DNA of 48,089 nt from Lactobacillus acetotolerans DSM 20749 = JCM 3825 (lineage in GTDB: Bacteria > Bacillota > Bacilli > Lactobacillales > Lactobacillaceae): assembly GCF_001436775.1 (NCBI RefSeq), contig NZ_AYZC01000008.1, positions 1 through 48,089 of the forward strand, in the 5' to 3' direction. Position numbers and translations under genes: made by a program. This document shows positions 1-48,089 of the stretch, in pieces; within the stretch, counting starts at the first letter, position 1, and each line of letters starts with the position of its first letter. The notes beneath the pieces were generated by a model. That model was not told the DNA's origin. It was given only the letters and a program-made list of their open reading frames with translations, and did not search any database.

Positions 1-81
1 CAAGCCTCTATTAATCCTGTATTTTAAACTGTCTAATTTTTAGGTCTCAGTTCACAATACATTCTTTTTCATATTAAAAAT

Positions 82-1427
82 TTAGTTCTTGTTACCCTTC
101 TCTTGTTTGACTAGCTTATTATCATAAAGTTTAAAGAATGGATAATAAATTAGTACGGAAATAAGTAGATTAAGAAACGCAATTATGACTGCTGGGAAAT
201 TACCGCCAGTACCGAGCCAGGCACCAACTCCGACTGGCAAAACCCATGCAATAGCAGTATTAACGTACCCGACGAAACCAATTTTAATCGCAAAATAAGC
301 TACTGAAGCTAGCACCATTGGATTAATGATAAAAGGAATAATCAAATACGGGTTATAAACGATTGGCGCACCAAAGATAACTGGCTCATTAATGTTGAAA
401 ATAGCTGGTAAAATCGCAGTTTTACCAAGAGTTTTTAACTGCTTAGATTTAGCTTTAAACACCATCAAAAGAACCAAACCTAAGGTACCACCAGCACCAC
501 CAATGAATACCCACATGTTATAAAGTCCCCTGCAAAAATATTATGAGCACCATTAATATTTTCAGTTAATGCTACCAATAAAATTGGGTTGATAAAACTA
601 TTCTTAATAATCGCAGTTCCGTGAACACCAACGATCCAAAGCAAATGAATTAACAATAGAATAACCATTAACCCTGCCCATGAACCTGTCAGATTCTTAA
701 CAAAGCCAAATGGAGCAGATAATAGAGCATGCAAATCTGTATTAAAGAAAGCAAGGATTAAATCAATCGCGATCATTACAAAACCAACTAAAATTGCTGG
801 AACGAGTGACGCAAATGATCTACTAACCCCTTCTGGCACACCTTGAGGCATTTTGATAGTTACATTTTTATTTACACAAAATCTATATAATTGAACAGCT
901 AGGATTCCAGTAATAATAGAAATAAAAATTCCGACTCCGCCAAATCTTGTGATCCATCCGTTTGTTAATGAGACACCATTTACGATCGCGACACCATTAG
1001 TAAGTTTAGCGTTAGCAACTTGAGAAGCTCCAGCTTTAAAACTAATTGACGGAATAGTAAGAAGAAAAGCAAATAACGATAATAAGGAACCCGTAAATGC
1101 ATTTAACTTTTTTTCCCCAGCTCTTCGATATTCGTCAACATAATAATATCCGACTGCAAGTGAGTAATAAATAGCAATGGAACCCAGTGCCATAGTATTA
1201 CCCAAATTATAGAAATTACTAAAGCGCAGGATCGTATTCTTAAAGAAATTAGCAGCAAATGGGAAAATTTGCGGTAAGTTATTAATTATTAAAAAAATCG
1301 AAGAAACAATTGTAAAAGGAACTGCAGCTAAACTGGCATTCATTATTCCTCTAACAACCTTAGTATTTGCTACCTTATTAAGTGGAGGTAATAAATACTT
1401 TTGTAAAAAATTAAAAAACGATTTCAC
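82..1427 (-). pseudogene. PTS cellobiose/lichenan-type EIIC permease, frameshifted
   Basis: This is a membrane EIIC of the lactose/cellobiose (Lac) PTS family that would carry a beta-glucoside across the membrane during phosphorylation. The first reading frame (1427 down to about 520) starts with GTG after AGGAAGCGAG and encodes about 300 residues with a cytoplasmic N-terminus (KSFFNFLQKYLLPPL) and several hydrophobic helices. The second frame (to the TAA at 82-84) supplies the C-terminal part beginning MWVFIGGAGGTLG. The two join at GDF|(Y)NMWVFIGG, where one T appears to be missing from a T-run (plus-strand A-run 522-524). Restoring it gives one protein of about 448 residues, normal for the family. 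No EIIA or EIIB of the Lac family is adjacent. It is called a pseudogene because both halves are needed for a permease. A sequencing error at the short homopolymer is the main alternative. Confidence 0.8.
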
Positions 1428-1585
1428 TTTTATTCATCTCGCTTCCTAAAGAAATTTTAACGGTAAGAATATTATTTTTTATTTATTATCAAAATTATAT
1501 TTATTCATAAATCTGTATAGTTAAAATATATCATATTTACTCAATTATTTAGTTGATCTTGCTCATAGCAATTTTTAACGCAAAA

Positions 1586-1615
1586 AATCCTACTTCTATT
1601 AGCAGAAGTAGGATT
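1586..1615 (-). terminator. Rho-independent terminator of the beta-glucoside PTS gene
   Basis: A perfect 12-bp stem (AATCCTACTTCT / AGAAGTAGGATT) with a 6-base loop is followed on the minus strand by TTTTTT. It sits about 20 bases after the stop of the upstream EIIBCA gene. The rest of the gap between the two PTS genes (1428-1585) is AT-rich and shows no other clear feature. Confidence 0.85.
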
Positions 1616-1633
1616 ACATTGAAATGCTATAAA

Positions 1634-3509
1634 TTATTTCTTAGATTTATCTTTTTTAATTGGTACTAATGCCAACAATGCTTGATTTGTAGCATAAGTA
1701 TCAGGAGCTGGATTAACTTCTTTATAATTCTTAGAATTGGTAATAATCATCATAACAGTTGGATCATAACCATCTTTTTTAATTGCCTTGTAATCAAACT
1801 GAACAAGAGGTTGACCAACTTTAACGTGATCATTTTGTTTAACCAATTTCTTAAAGTGTTTACCGTTTAATTTAACCGTATTAATACCAATATGAATTAA
1901 AACTTCAATACCATTATTTGAAGTAATACCAATAGCATGACCTGTTGGGTAAAGTGCGCTGACTGTTCCCGCAATTGGGGCTTTAACAATATCACTTGAT
2001 GGGACTACAGCAATACCTTTGCCCATAGCACCTGAAGCAAAGACTTGGTCTTTAACATTCTTCAGAGGAACAATCGTACCTTCAACTGGTGCATAAACAT
2101 GGTTTGGATTTATCGTCTTAGGATCAACTGGTTTAACAGTTGTTTTTGCTGGTTGATCATTTTTAACACCGAAGAAATATGTTAATACAGCTGAAACAAG
2201 AAATGCAACCGCAATACCAATTACTTCTCCAACAAAACCTTTACCAAGATAAGTCGGTAAAGCTAATAAACTTGGCATGGTGAAGGAAGTAGCTACAGCA
2301 TGAGCCATAGCAGCAATAATACCACCAATTCCACCACCGATCATTGAGCAGTAAAATGGGCCCTTTAATTTCAGAGTAACACCATAAATGGTAGGTTCAG
2401 TAATACCAAACAAAGCAGTAATAGTACCAGATCCAGCTAATCCTTTCATCTTTTCATCTTTAGTCTTTAAGAAGACACCTAAAGCAGCACCTGCTTGAGC
2501 AAGAACTGCCGTAGCTGTAATTGGTAACAATGGGTCATAACCTAATTTAGCAATATTTCCTAAAGCTAACGGAAGGAAAGCCCAGTGGACACCAAAGATA
2601 ACAAATACTTGCCATAAAGCACCAACAAGAGCACCGGCAATAACTGGTACAGCTTTGTAAATTGCTGAAACACCGGTTGCTAACCAGTTACTAATGTAAC
2701 TGCCAATTGGGCCAACAACAATTAATGTTAATGGAACCATAATCATCAACGAGAACAGTGGAGTAAAGATATTCCTCACCGCTTCAGGGAAAATTTTATT
2801 CAAAAGTGGTTCCAAATAAGATAATGCCCAAACAGCTAACAAAATTGGAATAACCGTACTGGTATAAGTAGTTGGTACCACTGGTATACCAAAGAACGAT
2901 AAGGTAATATTTTTAGCACCTAATTGAACAATTGATGGGTAAACTAATGAGAGCCCCAAAGCAACCGAAACAAATTGGTTAACCTTTAATTGCTTGGCAG
3001 CTGTGAAAGCTAGCAAAACTGGTAAGAAGTAAAATACACTATCGCCAGCTGCATACCAAATCTTGTATGCACCACTAGTTGTGCTCATCCAGTGCAACGC
3101 AACAAATAAAGATAATAACCCCTTTAGAATACCAGCACCAGCAATAGCACCAATAAATGGAGTAAATGAGCCTGAAAGAAAGCCAATTAATCTATTTAAT
3201 ATATTGCCCTTCTTTTTAGGAGTAGTATCCTTCTCCTTAGAAGCTTCACTATCACTTTCTCCAAGTGGTCCAGTAATATCAACTAAAGCATCGTATACTT
3301 TACCAACAGAGTTTCCAATAACAACTTGATATTGACCAGCACTATTAACAACTGTAATAACACCGTCTAAATCTTCTATCTTTTTTGTTTGCGCTTTACT
3401 ATCATCCTTCAAGTAAAAACGTAATCTAGTAGAACAATCAATCCTAACCGATATTATCTTTACCACCAATATCGGTTAGGATTGATTGTGCCAATTTCTT
3501 ATAATCCAC
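1634..3509 (-). pseudogene. PTS beta-glucoside EIIBCA (BglP-like), frame broken near the start
   Basis: This is a three-domain permease of the glucose/beta-glucoside family. It has an N-terminal EIIB (Cys in DCSTRLRF), a central EIIC of about 10 helices containing the family motif GITEPTIYGV, and a C-terminal EIIA with the phosphorylated His in IHIGINTV. The natural start is GTG at 3509, behind GAGGTGAGA, giving VDYKKLAQSILTDIGGKDN. The frame then closes at TAG within about 20 codons, because bases 3434-3489 form a perfect inverted repeat. The remaining 600 codons are open in another frame, which can be entered at TTG 3469 or GTG 3466. Restored, the protein would be about 624 residues. It follows the antiterminator gene by 20 bases and was surely its target operon. 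A shortened EIIB lacking its first strand might still be made from the internal start, so loss of function is likely but not proven. Confidence 0.82.
3434..3489. repeat. Perfect 22-bp inverted repeat inside the EIIB coding region
   Basis: Bases 3434-3455 and 3468-3489 are exact reverse complements separated by 12 bases. The arm at 3468-3489 encodes the normal EIIB residues QSILTDI. The other arm replaces the codons expected between GGKDN and STRLRF and brings two in-frame stops. The structure looks like a near-palindrome that was converted to a perfect one by template switching during replication. Confidence 0.9.
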
Positions 3510-3529
3510 TACTCTCACCTCAAAATTAT

Positions 3530-4381
3530 TTAACGATGACTAATTTCATTCAATATACGCTGAATATGTATAGTTAAATACGCTTGTTCATTTAATGAAA
3601 CTTTTTTATTAGTTTCACTTTCAACAAAAGTTACAATTTTCTTTACACATTCAAATGATGCAGGATACTTCTTAATTACGTGCTGATATAAAAAAATATC
3701 TGTTTCGTTACTTGAATTTTTTTCTTCTGAAGAATAAATTCTTTGAGCAAAATACTCTAAATGAGTAACTAAACGACGATAATTGATATCATCAAGATCT
3801 AACGTAATTCGAAATTGGTATTTAATAATATTTAAAATCCCATTAATAAGATCTGTTATCTGCTCAGTATTTTTTCTGGCAGGATTATCTAACCTATTTT
3901 CAACAAATTTTATTGCAATGAAACCTGCTTCATCTTCAGGCAATTTAATATTAAACTGCTTATTAATTAATGAAACTGCTTTTAACGCCACCTTAAATTC
4001 ATCTTTATATATCCGCTTAATTTCCCATAAAATTTCATTTTTAATATCCATCTTATGTTGGTGACGGTAAACTGCAAAATGAATATGGTCCGTTAAAGAT
4101 ATCAATAAATATTCATTAAATTTTGTATGTAAATCCTTCATTGCTAATGAAATAATCTTATCTGTTAATTCAAAATATATTGGATCAATATCATTCATCA
4201 ACAGCATAAAGTTTTTTAACCAACTTTTTGATTGTGGCGCATAAATTTTTTCTATTTTCTTTTCATCAACTTGATCTTTAGGATGTTTTTGAAAACCAAT
4301 TCCACGCCCCATGATTACCACTTCGTGATCAACATCATTAGCAAGAATAATATTATTATTAAATATCCTTTTTACCTGCAT
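3530..4381 (-). CDS. licT: BglG/LicT-family transcriptional antiterminator
   Basis: This RNA-binding antiterminator prevents early transcription stop when its PTS sugar is present. The 283-residue protein is the usual family length. It has an N-terminal CAT RNA-binding domain (about residues 1-56, MQVKRIFNNNIILA... with GRGIGFQKHPKDQVD), then PRD1 (about 65-170, conserved His in LTDHIHFA) and PRD2 (about 171-283, His in VTHLEYFAQR and LTIHIQRI). PRDs are phosphorylated by HPr and by the cognate EIIB. The ATG follows an AGGGAAGTGATG ribosome site. Its own leader carries the RAT/terminator target, so it is autoregulated together with the downstream beta-glucoside PTS gene 20 bases away. The regulator is intact while its partner PTS gene is broken. 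The gene symbol is by family resemblance; the exact inducer (salicin, cellobiose or another glucoside) is unknown. Confidence 0.92.
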   Translation of the reverse strand: MQVKRIFNNNIILANDVDHEVVIMGRGIGFQKHPKDQVDEKKIEKIYAPQSKSWLKNFMLLMNDIDPIYFELTDKIISLAMKDLHTKFNEYLLISLTDHIHFAVYRHQHKMDIKNEILWEIKRIYKDEFKVALKAVSLINKQFNIKLPEDEAGFIAIKFVENRLDNPARKNTEQITDLINGILNIIKYQFRITLDLDDINYRRLVTHLEYFAQRIYSSEEKNSSNETDIFLYQHVIKKYPASFECVKKIVTFVESETNKKVSLNEQAYLTIHIQRILNEISHR

Positions 4382-4420
4382 CTACTACATCACTTCCCTA
4401 TTTAAGATTATAACAATTAA

Positions 4421-4499
4421 AAAACCGGATCAAAAATAAACATAATAAATGTTTTATTTTTGATTCGGTTTTGCCCACTATTAAAAATGGTAACAATCC
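4421..4499 (-). promoter_or_regulatory. LicT RAT antiterminator overlapping a terminator hairpin
   Basis: On the minus strand the leader reads GGATTGTTACC (4499-4489), then a short spacer, then GGGCAAAACC (4476-4467). These are the two conserved halves of the ribonucleic antiterminator (RAT) bound by LicT/BglG proteins. The 3' half overlaps the first arm of a long hairpin (4421-4472, one mismatch) that ends in a T-run. Binding of the protein to RAT would block the hairpin and let transcription reach licT and the PTS gene. Confidence 0.9.
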
Positions 4500-4516
4500 A
4501 AAGTGCTTATATATTT

Positions 4517-4545
4517 ATTATAAATAATAATGGAAGCGATTGCAA
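4517..4545 (-). promoter_or_regulatory. licT promoter overlapped by a cre-like site
   Basis: TTGCAA (4540-4545) and TATAAT (4517-4522) are spaced by exactly 17 bases, just upstream of the RAT leader. A CcpA-type sequence TGGAAGCGATTGCA (4531-4544, 12 of 14 consensus positions) covers the -35 box, so catabolite repression is expected. Confidence 0.8.
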
Positions 4546-4551
4546 TAAGAT

Positions 4552-5109
4552 TTAGACTATTTTTGCACCTAAATTATTCTTCATATTATCCAAAGCAAAT
4601 TTTTGATTTTCTGGAGATGTAGCAGCAACTGCATTCTTATGAATGATTAGTTTATAACCTAAATTATAAGCATAAATAGCTGTTTGCAATACGCAAATAT
4701 CCGTACAAACTCCAATTAAGTGCAAGGTTTTAACGCCTCGCTCACGCAATTTAAGGTCAAGATTCGTTCCAACAAATGCACTATACCTTGTCTTGTCCAT
4801 CATCCATACGTTGGATCTGGTTGAATTTTCGTCATACCATGATTTTAATTTGCCATAGAAATCTCTTCCAACTGTCCCCTCAATATTATGAGGCGGGAAT
4901 AATTTGGTTTCTGGATGGTATGGATCATTCAATTGGTGACAATCTGTCGGTAAAATAACGTAATCATTCTTTTTAATAAATTCATTAGCTAGTTTAATTA
5001 TTGGTTCTTCACACTCTTGTCCTGGTTTTCCGCAAGTCAATGAACCCATGTCAGCAACAAAATCATTGGTGTAGTCAATAATTAATAGTGCTTCTTTATT
5101 ATCTTCCAT
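4552..5109 (-). CDS. pncA: Nicotinamidase / isochorismatase-family cysteine hydrolase
   Basis: This cytoplasmic amidohydrolase most likely deamidates nicotinamide to nicotinate for NAD salvage, on which lactobacilli depend. The 185 residues contain the catalytic triad of the family: Asp in LLIIDYTNDFV (about residue 12), Lys in MDKTRYSAF (about 106) and Cys in GVCTDICVLQTA (about 139). The cis-peptide and metal-site region is also recognisable (LPTDCHQ). ATG follows TTAGGAG. It is transcribed alone: its stop lies within 10 bases of the licT -35 region, and a terminator precedes it at 5195-5222. Other isochorismatase-like hydrolases are possible, but the length and the GVCTDICVLQTA motif match the Gram-positive nicotinamidase group. 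Confidence 0.85.
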   Translation of the reverse strand: MEDNKEALLIIDYTNDFVADMGSLTCGKPGQECEEPIIKLANEFIKKNDYVILPTDCHQLNDPYHPETKLFPPHNIEGTVGRDFYGKLKSWYDENSTRSNVWMMDKTRYSAFVGTNLDLKLRERGVKTLHLIGVCTDICVLQTAIYAYNLGYKLIIHKNAVAATSPENQKFALDNMKNNLGAKIV

Positions 5110-5194
5110 TCGTATCTCCTAATTTATTAGAACTATTTCTTAAATTTGATAAAAAGAAAAAATCTTTTCTTCCTATATTATACTTTTAAAACAA

Positions 5195-5222
5195 AAAGCA
5201 AGCCTACTTAAAGACTTGCTTT
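5195..5222 (-). terminator. Terminator after the copper operon
   Basis: An 8-bp stem AAAGCAAG/CTTGCTTT is followed on the minus strand by TTTTTGTTTT. It lies 20 bases beyond the ATPase stop codon. Confidence 0.7.
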
Positions 5223-5241
5223 ACTAACTTAACCTAATTAT

Positions 5242-7257
5242 TTAAATCTTCAGTGATTCAGCGTTAATTGCGACGATTACCGTTGATAAGGACATCAGAA
5301 TTGCCCCAGCAGCCGGATCTAATATAATTCCAAATGGTGCTAAAATACCAGCGGCTAAAGGTATGGCAACAATGTTATAGCCAGCTCCCCACCAAAGGTT
5401 TTGAACCGTCTTTTTATGAGTATTTTGAGCTAACTTCAAGAATTTAACAATATCAACTGGATTGCTGTTAACCAGTACAACATCAGCAGAGTCAATTGCG
5501 ACATCAGTACCAGCACCGATAGCAACACCAATATCAGCTTTAGCTAAACTTGGTGCATCATTGATACCATCACCAACCATCATTACTTTCTTACCTTGCT
5601 TTTGCAATTCACCAACAACTTTTTGTTTATCAGTAGGCATTAACTCAGCTCTTATTTCGGTAATACCTAATTTGTTAGCTACACCTTGCGCAGCCTTCTT
5701 ATTATCACCAGTTAACATAACAGGGGTAATGTTCATCGCTTTAACTTGTTTAATCAACTTAAATGCTGATGGCTTAATCTTATCACCGACCGCAATATAG
5801 CCTAATAATTTATCAGCTTGAACCAAATAACTGACAGTGTAATCAGAAGAATCAATAGTTGGAAATTCTTTTACTTGTGAACGAGCAGTTTTTTCATTAA
5901 CTAACTGATAATTTACGCCATCGATCTTACCTTCAACACCTTTACCAGCCAAATTATGTGTATCAGTAGCAGGTATTAAAGAGATTTTCTTATCTTTAGA
6001 ATATTGTAAAATACTTTGAGCAATTGGGTGAGTTGAATCTTGCTCTAATGAAGCAATTAAACCAAGCAGCTTTTGATCACTAATTTTATCATCTAAAGAT
6101 GCAAACTTACGAACAGTAAATTTACCTTCAGTCAAAGTTCCAGTTTTATCCATTAATAAGTAATTGATATTAGAACTTACATCGATTACATTTCGATTTC
6201 TAATTAATAATCCATTCTTAGCTCCAAGTGAAGTACTACGAGCATTAACTAATGGAATAGCCAAACCTAGTGCATGTGGACACGCAATAACTAAAACGGT
6301 GACCATTCTTTGTAAACCATTGGAAATATTAGTAATTGCGGACCAAACAATCAAAGCAATTATTCCGAAGATCAAAGCAGCATAGAACAACCAACCAGAA
6401 ACTCTATCTGCTAAAGACTGTAACTTTGACTTATTCATCTGAGATTGTTTAACCAAATTGTTAACGTTTGCTAAGAATCCAGAATTAGCTGCGTTGGTTA
6501 CCTTAACAGTTAAAGTACCTGAGCCATTAATTGAACCACCAACAACTTTGTCACCTTTTTTACGTGCAACCGCCCTTGATTCACCAGTAACCAAAGACTC
6601 ATTGACACTGCTATTACCTGTTAAAACAATTCCATCCAATGGAACACTTTCACCAGCCTTAACAACTATGGTTGCATCTTTCTTTACTTGATTAAGCGGA
6701 AGGTCTTCCGTCTTTTCACCATTTTGTACATGCACCTTATCAGGCAGTAATTTAGCTAAATCATTAACTGAACTATCAGCCTTCATAATGGAATTCATTT
6801 CAATCCAGTGACCAAGCAGCATAATCAAAATTAACGTTGCCAGTTCCCAGAAGAAATCCATAATATGCTGATTGCTGTGTAAGATATCATTTTCAACAAA
6901 AGCATAAATACTATATACATATGAGGTTGTAATACCTAACGAAATCAGGGTCATCATTTCAGGATGTTTATCCTGCAATTCATAGTAGGCTCCCTTTAAG
7001 AAAGGTCCACCACCATAAATAAATAAAATGGTAGCAAAGATTGCTACTACCCAGTTAGAGCCTGGAAATGAAAACTGGAAGAATAAATGCATCCCCATCG
7101 CTGGTGACATAAACAAAATTGGCAATGACAATATCAGTGAAATCCAAAATTTTTGTTTCAAATTTCCCATATGCATCATATGACCACCATGCATCATCAT
7201 GTCATCAGAATTGTCCATCGACATATCTTTTTTCTGATCATCTTTCATATTATCCAT
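5242..7257 (-). CDS. copB: Copper-transporting P1B-type ATPase (CopB-like)
   Basis: This membrane pump exports copper or silver ions using ATP. The 671-residue protein begins with a His/Met-rich metal-binding tail (DMMMHGGHMMHMG) instead of a CxxC domain, which is typical of CopB-type pumps. It has the transmembrane metal motif ACPHALGLAIP (CPH), the actuator TGES (LVTGESRAV), the phosphorylation site DKTGTLTEG, the P1B His-Pro motif in DSTHPIAQ, and the hinge GDGINDAPSL. Eight membrane segments are expected. The start ATG overlaps the last codons of copY by 8 bases and uses an AGGAGGTAGG ribosome site inside the repressor gene, so the two are translationally linked. Expression is controlled by CopY at the cop box. 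The gene is intact. Confidence 0.93.
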   Translation of the reverse strand: MDNMKDDQKKDMSMDNSDDMMMHGGHMMHMGNLKQKFWISLILSLPILFMSPAMGMHLFFQFSFPGSNWVVAIFATILFIYGGGPFLKGAYYELQDKHPEMMTLISLGITTSYVYSIYAFVENDILHSNQHIMDFFWELATLILIMLLGHWIEMNSIMKADSSVNDLAKLLPDKVHVQNGEKTEDLPLNQVKKDATIVVKAGESVPLDGIVLTGNSSVNESLVTGESRAVARKKGDKVVGGSINGSGTLTVKVTNAANSGFLANVNNLVKQSQMNKSKLQSLADRVSGWLFYAALIFGIIALIVWSAITNISNGLQRMVTVLVIACPHALGLAIPLVNARSTSLGAKNGLLIRNRNVIDVSSNINYLLMDKTGTLTEGKFTVRKFASLDDKISDQKLLGLIASLEQDSTHPIAQSILQYSKDKKISLIPATDTHNLAGKGVEGKIDGVNYQLVNEKTARSQVKEFPTIDSSDYTVSYLVQADKLLGYIAVGDKIKPSAFKLIKQVKAMNITPVMLTGDNKKAAQGVANKLGITEIRAELMPTDKQKVVGELQKQGKKVMMVGDGINDAPSLAKADIGVAIGAGTDVAIDSADVVLVNSNPVDIVKFLKLAQNTHKKTVQNLWWGAGYNIVAIPLAAGILAPFGIILDPAAGAILMSLSTVIVAINAESLKI

Positions 7258-7663
7258 CGTTCCTACCTCCTACACAGTTACAATCAACCATCTTTGGCGC
7301 TGTTTTAATCTTTTTACTTAAAAGTGATTGCATTTTTTTAATATCATCTTGATCGATCTCAGTTTCATTTAATAAATTAAGTAAAACTTGTCCTTTGTGC
7401 ATATCGCACAAGTGCTTAAATAAATCAGATGATACACGATTCATCGCTTTAGTTTCGTCTACAAGTGGGTAAAAAATATAAGGACGCTTAGCCGTTTTTT
7501 CACCCAAAAACTTTTTGTTAACCAGACGACCAATTAATGTCTTAACGGTTGCTGGTTTCCATTTCTTTTTTTGTAAATTATCAATAATGTTTTTAGACGT
7601 AGCTTGTTTAAGCGTCCAAACAACTCGCATTACTTCCCACTCGGAAGTTGAAATTGTCTTCAT
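7250..7663 (-). CDS. copY: CopY/TcrY-family copper-responsive repressor
   Basis: This 137-residue repressor of the copper operon has a winged-helix DNA-binding domain of the BlaI/MecI/CopY type (about residues 5-75, STSEWEVMRVVWTL and PATVKTLIGRLVNKKFL). Its C-terminus ends CNCVGGRNDG. Classical CopY proteins carry two paired-Cys motifs (CxCxxxxCxC) that swap zinc for copper. Here only one CxC pair remains, and the residues that follow are encoded by the ribosome site of the downstream ATPase gene. A palindromic cop box lies immediately upstream between the -35 and -10 boxes, consistent with autoregulation. The assignment is firm from the context. Whether a single CxC senses copper normally is open. 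Confidence 0.92.
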   Translation of the reverse strand: MKTISTSEWEVMRVVWTLKQATSKNIIDNLQKKKWKPATVKTLIGRLVNKKFLGEKTAKRPYIFYPLVDETKAMNRVSSDLFKHLCDMHKGQVLLNLLNETEIDQDDIKKMQSLLSKKIKTAPKMVDCNCVGGRNDG

Positions 7664-7683
7664 ATCATCGCCTCACTTTTTAT

Positions 7684-7712
7684 AGTTTACAATTGTAAAC
7701 ATAAAATGTCAA
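7684..7712 (-). promoter_or_regulatory. copY-copB promoter with cop box operator
   Basis: The -35 TTGACA (7707-7712) and -10 TAAACT (7684-7689) are spaced by 17 bases. Between and over them lies the perfect palindrome GTTTACAATTGTAAAC (7685-7700), whose core TACAATTGTA matches the CopY operator TACAnnTGTA. Confidence 0.92.
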
Positions 7713-7716
7713 AAAA

Positions 7717-7739
7717 AAGATTCTGAAAAACAGAATCTT
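7717..7739 (-). terminator. Terminator of the reductase/transporter operon
   Basis: A 9-bp stem AAGATTCTG/CAGAATCTT with an A5 loop is followed on the minus strand by a T8 run. It lies 24 bases past the DASS transporter stop. Confidence 0.9.
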
Positions 7740-7762
7740 CTTAAAATTAGTTTAATTAAACT

Positions 7763-9178
7763 TTACCAATAGCCAATGATCTTGGTCCATAAAAGACCGC
7801 CACCAAGCCAAATTATATTGAGCACTATTCCAATAATTGCACTTAATTTCCACCAATCTTTGTTAGAAACATATCCGGTTGATGAAAGTAATGCAGCTGG
7901 ACCGGCAGAATAACTAGAAGTTGATAAATATAATGATCCATCAAATGCTAGCATTAAAGCAGCCATCAGTGGCGGAACACCAGCACCAATAGCAACGGAC
8001 AGGAATCCAGCATATAATGCAGAAATTTGTGTAGAAACACTTGGAAACAGGTAGTGTAAATAAAAGTAAACCAAAAATAGAATTACTAATACCCAAATCC
8101 AGCTTACACCATGCAGTGCACTACCCAAAGTCTCTGAGAACCAAGGGAAGAATCCTAATGTCATCAACTTTTGGGACATTAACATAATAACTGATAACCA
8201 AGTTAAAATGTTCCAAGCAAAACTTTGATTCAACATGTCTTTAACATTGATCACACCAGTAATTAATAGCAATGCAACGGCAATAAAACTTACTTCAGTG
8301 GCATCAATTCCAATTTTTGGACCAACGAGCCATAAAGCTACAGCTAAGACAAAGACAACTAACATGATTTCTTCTGCTGCCGTCATCTTACCCAACGATT
8401 TTAACTTCTTATCTGCCCAAGCATGTGCATTCGGAGTTTCTTTAATCTTGGGTGGATAAATCTTATAAAGAATGAAAGGTACAAGTATTAATGAAATTAT
8501 TCCAGGAACAATAGCTGCTAAGAACCATTGCATCCAAGAAATATTAACATTTTGCGTTTTAGCTATACCTAATGCAACCATGTTCCCGGCTAAACCTGTT
8601 AAAAACATAGTCGAAGTAACAATATTTACTTCATATTCATTGAATACAAGATAAGATCCCATTTCTCGTTGTGTACCCTTCTTAGGATCTGAACCCATTT
8701 CCTTAGAAAGGTTATCAATGATTGGATACATAATCCCGTTAACCCGGGCGTTATTACTTGGGATACCAATTGCTAAAACAGTTTCAACTAAAGACAAAGC
8801 ATAAGCCAAACCTAAAGTTCTCTTTCCAAATGTTTTAACAAAGAAATAAGCTATTCTCTTACCTAAACCAGATTTAATGAAGCCAGCAGCCATGAACATA
8901 CACATTGCTACCATCCAGGCAGTAGGATTACCAAATCCAGCTGCAACTTCTTTCATCTTAAAAATCCCAGTTACGGTTGCAATTGTGATAGCAATTAAAG
9001 TTGTTGCCATCATCGGCAACGGTTTGGTCACACAGGCAATAATTGTTGCAATAAAAATTGCAAATAAATGCCATGCTGGAACGCTAATAGCTGCAGGTTT
9101 AAATGGTGTTACTAACCATAAAATTATTCCCACGGCTAATGGAAGGATCCATTTTTTCCATTGAAATTTATCTAACAT
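7763..9178 (-). CDS. DASS/SLC13-family di- or tricarboxylate transporter
   Basis: This 471-residue inner-membrane transporter belongs to the divalent anion:sodium symporter / CitT antiporter family. About 11-12 hydrophobic segments are visible. The substrate and ion-site signature appears as IPSNNARVNGIMYPI (about residues 140-155), close to the SNT-type motif of bacterial tartrate/succinate and citrate/succinate exchangers. A second hairpin motif lies near SSYSAGPAALLSSTGYV. ATG follows GAAGGAGGAAG. It is the last gene of an operon with two fumarate-reductase-like flavoproteins (gaps of 21 and 18 bases). It probably brings in the unsaturated acid used as electron acceptor and may exchange it for the reduced product. 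The substrate itself (fumarate, malate, tartrate, citrate or another carboxylate) cannot be read from the sequence. Confidence 0.85.
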   Translation of the reverse strand: MLDKFQWKKWILPLAVGIILWLVTPFKPAAISVPAWHLFAIFIATIIACVTKPLPMMATTLIAITIATVTGIFKMKEVAAGFGNPTAWMVAMCMFMAAGFIKSGLGKRIAYFFVKTFGKRTLGLAYALSLVETVLAIGIPSNNARVNGIMYPIIDNLSKEMGSDPKKGTQREMGSYLVFNEYEVNIVTSTMFLTGLAGNMVALGIAKTQNVNISWMQWFLAAIVPGIISLILVPFILYKIYPPKIKETPNAHAWADKKLKSLGKMTAAEEIMLVVFVLAVALWLVGPKIGIDATEVSFIAVALLLITGVINVKDMLNQSFAWNILTWLSVIMLMSQKLMTLGFFPWFSETLGSALHGVSWIWVLVILFLVYFYLHYLFPSVSTQISALYAGFLSVAIGAGVPPLMAALMLAFDGSLYLSTSSYSAGPAALLSSTGYVSNKDWWKLSAIIGIVLNIIWLGGGLLWTKIIGYW

Positions 9179-9199
9179 TTTCTTCCTCCTTCAAAATAA

Positions 9200-11017
9200 T
9201 TATCTTTTTGCTTTTTTAATCGCATTGTTTACAGCTTCTTCTAATGCATTAGTAGTTGTTGAAGCTCCTGAAACAGCATCAACATTCGTTGAGTTAGCAG
9301 AAACTATTTCTTGGGGTAATTTCTTAACAGCAACGGCACCGATACCTTCTGTTTCATGATTTTCGATCACTTCAACCTGCTTAATCTTGTCATTTGCATA
9401 AGTCACACGAACTACAATTTTGCCACCTATACCTGTTTCAGAAGAGCCAAGGTATTGATCTGGACCAAGTTTAATTTGTCTTTCTTGATTCGTGTTTACT
9501 AAATCATTAATTGATGGAACAGCAGCTACTAATTTAACATCCTCATGAGTAGCTTCAGAATTAGCAGCACGTTCCCCAGCAATTTTGCCAAAAATCAAGC
9601 ATTCAGCTAAATTGCCACCACCTTGGTAACGGTTAACACACATTCCACCCAATTCACCTGCACTAAAAAGATGAGGAATTGCTTTATTATTTGTATCTAA
9701 AACTCTAGCTTGCTTATCATGTTCAGGTCCACCTTGAGTATTTAATACTGCTGGTGCTAGCTTAATTGCGTAAAATGGGCCATTATCAAATTTCTCAAGT
9801 GTTTCTGGAGCTCGTCCAAATTTAATATCTTTGCCATTCTCAGCAAAATGGTTAAATTCTTTAACGGTATTCTCAAGATTTTCTGCTGGCAGATTGGTCT
9901 TATTTGCCAAAATAGTAATCGAATCTGCTTTTACCATTTTCTCAAAAAGTTTTTGATACTTTAACTTACCAGTTTGTTTTTCTTCAAGAAATCTCTGGTA
10001 TTGTTTCTGGTCAAATATTATCCAGGCATTGTCATAAGCGTGCGGCAGTACATAGTCGCCGTGCTCATAAATATGTCCATGCCTAAACTTCACATCTTCA
10101 CGCATAAAACGTGTGCCATCATTAGCAACCGCAAAAATTGAACCAGACTTCATATTCTTCCAACCACCAATCTGGCGGCCACGTTGCCCATCTTTTTCAG
10201 CAATCACATAACTAGGAACAATCCCCAGAGATTCATAGTTACTCATATGCCATATTTTGGCACCAACTTCTTCAGCCATCCGAATACCATCACCCTGGTT
10301 ATATAAGGTACCTAAAGGCGTCAACTTAGTGACATGCAGATAATCTTGTTGCATATGAGCATTGTTTTCAAAACCACCAGTTGCAAGAATCACTCCGTTA
10401 TTTGCATGCAGATAGTACTTTCTGTGGTTGCGTTCTACTATCACACCTATGACTTGATTATTCCCCTTAGCTTGAAGTAAATTTTCAGCTTTTGAATTAA
10501 GCCAAATATCTATCTTATCTTTCCGCTCGAGTACCTCCTTGCGAATAGCTTTCCATAATCCAGCATCAAAATCGCGATTATGAACCAAAGCAAAATCAAA
10601 GGTATCAGAGCCTTTATACTCTGGGTATTCACATAGATGAGCCTTGTTAGCTAGATGATCACCAACTTTATAATCCTGTGACCAAATAAATGGTTTAATC
10701 CCTAGGTACTTTTCAAAATACTGCGGCATATTCACAAATCCATTTAGGTAAGTATCCATCGTTTCCTTAGATATTGCATAAGGTGCTGCAAGTTCATGGT
10801 AATATTCCGTAATTTTCTTCTTGTCATGGGCCATAGCAACATGTTGTGCTGAATAACGGGTATTGCCACCTTCATGTCCATATGGAGCGGCATCAACCAA
10901 TAAAACTTTTGCACCATTATCGGCAGCGAATCGCGCAGCTGTTCCACCAGCACCACCAAAACCCAGAACAATAACATCGTAATTACCATTCCATTTAGTA
11001 TTGTTATCTACTCGCAA
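9200..11017 (-). CDS. Fumarate-reductase-like flavoprotein with C-terminal FMN-binding domain (paralogue 1)
   Basis: This soluble 605-residue oxidoreductase has no signal peptide and no haem motifs. It would reduce an alpha,beta-unsaturated carboxylate in the cytoplasm. The N-terminal FAD-binding fold shows VIVLGFGGAGGTAARFAAD and EGGNTRYS. The C-terminal part (about residues 520-605) is an FMN_bind domain ending DAVSGASTTTNALEEAV, which matches the Dxx[ST]GA[ST] motif where ApbE attaches FMN covalently. The start is TTG 11017 behind AGGAGGTAAAAAT. Near the active site it keeps Arg in VNRYQGGGN. It shows LNTQGG where Shewanella fumarate reductase has HHTMGG, so one carboxylate-binding His seems replaced by Asn. 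Substrates other than fumarate (urocanate, acrylate, hydroxycinnamate) are therefore possible. No apbE gene is in the window. Confidence 0.85.
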   Translation of the reverse strand: MRVDNNTKWNGNYDVIVLGFGGAGGTAARFAADNGAKVLLVDAAPYGHEGGNTRYSAQHVAMAHDKKKITEYYHELAAPYAISKETMDTYLNGFVNMPQYFEKYLGIKPFIWSQDYKVGDHLANKAHLCEYPEYKGSDTFDFALVHNRDFDAGLWKAIRKEVLERKDKIDIWLNSKAENLLQAKGNNQVIGVIVERNHRKYYLHANNGVILATGGFENNAHMQQDYLHVTKLTPLGTLYNQGDGIRMAEEVGAKIWHMSNYESLGIVPSYVIAEKDGQRGRQIGGWKNMKSGSIFAVANDGTRFMREDVKFRHGHIYEHGDYVLPHAYDNAWIIFDQKQYQRFLEEKQTGKLKYQKLFEKMVKADSITILANKTNLPAENLENTVKEFNHFAENGKDIKFGRAPETLEKFDNGPFYAIKLAPAVLNTQGGPEHDKQARVLDTNNKAIPHLFSAGELGGMCVNRYQGGGNLAECLIFGKIAGERAANSEATHEDVKLVAAVPSINDLVNTNQERQIKLGPDQYLGSSETGIGGKIVVRVTYANDKIKQVEVIENHETEGIGAVAVKKLPQEIVSANSTNVDAVSGASTTTNALEEAVNNAIKKAKR

Positions 11018-11035
11018 ATTTTTACCTCCTAACCA

Positions 11036-12820
11036 TTAATGCTTAACATTTTTCAACGCCTGATTAACCGCTTCTTTAAAAGCTGAACTGGTAGTACTTG
11101 CGCCACTCACAGCATCTACATCGGTCGATTGCTTATTTAACATCTCTTGGGTCAATACAGGGATAGCTTTACCACCTAGTGAAGGAGATTCTTTTTCTTG
11201 TAAAGTTTCGATTTTTTTAATCTTATTTTTATCATCTACAGTTACCCGTACGACAATTGGTAAATCATTAATGCCGTTAGCACTCATGCCGATTCCTTGG
11301 TCTTTACCAGCTTCAAAATCCATTGAAGAAGTATGTGCGTCTGACTTTAATTCAGGAACCTTAGAAGCACCCGTAACGGCATCAACTTGTTCCATCTTTC
11401 TCTTAGGCAAAGCTGCATTTTCACCGGCAATTTTCCCAGAAATTAGCAGATCTGCAATACTATTAGCACCGAGATACTTGCTAGCAAAAATATCGCCTAA
11501 CTCACCAGCTTCATAAAGATGAGGAATTACATCCCCCTGCATATTGATAACTTCACACTTTTCATTGCGGCGGCCACCACCATGAGTATGAAGAATATTG
11601 TGTCTTACGGGAATTGCATAATATGGACCCGCGCCAAATGAACGCATAGTTGCAATTTTGCGGTTTAGGAACATGTCCCGCTTCTTATCGTCAGTCAAGA
11701 AATTAAAATCTTTGACTGCTTGTTCCAGCTTCGGAGCATGAATCTTATTGGCTAATTCAGAAATTGTTTCTGCTTTAACTGCGTAAGAAATCAATTGCTT
11801 AATTTGATCAGCTTTAGCAGATTTATCGTTTGCTAATTGATCATATTGCTTTTGATCCATTACAATGTGGGGATGATTTTGGTTAGGAATCATAATCCAA
11901 TTACCGTGATTATATTTATAACCATGACGGTCCTCTTCGTCTTCTCGGAAATAACGAGTGCCATCATCACCAGCAACAAAAATACTTCCATTAAACAAAG
12001 TCTTCCAGTTGATCATATAAGCAAACTTTTCCCTTGCTTCACCTTCACGTAACGACAATCCATGAGAATCATAGTTTGACATATGCCATAAACGTGCGCC
12101 TGCCTCAATCGCAAGATCAATTCCTTTACCCTGGTTATATAAAGTCCCAATTGGTGCTAAAGAACCTTGACCCAAAAAGTTTTGAACCATATCCTGGTTG
12201 TTTTCAAAACCACCACAACTCAAAACAATTCCATTTCGGGCTGCAATATACCTTATCTGGTTTTGACGTTTAACTTGAATACCCAAAACTGTTCCAGTTT
12301 CTGGATCTTGAATTAAATGTTTAGCCGGTGTACTAAACCAGATATCAATTTTATCTAAACGTTCATAAACCTTCTTACGTAGTAATTTCCAGAAGCCACC
12401 GTTATACATGCCAGCGGTCATGCTTTGTGACTGCATAGCATCCGAATGACGGTATTCAGGATATTCACCATTTGGTCTTCTACCGGTAGCTTTGGCTTCA
12501 ATACCAAAATATTTCTTTGAATATTCCTTCATCTTTAGAACATTATTTACAAAAGTATCCAAATCCTTAGGATCATATTTAAACGGATAATAGGTTTGTT
12601 TGTAGTAATCCTTTAAATTATTAAAATTTTTACCCCAAGCAAAGGCTCCACCAGCGTAACGGGTATTACCACCTTCACTACCTTCCGGTGCCGAATCAAT
12701 AAGTAACACGTGCGCATCGTGATCGGCAGCAAATCTAGCTGCACCAGCGCCAGCACCACCAAATCCGACTACTATAACGTCATAAATTGCATCCCATTTG
12801 AGTGATGAATTATAGATCAT
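11036..12820 (-). CDS. Fumarate-reductase-like flavoprotein with C-terminal FMN-binding domain (paralogue 2)
   Basis: This is the first gene of the reductase operon and a paralogue of the next gene, with the same FAD fold (VIVVGFGGAGAGAARFAAD, EGGNTRYAGG) and FMN_bind tail (DAVSGASTTSSAFKEAV). The start at 12820 gives MIYNSSLKWDAIYDV, which lines up with the N-terminus of the neighbour. An upstream ATG at 12874 would add 18 unusual Cys/Lys-rich residues and is not favoured. The product is about 594 residues. A second Dxx[ST]GA[ST] motif, DAVTGASKVPELK, precedes the FMN_bind domain and is absent from the neighbour. The active-site region has LHTHGG (His kept) but SKYLGANS where fumarate reductase has ANRLGGN, so the substrate Arg appears to be Lys. 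The divergent LysR gene is the likely regulator. Confidence 0.84.
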   Translation of the reverse strand: MIYNSSLKWDAIYDVIVVGFGGAGAGAARFAADHDAHVLLIDSAPEGSEGGNTRYAGGAFAWGKNFNNLKDYYKQTYYPFKYDPKDLDTFVNNVLKMKEYSKKYFGIEAKATGRRPNGEYPEYRHSDAMQSQSMTAGMYNGGFWKLLRKKVYERLDKIDIWFSTPAKHLIQDPETGTVLGIQVKRQNQIRYIAARNGIVLSCGGFENNQDMVQNFLGQGSLAPIGTLYNQGKGIDLAIEAGARLWHMSNYDSHGLSLREGEAREKFAYMINWKTLFNGSIFVAGDDGTRYFREDEEDRHGYKYNHGNWIMIPNQNHPHIVMDQKQYDQLANDKSAKADQIKQLISYAVKAETISELANKIHAPKLEQAVKDFNFLTDDKKRDMFLNRKIATMRSFGAGPYYAIPVRHNILHTHGGGRRNEKCEVINMQGDVIPHLYEAGELGDIFASKYLGANSIADLLISGKIAGENAALPKRKMEQVDAVTGASKVPELKSDAHTSSMDFEAGKDQGIGMSANGINDLPIVVRVTVDDKNKIKKIETLQEKESPSLGGKAIPVLTQEMLNKQSTDVDAVSGASTTSSAFKEAVNQALKNVKH

Positions 12821-13028
12821 AATATTTACCTGCACTTTCTGATTTCGCTTACATTTGCAATATACCATTTTCATAAATATAAATCTAATTTATTTTGATA
12901 GTTAAATTTACAATAATTTTAATTATAAATACCAGCATATCAGTTACTTATTGCATGTTTCAGGTCCTTTTAATATAATTAAAAAAGATATACTTATAAA
13001 AAAGATTTATTAATTTTGGACAATAAAA
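12821..13028. promoter_or_regulatory. Divergent promoter region of the reductase operon and lysR
   Basis: A good promoter for lysR is visible on the plus strand: TTGCAT (12951-12956), 17 bases, TATAAT (12974-12979). The reductase side is AT-rich and gives no single convincing -35/-10 pair. An inverted repeat ATAATT-TT-AATTAT lies near 12912-12926 and could be a LysR-type binding half-site pair, but this is only a suggestion. Confidence 0.6.
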
Positions 13029-13910
13029 ATGAATGAAAAAGATCTATTTTATTTTTGTAAATTAGTAGAAACTGGTAGTTATACAGCAACAGCTTCCTAC
13101 TTTGATGTTACTCAACCCACTATTTCAATGGCTATTAAACGTTTATCTAATAAATTTGATGATCCGTTAATCATCCAGAAAAATAAAAAGAGTAAATTAC
13201 TATTAACCACTGCTGGTGAGTTACTTTATAAAAAAGCAGTTATTCTTTTACGAGACATTTCGAGTATCAACTACGACGTTAAACATGCCAGTGATAAAAA
13301 AATCCGCCTCGCCTTTTCAGGTGAAGCGGGAAGTATTTATATTCCAGACATTATTAAGAAATTTTATCAGGCCGGCATCACCTCATTACTCGATACTCAC
13401 CTTGAAAGATCATCTGATGCCTTTGAAGGATTAACGCAAGGGGATGTTGACGTAGCTATCTATTCTTGGATGGTTCCAATTAATGATCCTGATTACTTTA
13501 TTCATAATTTAGAAAGAACAGAATTGGTAATCATTACCGGTTTAGATGATCCGTGGAGTAGGATCAGTGAAATAAGTGCAGCTCAGTTAAGAAATCGAAA
13601 ATTTATTGCCCGTTCACATGGTTATTTAACGCGTGAATGTTTAGAACAAGAAGCAAAGTTGGGAGACTTTAATCCTAATATTATTTATACTGCTACTACG
13701 ATGAAGCTAATGATCGATTTAGTTAAAAGAAATGTAGGAATCGCTTTGGCTATGGAAAGTAGTTTGAGGAATGTAAACGACATTCATATCATTCACTTAC
13801 ATTCCGGGCAAAAATTATGGGCTTACATGCAAATAGCCATGCGTAAAAGCTTTGTCCCTAACAAATATCAAAGAAAAGGAATTAATATTCTGCGGCATTT
13901 TCATGCATAA
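13029..13910 (+). CDS. LysR-family transcriptional regulator
   Basis: This 293-residue DNA-binding regulator has an N-terminal winged helix-turn-helix (residues 1-65: FCKLVETGSYTATASYF, TQPTISMAIKRL) and a C-terminal substrate-binding domain that senses a small molecule (about residues 90-290, KKIRLAFSGEAGSIYIPDI onward). It is divergent from the reductase/DASS operon with a 208-base shared promoter region. This is the classic arrangement for a LysR protein that activates the neighbouring operon in response to its substrate. The ATG is preceded by a weak TTGGAC site. The inducer is unknown but should be the acid transported and reduced by the operon. The gene is complete and ends at the bidirectional terminator at 13913. 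Confidence 0.9.
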   Translation: MNEKDLFYFCKLVETGSYTATASYFDVTQPTISMAIKRLSNKFDDPLIIQKNKKSKLLLTTAGELLYKKAVILLRDISSINYDVKHASDKKIRLAFSGEAGSIYIPDIIKKFYQAGITSLLDTHLERSSDAFEGLTQGDVDVAIYSWMVPINDPDYFIHNLERTELVIITGLDDPWSRISEISAAQLRNRKFIARSHGYLTRECLEQEAKLGDFNPNIIYTATTMKLMIDLVKRNVGIALAMESSLRNVNDIHIIHLHSGQKLWAYMQIAMRKSFVPNKYQRKGINILRHFHA

Positions 13911-13912
13911 AA

Positions 13913-13948
13913 AAAATACACCTCAAATTAACTTTTGAGGTGTATTTT
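13913..13948. terminator. Bidirectional terminator between lysR and the nitroreductase
   Basis: A 15-bp stem AAAATACACCTCAAA/TTTTGAGGTGTATTTT has a short loop and T- and A-rich flanks, so it can stop transcripts from both converging genes. Confidence 0.88.
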
Positions 13949-13962
13949 AAATAATAACTATT

Positions 13963-14445
13963 TTATTTTCTAACTACCTTATAACGATTACTACGATCTT
14001 CTTCAGGTGTTTCAGCTGCATGACCAACTGCAACAATTACAGCAGTCTCATAATCTGAATCGATTCCTAATTCTTTTTGTAAATCTTTGGCGGAATTAAG
14101 ATTACTTGCTGCAGCCATTAAGTAAACCGAACCAAGGTTTAACTCAGTTGCTTCTACCATCAAATTCTCTGCAGCTACTGAAGCATCACGAAGACCAAAT
14201 TGGTTATTCTTCTTTACATTAATTACGAATAACAGTGGTGCTCCATAACAAGCATTACTGGTAGCTTTTTCTATTTTAACAAGTAAATCACTATCTTCTA
14301 CAGCTGTCATCTGCATAACATCTGTTTGGTGCATGCCACATGGTGCAGCTTGAAAAGCTGCGATTAATTTATCAACATCTTCCTTAGCAACTTGTTCTTT
14401 AGTATATTTACGAACTGCTACTCTCTTTAAAATTGGATCTGTCAT
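13963..14445 (-). CDS. Nitroreductase-family FMN oxidoreductase
   Basis: This small flavoenzyme uses NAD(P)H and FMN to reduce nitro- or quinone-like compounds. Its natural substrate is unknown. The 160-residue length is at the short end of the family. The FMN-binding N-terminus is seen in RVAVRKYTKEQVAKEDVDKL, and the conserved Pro/Cys loop in AAFQAAPCGMHQTD. A helix typical of the dimer core follows (LRDASVAAENLMVEATELNLGS), and VGHAAE near the end matches the usual GyP segment loosely. The ATG lies behind GAGAAGG. It is a single-gene unit between two terminators. Its closeness to the reductase operon may be chance. Confidence 0.82.
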   Translation of the reverse strand: MTDPILKRVAVRKYTKEQVAKEDVDKLIAAFQAAPCGMHQTDVMQMTAVEDSDLLVKIEKATSNACYGAPLLFVINVKKNNQFGLRDASVAAENLMVEATELNLGSVYLMAAASNLNSAKDLQKELGIDSDYETAVIVAVGHAAETPEEDRSNRYKVVRK

Positions 14446-14540
14446 ATATATACCTTCTCTTTAAACTCTATTTATACTTTGCATATTTATTATAACAGCT
14501 TACTTTTAATTCGTATGATAAATTAAATAACTAATTATAG

Positions 14541-14580
14541 AAAGAGTGATTGCTTGGTAATCAACCAAACAATCACTTCT
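14541..14580 (-). terminator. Hairpin after the BspA-like surface gene
   Basis: The outer stem AGTGATTG/CAATCACT and an inner stem TTGGT/AACCAA form a long hairpin with T-rich flanks. It lies 45 bases after the stop of the surface protein gene and could serve either strand. Confidence 0.65.
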
Positions 14581-14624
14581 TTATGCTTTATTTTATGTAC
14601 GTATGTTATTTAGCTAGGGGCAGA

Positions 14625-15400
14625 CTAAAAATTAGCTCTCTTTAAATATTTGTCAAAATCAACAATGTAGTAAGCTTTGCCATGAATTGCAACTGGATCA
14701 CCATAAGTTGGAATTGACTTCCCTTGTTTTAAGACTTTACGGTCTAAACGGTTACCGTATTGACTATAGATATGAGCATTGTGTGTTAACTTACGGTTAA
14801 TAGCGTCAATGTTACCAGCTGCCAAGTAATAAACATTAGCCAAAACATAGAACTTTCGACCGTTAATCGTCTTCGTTCTGTTCGTACCTACCTTTGATTT
14901 AGCTTTCAAAATCACCTGGTTAGCCCTTTGACCATTATCATCATAAAGATAAGCGTTGTGTAATAAGGTTTGTTTGTCAGAACTAGTTCCCGTATCGGCA
15001 TTAGCTTCTTGGTAGTTATTGGTTCTGGGCTGACAATTATTAATCTTTACAAAATGATTATTGCCAATAGCATAATATAACTTGCCCCGCATAATAACTG
15101 GAATACCGTAAGTCTTAATTGAATTACCGCGTTTCAATACCTGCTTATTAGCACGCTGGCCGTACTTGTTATAAACATAAGCATTATGAATCAACTTCCG
15201 AGCTTTACTTAAAACATTTCCAGCAGCCAAATAGAAACCTTGATTCAAATTAAAGAATTTACGACCATTAATCATCGTGGTGCCATAGGTATTAACTTGA
15301 GAACCAGTCTTTAAGATAACTGCATTAGCACGCTTACCTTCTTTATCATACAAGTAAGCATTGTGTTGCAAAGTCTTAACTTCAGCTGTTCCAGTATTAT
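14625..15400 (-). repeat. Four SLAP units (two pairs) at the C-terminus
   Basis: Four degenerate units of about 55-60 residues each contain HNAYxY-x-GxRA, a Lys-rich VLK segment, and a Tyr-rich second half ending in YY or FY. Units alternate between the forms ...TINGRKFY...YLAAGN and ...YGxPVxxxGKxYY. The last pair is closely matched by the pair at 47565-47960. Confidence 0.8.
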
Positions 15401-16599
15401 TGCCATTACCGTTGGCCTTCTTATCAACGATATTAACTGTCACTGGTACTGAAGTATAAGTACCGTCTGGATAAGTTACTGTAACAAAGCCTTTAGAAGT
15501 ACCTTTAGTTGAAGTATCTGGTGCTGGGTTCCAAGTATAAGTAGTACCACCTGGTAATTGGTCCTTATTCTTAATGGCATCACCAGCATAAGTTGAGTCA
15601 CCGCTTAAATCAGTTCCTTGCGGGATATCAACCGTACCACCTTGTGGGTTATACGGGTTATTATTGCCACTGCCTGCTTTAGGAACGCTGTAATAGAAGA
15701 TAATTGTTTGTTGAGGATCGACACCTGGTGTTAAAGTACGTTTCTGTTCTGCTTGGTTATCTAAAACGTAGCCTTTAGGTGCAGCTTGCTGGGGATCAGT
15801 TCCACTAGCACTAACAACATCACCATAGCGGCTACTGTTGACTGTCCCTAAAGTATAATCTGGCATATTTTTTACTCTCGTGATAGTACCAGCATAGTAA
15901 TGGATAACTTTCACCAGATCATTACTAGCGGTTATTACCTTACCAACAACATAAATAACCTTATCTTGTTCTTCAGTACCATAAGTTATAACTCCTGGCT
16001 GAATATAATCAGCTGGCATATCGTCGGGACTGGTTGCATATTCATAACCGTTTGGAATTGGATTAGCTGCAATAAAAGTTCCATTTTGACTTAAATCAAG
16101 TGTATCACCAACCCGGTTACCAGTCGGAGTAATCGTATCACCGACTTGATTGCCATTCTTCAGCTCATACTTAACTGTTACATTAGTTTCCGGGTCACCA
16201 ATTAGATAGATGGTGACCGTATTACCTGCAGCCTTGAATTCCGCTTCTTGGGGTTGGGTATTACCATACAAATCAGCAGTAGCTGTTGCATATGTATAAC
16301 CTGTCGGAATGTTAGGAGTAATATAAGTGGATTTGACTGTACTATCCGTTAAATCCAGGGGCTTACTAGTAGAACCTGGAAGAGCATCACTGGTATAAAG
16401 TACTTTATCGGTATGTTTAGCATTAACAAATTTAAGTGTGACAGTACCATCTGTTCGTATCCAGGTACCTACATGTGGCTGATTATCATCTAAAGTAGCT
16501 GTTTGAGAAATATCATTTTGCTTGTGCCAAGTACCACTAGGTAAATTAACAGTATTAGCTAATTTTGTTTTTTCACCCAAAGTCAATTTTTCTAAACTA

Positions 16600-17330
16600 C
16601 TAGCATCCAACATATCGCTCATATCAGTAACATTACTAGTATCAAAGTTAGAAATATTTAAACTTGTTAAATTTGAATCACCATTAAACATCTGTTTCAT
16701 ATTAGTTACTTTACTAGTATTAAATTTAGATACATCTAAATTAGTTAGACCACTGTCACCAGAAAACATATAACTCATATCAGTAACATCGTTAGTATAA
16801 AAATTTGAGGACAAATTCAAACTAGTTAGACTATTGTCATTAGCAAACATATATTGCATATTAATGACATGACCAGTATTAAAGTTAGAAATATCTAAAC
16901 TTGTTAAACTACTATCACCAGAAAACATACCCCACATGTTAGTAACATTATCTGTATCGAAATTAGGCAACTTCAAACTTGTTAAACTACTATCATTATT
17001 AAACATAGCCCACATATTAGTAACATTACTAGTATTAAACTTAGATACATTCAAATTTGTTAAACTATTGTCATTAGCAAACATACTTTGCATATTAGTG
17101 ACTTTACTAGTATCAAAGTTAGAACCAGAAATATCCAAATTAGTTAAAGCACTGTCACCAGAAAACATACCTGACATATCGGTTACATGACTAGTATCAA
17201 AACTAGACAAACCTAAACTCGTTAAGGCCACTGTCACCAGAAAATATATAGCTCATATCAGTTACATGACCAGTATCAAAGTTAGATAAATCTAAATTTG
17301 TTAAGCTACTATCATTCTCAAACATACTAG
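16600..17330 (-). repeat. BspA-type leucine-rich repeat block
   Basis: About nine tandem units of roughly 72 bases encode the pattern FDTSxVTNMxxMFxxDSSLTxLxxS. These solenoid repeats usually mediate binding to host or bacterial surfaces. The similar units make the block prone to slippage. One single-base insertion at 17222-17225 breaks it. Confidence 0.88.
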
Positions 17331-18347
17331 GCATACTAGTTATATTACTCGTAACCAGGTTACTTAGCCCAGTAATATCTTGTAGTGACGCTAGCTTACT
17401 ATTATTATTAGCAAACAAAAATGAAGCATCACCATTTGCTACAGTTACCCTTCCAGTAATTTTTATATGTTTGATCTCACCAGTAATAATTGATAAAAAT
17501 TTCCATTGATTATCGATTTCTCCTGCTGAAATGGTGACCGTTTGGCTATTTGCATCATAAGAAATATTGCTGTTAACTACACCTAACTGAAAGATAATAT
17601 TATGTGCAGCTTGGGCTAGTTTATTAGTAGTAATTTGATTGTTTTTAGAACTAGAATTTACATTTGTATCAACAGTAGCTGCATTGTTGGAAGTTACAAC
17701 ATTTAAAACCATTATATTTGTATTGGCTACAGCCTTATTTTTATTATCTTGATCAACATCCAAACCAGCTGCATTTGTTGCTGTTTGCATAGCATTATAT
17801 TTGTTCAGCAACTCCTTACCAGTTTGAATAGAAGTTCGCAATTCTGTTTGTTTTTCAGCAGTCATTTTGCTAAATGCTGCTGAATTGATATAAGCATTGC
17901 CTTGATTAATTGCAGCTTGCAAACTTGCTGCAGCCTTTGTTAAAGCACTTTGATTATCAGATTTAGGCATAGTTTGTACATTCTTTTCTGACGTTTTATC
18001 AACTGCATTAGTCTGATTTTTATTAGCAGCAGTATTTTTATTTTTTGCTGGCATTGTATTATTAGCTGAACCTGCTGAAGTATCATTATCTACTTCAGAT
18101 TCATTTCCTTGAACAGATGTTTGTTGTCTAGCTTCTTGTTCATTAGTTCTAAAGAATGAGGTTAAACCTGAAAAAGTCCTTAAATTATCCTGCTTCTTAT
18201 TTTTAACAGAATCAGAAATAGCACCCGTGTTACTTACACTGGTGCTATTTGTTTTATTATTTTTCTTTACTGTATTCTGATCGTTAATTGTAGAGGATGT
18301 ATTGGTATCAGAGTCTTCTGCTATTTTAGCAGATGTGGGCTTTAATA

Positions 18348-18355
18348 CCCCCCCC
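18348..18355 (-). repeat. G8 homopolymer at the signal-peptide/linker junction
   Basis: Eight consecutive Gs on the coding strand follow QNTR codons. With eight, the frame reads GGY and stops. With nine (or six), the frame continues for over 100 codons into the linker and the rest of the protein. It is a candidate slipped-strand switch. Confidence 0.8.
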
Positions 18356-18687
18356 TAGTGTTTTGGGCAGTCTGGTTTGCAGATACTATTTCTTGTTTAT
18401 CCTGTTTTACTGGATTAACTGTCTCAGCTTTAACTGATTGTGCAGTTACACATATAAAACTAAAACCTAACAGTACAGAAGCTGCACCGATGGCTAACTT
18501 ACGGATGGAGAAGCGATCCTTTTTAGATTGCATTTCCATCTTTCTTAATTTCTCGTCAAAATTATTTTTACTTAACATACATACATCCTCATATAATTAA
18601 CTATTTACATTTACAATAACAATATTAAAGCTACTAACATTTTTTGTAAACATAATACTGTTTAAATAATTGGTCTGCTCCAAAAGA

Positions 18688-18725
18688 AAAAGCCAAAGTA
18701 ATCAAGTCTGATCTACTTTGGTTTT
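18688..18725 (-). terminator. Terminator of the mannosylglycerate-type operon
   Basis: A long stem AAAGCCAAAGTA.../...TACTTTGGTTTT with one G-T pair is followed on the minus strand by CTTTTTCTTTT. It lies 25 bases past the GH38 stop. The rest of 18579-18749 holds the surface-gene promoter area (TTTACA, 18 bases, TAATAT). Confidence 0.8.
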
Positions 18726-18749
18726 ACTATATTTAGTTTTTATAGATAA

Positions 18750-21385
18750 TTATTTTAACTTCATTTTAACCGATACTATATCAAATGGATCAACGCTACT
18801 TGTTTGCTTCACTTTTTCTTCAAGAGCATTAACAATTTCACCATTCTCATATAGTTTCTTAGGTAATTTTATCTCATGATCAGTCATATTCTGTATCCGA
18901 ATAATATAAGAATTCGTATCATCATAAGAAGGATACAAAGCTGATACATTAATATTGGCAGGAAGATCTAAAATTGAATCTTCCTTAGGAATTGAATGAT
19001 TAATATTCGTATCCCAAATTTTATTATCTAATCGGTTAATGAAAACATTCAACGTCTGTAATTGATAAGACACAGACTGCCTCAACCAATTATTAGTTAA
19101 AACATTATTAGCTTCATAATCAAATGGTTTATCTTCTAATTGAAACGCAAAATCAAATTCGTTATGACCTAATTCCTGTGCAATCGGAGTTTTCATCATT
19201 ATATGACCTTGATTGGTCGTATCTCCCGATGCTCTACCAGGACGCCATTCTAAATTTGGTTTATCCAATTCACCAGTAGTTGCCATTAAGGTAATGTACA
19301 AGTCACCATTTTCATATTGATAAGTCTTCTGTTCTCCATCCCAAACAGTAAAGTGCTTCTCAGAATTTGTAAGGTTAACTGATTTATCAAAATTAAAAAT
19401 ATTCACCGGCTTTTCTACGAACTTCTTTTGCCAATCATCCGGAATCTTCTGATTTTTAGTACTTTGATAACCAGCCTGAATTTCAGCTAAAACAGAATCT
19501 GTTTTAACTTTTGGAGAAAACTTTAACCTTAAATTGTGTGACAAAACTTGATTATTCAAAGAAAGATGAGCTTCAATTCTACCCTCTGCATCAAGTGACA
19601 TTCTTATTTTATAAATCAAGTCTCCATATTCAGATGTGGTTGATGCTCGATCACCCAACGTCTTTGGCAGTTTTGCTGCTCCATAAACAATCATTGTTGG
19701 TAAAGATGTATTCTCAAGGGTAACAGTTTTTTGTAACGGTAAAGTTTGCACCTCATCATTGGCCAACGGGGAATAATCATAAGTATCGCCATCATTAGCA
19801 TTATCAACTAAAGATAAGATGTTTTTATAAAGTGTACCATCTACCTTCAAGTTAATTTTCCCATGATTAAAGCTTAAAATATAATCCCCATTGGAAATTT
19901 GTGCTCTATCAGATACCTGACCTACTTTTGGAAGACGTAATTCATTCTCATTATCATCCGTAACAACATTAAATACCTTGTAACCTAATGCAGATAACTG
20001 CACCTCACCACTAATTCTTAGCTTGTAATATGCAGGTTCCTTTGAATATTCTTGCCCTTTAGCCGTCATTATTAAAATATGATCCCTAAGAGGATAATAT
20101 TTTTCATTTTCAAGACATAAGTTGGTAATCCCAGCAATCTTAATATGTTTAGAATTCGTTAATAATTCGTTAATAAGGTAAAGGATTTTCTTCCTTTAAA
20201 TTCATGCGGATCGGTATTGAATAAGATAATTTGCTTAGAGGTTAACTTCAGTGATTCAGCTATCTTCTTCTCAATCATATTCTCGATGCCATCGGCTATC
20301 TCATTTGCCTCTTTATACCGGTGCAGGATATCAACGACAACATTATCTGTAACTGAGCCACCCATCGAATCATGCGCTTGGTACTCAAGCAACTTCTTCC
20401 ATAGTTTAATTAATATTCCGTTACCAATATTAATTCCAGCTTTTTTACCAATTACGACCAATGGTTCCACCCTGCGTAAGATCTTTTGCTCAAGTAAAAA
20501 GCTTTCTTTTTTCAGCTTATATCTAACCGCACCAATTGTTCTATGAACCCGTGCATAAGTTGGTAATCTAATTTCAACCTGATAATCAGGCAATTCATTC
20601 TGTTTTCCTTTAAGCAGTTTTACAAAATTTGGATACGTGTCGATTACAATTTGGTTGGCACTAATTTCATTGATTTTTTTAACTGTTTTGAAAATATTCT
20701 TAACGATATTCAATTGATCCATACCGGAAGGAATCAAAACATCATTATGGTTACCATGTTCAGCTTCAAATTTAATTGCAGGATCAAGTCGCTTAGTAAC
20801 CATTTCTTTTAAATGTTTCTGATCATCTGGAGAAATTTTTCCCGTAAAATAACCGAACGGAAAATCGATTGCTACAACTTTCTTATTAGCCAAACCTTTC
20901 CAATTAAAGTAAACAGAATCAGTGATTTTATCAAAATTTATTCCTCTCCAAAAGATAAAATTATCAATACCAACCTCATTTAATAAAGTTGGCAGTTGCG
21001 CATTAAAGCCAAAAGTATCTGGAAGATAACCAACCATCATTGGATTACCATACTTCTCTTGAGTTTCTTTAATACCAATCACAAGGTTACGAATAATAGA
21101 TTCTGCATCAGGATTCAAAGCATCGGTTTGCGTATACCATGGACCAACAAATAACCTCTTTTCACTGACTAACTTTTGAATTCTTTTAACAGCTTCCGGA
21201 TGAATCTCCACGTAATCATCTACAATAGAAGTTTGACCATCTAAGCAGAAATTTGCTTCATGATTTTTTTCTAATTCATCTAAAATTTCGGTAAAAACCT
21301 GTTCACTTAGAACTTGGGCGTCCATGGTAGTAAAATACCATTCTCGATCCCAGTGCGTATGATTTACTAAATGTGCTTTAACCAT
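18750..21385 (-). pseudogene. mngB: GH38 alpha-mannosidase (mannosylglycerate hydrolase type), broken by an 11-bp duplication
   Basis: In working form this cytoplasmic glycoside hydrolase would cleave the phosphorylated mannosyl compound imported by the adjoining fructose-family PTS, as MngB does in enterobacteria. The N-terminal half has the GH38 zinc site HTHWDREWY, the nucleophile in LPDTFGF and the conserved YQAHDSMGGSV. The other half is the beta-rich C-terminal domain. The two are out of frame because TTCGTTAATAA occurs twice in tandem at 20155-20176. Removing one copy joins FTLLTN to SKHIKIAG and gives about 874 residues, the normal size for the family. The start ATG lies 3 bases after the EIIC gene. 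The residual 408-residue N-terminal product keeps the catalytic motifs but lacks the C-terminal domain and is probably inactive. Confidence 0.86.
20155..20176 (-). repeat. 11-bp tandem duplication that breaks the GH38 gene
   Basis: TTCGTTAATAA is present at 20155-20165 and again at 20166-20176 without spacing. One copy would keep the reading frame open through the whole gene. Such a duplication can be lost again by replication slippage. Confidence 0.93.
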
Positions 21386-21388
21386 TAA

Positions 21389-22427
21389 CTATTCCTCCGC
21401 ATCTTCAACTTGATGGTGAGTAACTTTCTTTAAAAAGTTAACCATTAAAGCTGTAACTACGGCACCGATAATAATCGATAAACCATATAGCCAAATATTA
21501 GAAGCAAATGGTAATGCCATTAATGTTGCCATTGCAGTCTTTTGAACTACACCAAATGCTGCATTGACAGCACAAGCTGCAGCTGTTCCAACCATAATAC
21601 TTGGAATAACTCTCAGTGGATCTGCTAAAGCAAATGGAATTGTACCCTCAGTAATACCAAAGATACCCATGATTGCTGCAGTACGACCATTTTCAACTTC
21701 TTCTTTAGAGTATAATTTTTTATCTAAAAGTGTAGCTAAAAACATACCAAATGGTGGAATAGCAATTGCTAAAAACATTGCGGTACTTGGCCCATAAACA
21801 CCTTCTGCATAACAGTCAATACCAAAAGTATAAGCAACTTTGTTAACGGGACCGCCCATATCGAAGGCCATCATTGCTCCAATAATTACTGCTAACATTA
21901 CGCTGTTAGTACCTGTACTCATACCTTTAAGCCAACTAGTCAATCCAGCAGTGAATCCTTTTAACGGAATTCCTATTACATACATGTACAGCAGTCCAAC
22001 AACTGCAGTAGATATCAATGGAATTAAAATCAAGGATTTAACTACAGATAATTTCTGCGGAACGGGCATCTTCTTCAACCATTTTGTTAAATATCCAACT
22101 AATAATCCAACGATAATACCGCCAATAAAACCTGTTCCGGACTGTTGTGCAATTAAACCAACGATAAATGCAGGTGCAAGTCCGGGGCGATCAGCAATTG
22201 AAAATGAAATATATGCCGCAATTATAATCGGAATAAAACCTAATCCCGTTGTACCAAGTAACTTTACATGACCCATGACCCCAAAACGAATTATTCGAAA
22301 CATTTGTGCCACCACAAATTGTCGCTAAGGACATAAGTAATCCAGAGGCAGTTACTAGTGGGATCATATATGAAACACCAGTCTGCAAATGGTTACCTAT
22401 TTGTTTCATCTCACCTTTAAAAGACAT
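21389..22427 (-). pseudogene. PTS fructose-family EIIC (MngA-like), frameshifted
   Basis: This is the membrane channel subunit of the mannosylglycerate-type PTS. The N-terminal frame (from ATG 22427) encodes MKQIGNHLQTGVSYMIPLV and LATICGGTNV. The second frame encodes GTTGLGFIPIIIAAY, SIADRPGLAP and the remaining helices to the stop at 21389. The switch falls at a GGGG run (plus-strand CCCC 22279-22282) at the codons FWG|VMG, equivalent to one extra G or two missing bases. Restored, the protein has about 346 residues, normal for a stand-alone fructose-family EIIC. It is flanked by EIIB (2 bases) and the GH38 gene (3 bases), so the operon is tightly packed. The break removes the first helix from the rest of the protein. 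Confidence 0.84.
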
Positions 22428-22429
22428 AA

Positions 22430-22753
22430 TTATTGCTTCTTTCCATTAACTAAATCTTCAGCTTTCTTAATTGCTGAGTCTCCATCTTTGATGACTTCGG
22501 AAGTACCAATTTTTAACACTTTTTTACCAACAAAACGTTCCTTTCCAGAAACACTGGTGTCCACAGCAAAAATTACAACGTCAGCATCTTCAATATCTTG
22601 GGAAGAAAGTTTGTTTTCAATTCCCATTGCTCCCTGCGTTTCAACTTTAATTTCGTCGCCTTCTTTTTTAGCATATTTTTTCAAATTTGCGGCTGCCATA
22701 TAAGTATGGGCAATGCCTGCAATACAAGCAGTAATAGCAACAATTTTAGTCAT
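22430..22753 (-). CDS. PTS fructose-family EIIB
   Basis: This 107-residue cytoplasmic phosphocarrier passes phosphate from EIIA to the sugar at EIIC. The phosphorylated Cys is at residue 9 in ITACIAGIAHTYMAA. The usual loop is CPTGIAHT, so Pro and Thr are replaced here, but the Cys and the GIAHT part remain. The domain length is normal for a single fructose-family EIIB. The ATG follows TTAGGAGAAAATC, and it sits between EIIA (12 bases) and EIIC (2 bases). The reading frame is intact, but the transporter it serves is broken. Confidence 0.88.
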   Translation of the reverse strand: MTKIVAITACIAGIAHTYMAAANLKKYAKKEGDEIKVETQGAMGIENKLSSQDIEDADVVIFAVDTSVSGKERFVGKKVLKIGTSEVIKDGDSAIKKAEDLVNGKKQ

Positions 22754-22765
22754 AATGATTTTCTC

Positions 22766-23218
22766 CTAATCTTCTAATAAATTTAAAATATCTTTTGTTT
22801 TATTTGCTTTATTCAATTTAGAAACAAAGCTATCATCCATTAATTTCCCTGAAAGATGTGCCAACATTTTTAAATGTTCTTTATCACCGTTATTCGTACT
22901 AACCGCCATTAAAAAAATCATGGTAACTTTTGATCCATCAAGTGAATTCCATTTTAGTGGGGTCTTATTTTTAGCAAAAACCATCGACGGTACCTTAATG
23001 GCAGTACTTTTACCATGTGGAATGGCAATATGCTTACCAATACCAGTGGTTGTCATAGATTCCCTCTTCAATACATCCCTAGTAAACTTATCAGCATCAG
23101 TAATAATTCCATTTTTGTAAAGCACCTCCGATAGCTGTGCTATTGCATCTTCACGACTTTTAGCATCGAGATTCAACACAATATTATCTTTCGTTAAAAA
23201 ATTATTCTGCTTCTCCAT
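22766..23218 (-). CDS. PTS fructose-family EIIA
   Basis: This cytoplasmic phosphotransfer protein of about 150 residues takes phosphate from HPr on the His in IAIPHGKST (about residue 65). The fold segments expected for the fructose/mannitol EIIA family are present (FLTKDNIVLNLDAKSREDAIAQL at the start, TMIFLMAVS in the core, HLKMLAHLSGKLMDD near the end). The second ATG (23218) is chosen because the AGAAGGTGA site lies 6-8 bases from it, whereas the first ATG at 23224 would be almost on top of it. The start overlaps the stop codon of the regulator gene, so translation is coupled. The gene is intact. Confidence 0.88.
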   Translation of the reverse strand: MEKQNNFLTKDNIVLNLDAKSREDAIAQLSEVLYKNGIITDADKFTRDVLKRESMTTTGIGKHIAIPHGKSTAIKVPSMVFAKNKTPLKWNSLDGSKVTMIFLMAVSTNNGDKEHLKMLAHLSGKLMDDSFVSKLNKANKTKDILNLLED

Positions 23219-25114
23219 TAGCATTCACCTTCTCTCAATAGCGCAATAACTTTTTCTACTGAATTACTTTCACTAATTCTTTTAAGCAATTTTTTATCCT
23301 CTAATATATTGTCAAAATAACTATAAATTTCTTCTATATGTGGTTTGATTTCTTGATTTAGTGCTAAGAAAAAAACAATTTTAACCATTTTGTCTTGCCA
23401 TTCGATCTTTTTCTTATCTATATAAATGGCTATTACTGGTTTATTAACATACCTAATGGGCGCGTGTGGAACCGCAACTATATTGATTGCTGTACTTGCC
23501 ATTTCTTCACGTTTTATCGCTGCCTGTCCAATTCCCGTTCGAACAAATCCATCTTTATAAAGTGCATCCGTTAATTTCTTAATTACTCGATTTCTAGTGA
23601 TTTTCTTGTCATTAAGAAATATATATTTAGGATTAATTAATGACATGAAAGCTTCGGGTTTGGCTTTGCCATTATTAAATTTAGAAATCACACCATTTAT
23701 CTTTCGAATTCCGTTTTCATCTAAGAAGGGAGAAACAACTATCAAAGGAACGTTTGGTAATTTGATATTAATAGTACTAATCACCAAATCCTCACTTACC
23801 GGCTTTTCTTTGATTTCTTGGACTGACACAACTCGAGAAATTTTAATCTGATTAGAAAACTGTTTCTTAATTCTCTGCTCTAAAAGTCTTGCTGTACCAA
23901 GACCGGTACTGCAAACCAAAGCCACCGTCATAACTTTATTATTTCTTTTGTTAAAAGCTTCAATGTGAAGAGCTATGTAAGCCAGCTCGTCATCATTAAG
24001 AAATATTCCATAAGCATTTTTAATTTTTATTCCTAAATCAACCGCTTCGTTGTATGCCCTAGTAAAATATTTCTTAATTTTGGATGTATATGGATTCCTA
24101 ATTGTGAGTCCTAGTGACAATCTCTTTAGAGCTGGAATTAAATGGACGGTTAAATTTTTGATCAAAGTAGAATCAAATTGTTTTAAACTAGCCGTTAAAA
24201 AGAGTGAAACATTATTATTTTGTAATTGTTTATCTTCATCTTATTCGTTAGTAGTTAAAGAACTTTGAATAGCAAGAATATGAATATTTAAGTATTGTTT
24301 CTCATCTTTGGGCAATTTAATTCCAAATTCTTTTTCTATAACCTTGATTAAAATAAGCGTGTTTTTTTCTAATACTGAATTTTTGGAAGAGAATTTTATA
24401 ACTTCATTCCTCTTTATTCGTTCAATCGCAATAGTTAAGTGAATGGCAAGTGATTGATATTCATAATCACTCATTTTTAATCCAGAAATCTTTTTAAACT
24501 GATTTAATGCATTTAATACTTTAATCAAAGTTTCCGGGCTAAAAAAGACACTTATATTTGTAGATACGTCTTGAGCATCTTTCATTTGTAATTGCCGTTC
24601 TTTATTTAAATAATCATCTCCCCAATAAAGACTTATTAATTCAGACATTAATCTCCTCTTTTCTCGTTCGCTAGCTACAATCACAATTCCTTCTTTCGTA
24701 GTCAGCAGAGAAGCTCCAAATTTATTTAAAAATTCCTTAACAGCTTTCAAGTTGTTTTCTAAAGTACTCCGACTAATAAAAAAACTTATCTGCTAATTCT
24801 TGAACTGTAATAGCTTTGTTAGTTATTAATAATTCAGTCAAAAGATCTAAGGAACGTTGCTTAGAAATATTAAATTTCAAAATATTATTTTCTTGAATAG
24901 ATTCACTTAATTTAGAGATATTACCTTCAAAATAGATCCCAACGTTGCGTTTTCTTATTAAGCTAACATCAAAATGTTCAACGTAATTCGCAATATTATC
25001 TAAATATTTAGCAATAGTCTTTCTAGATTTACCTATTAAGTTAGCAATATCTGAATAATGGACCTTACTAGAATTAAGTATTGCTTCAATAATTTTAATT
25101 TCATCATTATTCAT
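23218..25114 (-). pseudogene. PRD-containing MtlR/BglG-type activator of the mannosylglycerate operon, two lesions
   Basis: Joined, the gene encodes about 631 residues: N-terminal HTH domains (DIANLIGKSRKTIAKYL), two PRDs (His in LAIHLTIAIER, LNIHILAIQ and YIALHIEAF), a Gat-type EIIB domain (VALVCSTGLGTARLLE) and an EIIA domain (His in VAVPHAPIR). Such proteins activate PTS operons according to phosphorylation state. Two separate lesions are seen. A T7 run (plus-strand A7 24778-24784) has one T too many and ends the first part at DKFFY. An in-frame TAA at 24241-24243 follows LTTNE; the frame stays open on both sides of it. The ATG at 25114 is chosen because GAAGTGAG precedes it and the cre site lies just upstream; an ATG at 25150 is possible. 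It is the first gene of the operon. Confidence 0.86.
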
Positions 25115-25135
25115 TTCGCTCACTTCTTCTCTTCC

Positions 25136-25149
25136 TGAATTCGCTTTCA
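25136..25149 (-). promoter_or_regulatory. cre site upstream of the mannosylglycerate-type operon
   Basis: On the minus strand TGAAAGCGAATTCA matches 13 of 14 positions of the CcpA consensus TGWAANCGNTNWCA. It lies 22 bases before the preferred start of the regulator gene. The promoter itself is not clear in the short space after the terminator at 25184. Confidence 0.7.
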
Positions 25150-25183
25150 TTGTACATAAGATTTAACTCCCCACATATAGAAA

Positions 25184-25209
25184 AAAGTACACTTATATAA
25201 GTGTACTTT
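25184..25209 (-). terminator. Terminator after the esterase/EIIBC/FMN-remnant unit
   Basis: A perfect palindromic stem AAAGTACACTT/AAGTGTACTTT is followed on the minus strand by TTTTTT. It separates the upstream unit from the mannosylglycerate-type operon. Confidence 0.85.
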
Positions 25210-25249
25210 CCTTAATTTATAAATTTTATGCATAGTATAGCTACATTAA

Positions 25250-25534
25250 TTATGCATTAGCATGCTTAACTGCGTCGTTAACCGCGTTCATAATTACTCG
25301 ACTAATTTTAGAAGCACCTGACACTGCATCAACTTGTGGAATGACTTTTAATGCGTTTTCAGCAACGTCCTCACTTTCATTTTGATCTATAATTTCAACC
25401 TTTTTGATGATTCTATTATTTTGATCATAAGTGACACGAACTTTAATTTGGTCAACCATCCTTTCGTTCAATACTCCTAAATATTGATTTTTAGCTAATT
25501 TTATATTCTCTTTATTATGATTTACTAAACTCTT
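25250..25534 (-). pseudogene. C-terminal remnant of an FMN-binding fumarate-reductase-like protein
   Basis: About 94 codons are open from 25534. They encode SLVNHNKENIKLAKNQYLG, then an FMN_bind domain ending VDAVSGASKISRVIMNAV. The first stretch matches the hinge before the FMN_bind domain of the reductase at 9200-11017 (LVNTNQERQIKLGPDQYLG), so this is the tail of a third paralogue whose 500-residue flavin domain has been lost. It follows the EIIBC gene by 23 bases. A 73-residue product could still be started at TTG 25471 behind TTAGGAG, giving a small free FMN-carrier domain, but no conserved start region argues for that. The flavinylation motif itself is intact. Confidence 0.8.
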
Positions 25535-25557
25535 TTATTTACATTAATTATTCTATT

Positions 25558-27000
25558 TTATTCTGGAAATATCTCGTTGATTCTACTTTCATTAAAGCCA
25601 AAGAACCAAGTAAGAATAAATCCACCTATATAAGCAATCAGCATCGCAATTAAAAATTCTATCTGTTGACCTGGTTGAATTATAAGCAAACCAAATATTC
25701 CTGAAACACCTTGAGAAACAGTCCCTAAGTGAAATAGTGAAGCTACGGCACCACCAAAACCAGCTCCTAAACAAGCCGTAATAAATGGTCGTCCTAATGG
25801 CAAAGTTACGGCATACATTAGTGGTTCGCCAACTCCTAAAATGGCTACTGGAATTGAACTCATAACCATTTTTCTAAAACGCTTATTTTTACTCTTTAAA
25901 TATAGTGCAAGACCAGCACCAACTTGGCCACCACCAGCCATCATTAAGATTGATAGCAGGTAATTAATACCATGAGTCGGTCCGGTTGGATCGTTTAACA
26001 TAACATGAATAGGTGTCAAAGCTTGGTGCAAACCAACTGATACCAATCCTAAGAATGTTGAAGATAGAACATAACCACCAATCCAGCTAAGTCTAGTATA
26101 CATAAAGTCCATCACTACGTAGATTAAATTAGTTAACCAGCTGCCTAATGGCTGTAAGAATACTACTGATACCAAGCCACAAAAGATCAGAGTCAAAATT
26201 GGAGTGAAAAATGTATCCAAAATATCTGGCATCCATTTTCTTATTGTTCTTTCGGTCCAAGCGATAAAAATACCCATAAATAAAGCAGTTAACAAGCCAC
26301 CAACACCAGCAACATACGGTTTATTTGTAAACGGCATTGAAACTGCTAATGATGATAAAGGAAAATCTGGCATCTTTACATTTAAGCAAAGAATACCTCC
26401 AATACCACCTAGAATAGGTGAACCTTTAAATTCTTTAGCAGCATACATACCGACAAAGATCGGCAAAAAAGTAAACAATCCCCAACCAATGGTTTTAATT
26501 GTTACATACCACCAGTCATTAGCAAATACATTGCCACTTTCATAATCAATTACGTTAGTAATACCGTTAATTAATCCAGCAGCAATGATTCCTGGTAAGA
26601 GAGGAATAAACACATTTGCAATGTGGTGCAACCCTCTTTGCAACGGTTTATCATGTTTGGCTTTTTGAGCTGCTTTATTTTCTTTAGCCTGTTTTTTAAC
26701 CTCTTCTAAGTCTGCTCTATCGTCAGTGTTTTCTTGCCCCAAATCTAAGTGTGCAAGTTTAGCAAAAATTTGAGCAACTTTTGTAACCTTTCCTGGTCCT
26801 AAAACTACCTGCAACGTTTCAGATTGAACAACTCCTAAAACACCATCAAGTTTCTTTAATGCATCAACATTAACCTTAGAATCATCTTTAATAGTCAGGC
26901 GCAATCGTGTCATACAAGAAACAATCTCACTAACATTATTTTTACCGCCAACCAATTTTAAAATTTGCTTGGCTAATTCTTCATCCGTGCTCTTTGACAT
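25558..27000 (-). CDS. PTS glucose-family EIIBC permease
   Basis: This 480-residue membrane permease has an N-terminal EIIB domain (residues 1-90, phosphorylated Cys in VSCMTRLRLTIKD), a charged linker (DDRADLEEVKKQAKENKAAQ), and an EIIC domain of about 10 helices (GIIAAGLINGITNV, SVGLHQALTPIHVMLND, GVGEPLMYAV). It has no EIIA and must borrow one. The sequence resembles the sucrose/N-acetylmuramate/maltose-type branch of the glucose superfamily; the substrate cannot be assigned. It follows a lipoprotein esterase gene by 15 bases with a shared promoter and cre site, so the esterase probably releases the imported sugar from an ester. The gene is intact, and a reductase remnant lies downstream. 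Confidence 0.88.
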   Translation of the reverse strand: MSKSTDEELAKQILKLVGGKNNVSEIVSCMTRLRLTIKDDSKVNVDALKKLDGVLGVVQSETLQVVLGPGKVTKVAQIFAKLAHLDLGQENTDDRADLEEVKKQAKENKAAQKAKHDKPLQRGLHHIANVFIPLLPGIIAAGLINGITNVIDYESGNVFANDWWYVTIKTIGWGLFTFLPIFVGMYAAKEFKGSPILGGIGGILCLNVKMPDFPLSSLAVSMPFTNKPYVAGVGGLLTALFMGIFIAWTERTIRKWMPDILDTFFTPILTLIFCGLVSVVFLQPLGSWLTNLIYVVMDFMYTRLSWIGGYVLSSTFLGLVSVGLHQALTPIHVMLNDPTGPTHGINYLLSILMMAGGGQVGAGLALYLKSKNKRFRKMVMSSIPVAILGVGEPLMYAVTLPLGRPFITACLGAGFGGAVASLFHLGTVSQGVSGIFGLLIIQPGQQIEFLIAMLIAYIGGFILTWFFGFNESRINEIFPE

Positions 27001-27015
27001 ATTTTATTCACCTCA

Positions 27016-27918
27016 CTAATTCAATTCATCTAAAGCCCAGCTATAAGCATTTGGAGCTGCTGTCTTCCAATAGTCCCAATTGTGGTTACCACCGTTATCT
27101 TTAATAAATTTGACACTAATATCATTACCCTTTAATGTCTTTATAAACTTAGTGACATCTTTAATGGGAACGGTTGTATCAGTAGAGGTAGATTCAATGA
27201 AGAATTTATCCTTTTTCGATTTATAATTAATATATCTGGTTGGAAATACAGAATCATAAACTTCATCCGACCAATGCTCTTTACCGTCAGTAAAAGCATG
27301 CATATTCTTTCTAATTGGATTAGCTTTAGGCAAGTTATACCAAACAGATGGTGATATTAGCACAGCTTTATTAAACAAATTTGGGTATTTCAGTGCTAAA
27401 CGAGCAGCACCATAACCTCCCATTGAAATACCACCAACAGCATTAGAATTAGCGTCAGTTTTGGTTCTATATAACTTATTAATAGTGGGGACAAGGTCAT
27501 CAACAATAGCATTCTCCATTTGCATACCATTCTTTTGATTAATGTAAAAACTATTGAAACCATCAATAAAGACAACTATCATTTGCTTCTTTTTACGATG
27601 TTCTAACCCATCTAAAATTTGTTGTGAATTAAACCTTTCAAGTAAATTACGGTGATTACCATAAATACCATGCATCATGTATAAAACCGGATAACGTTTT
27701 TTACTATTTTCTTTGTAATTTGCTGGTAAATAAACGTCATAATTCCAATCCATATGTAACTTCTTAGAATAGAGCGTAGTTGTCACCACTTGGCTTTGAT
27801 TAGGCTTTACCGCTGGAGCCGGAGCTGCGGCTGATTTCTTCTGGCTACTGCAACTAGTTAAAATCAATCCAACTGGAATCAATGACAATAACGCTAAACA
27901 CCATTTTTTAAATTTCAT
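27016..27918 (-). CDS. Lipoprotein esterase of the esterase D / feruloyl esterase-like family
   Basis: This 300-residue alpha/beta hydrolase is anchored outside the membrane. The signal peptide ends in the lipobox LTSC (Cys about residue 23), followed by an Ala/Pro-rich spacer. The catalytic Ser is in GGISMGGYG, and the catalytic His is probably in GGNHNWDYW. The HGIYGNHRN segment forms the oxyanion loop. The family includes feruloyl and acetyl-xylan esterases and S-formylglutathione hydrolases; the secreted form suggests an extracellular ester. It is the first gene of a unit with a PTS permease 15 bases downstream. The ATG follows AAAGGAG, and a cre site lies between promoter and gene. A role in freeing a sugar from an acylated plant glycoside is inferred from this context. 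Confidence 0.85.
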   Translation of the reverse strand: MKFKKWCLALLSLIPVGLILTSCSSQKKSAAAPAPAVKPNQSQVVTTTLYSKKLHMDWNYDVYLPANYKENSKKRYPVLYMMHGIYGNHRNLLERFNSQQILDGLEHRKKKQMIVVFIDGFNSFYINQKNGMQMENAIVDDLVPTINKLYRTKTDANSNAVGGISMGGYGAARLALKYPNLFNKAVLISPSVWYNLPKANPIRKNMHAFTDGKEHWSDEVYDSVFPTRYINYKSKKDKFFIESTSTDTTVPIKDVTKFIKTLKGNDISVKFIKDNGGNHNWDYWKTAAPNAYSWALDELN

Positions 27919-27942
27919 TCTAGCTTCTCCTTTTGCTTTAAG

Positions 27943-27992
27943 TATAAGCGCTTACATAAATCTACTATATAATTTGTGTACTTATAATTCAA
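27943..27992 (-). promoter_or_regulatory. Promoter and cre site of the esterase/EIIBC unit
   Basis: TTGAAT (27987-27992), 17 bases and TATAGT (27964-27969) form a good promoter. Just downstream, TGTAAGCGCTTATA (27943-27956) matches 13 of 14 positions of the CcpA consensus, in a roadblock position. Confidence 0.85.
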
Positions 27993-28007
27993 TAAATTAT
28001 AAGAAAA

Positions 28008-28053
28008 AAGGTTTCACAACTGTTAATAAAAATATTAACAATTATGAAACCTT
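28008..28053 (-). terminator. Terminator of the glycerol operon
   Basis: A two-part stem AAGGTTTCA/TGAAACCTT and GTTAAT/ATTAAC is followed on the minus strand by TTTTTTCTTAT. It lies 12 bases past the glpF stop. Confidence 0.88.
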
Positions 28054-28065
28054 ATTAATAAATCT

Positions 28066-28788
28066 CTAAGCGACTACTTCAAATAATAGAGCTGCTAAAG
28101 ATCCGCCAACAAGCGGTCCAAAGATTGGTACCCAACTGTAAGCCCAATCAGAACCACCTTTATTGGCTATTGGCATAAGTTGGTGTGCTAACCTTGGTCC
28201 CAAATCACGAGCAGGGTTAATTGCATATCCAGTTGGCCCACCAAGTGAGAAACCAATTGCGGTAATTAATAAACCAACTATAAATGGATTAAGCCCAGCT
28301 GCAAAGTTACCTTTTGTAAAGGCGAGAAGTCCAAAGACTAGGACGAACGTACCTATTAATTCAGCAAAGAAGTTCCAGAAGTAACTTCTAATTGCTGGTT
28401 CAGTACAAAAAATCGTTAAAATAGTTTGTTTATCCTTAGTTTCTTTCCAGTGCGGGTAATATGTCAGCCAAACTAGAATACCACCGATAAAGCCCCCAGC
28501 TATCTGAGCAATAATATAGGGTAAAACCGACATCCAGGGAAATTTACCAGCAATTGCCATGGCTACAGTTACTGCCGGATTAAAGTGACCCGGGCTTAAC
28601 CAGCTGACAAAGTAAACACCAAATGCTACGGCTAATCCCCAGCCTAGAGCGATGACTACCCAGCCACCACCATTAGCTTTTGATTTTTTCAAATTAACCG
28701 CCGCACAGACACCATCACCAAGCAGGATAATAAATATTGTACCCAAGAATTCACCAAGCATCTGCATGGTCAAACTATCATGCATCAT
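28066..28788 (-). CDS. glpF: Glycerol uptake facilitator (aquaglyceroporin)
   Basis: This 240-residue membrane channel lets glycerol diffuse into the cell. Both pore-lining NPA motifs are present: HFNPAVTVAMA in the first half and AINPARDLGPR in the second. The Asp after the second NPA (NPARD) is the mark of glycerol-conducting members instead of pure water channels. Six transmembrane helices are recognisable, and the length is normal. The ATG follows AGGAGGATTA. It is the last gene of glpK-glpO-glpF (gaps of 18 and 11 bases), so uptake, phosphorylation and oxidation of glycerol are made together. Confidence 0.94.
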   Translation of the reverse strand: MMHDSLTMQMLGEFLGTIFIILLGDGVCAAVNLKKSKANGGGWVVIALGWGLAVAFGVYFVSWLSPGHFNPAVTVAMAIAGKFPWMSVLPYIIAQIAGGFIGGILVWLTYYPHWKETKDKQTILTIFCTEPAIRSYFWNFFAELIGTFVLVFGLLAFTKGNFAAGLNPFIVGLLITAIGFSLGGPTGYAINPARDLGPRLAHQLMPIANKGGSDWAYSWVPIFGPLVGGSLAALLFEVVA

Positions 28789-28799
28789 AATTAATCCTC

Positions 28800-30620
28800 C
28801 TACTTCAGGTAATCTAATTGTGATTGGGCAATTGTTGCATTTAGCTCTTGCAATTGCCTTGCTTTTTCTGCATCATTCCAGTTCAAATAACGAGCCATTT
28901 CATCAACTACCGGTTGCTTAATTTTAGGAAGTGTTTCGGCGGCAAATAAAATTCTATTTGTCCGACGCAACAAGAAATCAACAGCTGACATCGTCATTTC
29001 ATGATCTAACGCATAGTGTAAGGATAATGTTTCCCCAAGGTTTAATCCTGGAGCAGCTTTAAGATTATCCTTATTATCGAAAATTGCTGGTGAATTACTG
29101 CCGTATCTGTTGGCCATTCTATAAGCAGTATCCTTATCAATACCACGTTTTATTCCGTATTGGGCATACTTATCGATAGTTTCATCAACCTTAGTCGGAT
29201 CAAAGTGTCCACCAGAAACCTGCATCTTCTTAGAATCTTTCAATTCTACTTTCATGCCAAAATCGTGTTCCAAGATTTCTTTGATCTTATCCATGGCACC
29301 GGCAGCCATTTTACGGTAATCGGTGATTTTACCACCGGCTAAAATCAATAAGCCATCCTTATCTTCTTTTAACGAACTTCCACGCGAAACGGAAGAAGCA
29401 CTAGGCTTAAGCTCAGAATTAACTTTCTGAATTCCTTGAAGAACAGCTTCAACGTCTTGCTTACTCTTCTTACCGGCCTCATAAGCTTTAACGACATCAA
29501 CTAATTTCTTAAAATCAGTATTACTTATCCTAAACTTATTCCCGCCGTTATAATCAGAACCTCCATTAGATGATAACAAAGGCCGTAGACCAGCCCAACT
29601 AGCTTCAATATCATCAAGGGTAATATGAGCATTAGGATAACGATGATTAATTACGTTTAACAAGTAATCAACATCTTGTTTAGTAACTGTTGGATTCTTG
29701 TAATCACCTTTATAGTCAGTATCGGTAGTACCAAAGTAAACCTTACCTGCTGATGGAATTACAAACACCATTCGTCCATCTTGATCACCAGTATCAAAAT
29801 AAGTGGTGGCCGGCAGTTTCAATTTTGCATCACTAATAACTAAGTGAACGCCCTTTGTAGGACGAATCTGTCCTTTGCTAGTATCATCTTTATCTAATTT
29901 ACGGACACGATCAGACCATGGACCAGCAGTATCAATTACAATCTTAGATTTAATATTAAATTTATCACCGGTTACCAAATCTTGAGCTAAAACACCATTA
30001 GCTTTTCCGTTGGCATCATGAGTAATATCAAGGGCTTTTACACGGCTAACAGGTAAAGCGCCGTTAGTGTAAGCTTGCTTAATATTTTCAATTACTAACC
30101 TAAAATCATTATTTCTAAAGTCTAAATAAATACCTGCGCCCATTAATTTATCTGGATTTAAAGATGGTTCTAACTTCAAGGCTTCATCCCTTGAAATAAC
30201 TTTGCTTGCATACTTTCCAGTTACATTAGCTAATTTATCATATAACTTCATCGCAATCTTAACGGAAAACATGTCAAAAGTTGAACCTGGTTCATCATAA
30301 ATTGGCAAAATCATTTTTGCCGGTCGCGGTATGTGCGGCGCGATACCTTGAACAACGGCTCTTTCTTTAACAGTATCAGAGACGACGCCAACATCAAAAG
30401 TTTTCAAATAGCGAATACCACCATGGACTAACTTAGTTGATCTGGAAGAAGTTCCACCAGCAAAATCTTGCATTTCGATTAATCCGGTTTTAAGACCATC
30501 ACCGGAAGCTTGAATAGCGACCCCAGCACCGGTAATACCACCGCCAATTGCTAATACATCTAATTTAGTATTTTTTAATTTATCAATAATTTCAGATCTA
30601 TTCTTAACAGAAAAATTCAT
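28800..30620 (-). CDS. glpO: Alpha-glycerophosphate oxidase
   Basis: This FAD enzyme of 606 residues oxidises glycerol 3-phosphate to dihydroxyacetone phosphate, passing electrons to oxygen and making hydrogen peroxide, as in other lactic acid bacteria. The Rossmann FAD site VLAIGGGITGAGVAIQASG is at residues 19-38, followed by GGTSSRSTKLVHGGIRYL, a signature of the GlpD/GlpO family. The Lactobacillales form is distinguished from respiratory GlpD by its length and its C-terminal helical domain. The ATG lies behind GTGGGAGGTAG. It sits between glpK and glpF and is intact. A menaquinone-linked role cannot be excluded from sequence alone. Confidence 0.92.
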   Translation of the reverse strand: MNFSVKNRSEIIDKLKNTKLDVLAIGGGITGAGVAIQASGDGLKTGLIEMQDFAGGTSSRSTKLVHGGIRYLKTFDVGVVSDTVKERAVVQGIAPHIPRPAKMILPIYDEPGSTFDMFSVKIAMKLYDKLANVTGKYASKVISRDEALKLEPSLNPDKLMGAGIYLDFRNNDFRLVIENIKQAYTNGALPVSRVKALDITHDANGKANGVLAQDLVTGDKFNIKSKIVIDTAGPWSDRVRKLDKDDTSKGQIRPTKGVHLVISDAKLKLPATTYFDTGDQDGRMVFVIPSAGKVYFGTTDTDYKGDYKNPTVTKQDVDYLLNVINHRYPNAHITLDDIEASWAGLRPLLSSNGGSDYNGGNKFRISNTDFKKLVDVVKAYEAGKKSKQDVEAVLQGIQKVNSELKPSASSVSRGSSLKEDKDGLLILAGGKITDYRKMAAGAMDKIKEILEHDFGMKVELKDSKKMQVSGGHFDPTKVDETIDKYAQYGIKRGIDKDTAYRMANRYGSNSPAIFDNKDNLKAAPGLNLGETLSLHYALDHEMTMSAVDFLLRRTNRILFAAETLPKIKQPVVDEMARYLNWNDAEKARQLQELNATIAQSQLDYLK

Positions 30621-30638
30621 AAGAGACTACCTCCCACA

Positions 30639-32156
<1,518 letters not shown>

Positions 32157-32194
32157 TTAGAATCAAAATATAAAATCACAATCTTTCTCACATA

Positions 32195-32208
32195 TGCAAG
32201 CGCTTGCA
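32195..32208 (-). promoter_or_regulatory. cre-like palindrome upstream of glpK
   Basis: TGCAAGCGCTTGCA is a perfect 14-base palindrome, matching CcpA/LacI-type operators at 12 of 14 consensus positions. It lies about 50 bases before the glpK start. The promoter boxes are not clear. Confidence 0.75.
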
Positions 32209-32355
32209 AACCTAATGTACAACATTATTAGTACTATGTACAGTATTTTTCACATAATTTATTTACGCTTAATTTACTGATATATAAGCATTTATGGACT
32301 ATACCATTAAGAGATTGTGAAAATACAATCTAGAGAATTTAATTAAGAAAAGCAA

Positions 32356-32391
32356 AAAAGCAGAATTCATTACTTTGTGAATTCTGCTTTT
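32356..32391. terminator. Orphan bidirectional terminator in the glpK-glpT gap
   Basis: A perfect 14-bp stem AAAAGCAGAATTCA/TGAATTCTGCTTTT with an 8-base loop has A- and T-rich flanks. No gene ends nearby: glpK and glpT both start away from it. It may end a small RNA or be left from a deleted gene. Confidence 0.75.
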
Positions 32392-32776
32392 ATACTATAT
32401 AGATGCCAGCATTTTATTTAAATAACTGGTTAATTAAAATAAATTAATATCTAAAATATATTGCTTTAAAATCTTACTTAAGTGAAAAAATGAACTACTA
32501 TTTTTATAAAAATTAAGCAATTAAATAAAAGAAGGAAACACAGTAAACTGCACTATTCGTCAAGAATTTTTAATAGTAATTCTAAAAATTCTAATTCGAA
32601 AATATAATCGTTTTTCACTTAATAAAAAAATAACTATAAATTTTTTCTCACAGAAGTTTTTACTAACCGGCAATAATATATATCCCCTCTATTTATATTA
32701 GTAGTCAAATTTAATAACATATGATATTTATTATTAGGAACTTGCTTATAAACGCTTTATAGCGCAATTTTTTAAA

Positions 32777-32834
32777 TTGTTTTAAATAAAAAAGCGTGCT
32801 ATGTTGAATTGTGCAATCAAAGAAAGCGCTTTAA
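32777..32834 (+). promoter_or_regulatory. glpT promoter with cre-like site
   Basis: TTGTTT (32777-32782), 17 bases and TATGTT (32800-32805) form a fair promoter. AGAAAGCGCTTTAA (32821-32834) is a palindromic cre-like site downstream of it, followed by the strong ribosome site AAGGAGG. Confidence 0.7.
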
Positions 32835-32855
32835 TAAAAATAAGGAGGTTGAATT

Positions 32856-34211
32856 ATGAATTTCTTAAAACCACATATTGCTAAGAATAAAGTACCAGCG
32901 AGCAAAGTTGACAGTACTTATAAAAGACTTCGACTACAAGTATTTATAGGTATTTTCATAGGTTACGCAGGTTACTATTTAGTACGCAACAATTTTTCAT
33001 TAGCTATTCCTGGTTTAACACTCCAAGGTTTTACTAAAGGTCAATTGGGTTTAGCATTTTCAGCGGTTTCTTTAGCCTATGGAATTAGTAAATTCGTAAT
33101 GGGTACTGTATCAGATCACAGCAATGCACGAATCTTTTTACCCTTAGGATTAATCCTAGCCAGCATAATAAATTTAGCTTTAGGACTTATTCCTGCCCTA
33201 ACTTCCAGTATTACAGTCATGTTTATTGTTCTTTTCATCCTTGGTTGGGTCCAAGGCATGGGGTGGCCTGCTGGTGGACGGGTATTAGTCCACTGGTTTT
33301 CAATCAATGAGCGTGGTAGTAAAACTTCTGTCTGGAATATAGCCCATAACATTGGTGTTGCTTTAATGGCACCAATCGCTACCGCTGGTATTGCTTTAGT
33401 CGGCAGCTACTTTGCCTTTACTGGCATAAAGTCATACAACGGCGCATTTTTACTACCAGCAATCTTTGCTATTATTACAGCGATTCTTGCTTATTTAGCA
33501 ATCCGTGATACGCCATAATCAGAGGGGTTACCACCAATTGAAGAATATCGAAATGATTATCCAAATAAGAGTCACAAACTAGTTGAAAAAGAACTTTCTA
33601 CCAAAGATATTCTTTTTAAGTATGTTTTAAATAATAAGTGGGTTTGGATAATTTCCATTGCTAATGTTTTCGTTTATTTAGTTCGCTACGGAGTTGAAAA
33701 TTGGGCCCCAGTTTACCTAACTGAGGTACAACATATCACTTTATCTTCATCAGGCTGGTCATACTTCTGGTACGAAATGGCTGGTATACCCGGAACTCTA
33801 ATAGCAGGTTGGATTTCCGATAAAGTCTTTAAGGGACGTCGTGGACCCGCTGGTTTCTTTTTCATGCTCGTAGTTACCGTATTTGTTTATATTTACATGC
33901 ATGCTACCAATATGTTTATGATTAACTTCTCCTTAATTATGATTGGTTTCTGGATTTATGGTCCCGTTATGCTAATCGGTTTGCAAGCTTTGGATTTAGT
34001 ACCTAAAAAAGCAGCCGGTACTTCTTCTGGATTAACAGGATTGTTTGGCTATCTATTTGGCTCTGTTGCAGCTAATGCTATTTTAGGCTGGACAGTTGAC
34101 AAATTTGGCTGGCAAGCAGGTTTCTATATTATTTTAATATCTTGCATCTTGGCAGCTGTCCTGTTTGCCTGCACTTGGAAAGTCAGAGGACAAGAAGAAA
34201 ATGCCGTTTAA
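32856..34211 (+). pseudogene. glpT: Glycerol-3-phosphate transporter with an internal nonsense codon
   Basis: This is a 12-helix MFS organophosphate:phosphate antiporter of the GlpT/UhpT family, 451 residues if read through. The first 220 residues contain GYYLVRNNFSLAIPGL and the signature region GMGWPAGGRVLVHWFS. The reading frame then meets TAA at 33516-33518, directly after IRDTP. It stays open in the same frame through [50 protein letters not shown] and on to 34211. Glutamine is expected at the stop position ([13 protein letters not shown] in known GlpT), so a single C-to-T change (CAA to TAA) explains the break. It is divergent from glpK-glpO-glpF and belongs to the same glycerol phosphate theme. 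Suppression is unlikely; the gene is probably inactive. Confidence 0.9.
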
Positions 34212-34241
34212 ATTTTATATAAAATTCTAAATTAACAAAAA

Positions 34242-34280
34242 AATAAACCTTGACAGGCTTTTAACCTATCAAGGTTTATT
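34242..34280. terminator. Bidirectional terminator between glpT and the small SLAP gene
   Basis: A 12-bp stem AATAAACCTTGA/TCAAGGTTTATT with inner AGG/CCT pairs has A-rich and T-rich flanks and lies between two converging genes. Confidence 0.88.
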
Positions 34281-34303
34281 TATTTCTTACAGATTAACTT
34301 TAA

Positions 34304-34927
34304 TTACTTTTTAACAATAACTTTAGCACTATCGTGATCAAGGTTAGCCCATTTTACAAATTGGCTCTTACCAACACTAATTTGGACGTAGTTCTTGCCC
34401 TTAATAATCTTAGTACCGATAACGTAAACATACTTGCCTTTCTTCATAGCTTTCTTGTTTACGCGCTTACCCTTAGCAGAATAAACATAGGCATTGTGGT
34501 TCAAACTATATCTTACCTTGGTAACATTCTTACTTGGGGTAACATTGTGTTTTTTAATATAGCCATTCTTGCTAACTTGAATATAAGCTACATGATTAAT
34601 AGTAACTTTACCTAAAGCTTTAACAGATTGACCTTTTTTCAAGGTTGGGGTCTTAATCTTCTTACCACTTAAATCATAAGTATAAGAATTATGGGTTAAA
34701 GTATATTCAGTTGTTGTAGTGGTCTTATTATCAGCGGTAGTAGCAGACTTATTATCAGTTTTACCATCATTTGTGGCAGTCTTGTCGCTGGTAGTAGCAC
34801 TAGTTTTATTAGTAGTTGTACTAGTTGGATTTGGACTAATTACATTTGCAGCTTTTGCAGTAGTAGTACCTAATCCAAATGATAATAAAGCAGCACCAGC
34901 TAAACTAACCAAAATTTTCTTATTCAT
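34304..34927 (-). CDS. Secreted SLAP-domain (S-layer-type) cell-wall protein
   Basis: This 207-residue secreted protein has a signal peptide (MNKKILVSLAGAALLSFG, cleavage near TTAKA-ANV), a 50-residue Thr/Ser/Lys/Asp-rich linker (low complexity), and two SLAP units of about 60 residues (THNSYTYDLSGKKIKTPTL and NHNAYVYSAKGKRVNKKAM). SLAP pairs tether proteins to lactobacillus cell-wall polymers without covalent linkage. There is no catalytic domain, so it may be a wall-bound spacer or structural protein. ATG 34927 is chosen over GTG 34936 because GAGG lies 10 bases from it. It is transcribed alone between two terminators and is intact, unlike the large SLAP protein at 14625-18578. Confidence 0.87.
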   Translation of the reverse strand: MNKKILVSLAGAALLSFGLGTTTAKAANVISPNPTSTTTNKTSATTSDKTATNDGKTDNKSATTADNKTTTTTEYTLTHNSYTYDLSGKKIKTPTLKKGQSVKALGKVTINHVAYIQVSKNGYIKKHNVTPSKNVTKVRYSLNHNAYVYSAKGKRVNKKAMKKGKYVYVIGTKIIKGKNYVQISVGKSQFVKWANLDHDSAKVIVKK

Positions 34928-35019
34928 ATAATACACACCTCATCAATAAATTTATTAGCCTTCGTGACCAATTATTTATATTTTACTACTAAAATTATCA
35001 TTTAGTTAATTATTAAAAA

Positions 35020-35051
35020 AATAACTTTGCATTTTTAACCGCAAAGTTATT
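35020..35051 (-). terminator. Terminator of the LacI/GH13/PTS operon
   Basis: An 11-bp stem AATAACTTTGC/GCAAAGTTATT with a 10-base loop is followed on the minus strand by a T7 run. It lies just past the PTS gene. Confidence 0.88.
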
Positions 35052-35055
35052 TTAA

Positions 35056-37053
35056 TTAATATAAGAAATCAATTTGTTGCTGGAGCAGCAGCTGGATTCT
35101 TAACTTCCTTTTGAACAGCGATGATTTCTTTACCAACCGTTGTTTCACCAGCTTGAGTTGGCTCATGTTCTTGTAATCTTTCGAGTTAGTAATGATTACC
35201 ATAACTGTTGGATCTAGTTGATGCTTCTTGATAACATCGATATCAAAAGTACCTAATAATTGACCAGCTTTGACTTCCTGACCAATTTTAACTTTGGTAT
35301 TAAATCCTTCACCTTTCAATGAAACAGTATCAATTCCCAAGTGGATTAAAATTTCCATTCCATTTGGAGTCTTTAAACCATAAGCATGACCAGTCTTTGC
35401 AACTACTGACATTTTCCCATCATTAGGAGCATAAACACTGATCTTGCCACTACCAGATGGCTGAATGGCAATACCTTTACCCATCATCCCTGATGAGAAG
35501 ACCTGATCTTTAACAGTCTTTAATGATACGGCTTCACCAGCTACTGGTGAATATACAGCATCGTCTTTTACTTCTTTAACTGGTACACCTTTAGGCTTAT
35601 CAGGTTGCAAAACTTCTTTAGGAATTGCAAATGCATTTGTTAAAACAAAAGCAAGAATAACTGTCAAAATTGAAACGATCGTATAAATTATTAAATCTCT
35701 AAAGTTATAAATATACATTAAGTAAGATGGCAATACAGCTAAACCATATGAGTTAGCAGCAACCCTGAAGATACTCAAAACTGCAGCGCCAATGCCAGAG
35801 GTAAGTACAGTTACCATTAACGGTTTCAAATTATACCGAATTAAAACACCAAAAATAGTTGGCTCAGAGACACCAAACAGTTGAGAAGCCATGGCTGACA
35901 TTGAAGTCTCTTTGGCTGACTTAGATTTTGCCCTTAAGAAGATAGCTAAGGCAACACCCAAGTTAGCAAATCCATACATAGCTTCCAAGGTAATTAATGG
36001 GTTTAAGTGCGTGGCAGCCAAAAGTGAGGTTTCGATGGCAATCATCATCTGGTGAATACCAATAACAACCATTAATGGGTAAGCAGCACCAATTAAGAAG
36101 CCACCAATACCATATGGGATGTGGATGACACCTTCGACGGCGGCAAGCAAGAGGTTTTCAACCCAATGAACAATTGGTCCAACACCTAAGACCATGATTG
36201 CAAATGTAACTAGCAACGTTAGAAATGAGGTCATAATCTGCTCAATCACATCAGGCATGTGTTTCCTGAAGAAGAGCTCGGATTTTGCACCAATATAACC
36301 GGCTACTAAGGCCGTTAACACTGATCCTTGGGCACCAATTACGAGAATAACCCCGAATAATTTAATTGCCTTTGCCGTTCCGTTGGCTACCGAATAAGCA
36401 TTTGGCAGCAGTGGTGAAACCAGCATTAATCCTAAAACAATCCCGATTATGGGCGTTCCCTTAAAGTACCTAAAGGTTGACCATACGATCAATGCAGGCA
36501 AGAATGAGAAAACAGTATCAGTTAAAACAGAAACAACCGTTAATAAGTTAGCCGGTATCTGACTGGGTACCATTCCAAATAATTTCAATACCTGCGGATT
36601 AGTAAAAGTACCCTTTAATCCAAGGAATAAACCAGTTGCGGCAATTACCGGAACAATAGGAATAAAGATTCCAGAAAGCATTGCCATGAATCTTTTACCC
36701 CAGGATTGGTTGGCTTTATCTTTATCTGAGTCATCACCTTGGGCATCATCCTTACCGTAAATAGTGTTAACTTCCTTACCGTAAATAGTGTTAACTTCAT
36801 GCAACTTATCGATTGCCGCATAAACATCATTAACAATCCCAGTACCAAAAATTACTTGGTATTGTCCAGAGCCATAAAAGACCCCTTTAACATCTGGTAA
36901 ATTTTGAATAGCCTTGTCATCAATCTTCTTACGATTCTTGACAACAAATCTTAATCTAGTTTCACAGTGAGTTAACGAAACAACATTATCTTTACCGACA
37001 ATATCGATTAGTTGTTTGGCAACGTCTGTGTAATCCTTCTTTTTACGAGCCAT
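35056..37053 (-). CDS. PTS glucose/alpha-glucoside-family EIIBCA permease, tail frameshifted
   Basis: This permease has EIIB (residues 1-90, Cys in LTHCETRLRFVVKN), EIIC (about 125-470, with VIAATGLFLGLKG and GVSEPTIFGVLIR) and EIIA (about 500-640, His in LIHLGIDTVSLKG). All catalytic residues are in frame. The last part is shifted: after TNSKDYK a G seems missing near 35170-35173. The natural tail would read KDYKEHEPTQAGETTVG and end at the TGA at 35069-35071, about 661 residues; the shifted frame runs to 35056. The change lies beyond the EIIA fold and may be harmless. The B-C linker contains an 8-residue duplication (EVNTIYGK twice). It follows a GH13 glucosidase by 2 bases. The substrate is probably an alpha-glucoside such as isomaltose or trehalose. 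Confidence 0.87.
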   Translation of the reverse strand: MARKKKDYTDVAKQLIDIVGKDNVVSLTHCETRLRFVVKNRKKIDDKAIQNLPDVKGVFYGSGQYQVIFGTGIVNDVYAAIDKLHEVNTIYGKEVNTIYGKDDAQGDDSDKDKANQSWGKRFMAMLSGIFIPIVPVIAATGLFLGLKGTFTNPQVLKLFGMVPSQIPANLLTVVSVLTDTVFSFLPALIVWSTFRYFKGTPIIGIVLGLMLVSPLLPNAYSVANGTAKAIKLFGVILVIGAQGSVLTALVAGYIGAKSELFFRKHMPDVIEQIMTSFLTLLVTFAIMVLGVGPIVHWVENLLLAAVEGVIHIPYGIGGFLIGAAYPLMVVIGIHQMMIAIETSLLAATHLNPLITLEAMYGFANLGVALAIFLRAKSKSAKETSMSAMASQLFGVSEPTIFGVLIRYNLKPLMVTVLTSGIGAAVLSIFRVAANSYGLAVLPSYLMYIYNFRDLIIYTIVSILTVILAFVLTNAFAIPKEVLQPDKPKGVPVKEVKDDAVYSPVAGEAVSLKTVKDQVFSSGMMGKGIAIQPSGSGKISVYAPNDGKMSVVAKTGHAYGLKTPNGMEILIHLGIDTVSLKGEGFNTKVKIGQEVKAGQLLGTFDIDVIKKHQLDPTVMVIITNSKDYKNMSQLKLVKQRLVKKSSLFKRKLRIQLLLQQQIDFLY
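36751..36798 (-). repeat. 24-bp in-frame tandem duplication in the EIIB-EIIC linker
   Basis: The 24 bases at 36751-36774 are repeated exactly at 36775-36798, adding a second EVNTIYGK to the linker. The reading frame is kept. Confidence 0.93.
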
Positions 37054-37055
37054 TT

Positions 37056-38744
37056 CTACTCCTCAACTTTCTTTATTAAAACAGCCTCATAAGGTTTTAA
37101 TTCCAAATTCTGATCAACCTCATGTTGCTCCGAATAATTAGAAACTAATATTTTAGCTTTTGCACACGGAAGCCTCTGCCTTTCTTCACTCATATTAACT
37201 AACACCTCGTAATCTTTACCACGCTGATAGCCAACCACCTTATCAGGTAAATCACTGATTTTTTTATAATCTCCATAGATTAAACCGTCCGAATAATCAG
37301 GATTATTGCGTAGACTAATTAATTGCCGATAAAAATTTAAGACCGATTGCTTATCCTGCAGTTCATCTTTAGCGGTACTATTACCAACGTTCTCATTTAA
37401 CTTGAGCCAGGGTTTAGTTCCGTTGTTAAAACCATTATTGACGTCATTATTCCACGGAAACGGCGTTCGGCCATTGTCACGCGAACGTAGATTGATATAA
37501 TGCAAAGCCTGCTTAGGACTAATACCTAACTTCAGCATTTGTTCATAATTACTAATGCTGGAAACATCATTAAATTCGCTTATATCTTCACGTTCAAAAT
37601 TTTGTAAACCTAATTCCTGCCCTTGAAAGATAAACGGGCAGCCACGCAAGAAGAAATACATAATTGCTAAAGCTTTAGCGCCAATCCCATTATTTCTATA
37701 GGATAATGAGCGAATGTACTTAGAAACACTACGTGGTTGATCATGGTTTTCCAAAAAGTTGGCAGACCAACCACCAGGAGTCTGTTCAATTGACTCTTGA
37801 CTGGCATCAATTAATTTCCTTAAATCTTTTGGCTTCCAATCAGTCCGCTTGTACCATTCAGAACCAGATTCAACGTCAATATCAGCATAGTGAAAATCAA
37901 AGGCCATCGAGAAGACACCATGATCCCCAATATAAGTAGGAAAATCTGAATACTTCAGTCCTGAGGTTTCGCCAACGGTGACTATCTTGCGGCCCTTAAA
38001 ACAGCGATCGCGCATTTCACGCAGGAATTTTTCAATTCCTGGTCGATTCTCAGTCTTCTTTTTTACTTGAACTAATCCATCCGGACCGTCGGCTGGCAAA
38101 GACTTGAAGTCTTGATCTTTCTTAATGAAGGTAATGGCATCAACCCGGAAGCCATCAACTCCCTTATCAAGCCACCAATTGATCATTTTATAAATTTCAT
38201 TGCGTAATTCTGGATTTTCCCAATTTAGATCAGGCTGTTGTTTAGAAAAGACGTGTAAGTAATAATCATTACTGGCACCTACTCTTTCCCAAGCTGATCC
38301 ATAACCGAAGTTGCTCCGCCAGTTATTTGGCGGATTATCGCCGTCACCCTTCTTAAAGATATAGTAATTACGGTATTTAGAAGACGGATCTTTAAGTGCT
38401 TTTTTAAACCAAGGGTGCTGATCAGAAGTATGGTTAACGACCAAATCCATAATTAGCTTCATACCCAATTGATGAACCTTTTTTAATAATTCATCAAAGT
38501 CCCTCATATTGCCAAAAATAGGGTTGATTTTAAAATAATCTGAAATGTCATAACCGTTATCAACCATCGGCGATTGATAAATTGGAGACAGCCAAAGAAC
38601 GTTTACACCTAAATTCTTCAAATAGCCTAACTTAGAAATAATACCTTGGATATCTCCAATGCCATCATTATTTGAATCTTTAAAAGAGGCAGGATAAATT
38701 TGGTAGAAAACTTCTTTTTGCCACCATTTTTTATTTTTAATCAC
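37056..38744 (-). CDS. GH13 alpha-glucosidase (oligo-1,6-glucosidase / phospho-alpha-glucosidase type)
   Basis: This cytoplasmic enzyme of 562 residues splits glucose units from short alpha-glucosides, probably the phosphorylated sugar delivered by the PTS 2 bases downstream. The GH13 regions are visible in order: DLVVNHTS (region I), QPDLNWENPE (region V, the form found in oligo-1,6-glucosidases), GFRVDAITF (region II, nucleophile Asp), GETSG (region III, acid/base Glu) and FLENHDQPR (region IV). The start is GTG 38744, behind AAAGGAG; a longer reading from 38789 would run through the operator and lacks a ribosome site. The regulator is LacI-type and not TreR-type, so trehalose is less certain than isomaltose, maltose or a sucrose isomer. 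Confidence 0.87.
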   Translation of the reverse strand: MIKNKKWWQKEVFYQIYPASFKDSNNDGIGDIQGIISKLGYLKNLGVNVLWLSPIYQSPMVDNGYDISDYFKINPIFGNMRDFDELLKKVHQLGMKLIMDLVVNHTSDQHPWFKKALKDPSSKYRNYYIFKKGDGDNPPNNWRSNFGYGSAWERVGASNDYYLHVFSKQQPDLNWENPELRNEIYKMINWWLDKGVDGFRVDAITFIKKDQDFKSLPADGPDGLVQVKKKTENRPGIEKFLREMRDRCFKGRKIVTVGETSGLKYSDFPTYIGDHGVFSMAFDFHYADIDVESGSEWYKRTDWKPKDLRKLIDASQESIEQTPGGWSANFLENHDQPRSVSKYIRSLSYRNNGIGAKALAIMYFFLRGCPFIFQGQELGLQNFEREDISEFNDVSSISNYEQMLKLGISPKQALHYINLRSRDNGRTPFPWNNDVNNGFNNGTKPWLKLNENVGNSTAKDELQDKQSVLNFYRQLISLRNNPDYSDGLIYGDYKKISDLPDKVVGYQRGKDYEVLVNMSEERQRLPCAKAKILVSNYSEQHEVDQNLELKPYEAVLIKKVEE

Positions 38745-38763
38745 AAATTTTAACTCCTTTATC

Positions 38764-38777
38764 TGGTATCGATTCCA
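38764..38777. promoter_or_regulatory. LacI-type operator before the GH13 gene
   Basis: TGGTATCGATTCCA is a 14-base near-palindrome, almost the same as the site before lacI at 39810-39823. It lies between the lacI stop and the GH13 start, next to a TATACT sequence that could be a -10 box. Confidence 0.78.
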
Positions 38778-38796
38778 CAAAGTATACAAAAAAACT

Positions 38797-39789
38797 TTAA
38801 GTACTTTTTCGAATAATAACCTTCAATTTCATTTTTGGAACTTGAATATGATTCTTTACCTTTAAATTATCTAACAGTTTATGGACTGCAGCTCTAGCTA
38901 AATCATCAACAGGCTGATGAATCGTAGTAATCGGCACCGCCGCATATTTAGAAAGCGGCTGATCGTCATAACCCATTACGGCTATATCATTAGGAATCTT
39001 AATATTATGCTTTTGCAAATTGACTATTAAACCCAATGCAACTTCATCTGAGTTAGTGAAAACAACTTCAGGCTTTTGCTTTAAATTCAATATATTGTTT
39101 GCTAATTTAAAACCATCATCAATAGTGTGGTAACCCTCAAAAATCCAATCAGCTTTAATTGTCAAATTGTGTTCCTGCATAAAATCTAGAAAAGCCTGTG
39201 TTCGGGTACTCCCATGATCACTGCTAGTAAAAGAACCGCCAGTTACATAAGAAATTCTTTTATAACCTTTATTGAACAGATACCGTAAGCCAGTCTTAAC
39301 CGCATCATAGTGATCTAAAATAATTGAATTAGGCCTTAATTCTGGTATATCTTCATTTACTAAAATAACTTTGCCAGGATATTTTTTCGCCGTTTTAATT
39401 ATCTGATCGGCTTTCTCAATCGATGCAAGCATAATAGCATCAACTTCATGGCTATCTAACATCCCCAGAAAATGTTGTTCAACTTCTGGATCATCATAAG
39501 TTTGCATAACCATTACGCTATAACCATATTTATGCAATAGCCTCTCAATCCCATCAATCAGCTGAGCAAAAAATGGGTTCGTAATTCTCGAAACTAAAAC
39601 ACCAATCTGGTTAGTTTTATGTGTTCGCAATTGCTTGGCAACCGTATTGGGAGTATAGTCAAGCTTTTTAATTGCTGCTTCAATCCGTTGCCTTTTCTCT
39701 TTACTGACATAAGGTTGATTATTCAAATACCTTGATACCGTTGTTGTACCAAGATTAGCTTCCTTAGCTATCTCAGAAATTGTTGTCAT
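38797..39789 (-). CDS. LacI/GalR-family transcriptional repressor
   Basis: This 330-residue regulator has an N-terminal LacI helix-turn-helix (residues 1-50, TISEIAKEANLGTTTVSRYLN) with the hinge RTHKTNQIGVLV, followed by a periplasmic-binding-protein-like sugar domain (TNPFFAQLIDGIERLL, VILVNEDIP, YVTGGSFTSSDHGS, GYDDQPLSKYAAVPITTIHQP). It heads the operon lacI-GH13-PTS. Two nearly identical operators, one at its own promoter (39810-39823) and one before the GH13 gene (38764-38777), indicate that it represses itself and the downstream genes and is released by the alpha-glucoside or its phosphate. A cre site in its promoter adds CcpA control. Confidence 0.92.
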   Translation of the reverse strand: MTTISEIAKEANLGTTTVSRYLNNQPYVSKEKRQRIEAAIKKLDYTPNTVAKQLRTHKTNQIGVLVSRITNPFFAQLIDGIERLLHKYGYSVMVMQTYDDPEVEQHFLGMLDSHEVDAIMLASIEKADQIIKTAKKYPGKVILVNEDIPELRPNSIILDHYDAVKTGLRYLFNKGYKRISYVTGGSFTSSDHGSTRTQAFLDFMQEHNLTIKADWIFEGYHTIDDGFKLANNILNLKQKPEVVFTNSDEVALGLIVNLQKHNIKIPNDIAVMGYDDQPLSKYAAVPITTIHQPVDDLARAAVHKLLDNLKVKNHIQVPKMKLKVIIRKST

Positions 39790-39809
39790 TAACTCATCTC
39801 ATTTACATA

Positions 39810-39857
39810 TGGTATCGTTTCCATAATCATAATATAACCGCTTACATTAAATGTCAA
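39810..39857 (-). promoter_or_regulatory. lacI promoter with operator and cre site
   Basis: TTGACA (39852-39857), 17 bases and TATTAT (39829-39834) form a near-consensus promoter. The spacer holds a cre site TGTAAGCGGTTATA (39833-39846, 13 of 14). The LacI-type operator TGGTATCGTTTCCA (39810-39823) follows the -10 box. Confidence 0.9.
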
Positions 39858-39910
39858 TGCTTTTAGTAAAAAAATTCACTTTCAACAATATAAACAATTA
39901 TAAATAAAAA

Positions 39911-39946
39911 AATAACTACGACAATCCTTTAATCATCGCAGTTATT
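39911..39946 (-). terminator. Terminator of the PEP synthase gene
   Basis: A stem AATAACTGCGA.../...TCGTAGTTATT with one mismatch is followed on the minus strand by TTTTTTTAT. It lies about 75 bases past the gene stop. Confidence 0.75.
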
Positions 39947-40019
39947 CAAAAAATCTATATTATATACTTAACTAGTTCATAATTATTGCTTAACAATTAC
40001 TCATTGATAAGTTCAAACT

Positions 40020-42425
40020 TTACCAGTTGTAATTTTCAGGATCCTTCTTACCTAAACCAGTTGCCTTATCAAGCATAATTCTTTGCTCAAAGTGAGCAAC
40101 ATTAAGCTTAGTTTGTTTAACCATATCTGGGTTTACGGATACGTAGTCGATACCACTGCGTACCAAGAATTCAGTAAATTCTGGATACTCTGAAGGAGCC
40201 TGGCCACAAATTGAAACGGTCTTACCGTCATTGTGAGCAACCTTAATCAGGTGCCGAATTGCGCGCTTAACAGCTAAGTTACGCTCGTCGAACAGGTGAG
40301 CAACAACGTCATTGTTACGGTCACAGCCAAGGATCAACATGGTCAAGTCGTTTGAACCAATTGAGTAACCATCAATAAATTGGTCAAATTGGTCAGCTAA
40401 AATGATGTTAGAAGGAATCTCAGCCATCATGTAAACCTTGAAGTCAGCACTACGTACCAAACCTTCTTCACGCATAATATCTGTTACCTTACGAGCCTCA
40501 TCAACGGTCCGACAGAATGGAATCATTACGTTCAAGTTCTTCAAACCATACTCATTACGTACCTTCTTAACAGCTTGTAATTCCAACTTAAATGCTGGCA
40601 AGTATTTAGGATCGTAATACCTTGAAGCTCCACGCCAGCCAAGCAAATCGGCTGATTCATGCGGCTCGAACTTATCTCCACCCTTTAAGTTCCGGTATTC
40701 ACTTGACTTAAAGTCTGAAAATCTCAAAACTACCGGACGTGGTGCCATTGCTCTAGCAACTTTACTGATACCGTTAGCTAATTCATTAACAACGTATTCT
40801 GGGTGACCAGTTTCAATTAAGTAAAGTGGGTGCTTGTGAATGTAAGTAGTCCATAAGAACTCTTCACGCATTAAACCAATACCATCGGCTGGTAAACTAG
40901 CGTACTTTTCAGCAAGATCTGGGTCACCTAAGTTCATCATTACCCTAGTTGCTGTTGGTGGGAAGTATTCGGCTGCTGGAGCAGCAGTTGCACTGTTAGC
41001 TGCCTTCTCCTTCGGCTTAAGAATATTCTCTGCACGGCCTTGGTAAACAATACCGTTCTTAGCATCAATAGTTACTTCTTGACCAGTCTTTAATATCTTA
41101 GTAGCAGCGTTACCTCTGCTTGAAGTACCTACCAAACACGGAATCTGCATTTCACGAGATACGATCGCAGCGTGACAAGTCATACCACCATTGTTAGTAA
41201 CAATTGCGGCAGCCTTCTGCATTGCTGGTACCCAGTCTGGTGAGGTCATCAAGGTTACTAAAATTTCGCCCTTCTTGAACTTGCTGATATCCTTTGGATC
41301 ATCAATAACGTGAACTGTACCGGTTGCAACGCCAGGACTTGCTGGCAAACCTTTAAGCAGAACCTTATTATTAGTGGCTTTAGTGTCGCTTCCTTGTTCT
41401 TGCTCCTCAGGCTTCTTATCACCATTCTTCTTACGTTGTGACCAAACTGTTTCTGGACGGGCTTGGACTAACCATAACTTATCGTCTGGATCAAGAGCCC
41501 ACTCCATGTCCATGTAACAGCCATAGTGCTTCTCAATTTCTTCAGCGTAACGAGCCAATTCTACAATTTGCTTGTCATTCAAAACTGAGCTCTTAGCCAT
41601 CTTCTCTGGGACATTCTTTTGTTCAACGCCACCATTTGGCATACGAACTAATTCGATATTCTTGCTTGGAATGGTCTTATCAACGATCTTCATTGACTTC
41701 TTGTCAACAATGTAATCATCTGGGGTTACGGTACCTTGTACCGCATACTCGCCAAGGCCCCAAACAGCTTCAATCATGACTTTAGTATCGTCACCGTTAG
41801 CTACGTTAACACTGAACATAATTCCTGATCCCTTTGAAAAGACCATCATTTGAACAGCGGCTGATAGAGCAACTTTTTCTTGTGGGAACTTTGCCTTAAT
41901 TCGGTAATAAGTTGCACGATCAGTAAACAGTGATGCATAACACTGTTGGACTTTTTTAATGACATTATCGCGGCCATGAACATTTAAATAAGAATCTTGT
42001 TCACCAGCAAAGGATGCATTTGGCAAGTCTTCAGCAGTGGCACTCGAACGAATAGCTACAAATGGTTCATTTTGACCCATCTTTTTGGCCAATTGGTCAT
42101 AAGCGTCACCTATGCTTTTAGCCAGGTCATCTGGCATCTTGACGCTTGTCATAATCTTTCTAATTTTTGAACATACACGATGTAACTCATCGGAATCTTC
42201 AGGATCTTTCAAGGTCTTGAGTAAAGCATTTACTTTATCATTACAACCGGTTTCTTTCATAAAGTGACGGTAACCGGCTGCGGTTGTGGCAAAACCATAA
42301 GGAACAGGTACATTAGTCCCTGATGTTAACTCACCCAGTGAAGATGATTTACCACCAACTAAATTAACGTCCTTACGACGTAAATCATTGAACCATAACA
42401 CAAAAGTTTTATCTCTAGACTCCAT
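40020..42425 (-). CDS. ppsA: Phosphoenolpyruvate synthase (pyruvate, water dikinase)
   Basis: This 801-residue enzyme makes PEP, AMP and phosphate from pyruvate and ATP. The N-terminal ATP-grasp domain (LVGGKSSSLGEL, AIRSSATAEDLPNASFAGEQ, WGLGEYAVQG) covers about residues 1-330. The swivelling phosphohistidine domain follows, with the catalytic His in GGMTCHAAIVSRE (about 422). The C-terminal TIM barrel binds PEP (RVMMNLGDPDLAEKY, GIGLMREEFLW, catalytic Cys in SICGQAPSE). Length and motifs are normal, and the gene is intact. It is monocistronic with a consensus cre site overlapping the -10 box, so it is switched off on good sugars. The likely use is gluconeogenesis, or PEP supply for the PTS, when growing on pyruvate, lactate or amino acids. 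The ribosome site (AGAAAG) is weak. Confidence 0.93.
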   Translation of the reverse strand: MESRDKTFVLWFNDLRRKDVNLVGGKSSSLGELTSGTNVPVPYGFATTAAGYRHFMKETGCNDKVNALLKTLKDPEDSDELHRVCSKIRKIMTSVKMPDDLAKSIGDAYDQLAKKMGQNEPFVAIRSSATAEDLPNASFAGEQDSYLNVHGRDNVIKKVQQCYASLFTDRATYYRIKAKFPQEKVALSAAVQMMVFSKGSGIMFSVNVANGDDTKVMIEAVWGLGEYAVQGTVTPDDYIVDKKSMKIVDKTIPSKNIELVRMPNGGVEQKNVPEKMAKSSVLNDKQIVELARYAEEIEKHYGCYMDMEWALDPDDKLWLVQARPETVWSQRKKNGDKKPEEQEQGSDTKATNNKVLLKGLPASPGVATGTVHVIDDPKDISKFKKGEILVTLMTSPDWVPAMQKAAAIVTNNGGMTCHAAIVSREMQIPCLVGTSSRGNAATKILKTGQEVTIDAKNGIVYQGRAENILKPKEKAANSATAAPAAEYFPPTATRVMMNLGDPDLAEKYASLPADGIGLMREEFLWTTYIHKHPLYLIETGHPEYVVNELANGISKVARAMAPRPVVLRFSDFKSSEYRNLKGGDKFEPHESADLLGWRGASRYYDPKYLPAFKLELQAVKKVRNEYGLKNLNVMIPFCRTVDEARKVTDIMREEGLVRSADFKVYMMAEIPSNIILADQFDQFIDGYSIGSNDLTMLILGCDRNNDVVAHLFDERNLAVKRAIRHLIKVAHNDGKTVSICGQAPSEYPEFTEFLVRSGIDYVSVNPDMVKQTKLNVAHFEQRIMLDKATGLGKKDPENYNW

Positions 42426-42462
42426 AAATTCACAACTTTCTATGCTACTAATTTGTTACTTT

Positions 42463-42504
42463 TGTAACCGTTTTCATTGTCTTATTTTTTGGCACTTTTG
42501 TCAA
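42463..42504 (-). promoter_or_regulatory. ppsA promoter with consensus cre site
   Basis: TTGACA (42499-42504), 17 bases and GACAAT (42476-42481) form the promoter. TGAAAACGGTTACA (42463-42476 on the minus strand) matches all 14 positions of the CcpA consensus TGWAANCGNTNWCA and touches the -10 box. Confidence 0.9.
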
Positions 42505-42610
42505 CCTATCTAGACCACATTTATAAAAAATAAGGTAAGCTTAACAGCAAAAACATGGCTATAGTAAACGATAAAACCAACAACAGAAAATTAAAATAAC
42601 AAAGACAAAA

Positions 42611-42634
42611 ATAGCCACCTTCTTGGGTGACTAT
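42611..42634 (-). terminator. Terminator of rarA
   Basis: A 9-bp stem ATAGTCACC/GGTGGCTAT (one G-T) with a 6-base loop is followed on the minus strand by TTTTTGTC, just past the rarA stop. Confidence 0.85.
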
Positions 42635-42639
42635 CTCTT

Positions 42640-43965
42640 TTATTTATCGTGTTCTTTATGCCATTGCTGAATCTGTTCTAAGCGCTTTTTAAAACGAATT
42701 TCGTGTCCTTGAGTAGTCGGATGATAATAATGGTGCCCTTCCAGTGAAGGCGGCATTGTTTTCATTGTAGTTAACTTATCCTTAGCGGCATGAGCCAATT
42801 TATAATTCTTACCGTAACCTAAATCCTTCATCAATTTGGTAGGAGCATTCCTAATTTGTAGCGGTACTGGTTCATCCGGATAATCTTTAACATCCTTAGC
42901 TGCTGCTAATTTTGCCTTATAAATTGCGTTCGATTTAGGTGCCATCGCTAAATAAGTGACAGCTTCAACCAAATGGACATCACATTCTGGCATCCCCAAG
43001 AATTGGCAAGCCTGAAATACATTAATGGCTACATTTAAAGCATTTGTATCTGCCAAGCCGACATCTTCACTGGCAAAGCGGACTAACCTACGCGCAATAT
43101 ATAGTGGATCTTCTCCACCAGCCAGCATCCTAGATAACCAATAAATTGCCGCATCCACATCACTGTTTCTCATTGATTTATGCAGGGCGGAAATAATATT
43201 GTAGTGCTGCTCACCTTTCTTATCGTATAAAACAAATTTCTTATTAATTAATTGCTTCAGATCGTCTTTAGTGATGGTAATATTCTTGCCATCCTTTTTA
43301 CCATTTAAAACCGCCATTTCCAAAGTATTCAAGGCAACACGAGCATCCCCATTAGCGAAGTTAGCAATTGCCCTTATTTCATCTTTACCAATGATGATTT
43401 TATGATCTTTAAAACCTTCCGGATTTTTTAATGCATTCTGCAACAACTGCATAATATCAGCAGTCGTTAGCTCTTTAAGGACGAAGACTTTACAGCGGGA
43501 CAACAAAGCTGAATTAACCTCAAACGATGGATTCTCAGTAGTAGCTCCAATTAAAATGATGCTGCCACGTTCTACGTATGGTAGAAATGCATCTTGCTGT
43601 GCCTTATTAAAGCGGTGGATTTCATCAACAAAGACGATCGTCTTTTCACCTACTTCCCGGTCTTTCTCCGCCTGGTGCATAACTTTTTTAATCTTACTGA
43701 TACTGCTGTCAACTGCACTGAAGCTCAAAAACTTAGCTTTAGTTTGCCTGGCAATAATTTCAGCCAAAGTTGTCTTACCGACACCGGGAGGTCCCCAGAA
43801 AATCATTGAGGATACTCGATCTGTTTCAATAATTTCACGGAGTATCTTACCTTTTCCAAGCAGCTGCTTTTGCCCAACAAATTCGTCTAAAGTTTTAGGT
43901 CGCACCCGACTGGCAAGCGGTGTATTATTCTCTGATTGATTAGCAAACAGTGATTCTTGTCGCAT
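42640..43965 (-). CDS. rarA: Replication-associated recombination protein A (MgsA/RarA AAA+ ATPase)
   Basis: This AAA+ ATPase of about 441 residues is related to clamp-loader subunits and acts at stalled replication forks. The Walker A motif is WGPPGVGKTT, Walker B is VFVDEIHRFNKAQQD, and sensor 1 is IGATTENPSFEVN; SRC (ALLSRC) carries the arginine-finger region. The C-terminal tetramerisation part includes YWLSRMLAGGEDPLYIARRLVRFASEDVGLAD, which identifies the RarA group. ATG 43965 is used because AGAAAGTG precedes it by 6 bases; the ATG six codons upstream has no ribosome site. It is transcribed alone and is intact, as expected for a housekeeping gene. Confidence 0.93.
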   Translation of the reverse strand: MRQESLFANQSENNTPLASRVRPKTLDEFVGQKQLLGKGKILREIIETDRVSSMIFWGPPGVGKTTLAEIIARQTKAKFLSFSAVDSSISKIKKVMHQAEKDREVGEKTIVFVDEIHRFNKAQQDAFLPYVERGSIILIGATTENPSFEVNSALLSRCKVFVLKELTTADIMQLLQNALKNPEGFKDHKIIIGKDEIRAIANFANGDARVALNTLEMAVLNGKKDGKNITITKDDLKQLINKKFVLYDKKGEQHYNIISALHKSMRNSDVDAAIYWLSRMLAGGEDPLYIARRLVRFASEDVGLADTNALNVAINVFQACQFLGMPECDVHLVEAVTYLAMAPKSNAIYKAKLAAAKDVKDYPDEPVPLQIRNAPTKLMKDLGYGKNYKLAHAAKDKLTTMKTMPPSLEGHHYYHPTTQGHEIRFKKRLEQIQQWHKEHDK

Positions 43966-44074
43966 ATAATCACTTTCTAACATTTAAGTTTCATTAATAA
44001 AAATCTATTTAGTTAATTGTAATCATTCCCATGCCTTTATGTAAAACTGAACGACACAAGTATTTAGTTTTGGG

Positions 44075-44158
44075 ATACATAAAAAATTTTATTCTACGAT
44101 TTTATGTATTCTAATACATGAAAACCGCTTTTTCTTAAAATTCTTCTTATTGTATAAT
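44075..44158 (+). promoter_or_regulatory. Promoter region of the GT8 gene
   Basis: A TATAAT box (44153-44158) with a weak TTTTCT-like -35 lies 40 bases before the GT8 start. Upstream, ATACATAAAA (44075-44084) and TTTTATGTAT (44100-44109) form an inverted repeat that could be an operator or hairpin. Confidence 0.5.
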
Positions 44159-44197
44159 TAATTCATAACCTAAAAATATGATTCAAGGAAAGAAAAC

Positions 44198-45049
44198 ATG
44201 GATAAGCATAAAGAAAACCCAATTGAAATCCTGGTAACGATTAACCAAAACTACATCAAGCCACTAGAAGTAATGTTATACTCAATGCGGCTTAATAACC
44301 CGCAATCTCATTTTCGCATCTGGGTTATTTACGAAGATATTAGTGATGCGGCACTTAATAATCTCAAAGGATTCACTGACAAAATAGGTTTGGCTTTAAA
44401 AAGTTTAGCCATGAATCAAGATTTTCAGTTCCCCCAATCATTAATTAACCTGCATGATTATCCTAAAGAAATGTACTTCCGCTTACTGTGCGGCAATATT
44501 TTGCCAGCTTCATTGCATAAAATTATCTATTTGGACCCAGATATTCTCATAATCAATTCGATTGCACAGTTATGGAACTTGGATCTTAAAGGCAATATGT
44601 TTGCTGCTTCAGTTCACGAAGGCTTAACAGATATCATGAGTTCAATTAACAACATCCGTTTAGGCACCAAGTATGGTTACTTCAATTCTGGAATCATGGT
44701 CATGGACCTGGATAAAATGCGTAAGATGGTTAAATTAAGAGATATAAGTGCAGTGATCAATAAGCATCATGATGCTTTAATTCTGCCTGACCAGGATATT
44801 TTGAACTACTTATACGGGAAGTACATTCTGAAAATTCCGGAAACCAGGTGGAATTATGATGCCAGAGCCTATTCTATTTATTTGGTAAAAAGCAGTGGCA
44901 AATATAATCTTGAATGGGTAATGAAAAACACTTCAATTCTACATTTCTGCGGTAAACCTAAACCATGGCAAGACAAGAATAATACCCGCTTCAAAGCGCT
45001 ATATCTCAACTACCAGCAGATCGTAAATAAATTGATTGCAAGCCAATAA
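44198..45049 (+). CDS. Glycosyltransferase family 8 protein
   Basis: This 283-residue GT-A fold transferase moves glucose or galactose from a UDP-sugar onto a surface polysaccharide, teichoic acid or glycoprotein. The metal-binding DxD motif is IIYLDPDILI (about residue 110). Other family marks are EMYFRLLCGNILP, GYFNSGIMVMDL and LPDQDILNYLYG, and a His near the end (SILHFCGKPKPW). It has no membrane segment or signal, so it acts on the inner face of the membrane. The ATG follows CAAGGAAAG. It stands alone between rarA and the P-type ATPase leader. The acceptor is unknown. A link to glycosylation of the Ser-rich surface proteins in this window is possible but unsupported. Confidence 0.88.
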   Translation: MDKHKENPIEILVTINQNYIKPLEVMLYSMRLNNPQSHFRIWVIYEDISDAALNNLKGFTDKIGLALKSLAMNQDFQFPQSLINLHDYPKEMYFRLLCGNILPASLHKIIYLDPDILIINSIAQLWNLDLKGNMFAASVHEGLTDIMSSINNIRLGTKYGYFNSGIMVMDLDKMRKMVKLRDISAVINKHHDALILPDQDILNYLYGKYILKIPETRWNYDARAYSIYLVKSSGKYNLEWVMKNTSILHFCGKPKPWQDKNNTRFKALYLNYQQIVNKLIASQ

Positions 45050-45079
45050 CAAAAGCGCTACTGTATATTTACAAGTTAA

Positions 45080-45173
45080 TAAGACGATGACGTTCGTCTT
45101 AAAAATTGCTAAGCAATTTAATGACGCCTATTGCACAAACTCTTATAGAGCCCAATGTAATAGGCGTTTTTTT
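45080..45173 (+). promoter_or_regulatory. Three-hairpin leader ending in an intrinsic terminator before the P-type ATPase
   Basis: Three hairpins follow in a row: TAAGACGA/TCGTCTTA (45080-45101), AAATTGC/GCAATTT (45103-45119) and ACGCCTATT/AATAGGCGT (45124-45167), the last followed by T7. The ATPase ribosome site GAGGTGAT begins 13 bases later. It may be a metal- or pH-responsive attenuator of the ATPase gene, or simply the terminator of the GT8 gene. It was not matched to a known riboswitch class. Confidence 0.55.
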
Positions 45174-45198
45174 GATGTTAAATTTTGAGGTGATCAGC

Positions 45199-47458
45199 AT
45201 GCTAGAAAAAGAAGATAAGATTCAGGGATTAACCCGAGAAGCAGCAAAAAACAAATTAATGGTTGATGGGCCTAACGAGGTAGCAGAACCAGAATTCAAT
45301 TTTTATAAGGAAGTACTAAAACGACTTTGGGAGCCGTCAGCCTGGATCCTTGAAGTAGCCCTCTTAATTGAATTTGTCTTAGGAAAATATATCCAGGCAT
45401 TCTTTGTGGTGGCAATGCTCTTGTTTTCCGCATTCACCGGAGCTATTCAGTCAAGACGGGCCAACACAGTTCCTGCACTCTTTAGCACACAAATTAAATC
45501 CAACTGCTTCAGTTAAGCGGTCTGGTAAGTGGATTAAGGTTCCTGCAAGAGAATTAGTCGTAGGAGATATAATCAGCTTAAAGCAGGGTGATATTATCCC
45601 AGCTGATGTAAAAATCCTAACCCACCCTATTTCCGTTAATGAAAGTAGTATTAGTGGCGAGGCAAAAGCTGTCACCCATTCGGTAGCTACTGCTGCTTTT
45701 TCAGGCACCGAGATTCTAAGCGGCCATACTTTAGCAATCGTTACCAAGACTGGTAAAAATAGTCGTTCTGGAAAAACGGTTAGCCTAATCAATAAATCAT
45801 CTGCTCCTGGACAATTACAAATTCTCTTAGGCAAAGTAATCGGCTATTTAGCAATTCTTGATGCTATCTTGGCAATTATATTAATTATTGTGGCGATAAT
45901 TCGGCACGAAAATTTAATTAATATGTTGCCATTCTTAGCAATGCTTTTTATTGCGACCATTCCAATTGCAATGCCCTCAAGCTTTGCAGTTGCTAATTCA
46001 GTTGAAGCCAAAGAATTAAGTAAACATCATATCCTAGTCAGCGATTTGAGCGGAATTCAGGAGGCTGCCAATTTAAACCTATTATTAGTAGACAAAACCG
46101 GTACAATTACAGCTAATAAACCTGAAGTAGTCCGTTTTTATAATCTAAGTCACGTTAACACCAGGGATGCGATTCAGTACGCTGTCAGTGTAACCGATCG
46201 GCGTAATTCTAGTGTGATCGATCTGGCCATTTTAAAATATGCAAAACAACAGGGAATCGAGTCTCTAAACAAAACTAACTTCCAGCCGTTCAATCCCGAT
46301 ATAGGATATTCAGAAGCAACAATTAATGATAAAACTATGGTGAAACTTGGATCCCTCAAGAGATTAAGCAACATAGCCCACTCACCTATTAAATTACCAG
46401 AAAAGATCGATTTTTCTTCTGGGCGAACAGTTGCCGTGATGGTAAATGGTAAAATTATTGGTATTTTTATTTTAGAAGACCAACCACGTCCTGATAGTGC
46501 TGCAGCTATTAAAAAGATCCAAAGTCGTGGTGTAAAAGTCATCATGCTAACCGGTGATAATCAAAAAACTGCGGCTGCCGTTGCCCAAGAAGTTGGGCTT
46601 AAGGGAAAGGTAGTTTCGTATTCTGATTTAAAAAACGTGCAAATTGACCAATTAGCCGGTATTTCTGATGTTATTCCTGAAAATAAGCTAGAAATGGTTA
46701 AACTAATGCAGAAACAAGGCTATATTGTAGGGATGACCGGTGACGGTGTTAATGATGCAGCTGCATTAAAACAAGCAAGTGTGGGAATTGCTGTAAAAGA
46801 TGCCGTTGATTTAGCTAAAACTTCTGCAAAAATGATTTTAATGAGGGATGGATTGATGCCAATCATTGAAATCTTAGACAGTGGTCACCGCGTTTATCAG
46901 CGAATGTTAACCTGGACAATTACTAAATTGTCTCGTTCAGCTGAACTTTCAATGTTGCTAGTCTTTGGCTACATTATCTTCCACTTCATGCCATTAGGAC
47001 TAAACGCGATGATTCTAGTAGCCATACTCAATGATTTGGTAACTTTAGTATTGGGTACCGACAATACTGTCATTACTCATAAGCCTGAAAGTTGGAATTT
47101 ATTTAATTTAAGTAAAATTGCGATTGTATTAGCTATTGGTTGGACAGCAGTTGGATTCGCTATCCTTTACTATCTAAATGCAAATAACTTCTCAAGCGGT
47201 CAAATAAGTTCTGCGTTATACTGCTATCTAATATTCAGTGCAATGCTCACCATTTTAATGACGCGCACTAAAAAGACATTCTGGTTAGGTAAACCAAGTA
47301 AAGCCGTAGCCACAGCAATTATTCTTAATTGCATTATTACCATTACCCTTTCTCTCACTGGTTGGGGGATTACTTCTATCAGCATGAAACTAATCTTAAC
47401 GATTGCCTTCATTTCAGTACTCACAGCTTTAATATTAACTGTCATTCGTAAAATATAA
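45199..47458 (+). pseudogene. P3A-type cation (proton-efflux-like) P-type ATPase, frameshifted
   Basis: Joined, the gene encodes about 752 residues of a plasma-membrane H+-ATPase-like pump. The first frame (ATG 45199 behind GAGGTGATC) gives LTREAAKNKLMVDGPNEV, two membrane segments and ends SNCFS. The second frame carries the actuator (SSISGEAKAVTHS), the membrane motif ATIPIAMPSSFAVAN, the phosphorylation site LLLVDKTGTITANK, the hinge MTGDGVNDAAALKQA and the C-terminal helices. The switch lies near 45486-45493 in CACACAAA: removing one base (a C) gives FSTKLNPTASVKRSGKW. Without it the pump is split between its second helix and the actuator domain. The transported ion could be H+, Mg2+ or another cation; the DKTGTI variant and P3A motifs suggest H+. 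A sequencing error remains possible. Confidence 0.85.
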
Positions 47459-47480
47459 TTAAAAATCAATAAGACACAAA

Positions 47481-47515
47481 AAAGGTTCTGTAATCGAAAT
47501 AATTACAGAACCTTT
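47481..47515. terminator. Bidirectional terminator after the P-type ATPase
   Basis: A 14-bp stem AAAGGTTCTGTAAT/ATTACAGAACCTTT with a 7-base loop has A-rich and T-rich flanks. It lies between two converging genes. Confidence 0.9.
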
Positions 47516-47564
47516 CTATTTACGCCCAATAAATTGTGTACATATGTTAGGACATTGCTAAACC

Positions 47565-48089
47565 TTAACGAGTTTCAAAATTTGCCCGTTTGAGGTAACG
47601 ACCGGAACCAATGATGTAATAGCTCTTACCACGAATCCCAACGGGATCGCCATAAGTTCCAACTACTTGGTGCTGCTTCACCACCTTCCGGCCGATTCTA
47701 TTACCATACTGGCTATAGATATAGGCATTATGCGTAAGTTTACGTTTAGTTGCGTCAATGTTGCCAGCTGCAATGTAGTAATTGTTAGCTGCCACATAGA
47801 ACTTGCGGCCATTGATCGTCGTTGTGCCATAAGTCTTTACCTTGGAATTCAGATTCAAGATGACCTTATTAGCACGTTTACCTTCCCTGTTATACAGGTA
47901 AGCATTGTGCTGCAAAGCTTTGACTGTGAATGCTTTGTTGCTATCTTGCTTAGCGTTTGGTGATAATTCACTATTAGCCAAGTCTGGATTAGCAATCTTA
48001 GTAAAGTTATTGGCTTTCATAAAGTGATTATAATCAATGGTGTAATACTTCTTACCACGGATCGTGACAACAGTCCCGTAAGTAGCCAT
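47565..48089 (-). CDS. SLAP-domain surface protein, C-terminal part (cut by window edge)
   Basis: The last 174 residues of a wall-bound surface protein are visible; the gene continues beyond base 48089, so its start and other domains are unknown. It ends with part of one SLAP unit (KKYYTIDYNHFMKANNF), a linker, and a full SLAP pair: LQHNAYLYNREGKRANKVIL...TINGRKFY...YYIAAGN and LTHNAYIYSQYGNRIGRKV...YGDPVGIRGKSYY, finishing YLKRANFETR. This pair is strongly similar to the last pair of the protein at 14625-18578. It converges with the P-type ATPase gene and shares the terminator at 47481. Confidence 0.85.
   Translation of the reverse strand: MATYGTVVTIRGKKYYTIDYNHFMKANNFTKIANPDLANSELSPNAKQDSNKAFTVKALQHNAYLYNREGKRANKVILNLNSKVKTYGTTTINGRKFYVAANNYYIAAGNIDATKRKLTHNAYIYSQYGNRIGRKVVKQHQVVGTYGDPVGIRGKSYYIIGSGRYLKRANFETR

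Follow-up and report, generated by a model that had tools for sequence, protein, structure and literature searches.

The window analysed here is the whole of contig C102 (48,089 bp) in the small, AT-rich draft genome of Lactobacillus acetotolerans DSM 20749 = JCM 3825, which comprises 1,583,937 bases in 122 contigs and is 99.82% complete. It carries several PTS sugar-uptake genes, a large surface-protein gene, and genes for glycerol-phosphate and metal transport (Table 1). Sites were checked by reading the raw sequence and by aligning 2,347 predicted proteins (relatives and paralogs, taken from fetched loci) to the window. One assembly of the strain and one genome per species formed the basis for comparison.

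Table 1. Disrupted genes and associated sequence features of the window
Feature	Position	Strand	Description
PTS EIIC	82–1427	-	Split by a frameshift at 513–537 (GGGG run in the region); Pfam PTS_EIIC pieces
Perfect 22-bp inverted repeat, 12-base loop	3434–3489		Near the start of a BglP-type EIIBCA gene (~1634–3509)
Large YSIRK-signal surface protein gene	14625–18578	-	BspA-like DUF285 repeats, Rib, four SlpA stretches; lacks a single open frame
Frameshift in DUF285 repeat region of surface gene	17210–17242	-	Frame change in the aligned L114, L122 and L160 proteins
Poly-G8 on the coding strand	18348–18355	-	~75 codons into the surface gene; candidate slipped-strand phase-variation tract
GH38 alpha-mannosidase / mannosylglycerate hydrolase-like gene	18750–21385	-	Split at an 11-bp tandem duplication (20155–20176); 875-aa intact relatives L178/L179/L198/L199
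PTS EIIC, same operon as GH38	21389–22427	-	Frameshift at 22273–22275; own paralog L196 14653–15684 (343 aa, 75–77% identity) aligns in two frames
EIIB (22430–22753) and EIIA (22766–23224), same operon as GH38	22430–23224	-	Both open
PRD/EIIA transcriptional activator	23218–25150	-	Frameshift and in-frame stop; own paralog L196 11946–13847 (633 aa), L189–L191
FMN_bind-domain remnant of a flavin reductase	25250–25534	-	Pfam FMN_bind, E 6.5e-10
glpT-like MFS transporter	32856–34211	+	In-frame TAA at 33516–33518
PTS EIIBCA	35056–37053	-	EIIB, EIIC and EIIA domains all matched; C-terminal frameshift claimed at 35170
Cation P-type ATPase	45106–47458	+	Frameshift near 45471; spanned in two frames by intact relatives of 755 aa

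Protein alignment to the window showed that the frames of eight genes are interrupted relative to intact homologs, with one or two lesions per gene and with 45–81% identity to the best relative or paralog in the sequence flanking the breaks. An initial annotation of the sequence had listed 12 items as small inactivating lesions, 11 of which hold on the raw sequence or against relatives' proteins (ten disruptions in eight genes and one FMN_bind remnant). In the remaining item, a putative frameshift in the tail of the PTS protein at 35170, the catalytic domains are complete (EIIA is matched over profile positions 3–127 of 127), doubt extends only to the final residues, and relatives are just 27–31% identical over the whole protein, too distant to judge the tail. 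The lesions are real, and the raw sequence bore out the claim that they differ in type: besides slips there are two nonsense codons, a tandem duplication of 11 bp and a perfect 22-bp hairpin.

The EIIC gene at the start of the window is spanned in two frames by an intact relative (L162, 451 aa, 80–81% identity). In the BglP-type EIIBCA gene, the hairpin breaks the frame directly before the conserved CSTRLRF cysteine motif, and three G046 relatives align only from approximately the EIIB cysteine onward. Perfect stems of at least 16 bp occurred ten times in a 903,583-base sample of the strain's own genome, and none of the ten lay wholly within an ORF of at least 120 aa. The hairpin was also considered as a genome-wide repeat and rejected, its 12-base core being found nowhere else in that sample. 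Quasi-palindrome mutation is a hairpin-templated mutation type, and the EIIBCA gene resembles its products in having a perfect 22-bp stem with a short loop where the relatives' alignment ends; the gene has no close ortholog showing the earlier sequence, and the mechanism is putative. For glpT, a 462-aa intact relative (G068, 63% identity) aligns through the TAA, and a second copy was not found in a search of the strain's own genome (E 1e-30). The N- and C-terminal parts of the P-type ATPase lie in different frames. This ATPase was matched in 71 of 120 genomes (own included), where the best matches mostly have a long open frame, the exceptions being G059 (internal TAA), G011 (shortened) and G001 (split over two contig ends), and the strain itself holds an uninterrupted homolog (G000:C29:30059-32038, 52% identical). 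The FMN_bind domain of the reductase remnant also forms the end of both intact reductases in the window.

Within the PRD-to-GH38 operon, 875-aa relatives span the GH38 gene in two frames and switch at 20168, at the 11-bp tandem repeat, which is the sole exact 11–15-bp tandem within the window. The PRD activator changes frame at 24779–24783 in a T7 run and has its in-frame stop at 24241–24243. Contig C40 of this genome carries an intact, collinear paralog of the entire operon (18750–25150), and in this paralog the open frames measure 633, 150, 104, 343 and 889 aa; DNA identity is 67–70% (~5.1 kb aligned of 7.0 kb compared). The initial annotation had overlooked this paralogous operon. Redundancy is shown for two cases only, this operon and the P-type ATPase; through the intact paralogous operon, redundancy and decay are cleanly linked here.

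Other genes of the window had been described as clean, and this was upheld. The copB gene aligns uninterrupted (79%) to a relative whose first 38 residues stay unaligned, as do the two reductases (70% to a 384-aa relative and 83%) and a DASS transporter (90%) to theirs. No match to copY was present among the relatives' proteins aligned to the window; copY, glpK/O/F, ppsA and rarA are each a single open frame with a near-complete family match.

The surface gene differs from the rest in the nature of one of its lesions. Its G8 tract lies directly after the YSIRK signal peptide, and with eight Gs the frame ends after 78 residues. In the 903,583-base sample, G runs numbered ten of G6, one of G7 and two of at least 8. 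Genome-wide, four runs of at least 8 were found, on C46 (G11), C71 (G9), C86 (G10) and in the window (G8). Three of the four share a site in paralogs, ~75 codons into a YSIRK-signal surface protein and with common flanks, and the tract lengths accompany different frame states: the window copy (G8) is shut, the C86 copy (G10) is open and the C46 copy (G11) is shut. The C86 copy, in which Pfam YSIRK_signal was matched, stays open through the tract to the contig end (1,287 aa), and the C46 copy has an additional frameshift in the signal peptide. A further copy on C47 has an in-frame stop, with an N gap over the tract site, and two own family fragments (L104 and C70, the latter with its contig ending 62 bases past the match) are without the tract. 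The recurrence of poly-G in two paralogs had gone unremarked in the initial annotation. Its claim of a slip at 18348 stands in that the frame is shut; plain decay at this site is the less favoured reading, given that poly-G recurs at the equivalent site in two paralogs, one of them open.

Some G8 run is present in 39 of 75 genomes (own included), and such a run at the equivalent place is uncommon: 38 of the 39 other genomes with a YSIRK-family match have none just downstream. The exception, G016, has a G10 run ~50 bases past the matched N-terminus, where the open frame is just 85 aa, and also a G9 tract ~300 bases upstream. In G007 a homolog whose frame has 1,718 aa is preceded by a G8 run, ~200 bases upstream (coordinates in both genomes were read by eye). 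Approximately 0.01 chance coincidences just downstream were expected (0.011, a rough estimate). In eight YSIRK proteins of G046, no G run exceeds 4 within the 400 bases downstream of the motif, and shut N-terminal frames without a G8 run were seen in G073 (94 aa), G045 (121 aa) and G057 (113 aa).

For a control that reached beyond the window, 1,177 proteins were predicted from 1.6 Mb of the relative G046 and aligned to the same 903,583 own bases, window included. They matched 406 distinct own loci, of which 7 were flagged, 2 of 12 in the window and 5 of 394 outside. Two of those outside (L215 and L101) were start-codon artefacts and were rejected as breaks; L202 (frameshifted at an A10 run) and L209 (also frameshifted) look genuine, and L063 lacks 34 of 209 C-terminal residues. 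After inspection 2–3 of 394 outside loci counted as broken, and the difference from 2 of 12 (Fisher p 0.005–0.008) is carried by two window genes. In the reverse control, with own proteins aligned to G046, 5 of 408 loci were flagged, among them a LysR gene that switches frame. Beyond the window, accessory genes were sampled through PTS EIIC loci and the YSIRK family. Two of ten EIIC loci outside are putatively damaged (C89 with an internal TAA and C57 with the domain start missing), compared with 2 of 5 inside (Fisher p 0.56).

These controls bear on how the breaks arose. Sequencing or assembly errors, mainly homopolymer miscalls, would suit a draft in 122 contigs in which several sites are homopolymeric (G4, T7, G8) and an N gap covers the site of the tract in the C47 copy, and the available text of PMC9187656 warns that annotated G-tract lengths may differ from those of the culture and that lengths in assemblies can be wrong. 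However, the genes shared with G046 are nearly clean in this same assembly, a bias unexpected from errors, and sequencing error is therefore disfavoured; the 11-bp duplication, the 22-bp perfect hairpin and the two nonsense codons are also atypical of miscalls, and we regard this explanation as very unlikely. A mutator lineage without mismatch repair, which the initial annotation had offered as one origin, would be expressed in the homopolymer slips here and in the A10 slip outside, but mutS (870 aa) and mutL (631 aa) adjoin on C1, intact and with their Pfam domains, conserved genes escape breaks and the lesion types are mixed; a mutator history is not upheld and appears extremely unlikely. 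The excess of broken G046-probed loci in the window would fit a special local hotspot of decay, yet the window is rich in accessory genes, EIIC loci elsewhere also look damaged, and breaks also occur in the C46 and C47 surface copies, making a hotspot improbable. Ordinary recent decay of dispensable, partly redundant accessory genes is the best reading and a highly probable one, in agreement with the earlier proposal that sugar-uptake and surface genes are decaying recently, as they are broken relative to relatives and paralogs in a genome where conserved genes are largely spared. The dairy or host restriction suggested alongside that proposal stays conjectural.

The G8 tract was weighed separately. 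It is a homopolymer of at least 8 in a coding region, and across three paralogs a tract of varying length occupies the same site with both ON and OFF frames; both features characterize a contingency locus. Given this recurrence, plain decay describes the site less well than an unstable and possibly reversible tract does. On this evidence the YSIRK surface family may have been, or may still be, switched by coding poly-G slippage near the signal peptide, with one copy open and two shut and a similar arrangement in at least one other Lactobacillus species, and the tract at 18348 may be the OFF state of a copy that has since decayed irreversibly; we consider the balance for this proposal to be even. 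Poly-G8 may instead be a chance slip with no switching role. The second frameshift in the window gene, the decay of several family members, the tract-free fragments L104 and C70, the shut frames without G8 in three other genomes and the rarity of the tract downstream of YSIRK matches all agree with such a slip, whereas the shared site in three paralogs with lengths of 8, 10 and 11 and different frame states, the otherwise steep drop in G-run counts, the short G runs of the G046 proteins and the G10 homolog of G016 speak against it; a chance slip is a tenable alternative, though we lean away from it. Long homopolymers are also known slippage sites (according to the available text of PMC3711429), and the tract could act not by DNA switching but via programmed ribosomal frameshifting or transcriptional slippage; the paralog tracts vary in length, as an unstable DNA tract would, and this mode of action seems unlikely.

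Taken together, the window is a contig rich in accessory genes, from a reduced Lactobacillus genome, and its sugar-uptake, metal-transport and surface genes were probably knocked out recently by independent small replication errors, namely homopolymer slips, two nonsense substitutions, a tandem duplication of 11 bp and a hairpin-templated change (putatively the one in EIIBCA). Selection would have kept conserved genes intact and may have been relaxed on the others through redundancy or a changed diet. The poly-G8 is set apart from these, as its most likely origin is a phase-variation tract common to paralogous YSIRK surface proteins, and the window copy would later have gained its second frameshift. 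The bulk of the finding is very probably ordinary gene erosion, and the new element is the poly-G tract common to the surface-protein paralogs, a plausible candidate for a phase-variation family. If the phase-variation proposal is true, automated annotation would label switchable lactobacillus surface proteins as pseudogenes, surface behaviour could vary between strains via an unstable tract and not via gene content, and phase variation and pseudogene decay would converge in one gene.

Homopolymeric tracts in prokaryotes are reportedly the topic of a published study (PMC2831843). A literature search on poly-G, homopolymer or slippage together with phase variation gave no report of poly-G switching in Lactobacillus among the matches listed.

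For the decay itself, the precedent is L. helveticus DPC 4571, in which, according to the available text of PMC3542869, deletion or pseudogene formation has affected half of the PTS systems and cell-wall-anchoring proteins that were predicted for L. acidophilus. The likeness lies in the means (frameshifts, nonsense codons and truncations) and in the genes lost (PTS, transport and surface genes). For the poly-G tract, the closest system is Bifidobacterium breve UCC2003, where a G-tract acts as an ON/OFF switch in sortase-dependent pilin genes, as described in the available text of PMC9187656. The B. breve proteins are pilins, whereas those of the window family carry a YSIRK signal and, in the window copy, SlpA domains; mixtures of tract lengths were measured in B. 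breve and tied to pilus expression, whereas the window family is known from assembled paralog lengths alone. Common to both, as far as that text describes the pilins, are a coding-region G-tract in a surface protein of a Gram-positive commensal, an early position in an ORF with a secretion signal, and a frame set by the length of the tract.

The genes glpF-glpO-glpK and glpT, at 28066-34211 of the window, are apparently rare in the genus. glpT was matched at E 1e-30 in one of the 74 other genomes, and all 48 loci returned by the glpO search belonged to other genera (the search may omit records from the genome itself or from near-identical ones); possibly, glpF-glpO-glpK and glpT of the window represent a horizontal gain.

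In another genome of the same genus (G068), glpT is preceded by a G11 tract approximately 100 bases upstream (5868-5878 of the fetched locus L200). By eye, this tract was read as flanked by TTGCAG and TACTAT at a spacing of 17 bases, with a cre-like site adjoining it; the two hexamers were taken to be promoter elements by comparison with consensus motifs. From its sequence, the tract looks like a candidate promoter-spacer phase-variation tract.

Elsewhere in the L. acetotolerans genome (G000), a G9 tract (C71:9318-9326; L236 419-427) lies immediately 5' of a AAAAAAATG start-like site and approximately 160 bases from a contig end. The draft genome G066 gave 100 overlapping G8 matches, and the sole one among the matches listed sits at a contig end; these are perhaps poly-G sequencing artefacts of that assembly. 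A frameshift was also observed at an A10 run in a gene common to G000 and the control relative G046 (L202, contig C33, 1986-2007), this run being the only A/T run of at least 10 in the 903,583 bases sampled from G000. Further PTS loci that seem damaged and paralogs of the YSIRK-signal surface gene, in which the tract site lies about 75 codons into the gene, are tabulated below.

Table. PTS EIIC loci and YSIRK surface gene paralogs on other contigs of G000
Feature	Location	Observation
PTS EIIC locus, apparently damaged	C89:2550-3404	internal TAA
PTS EIIC locus, apparently damaged	C57:1399-2262	domain start missing
YSIRK surface gene paralog	L213 (C46) 14850-15300	G11 tract and frameshift in signal peptide
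YSIRK surface gene paralog	L237 (C86)	G10 tract, frame open
YSIRK surface gene paralog	L089 (C47) ~14200-14880	in-frame stop; tract site covered by N gap
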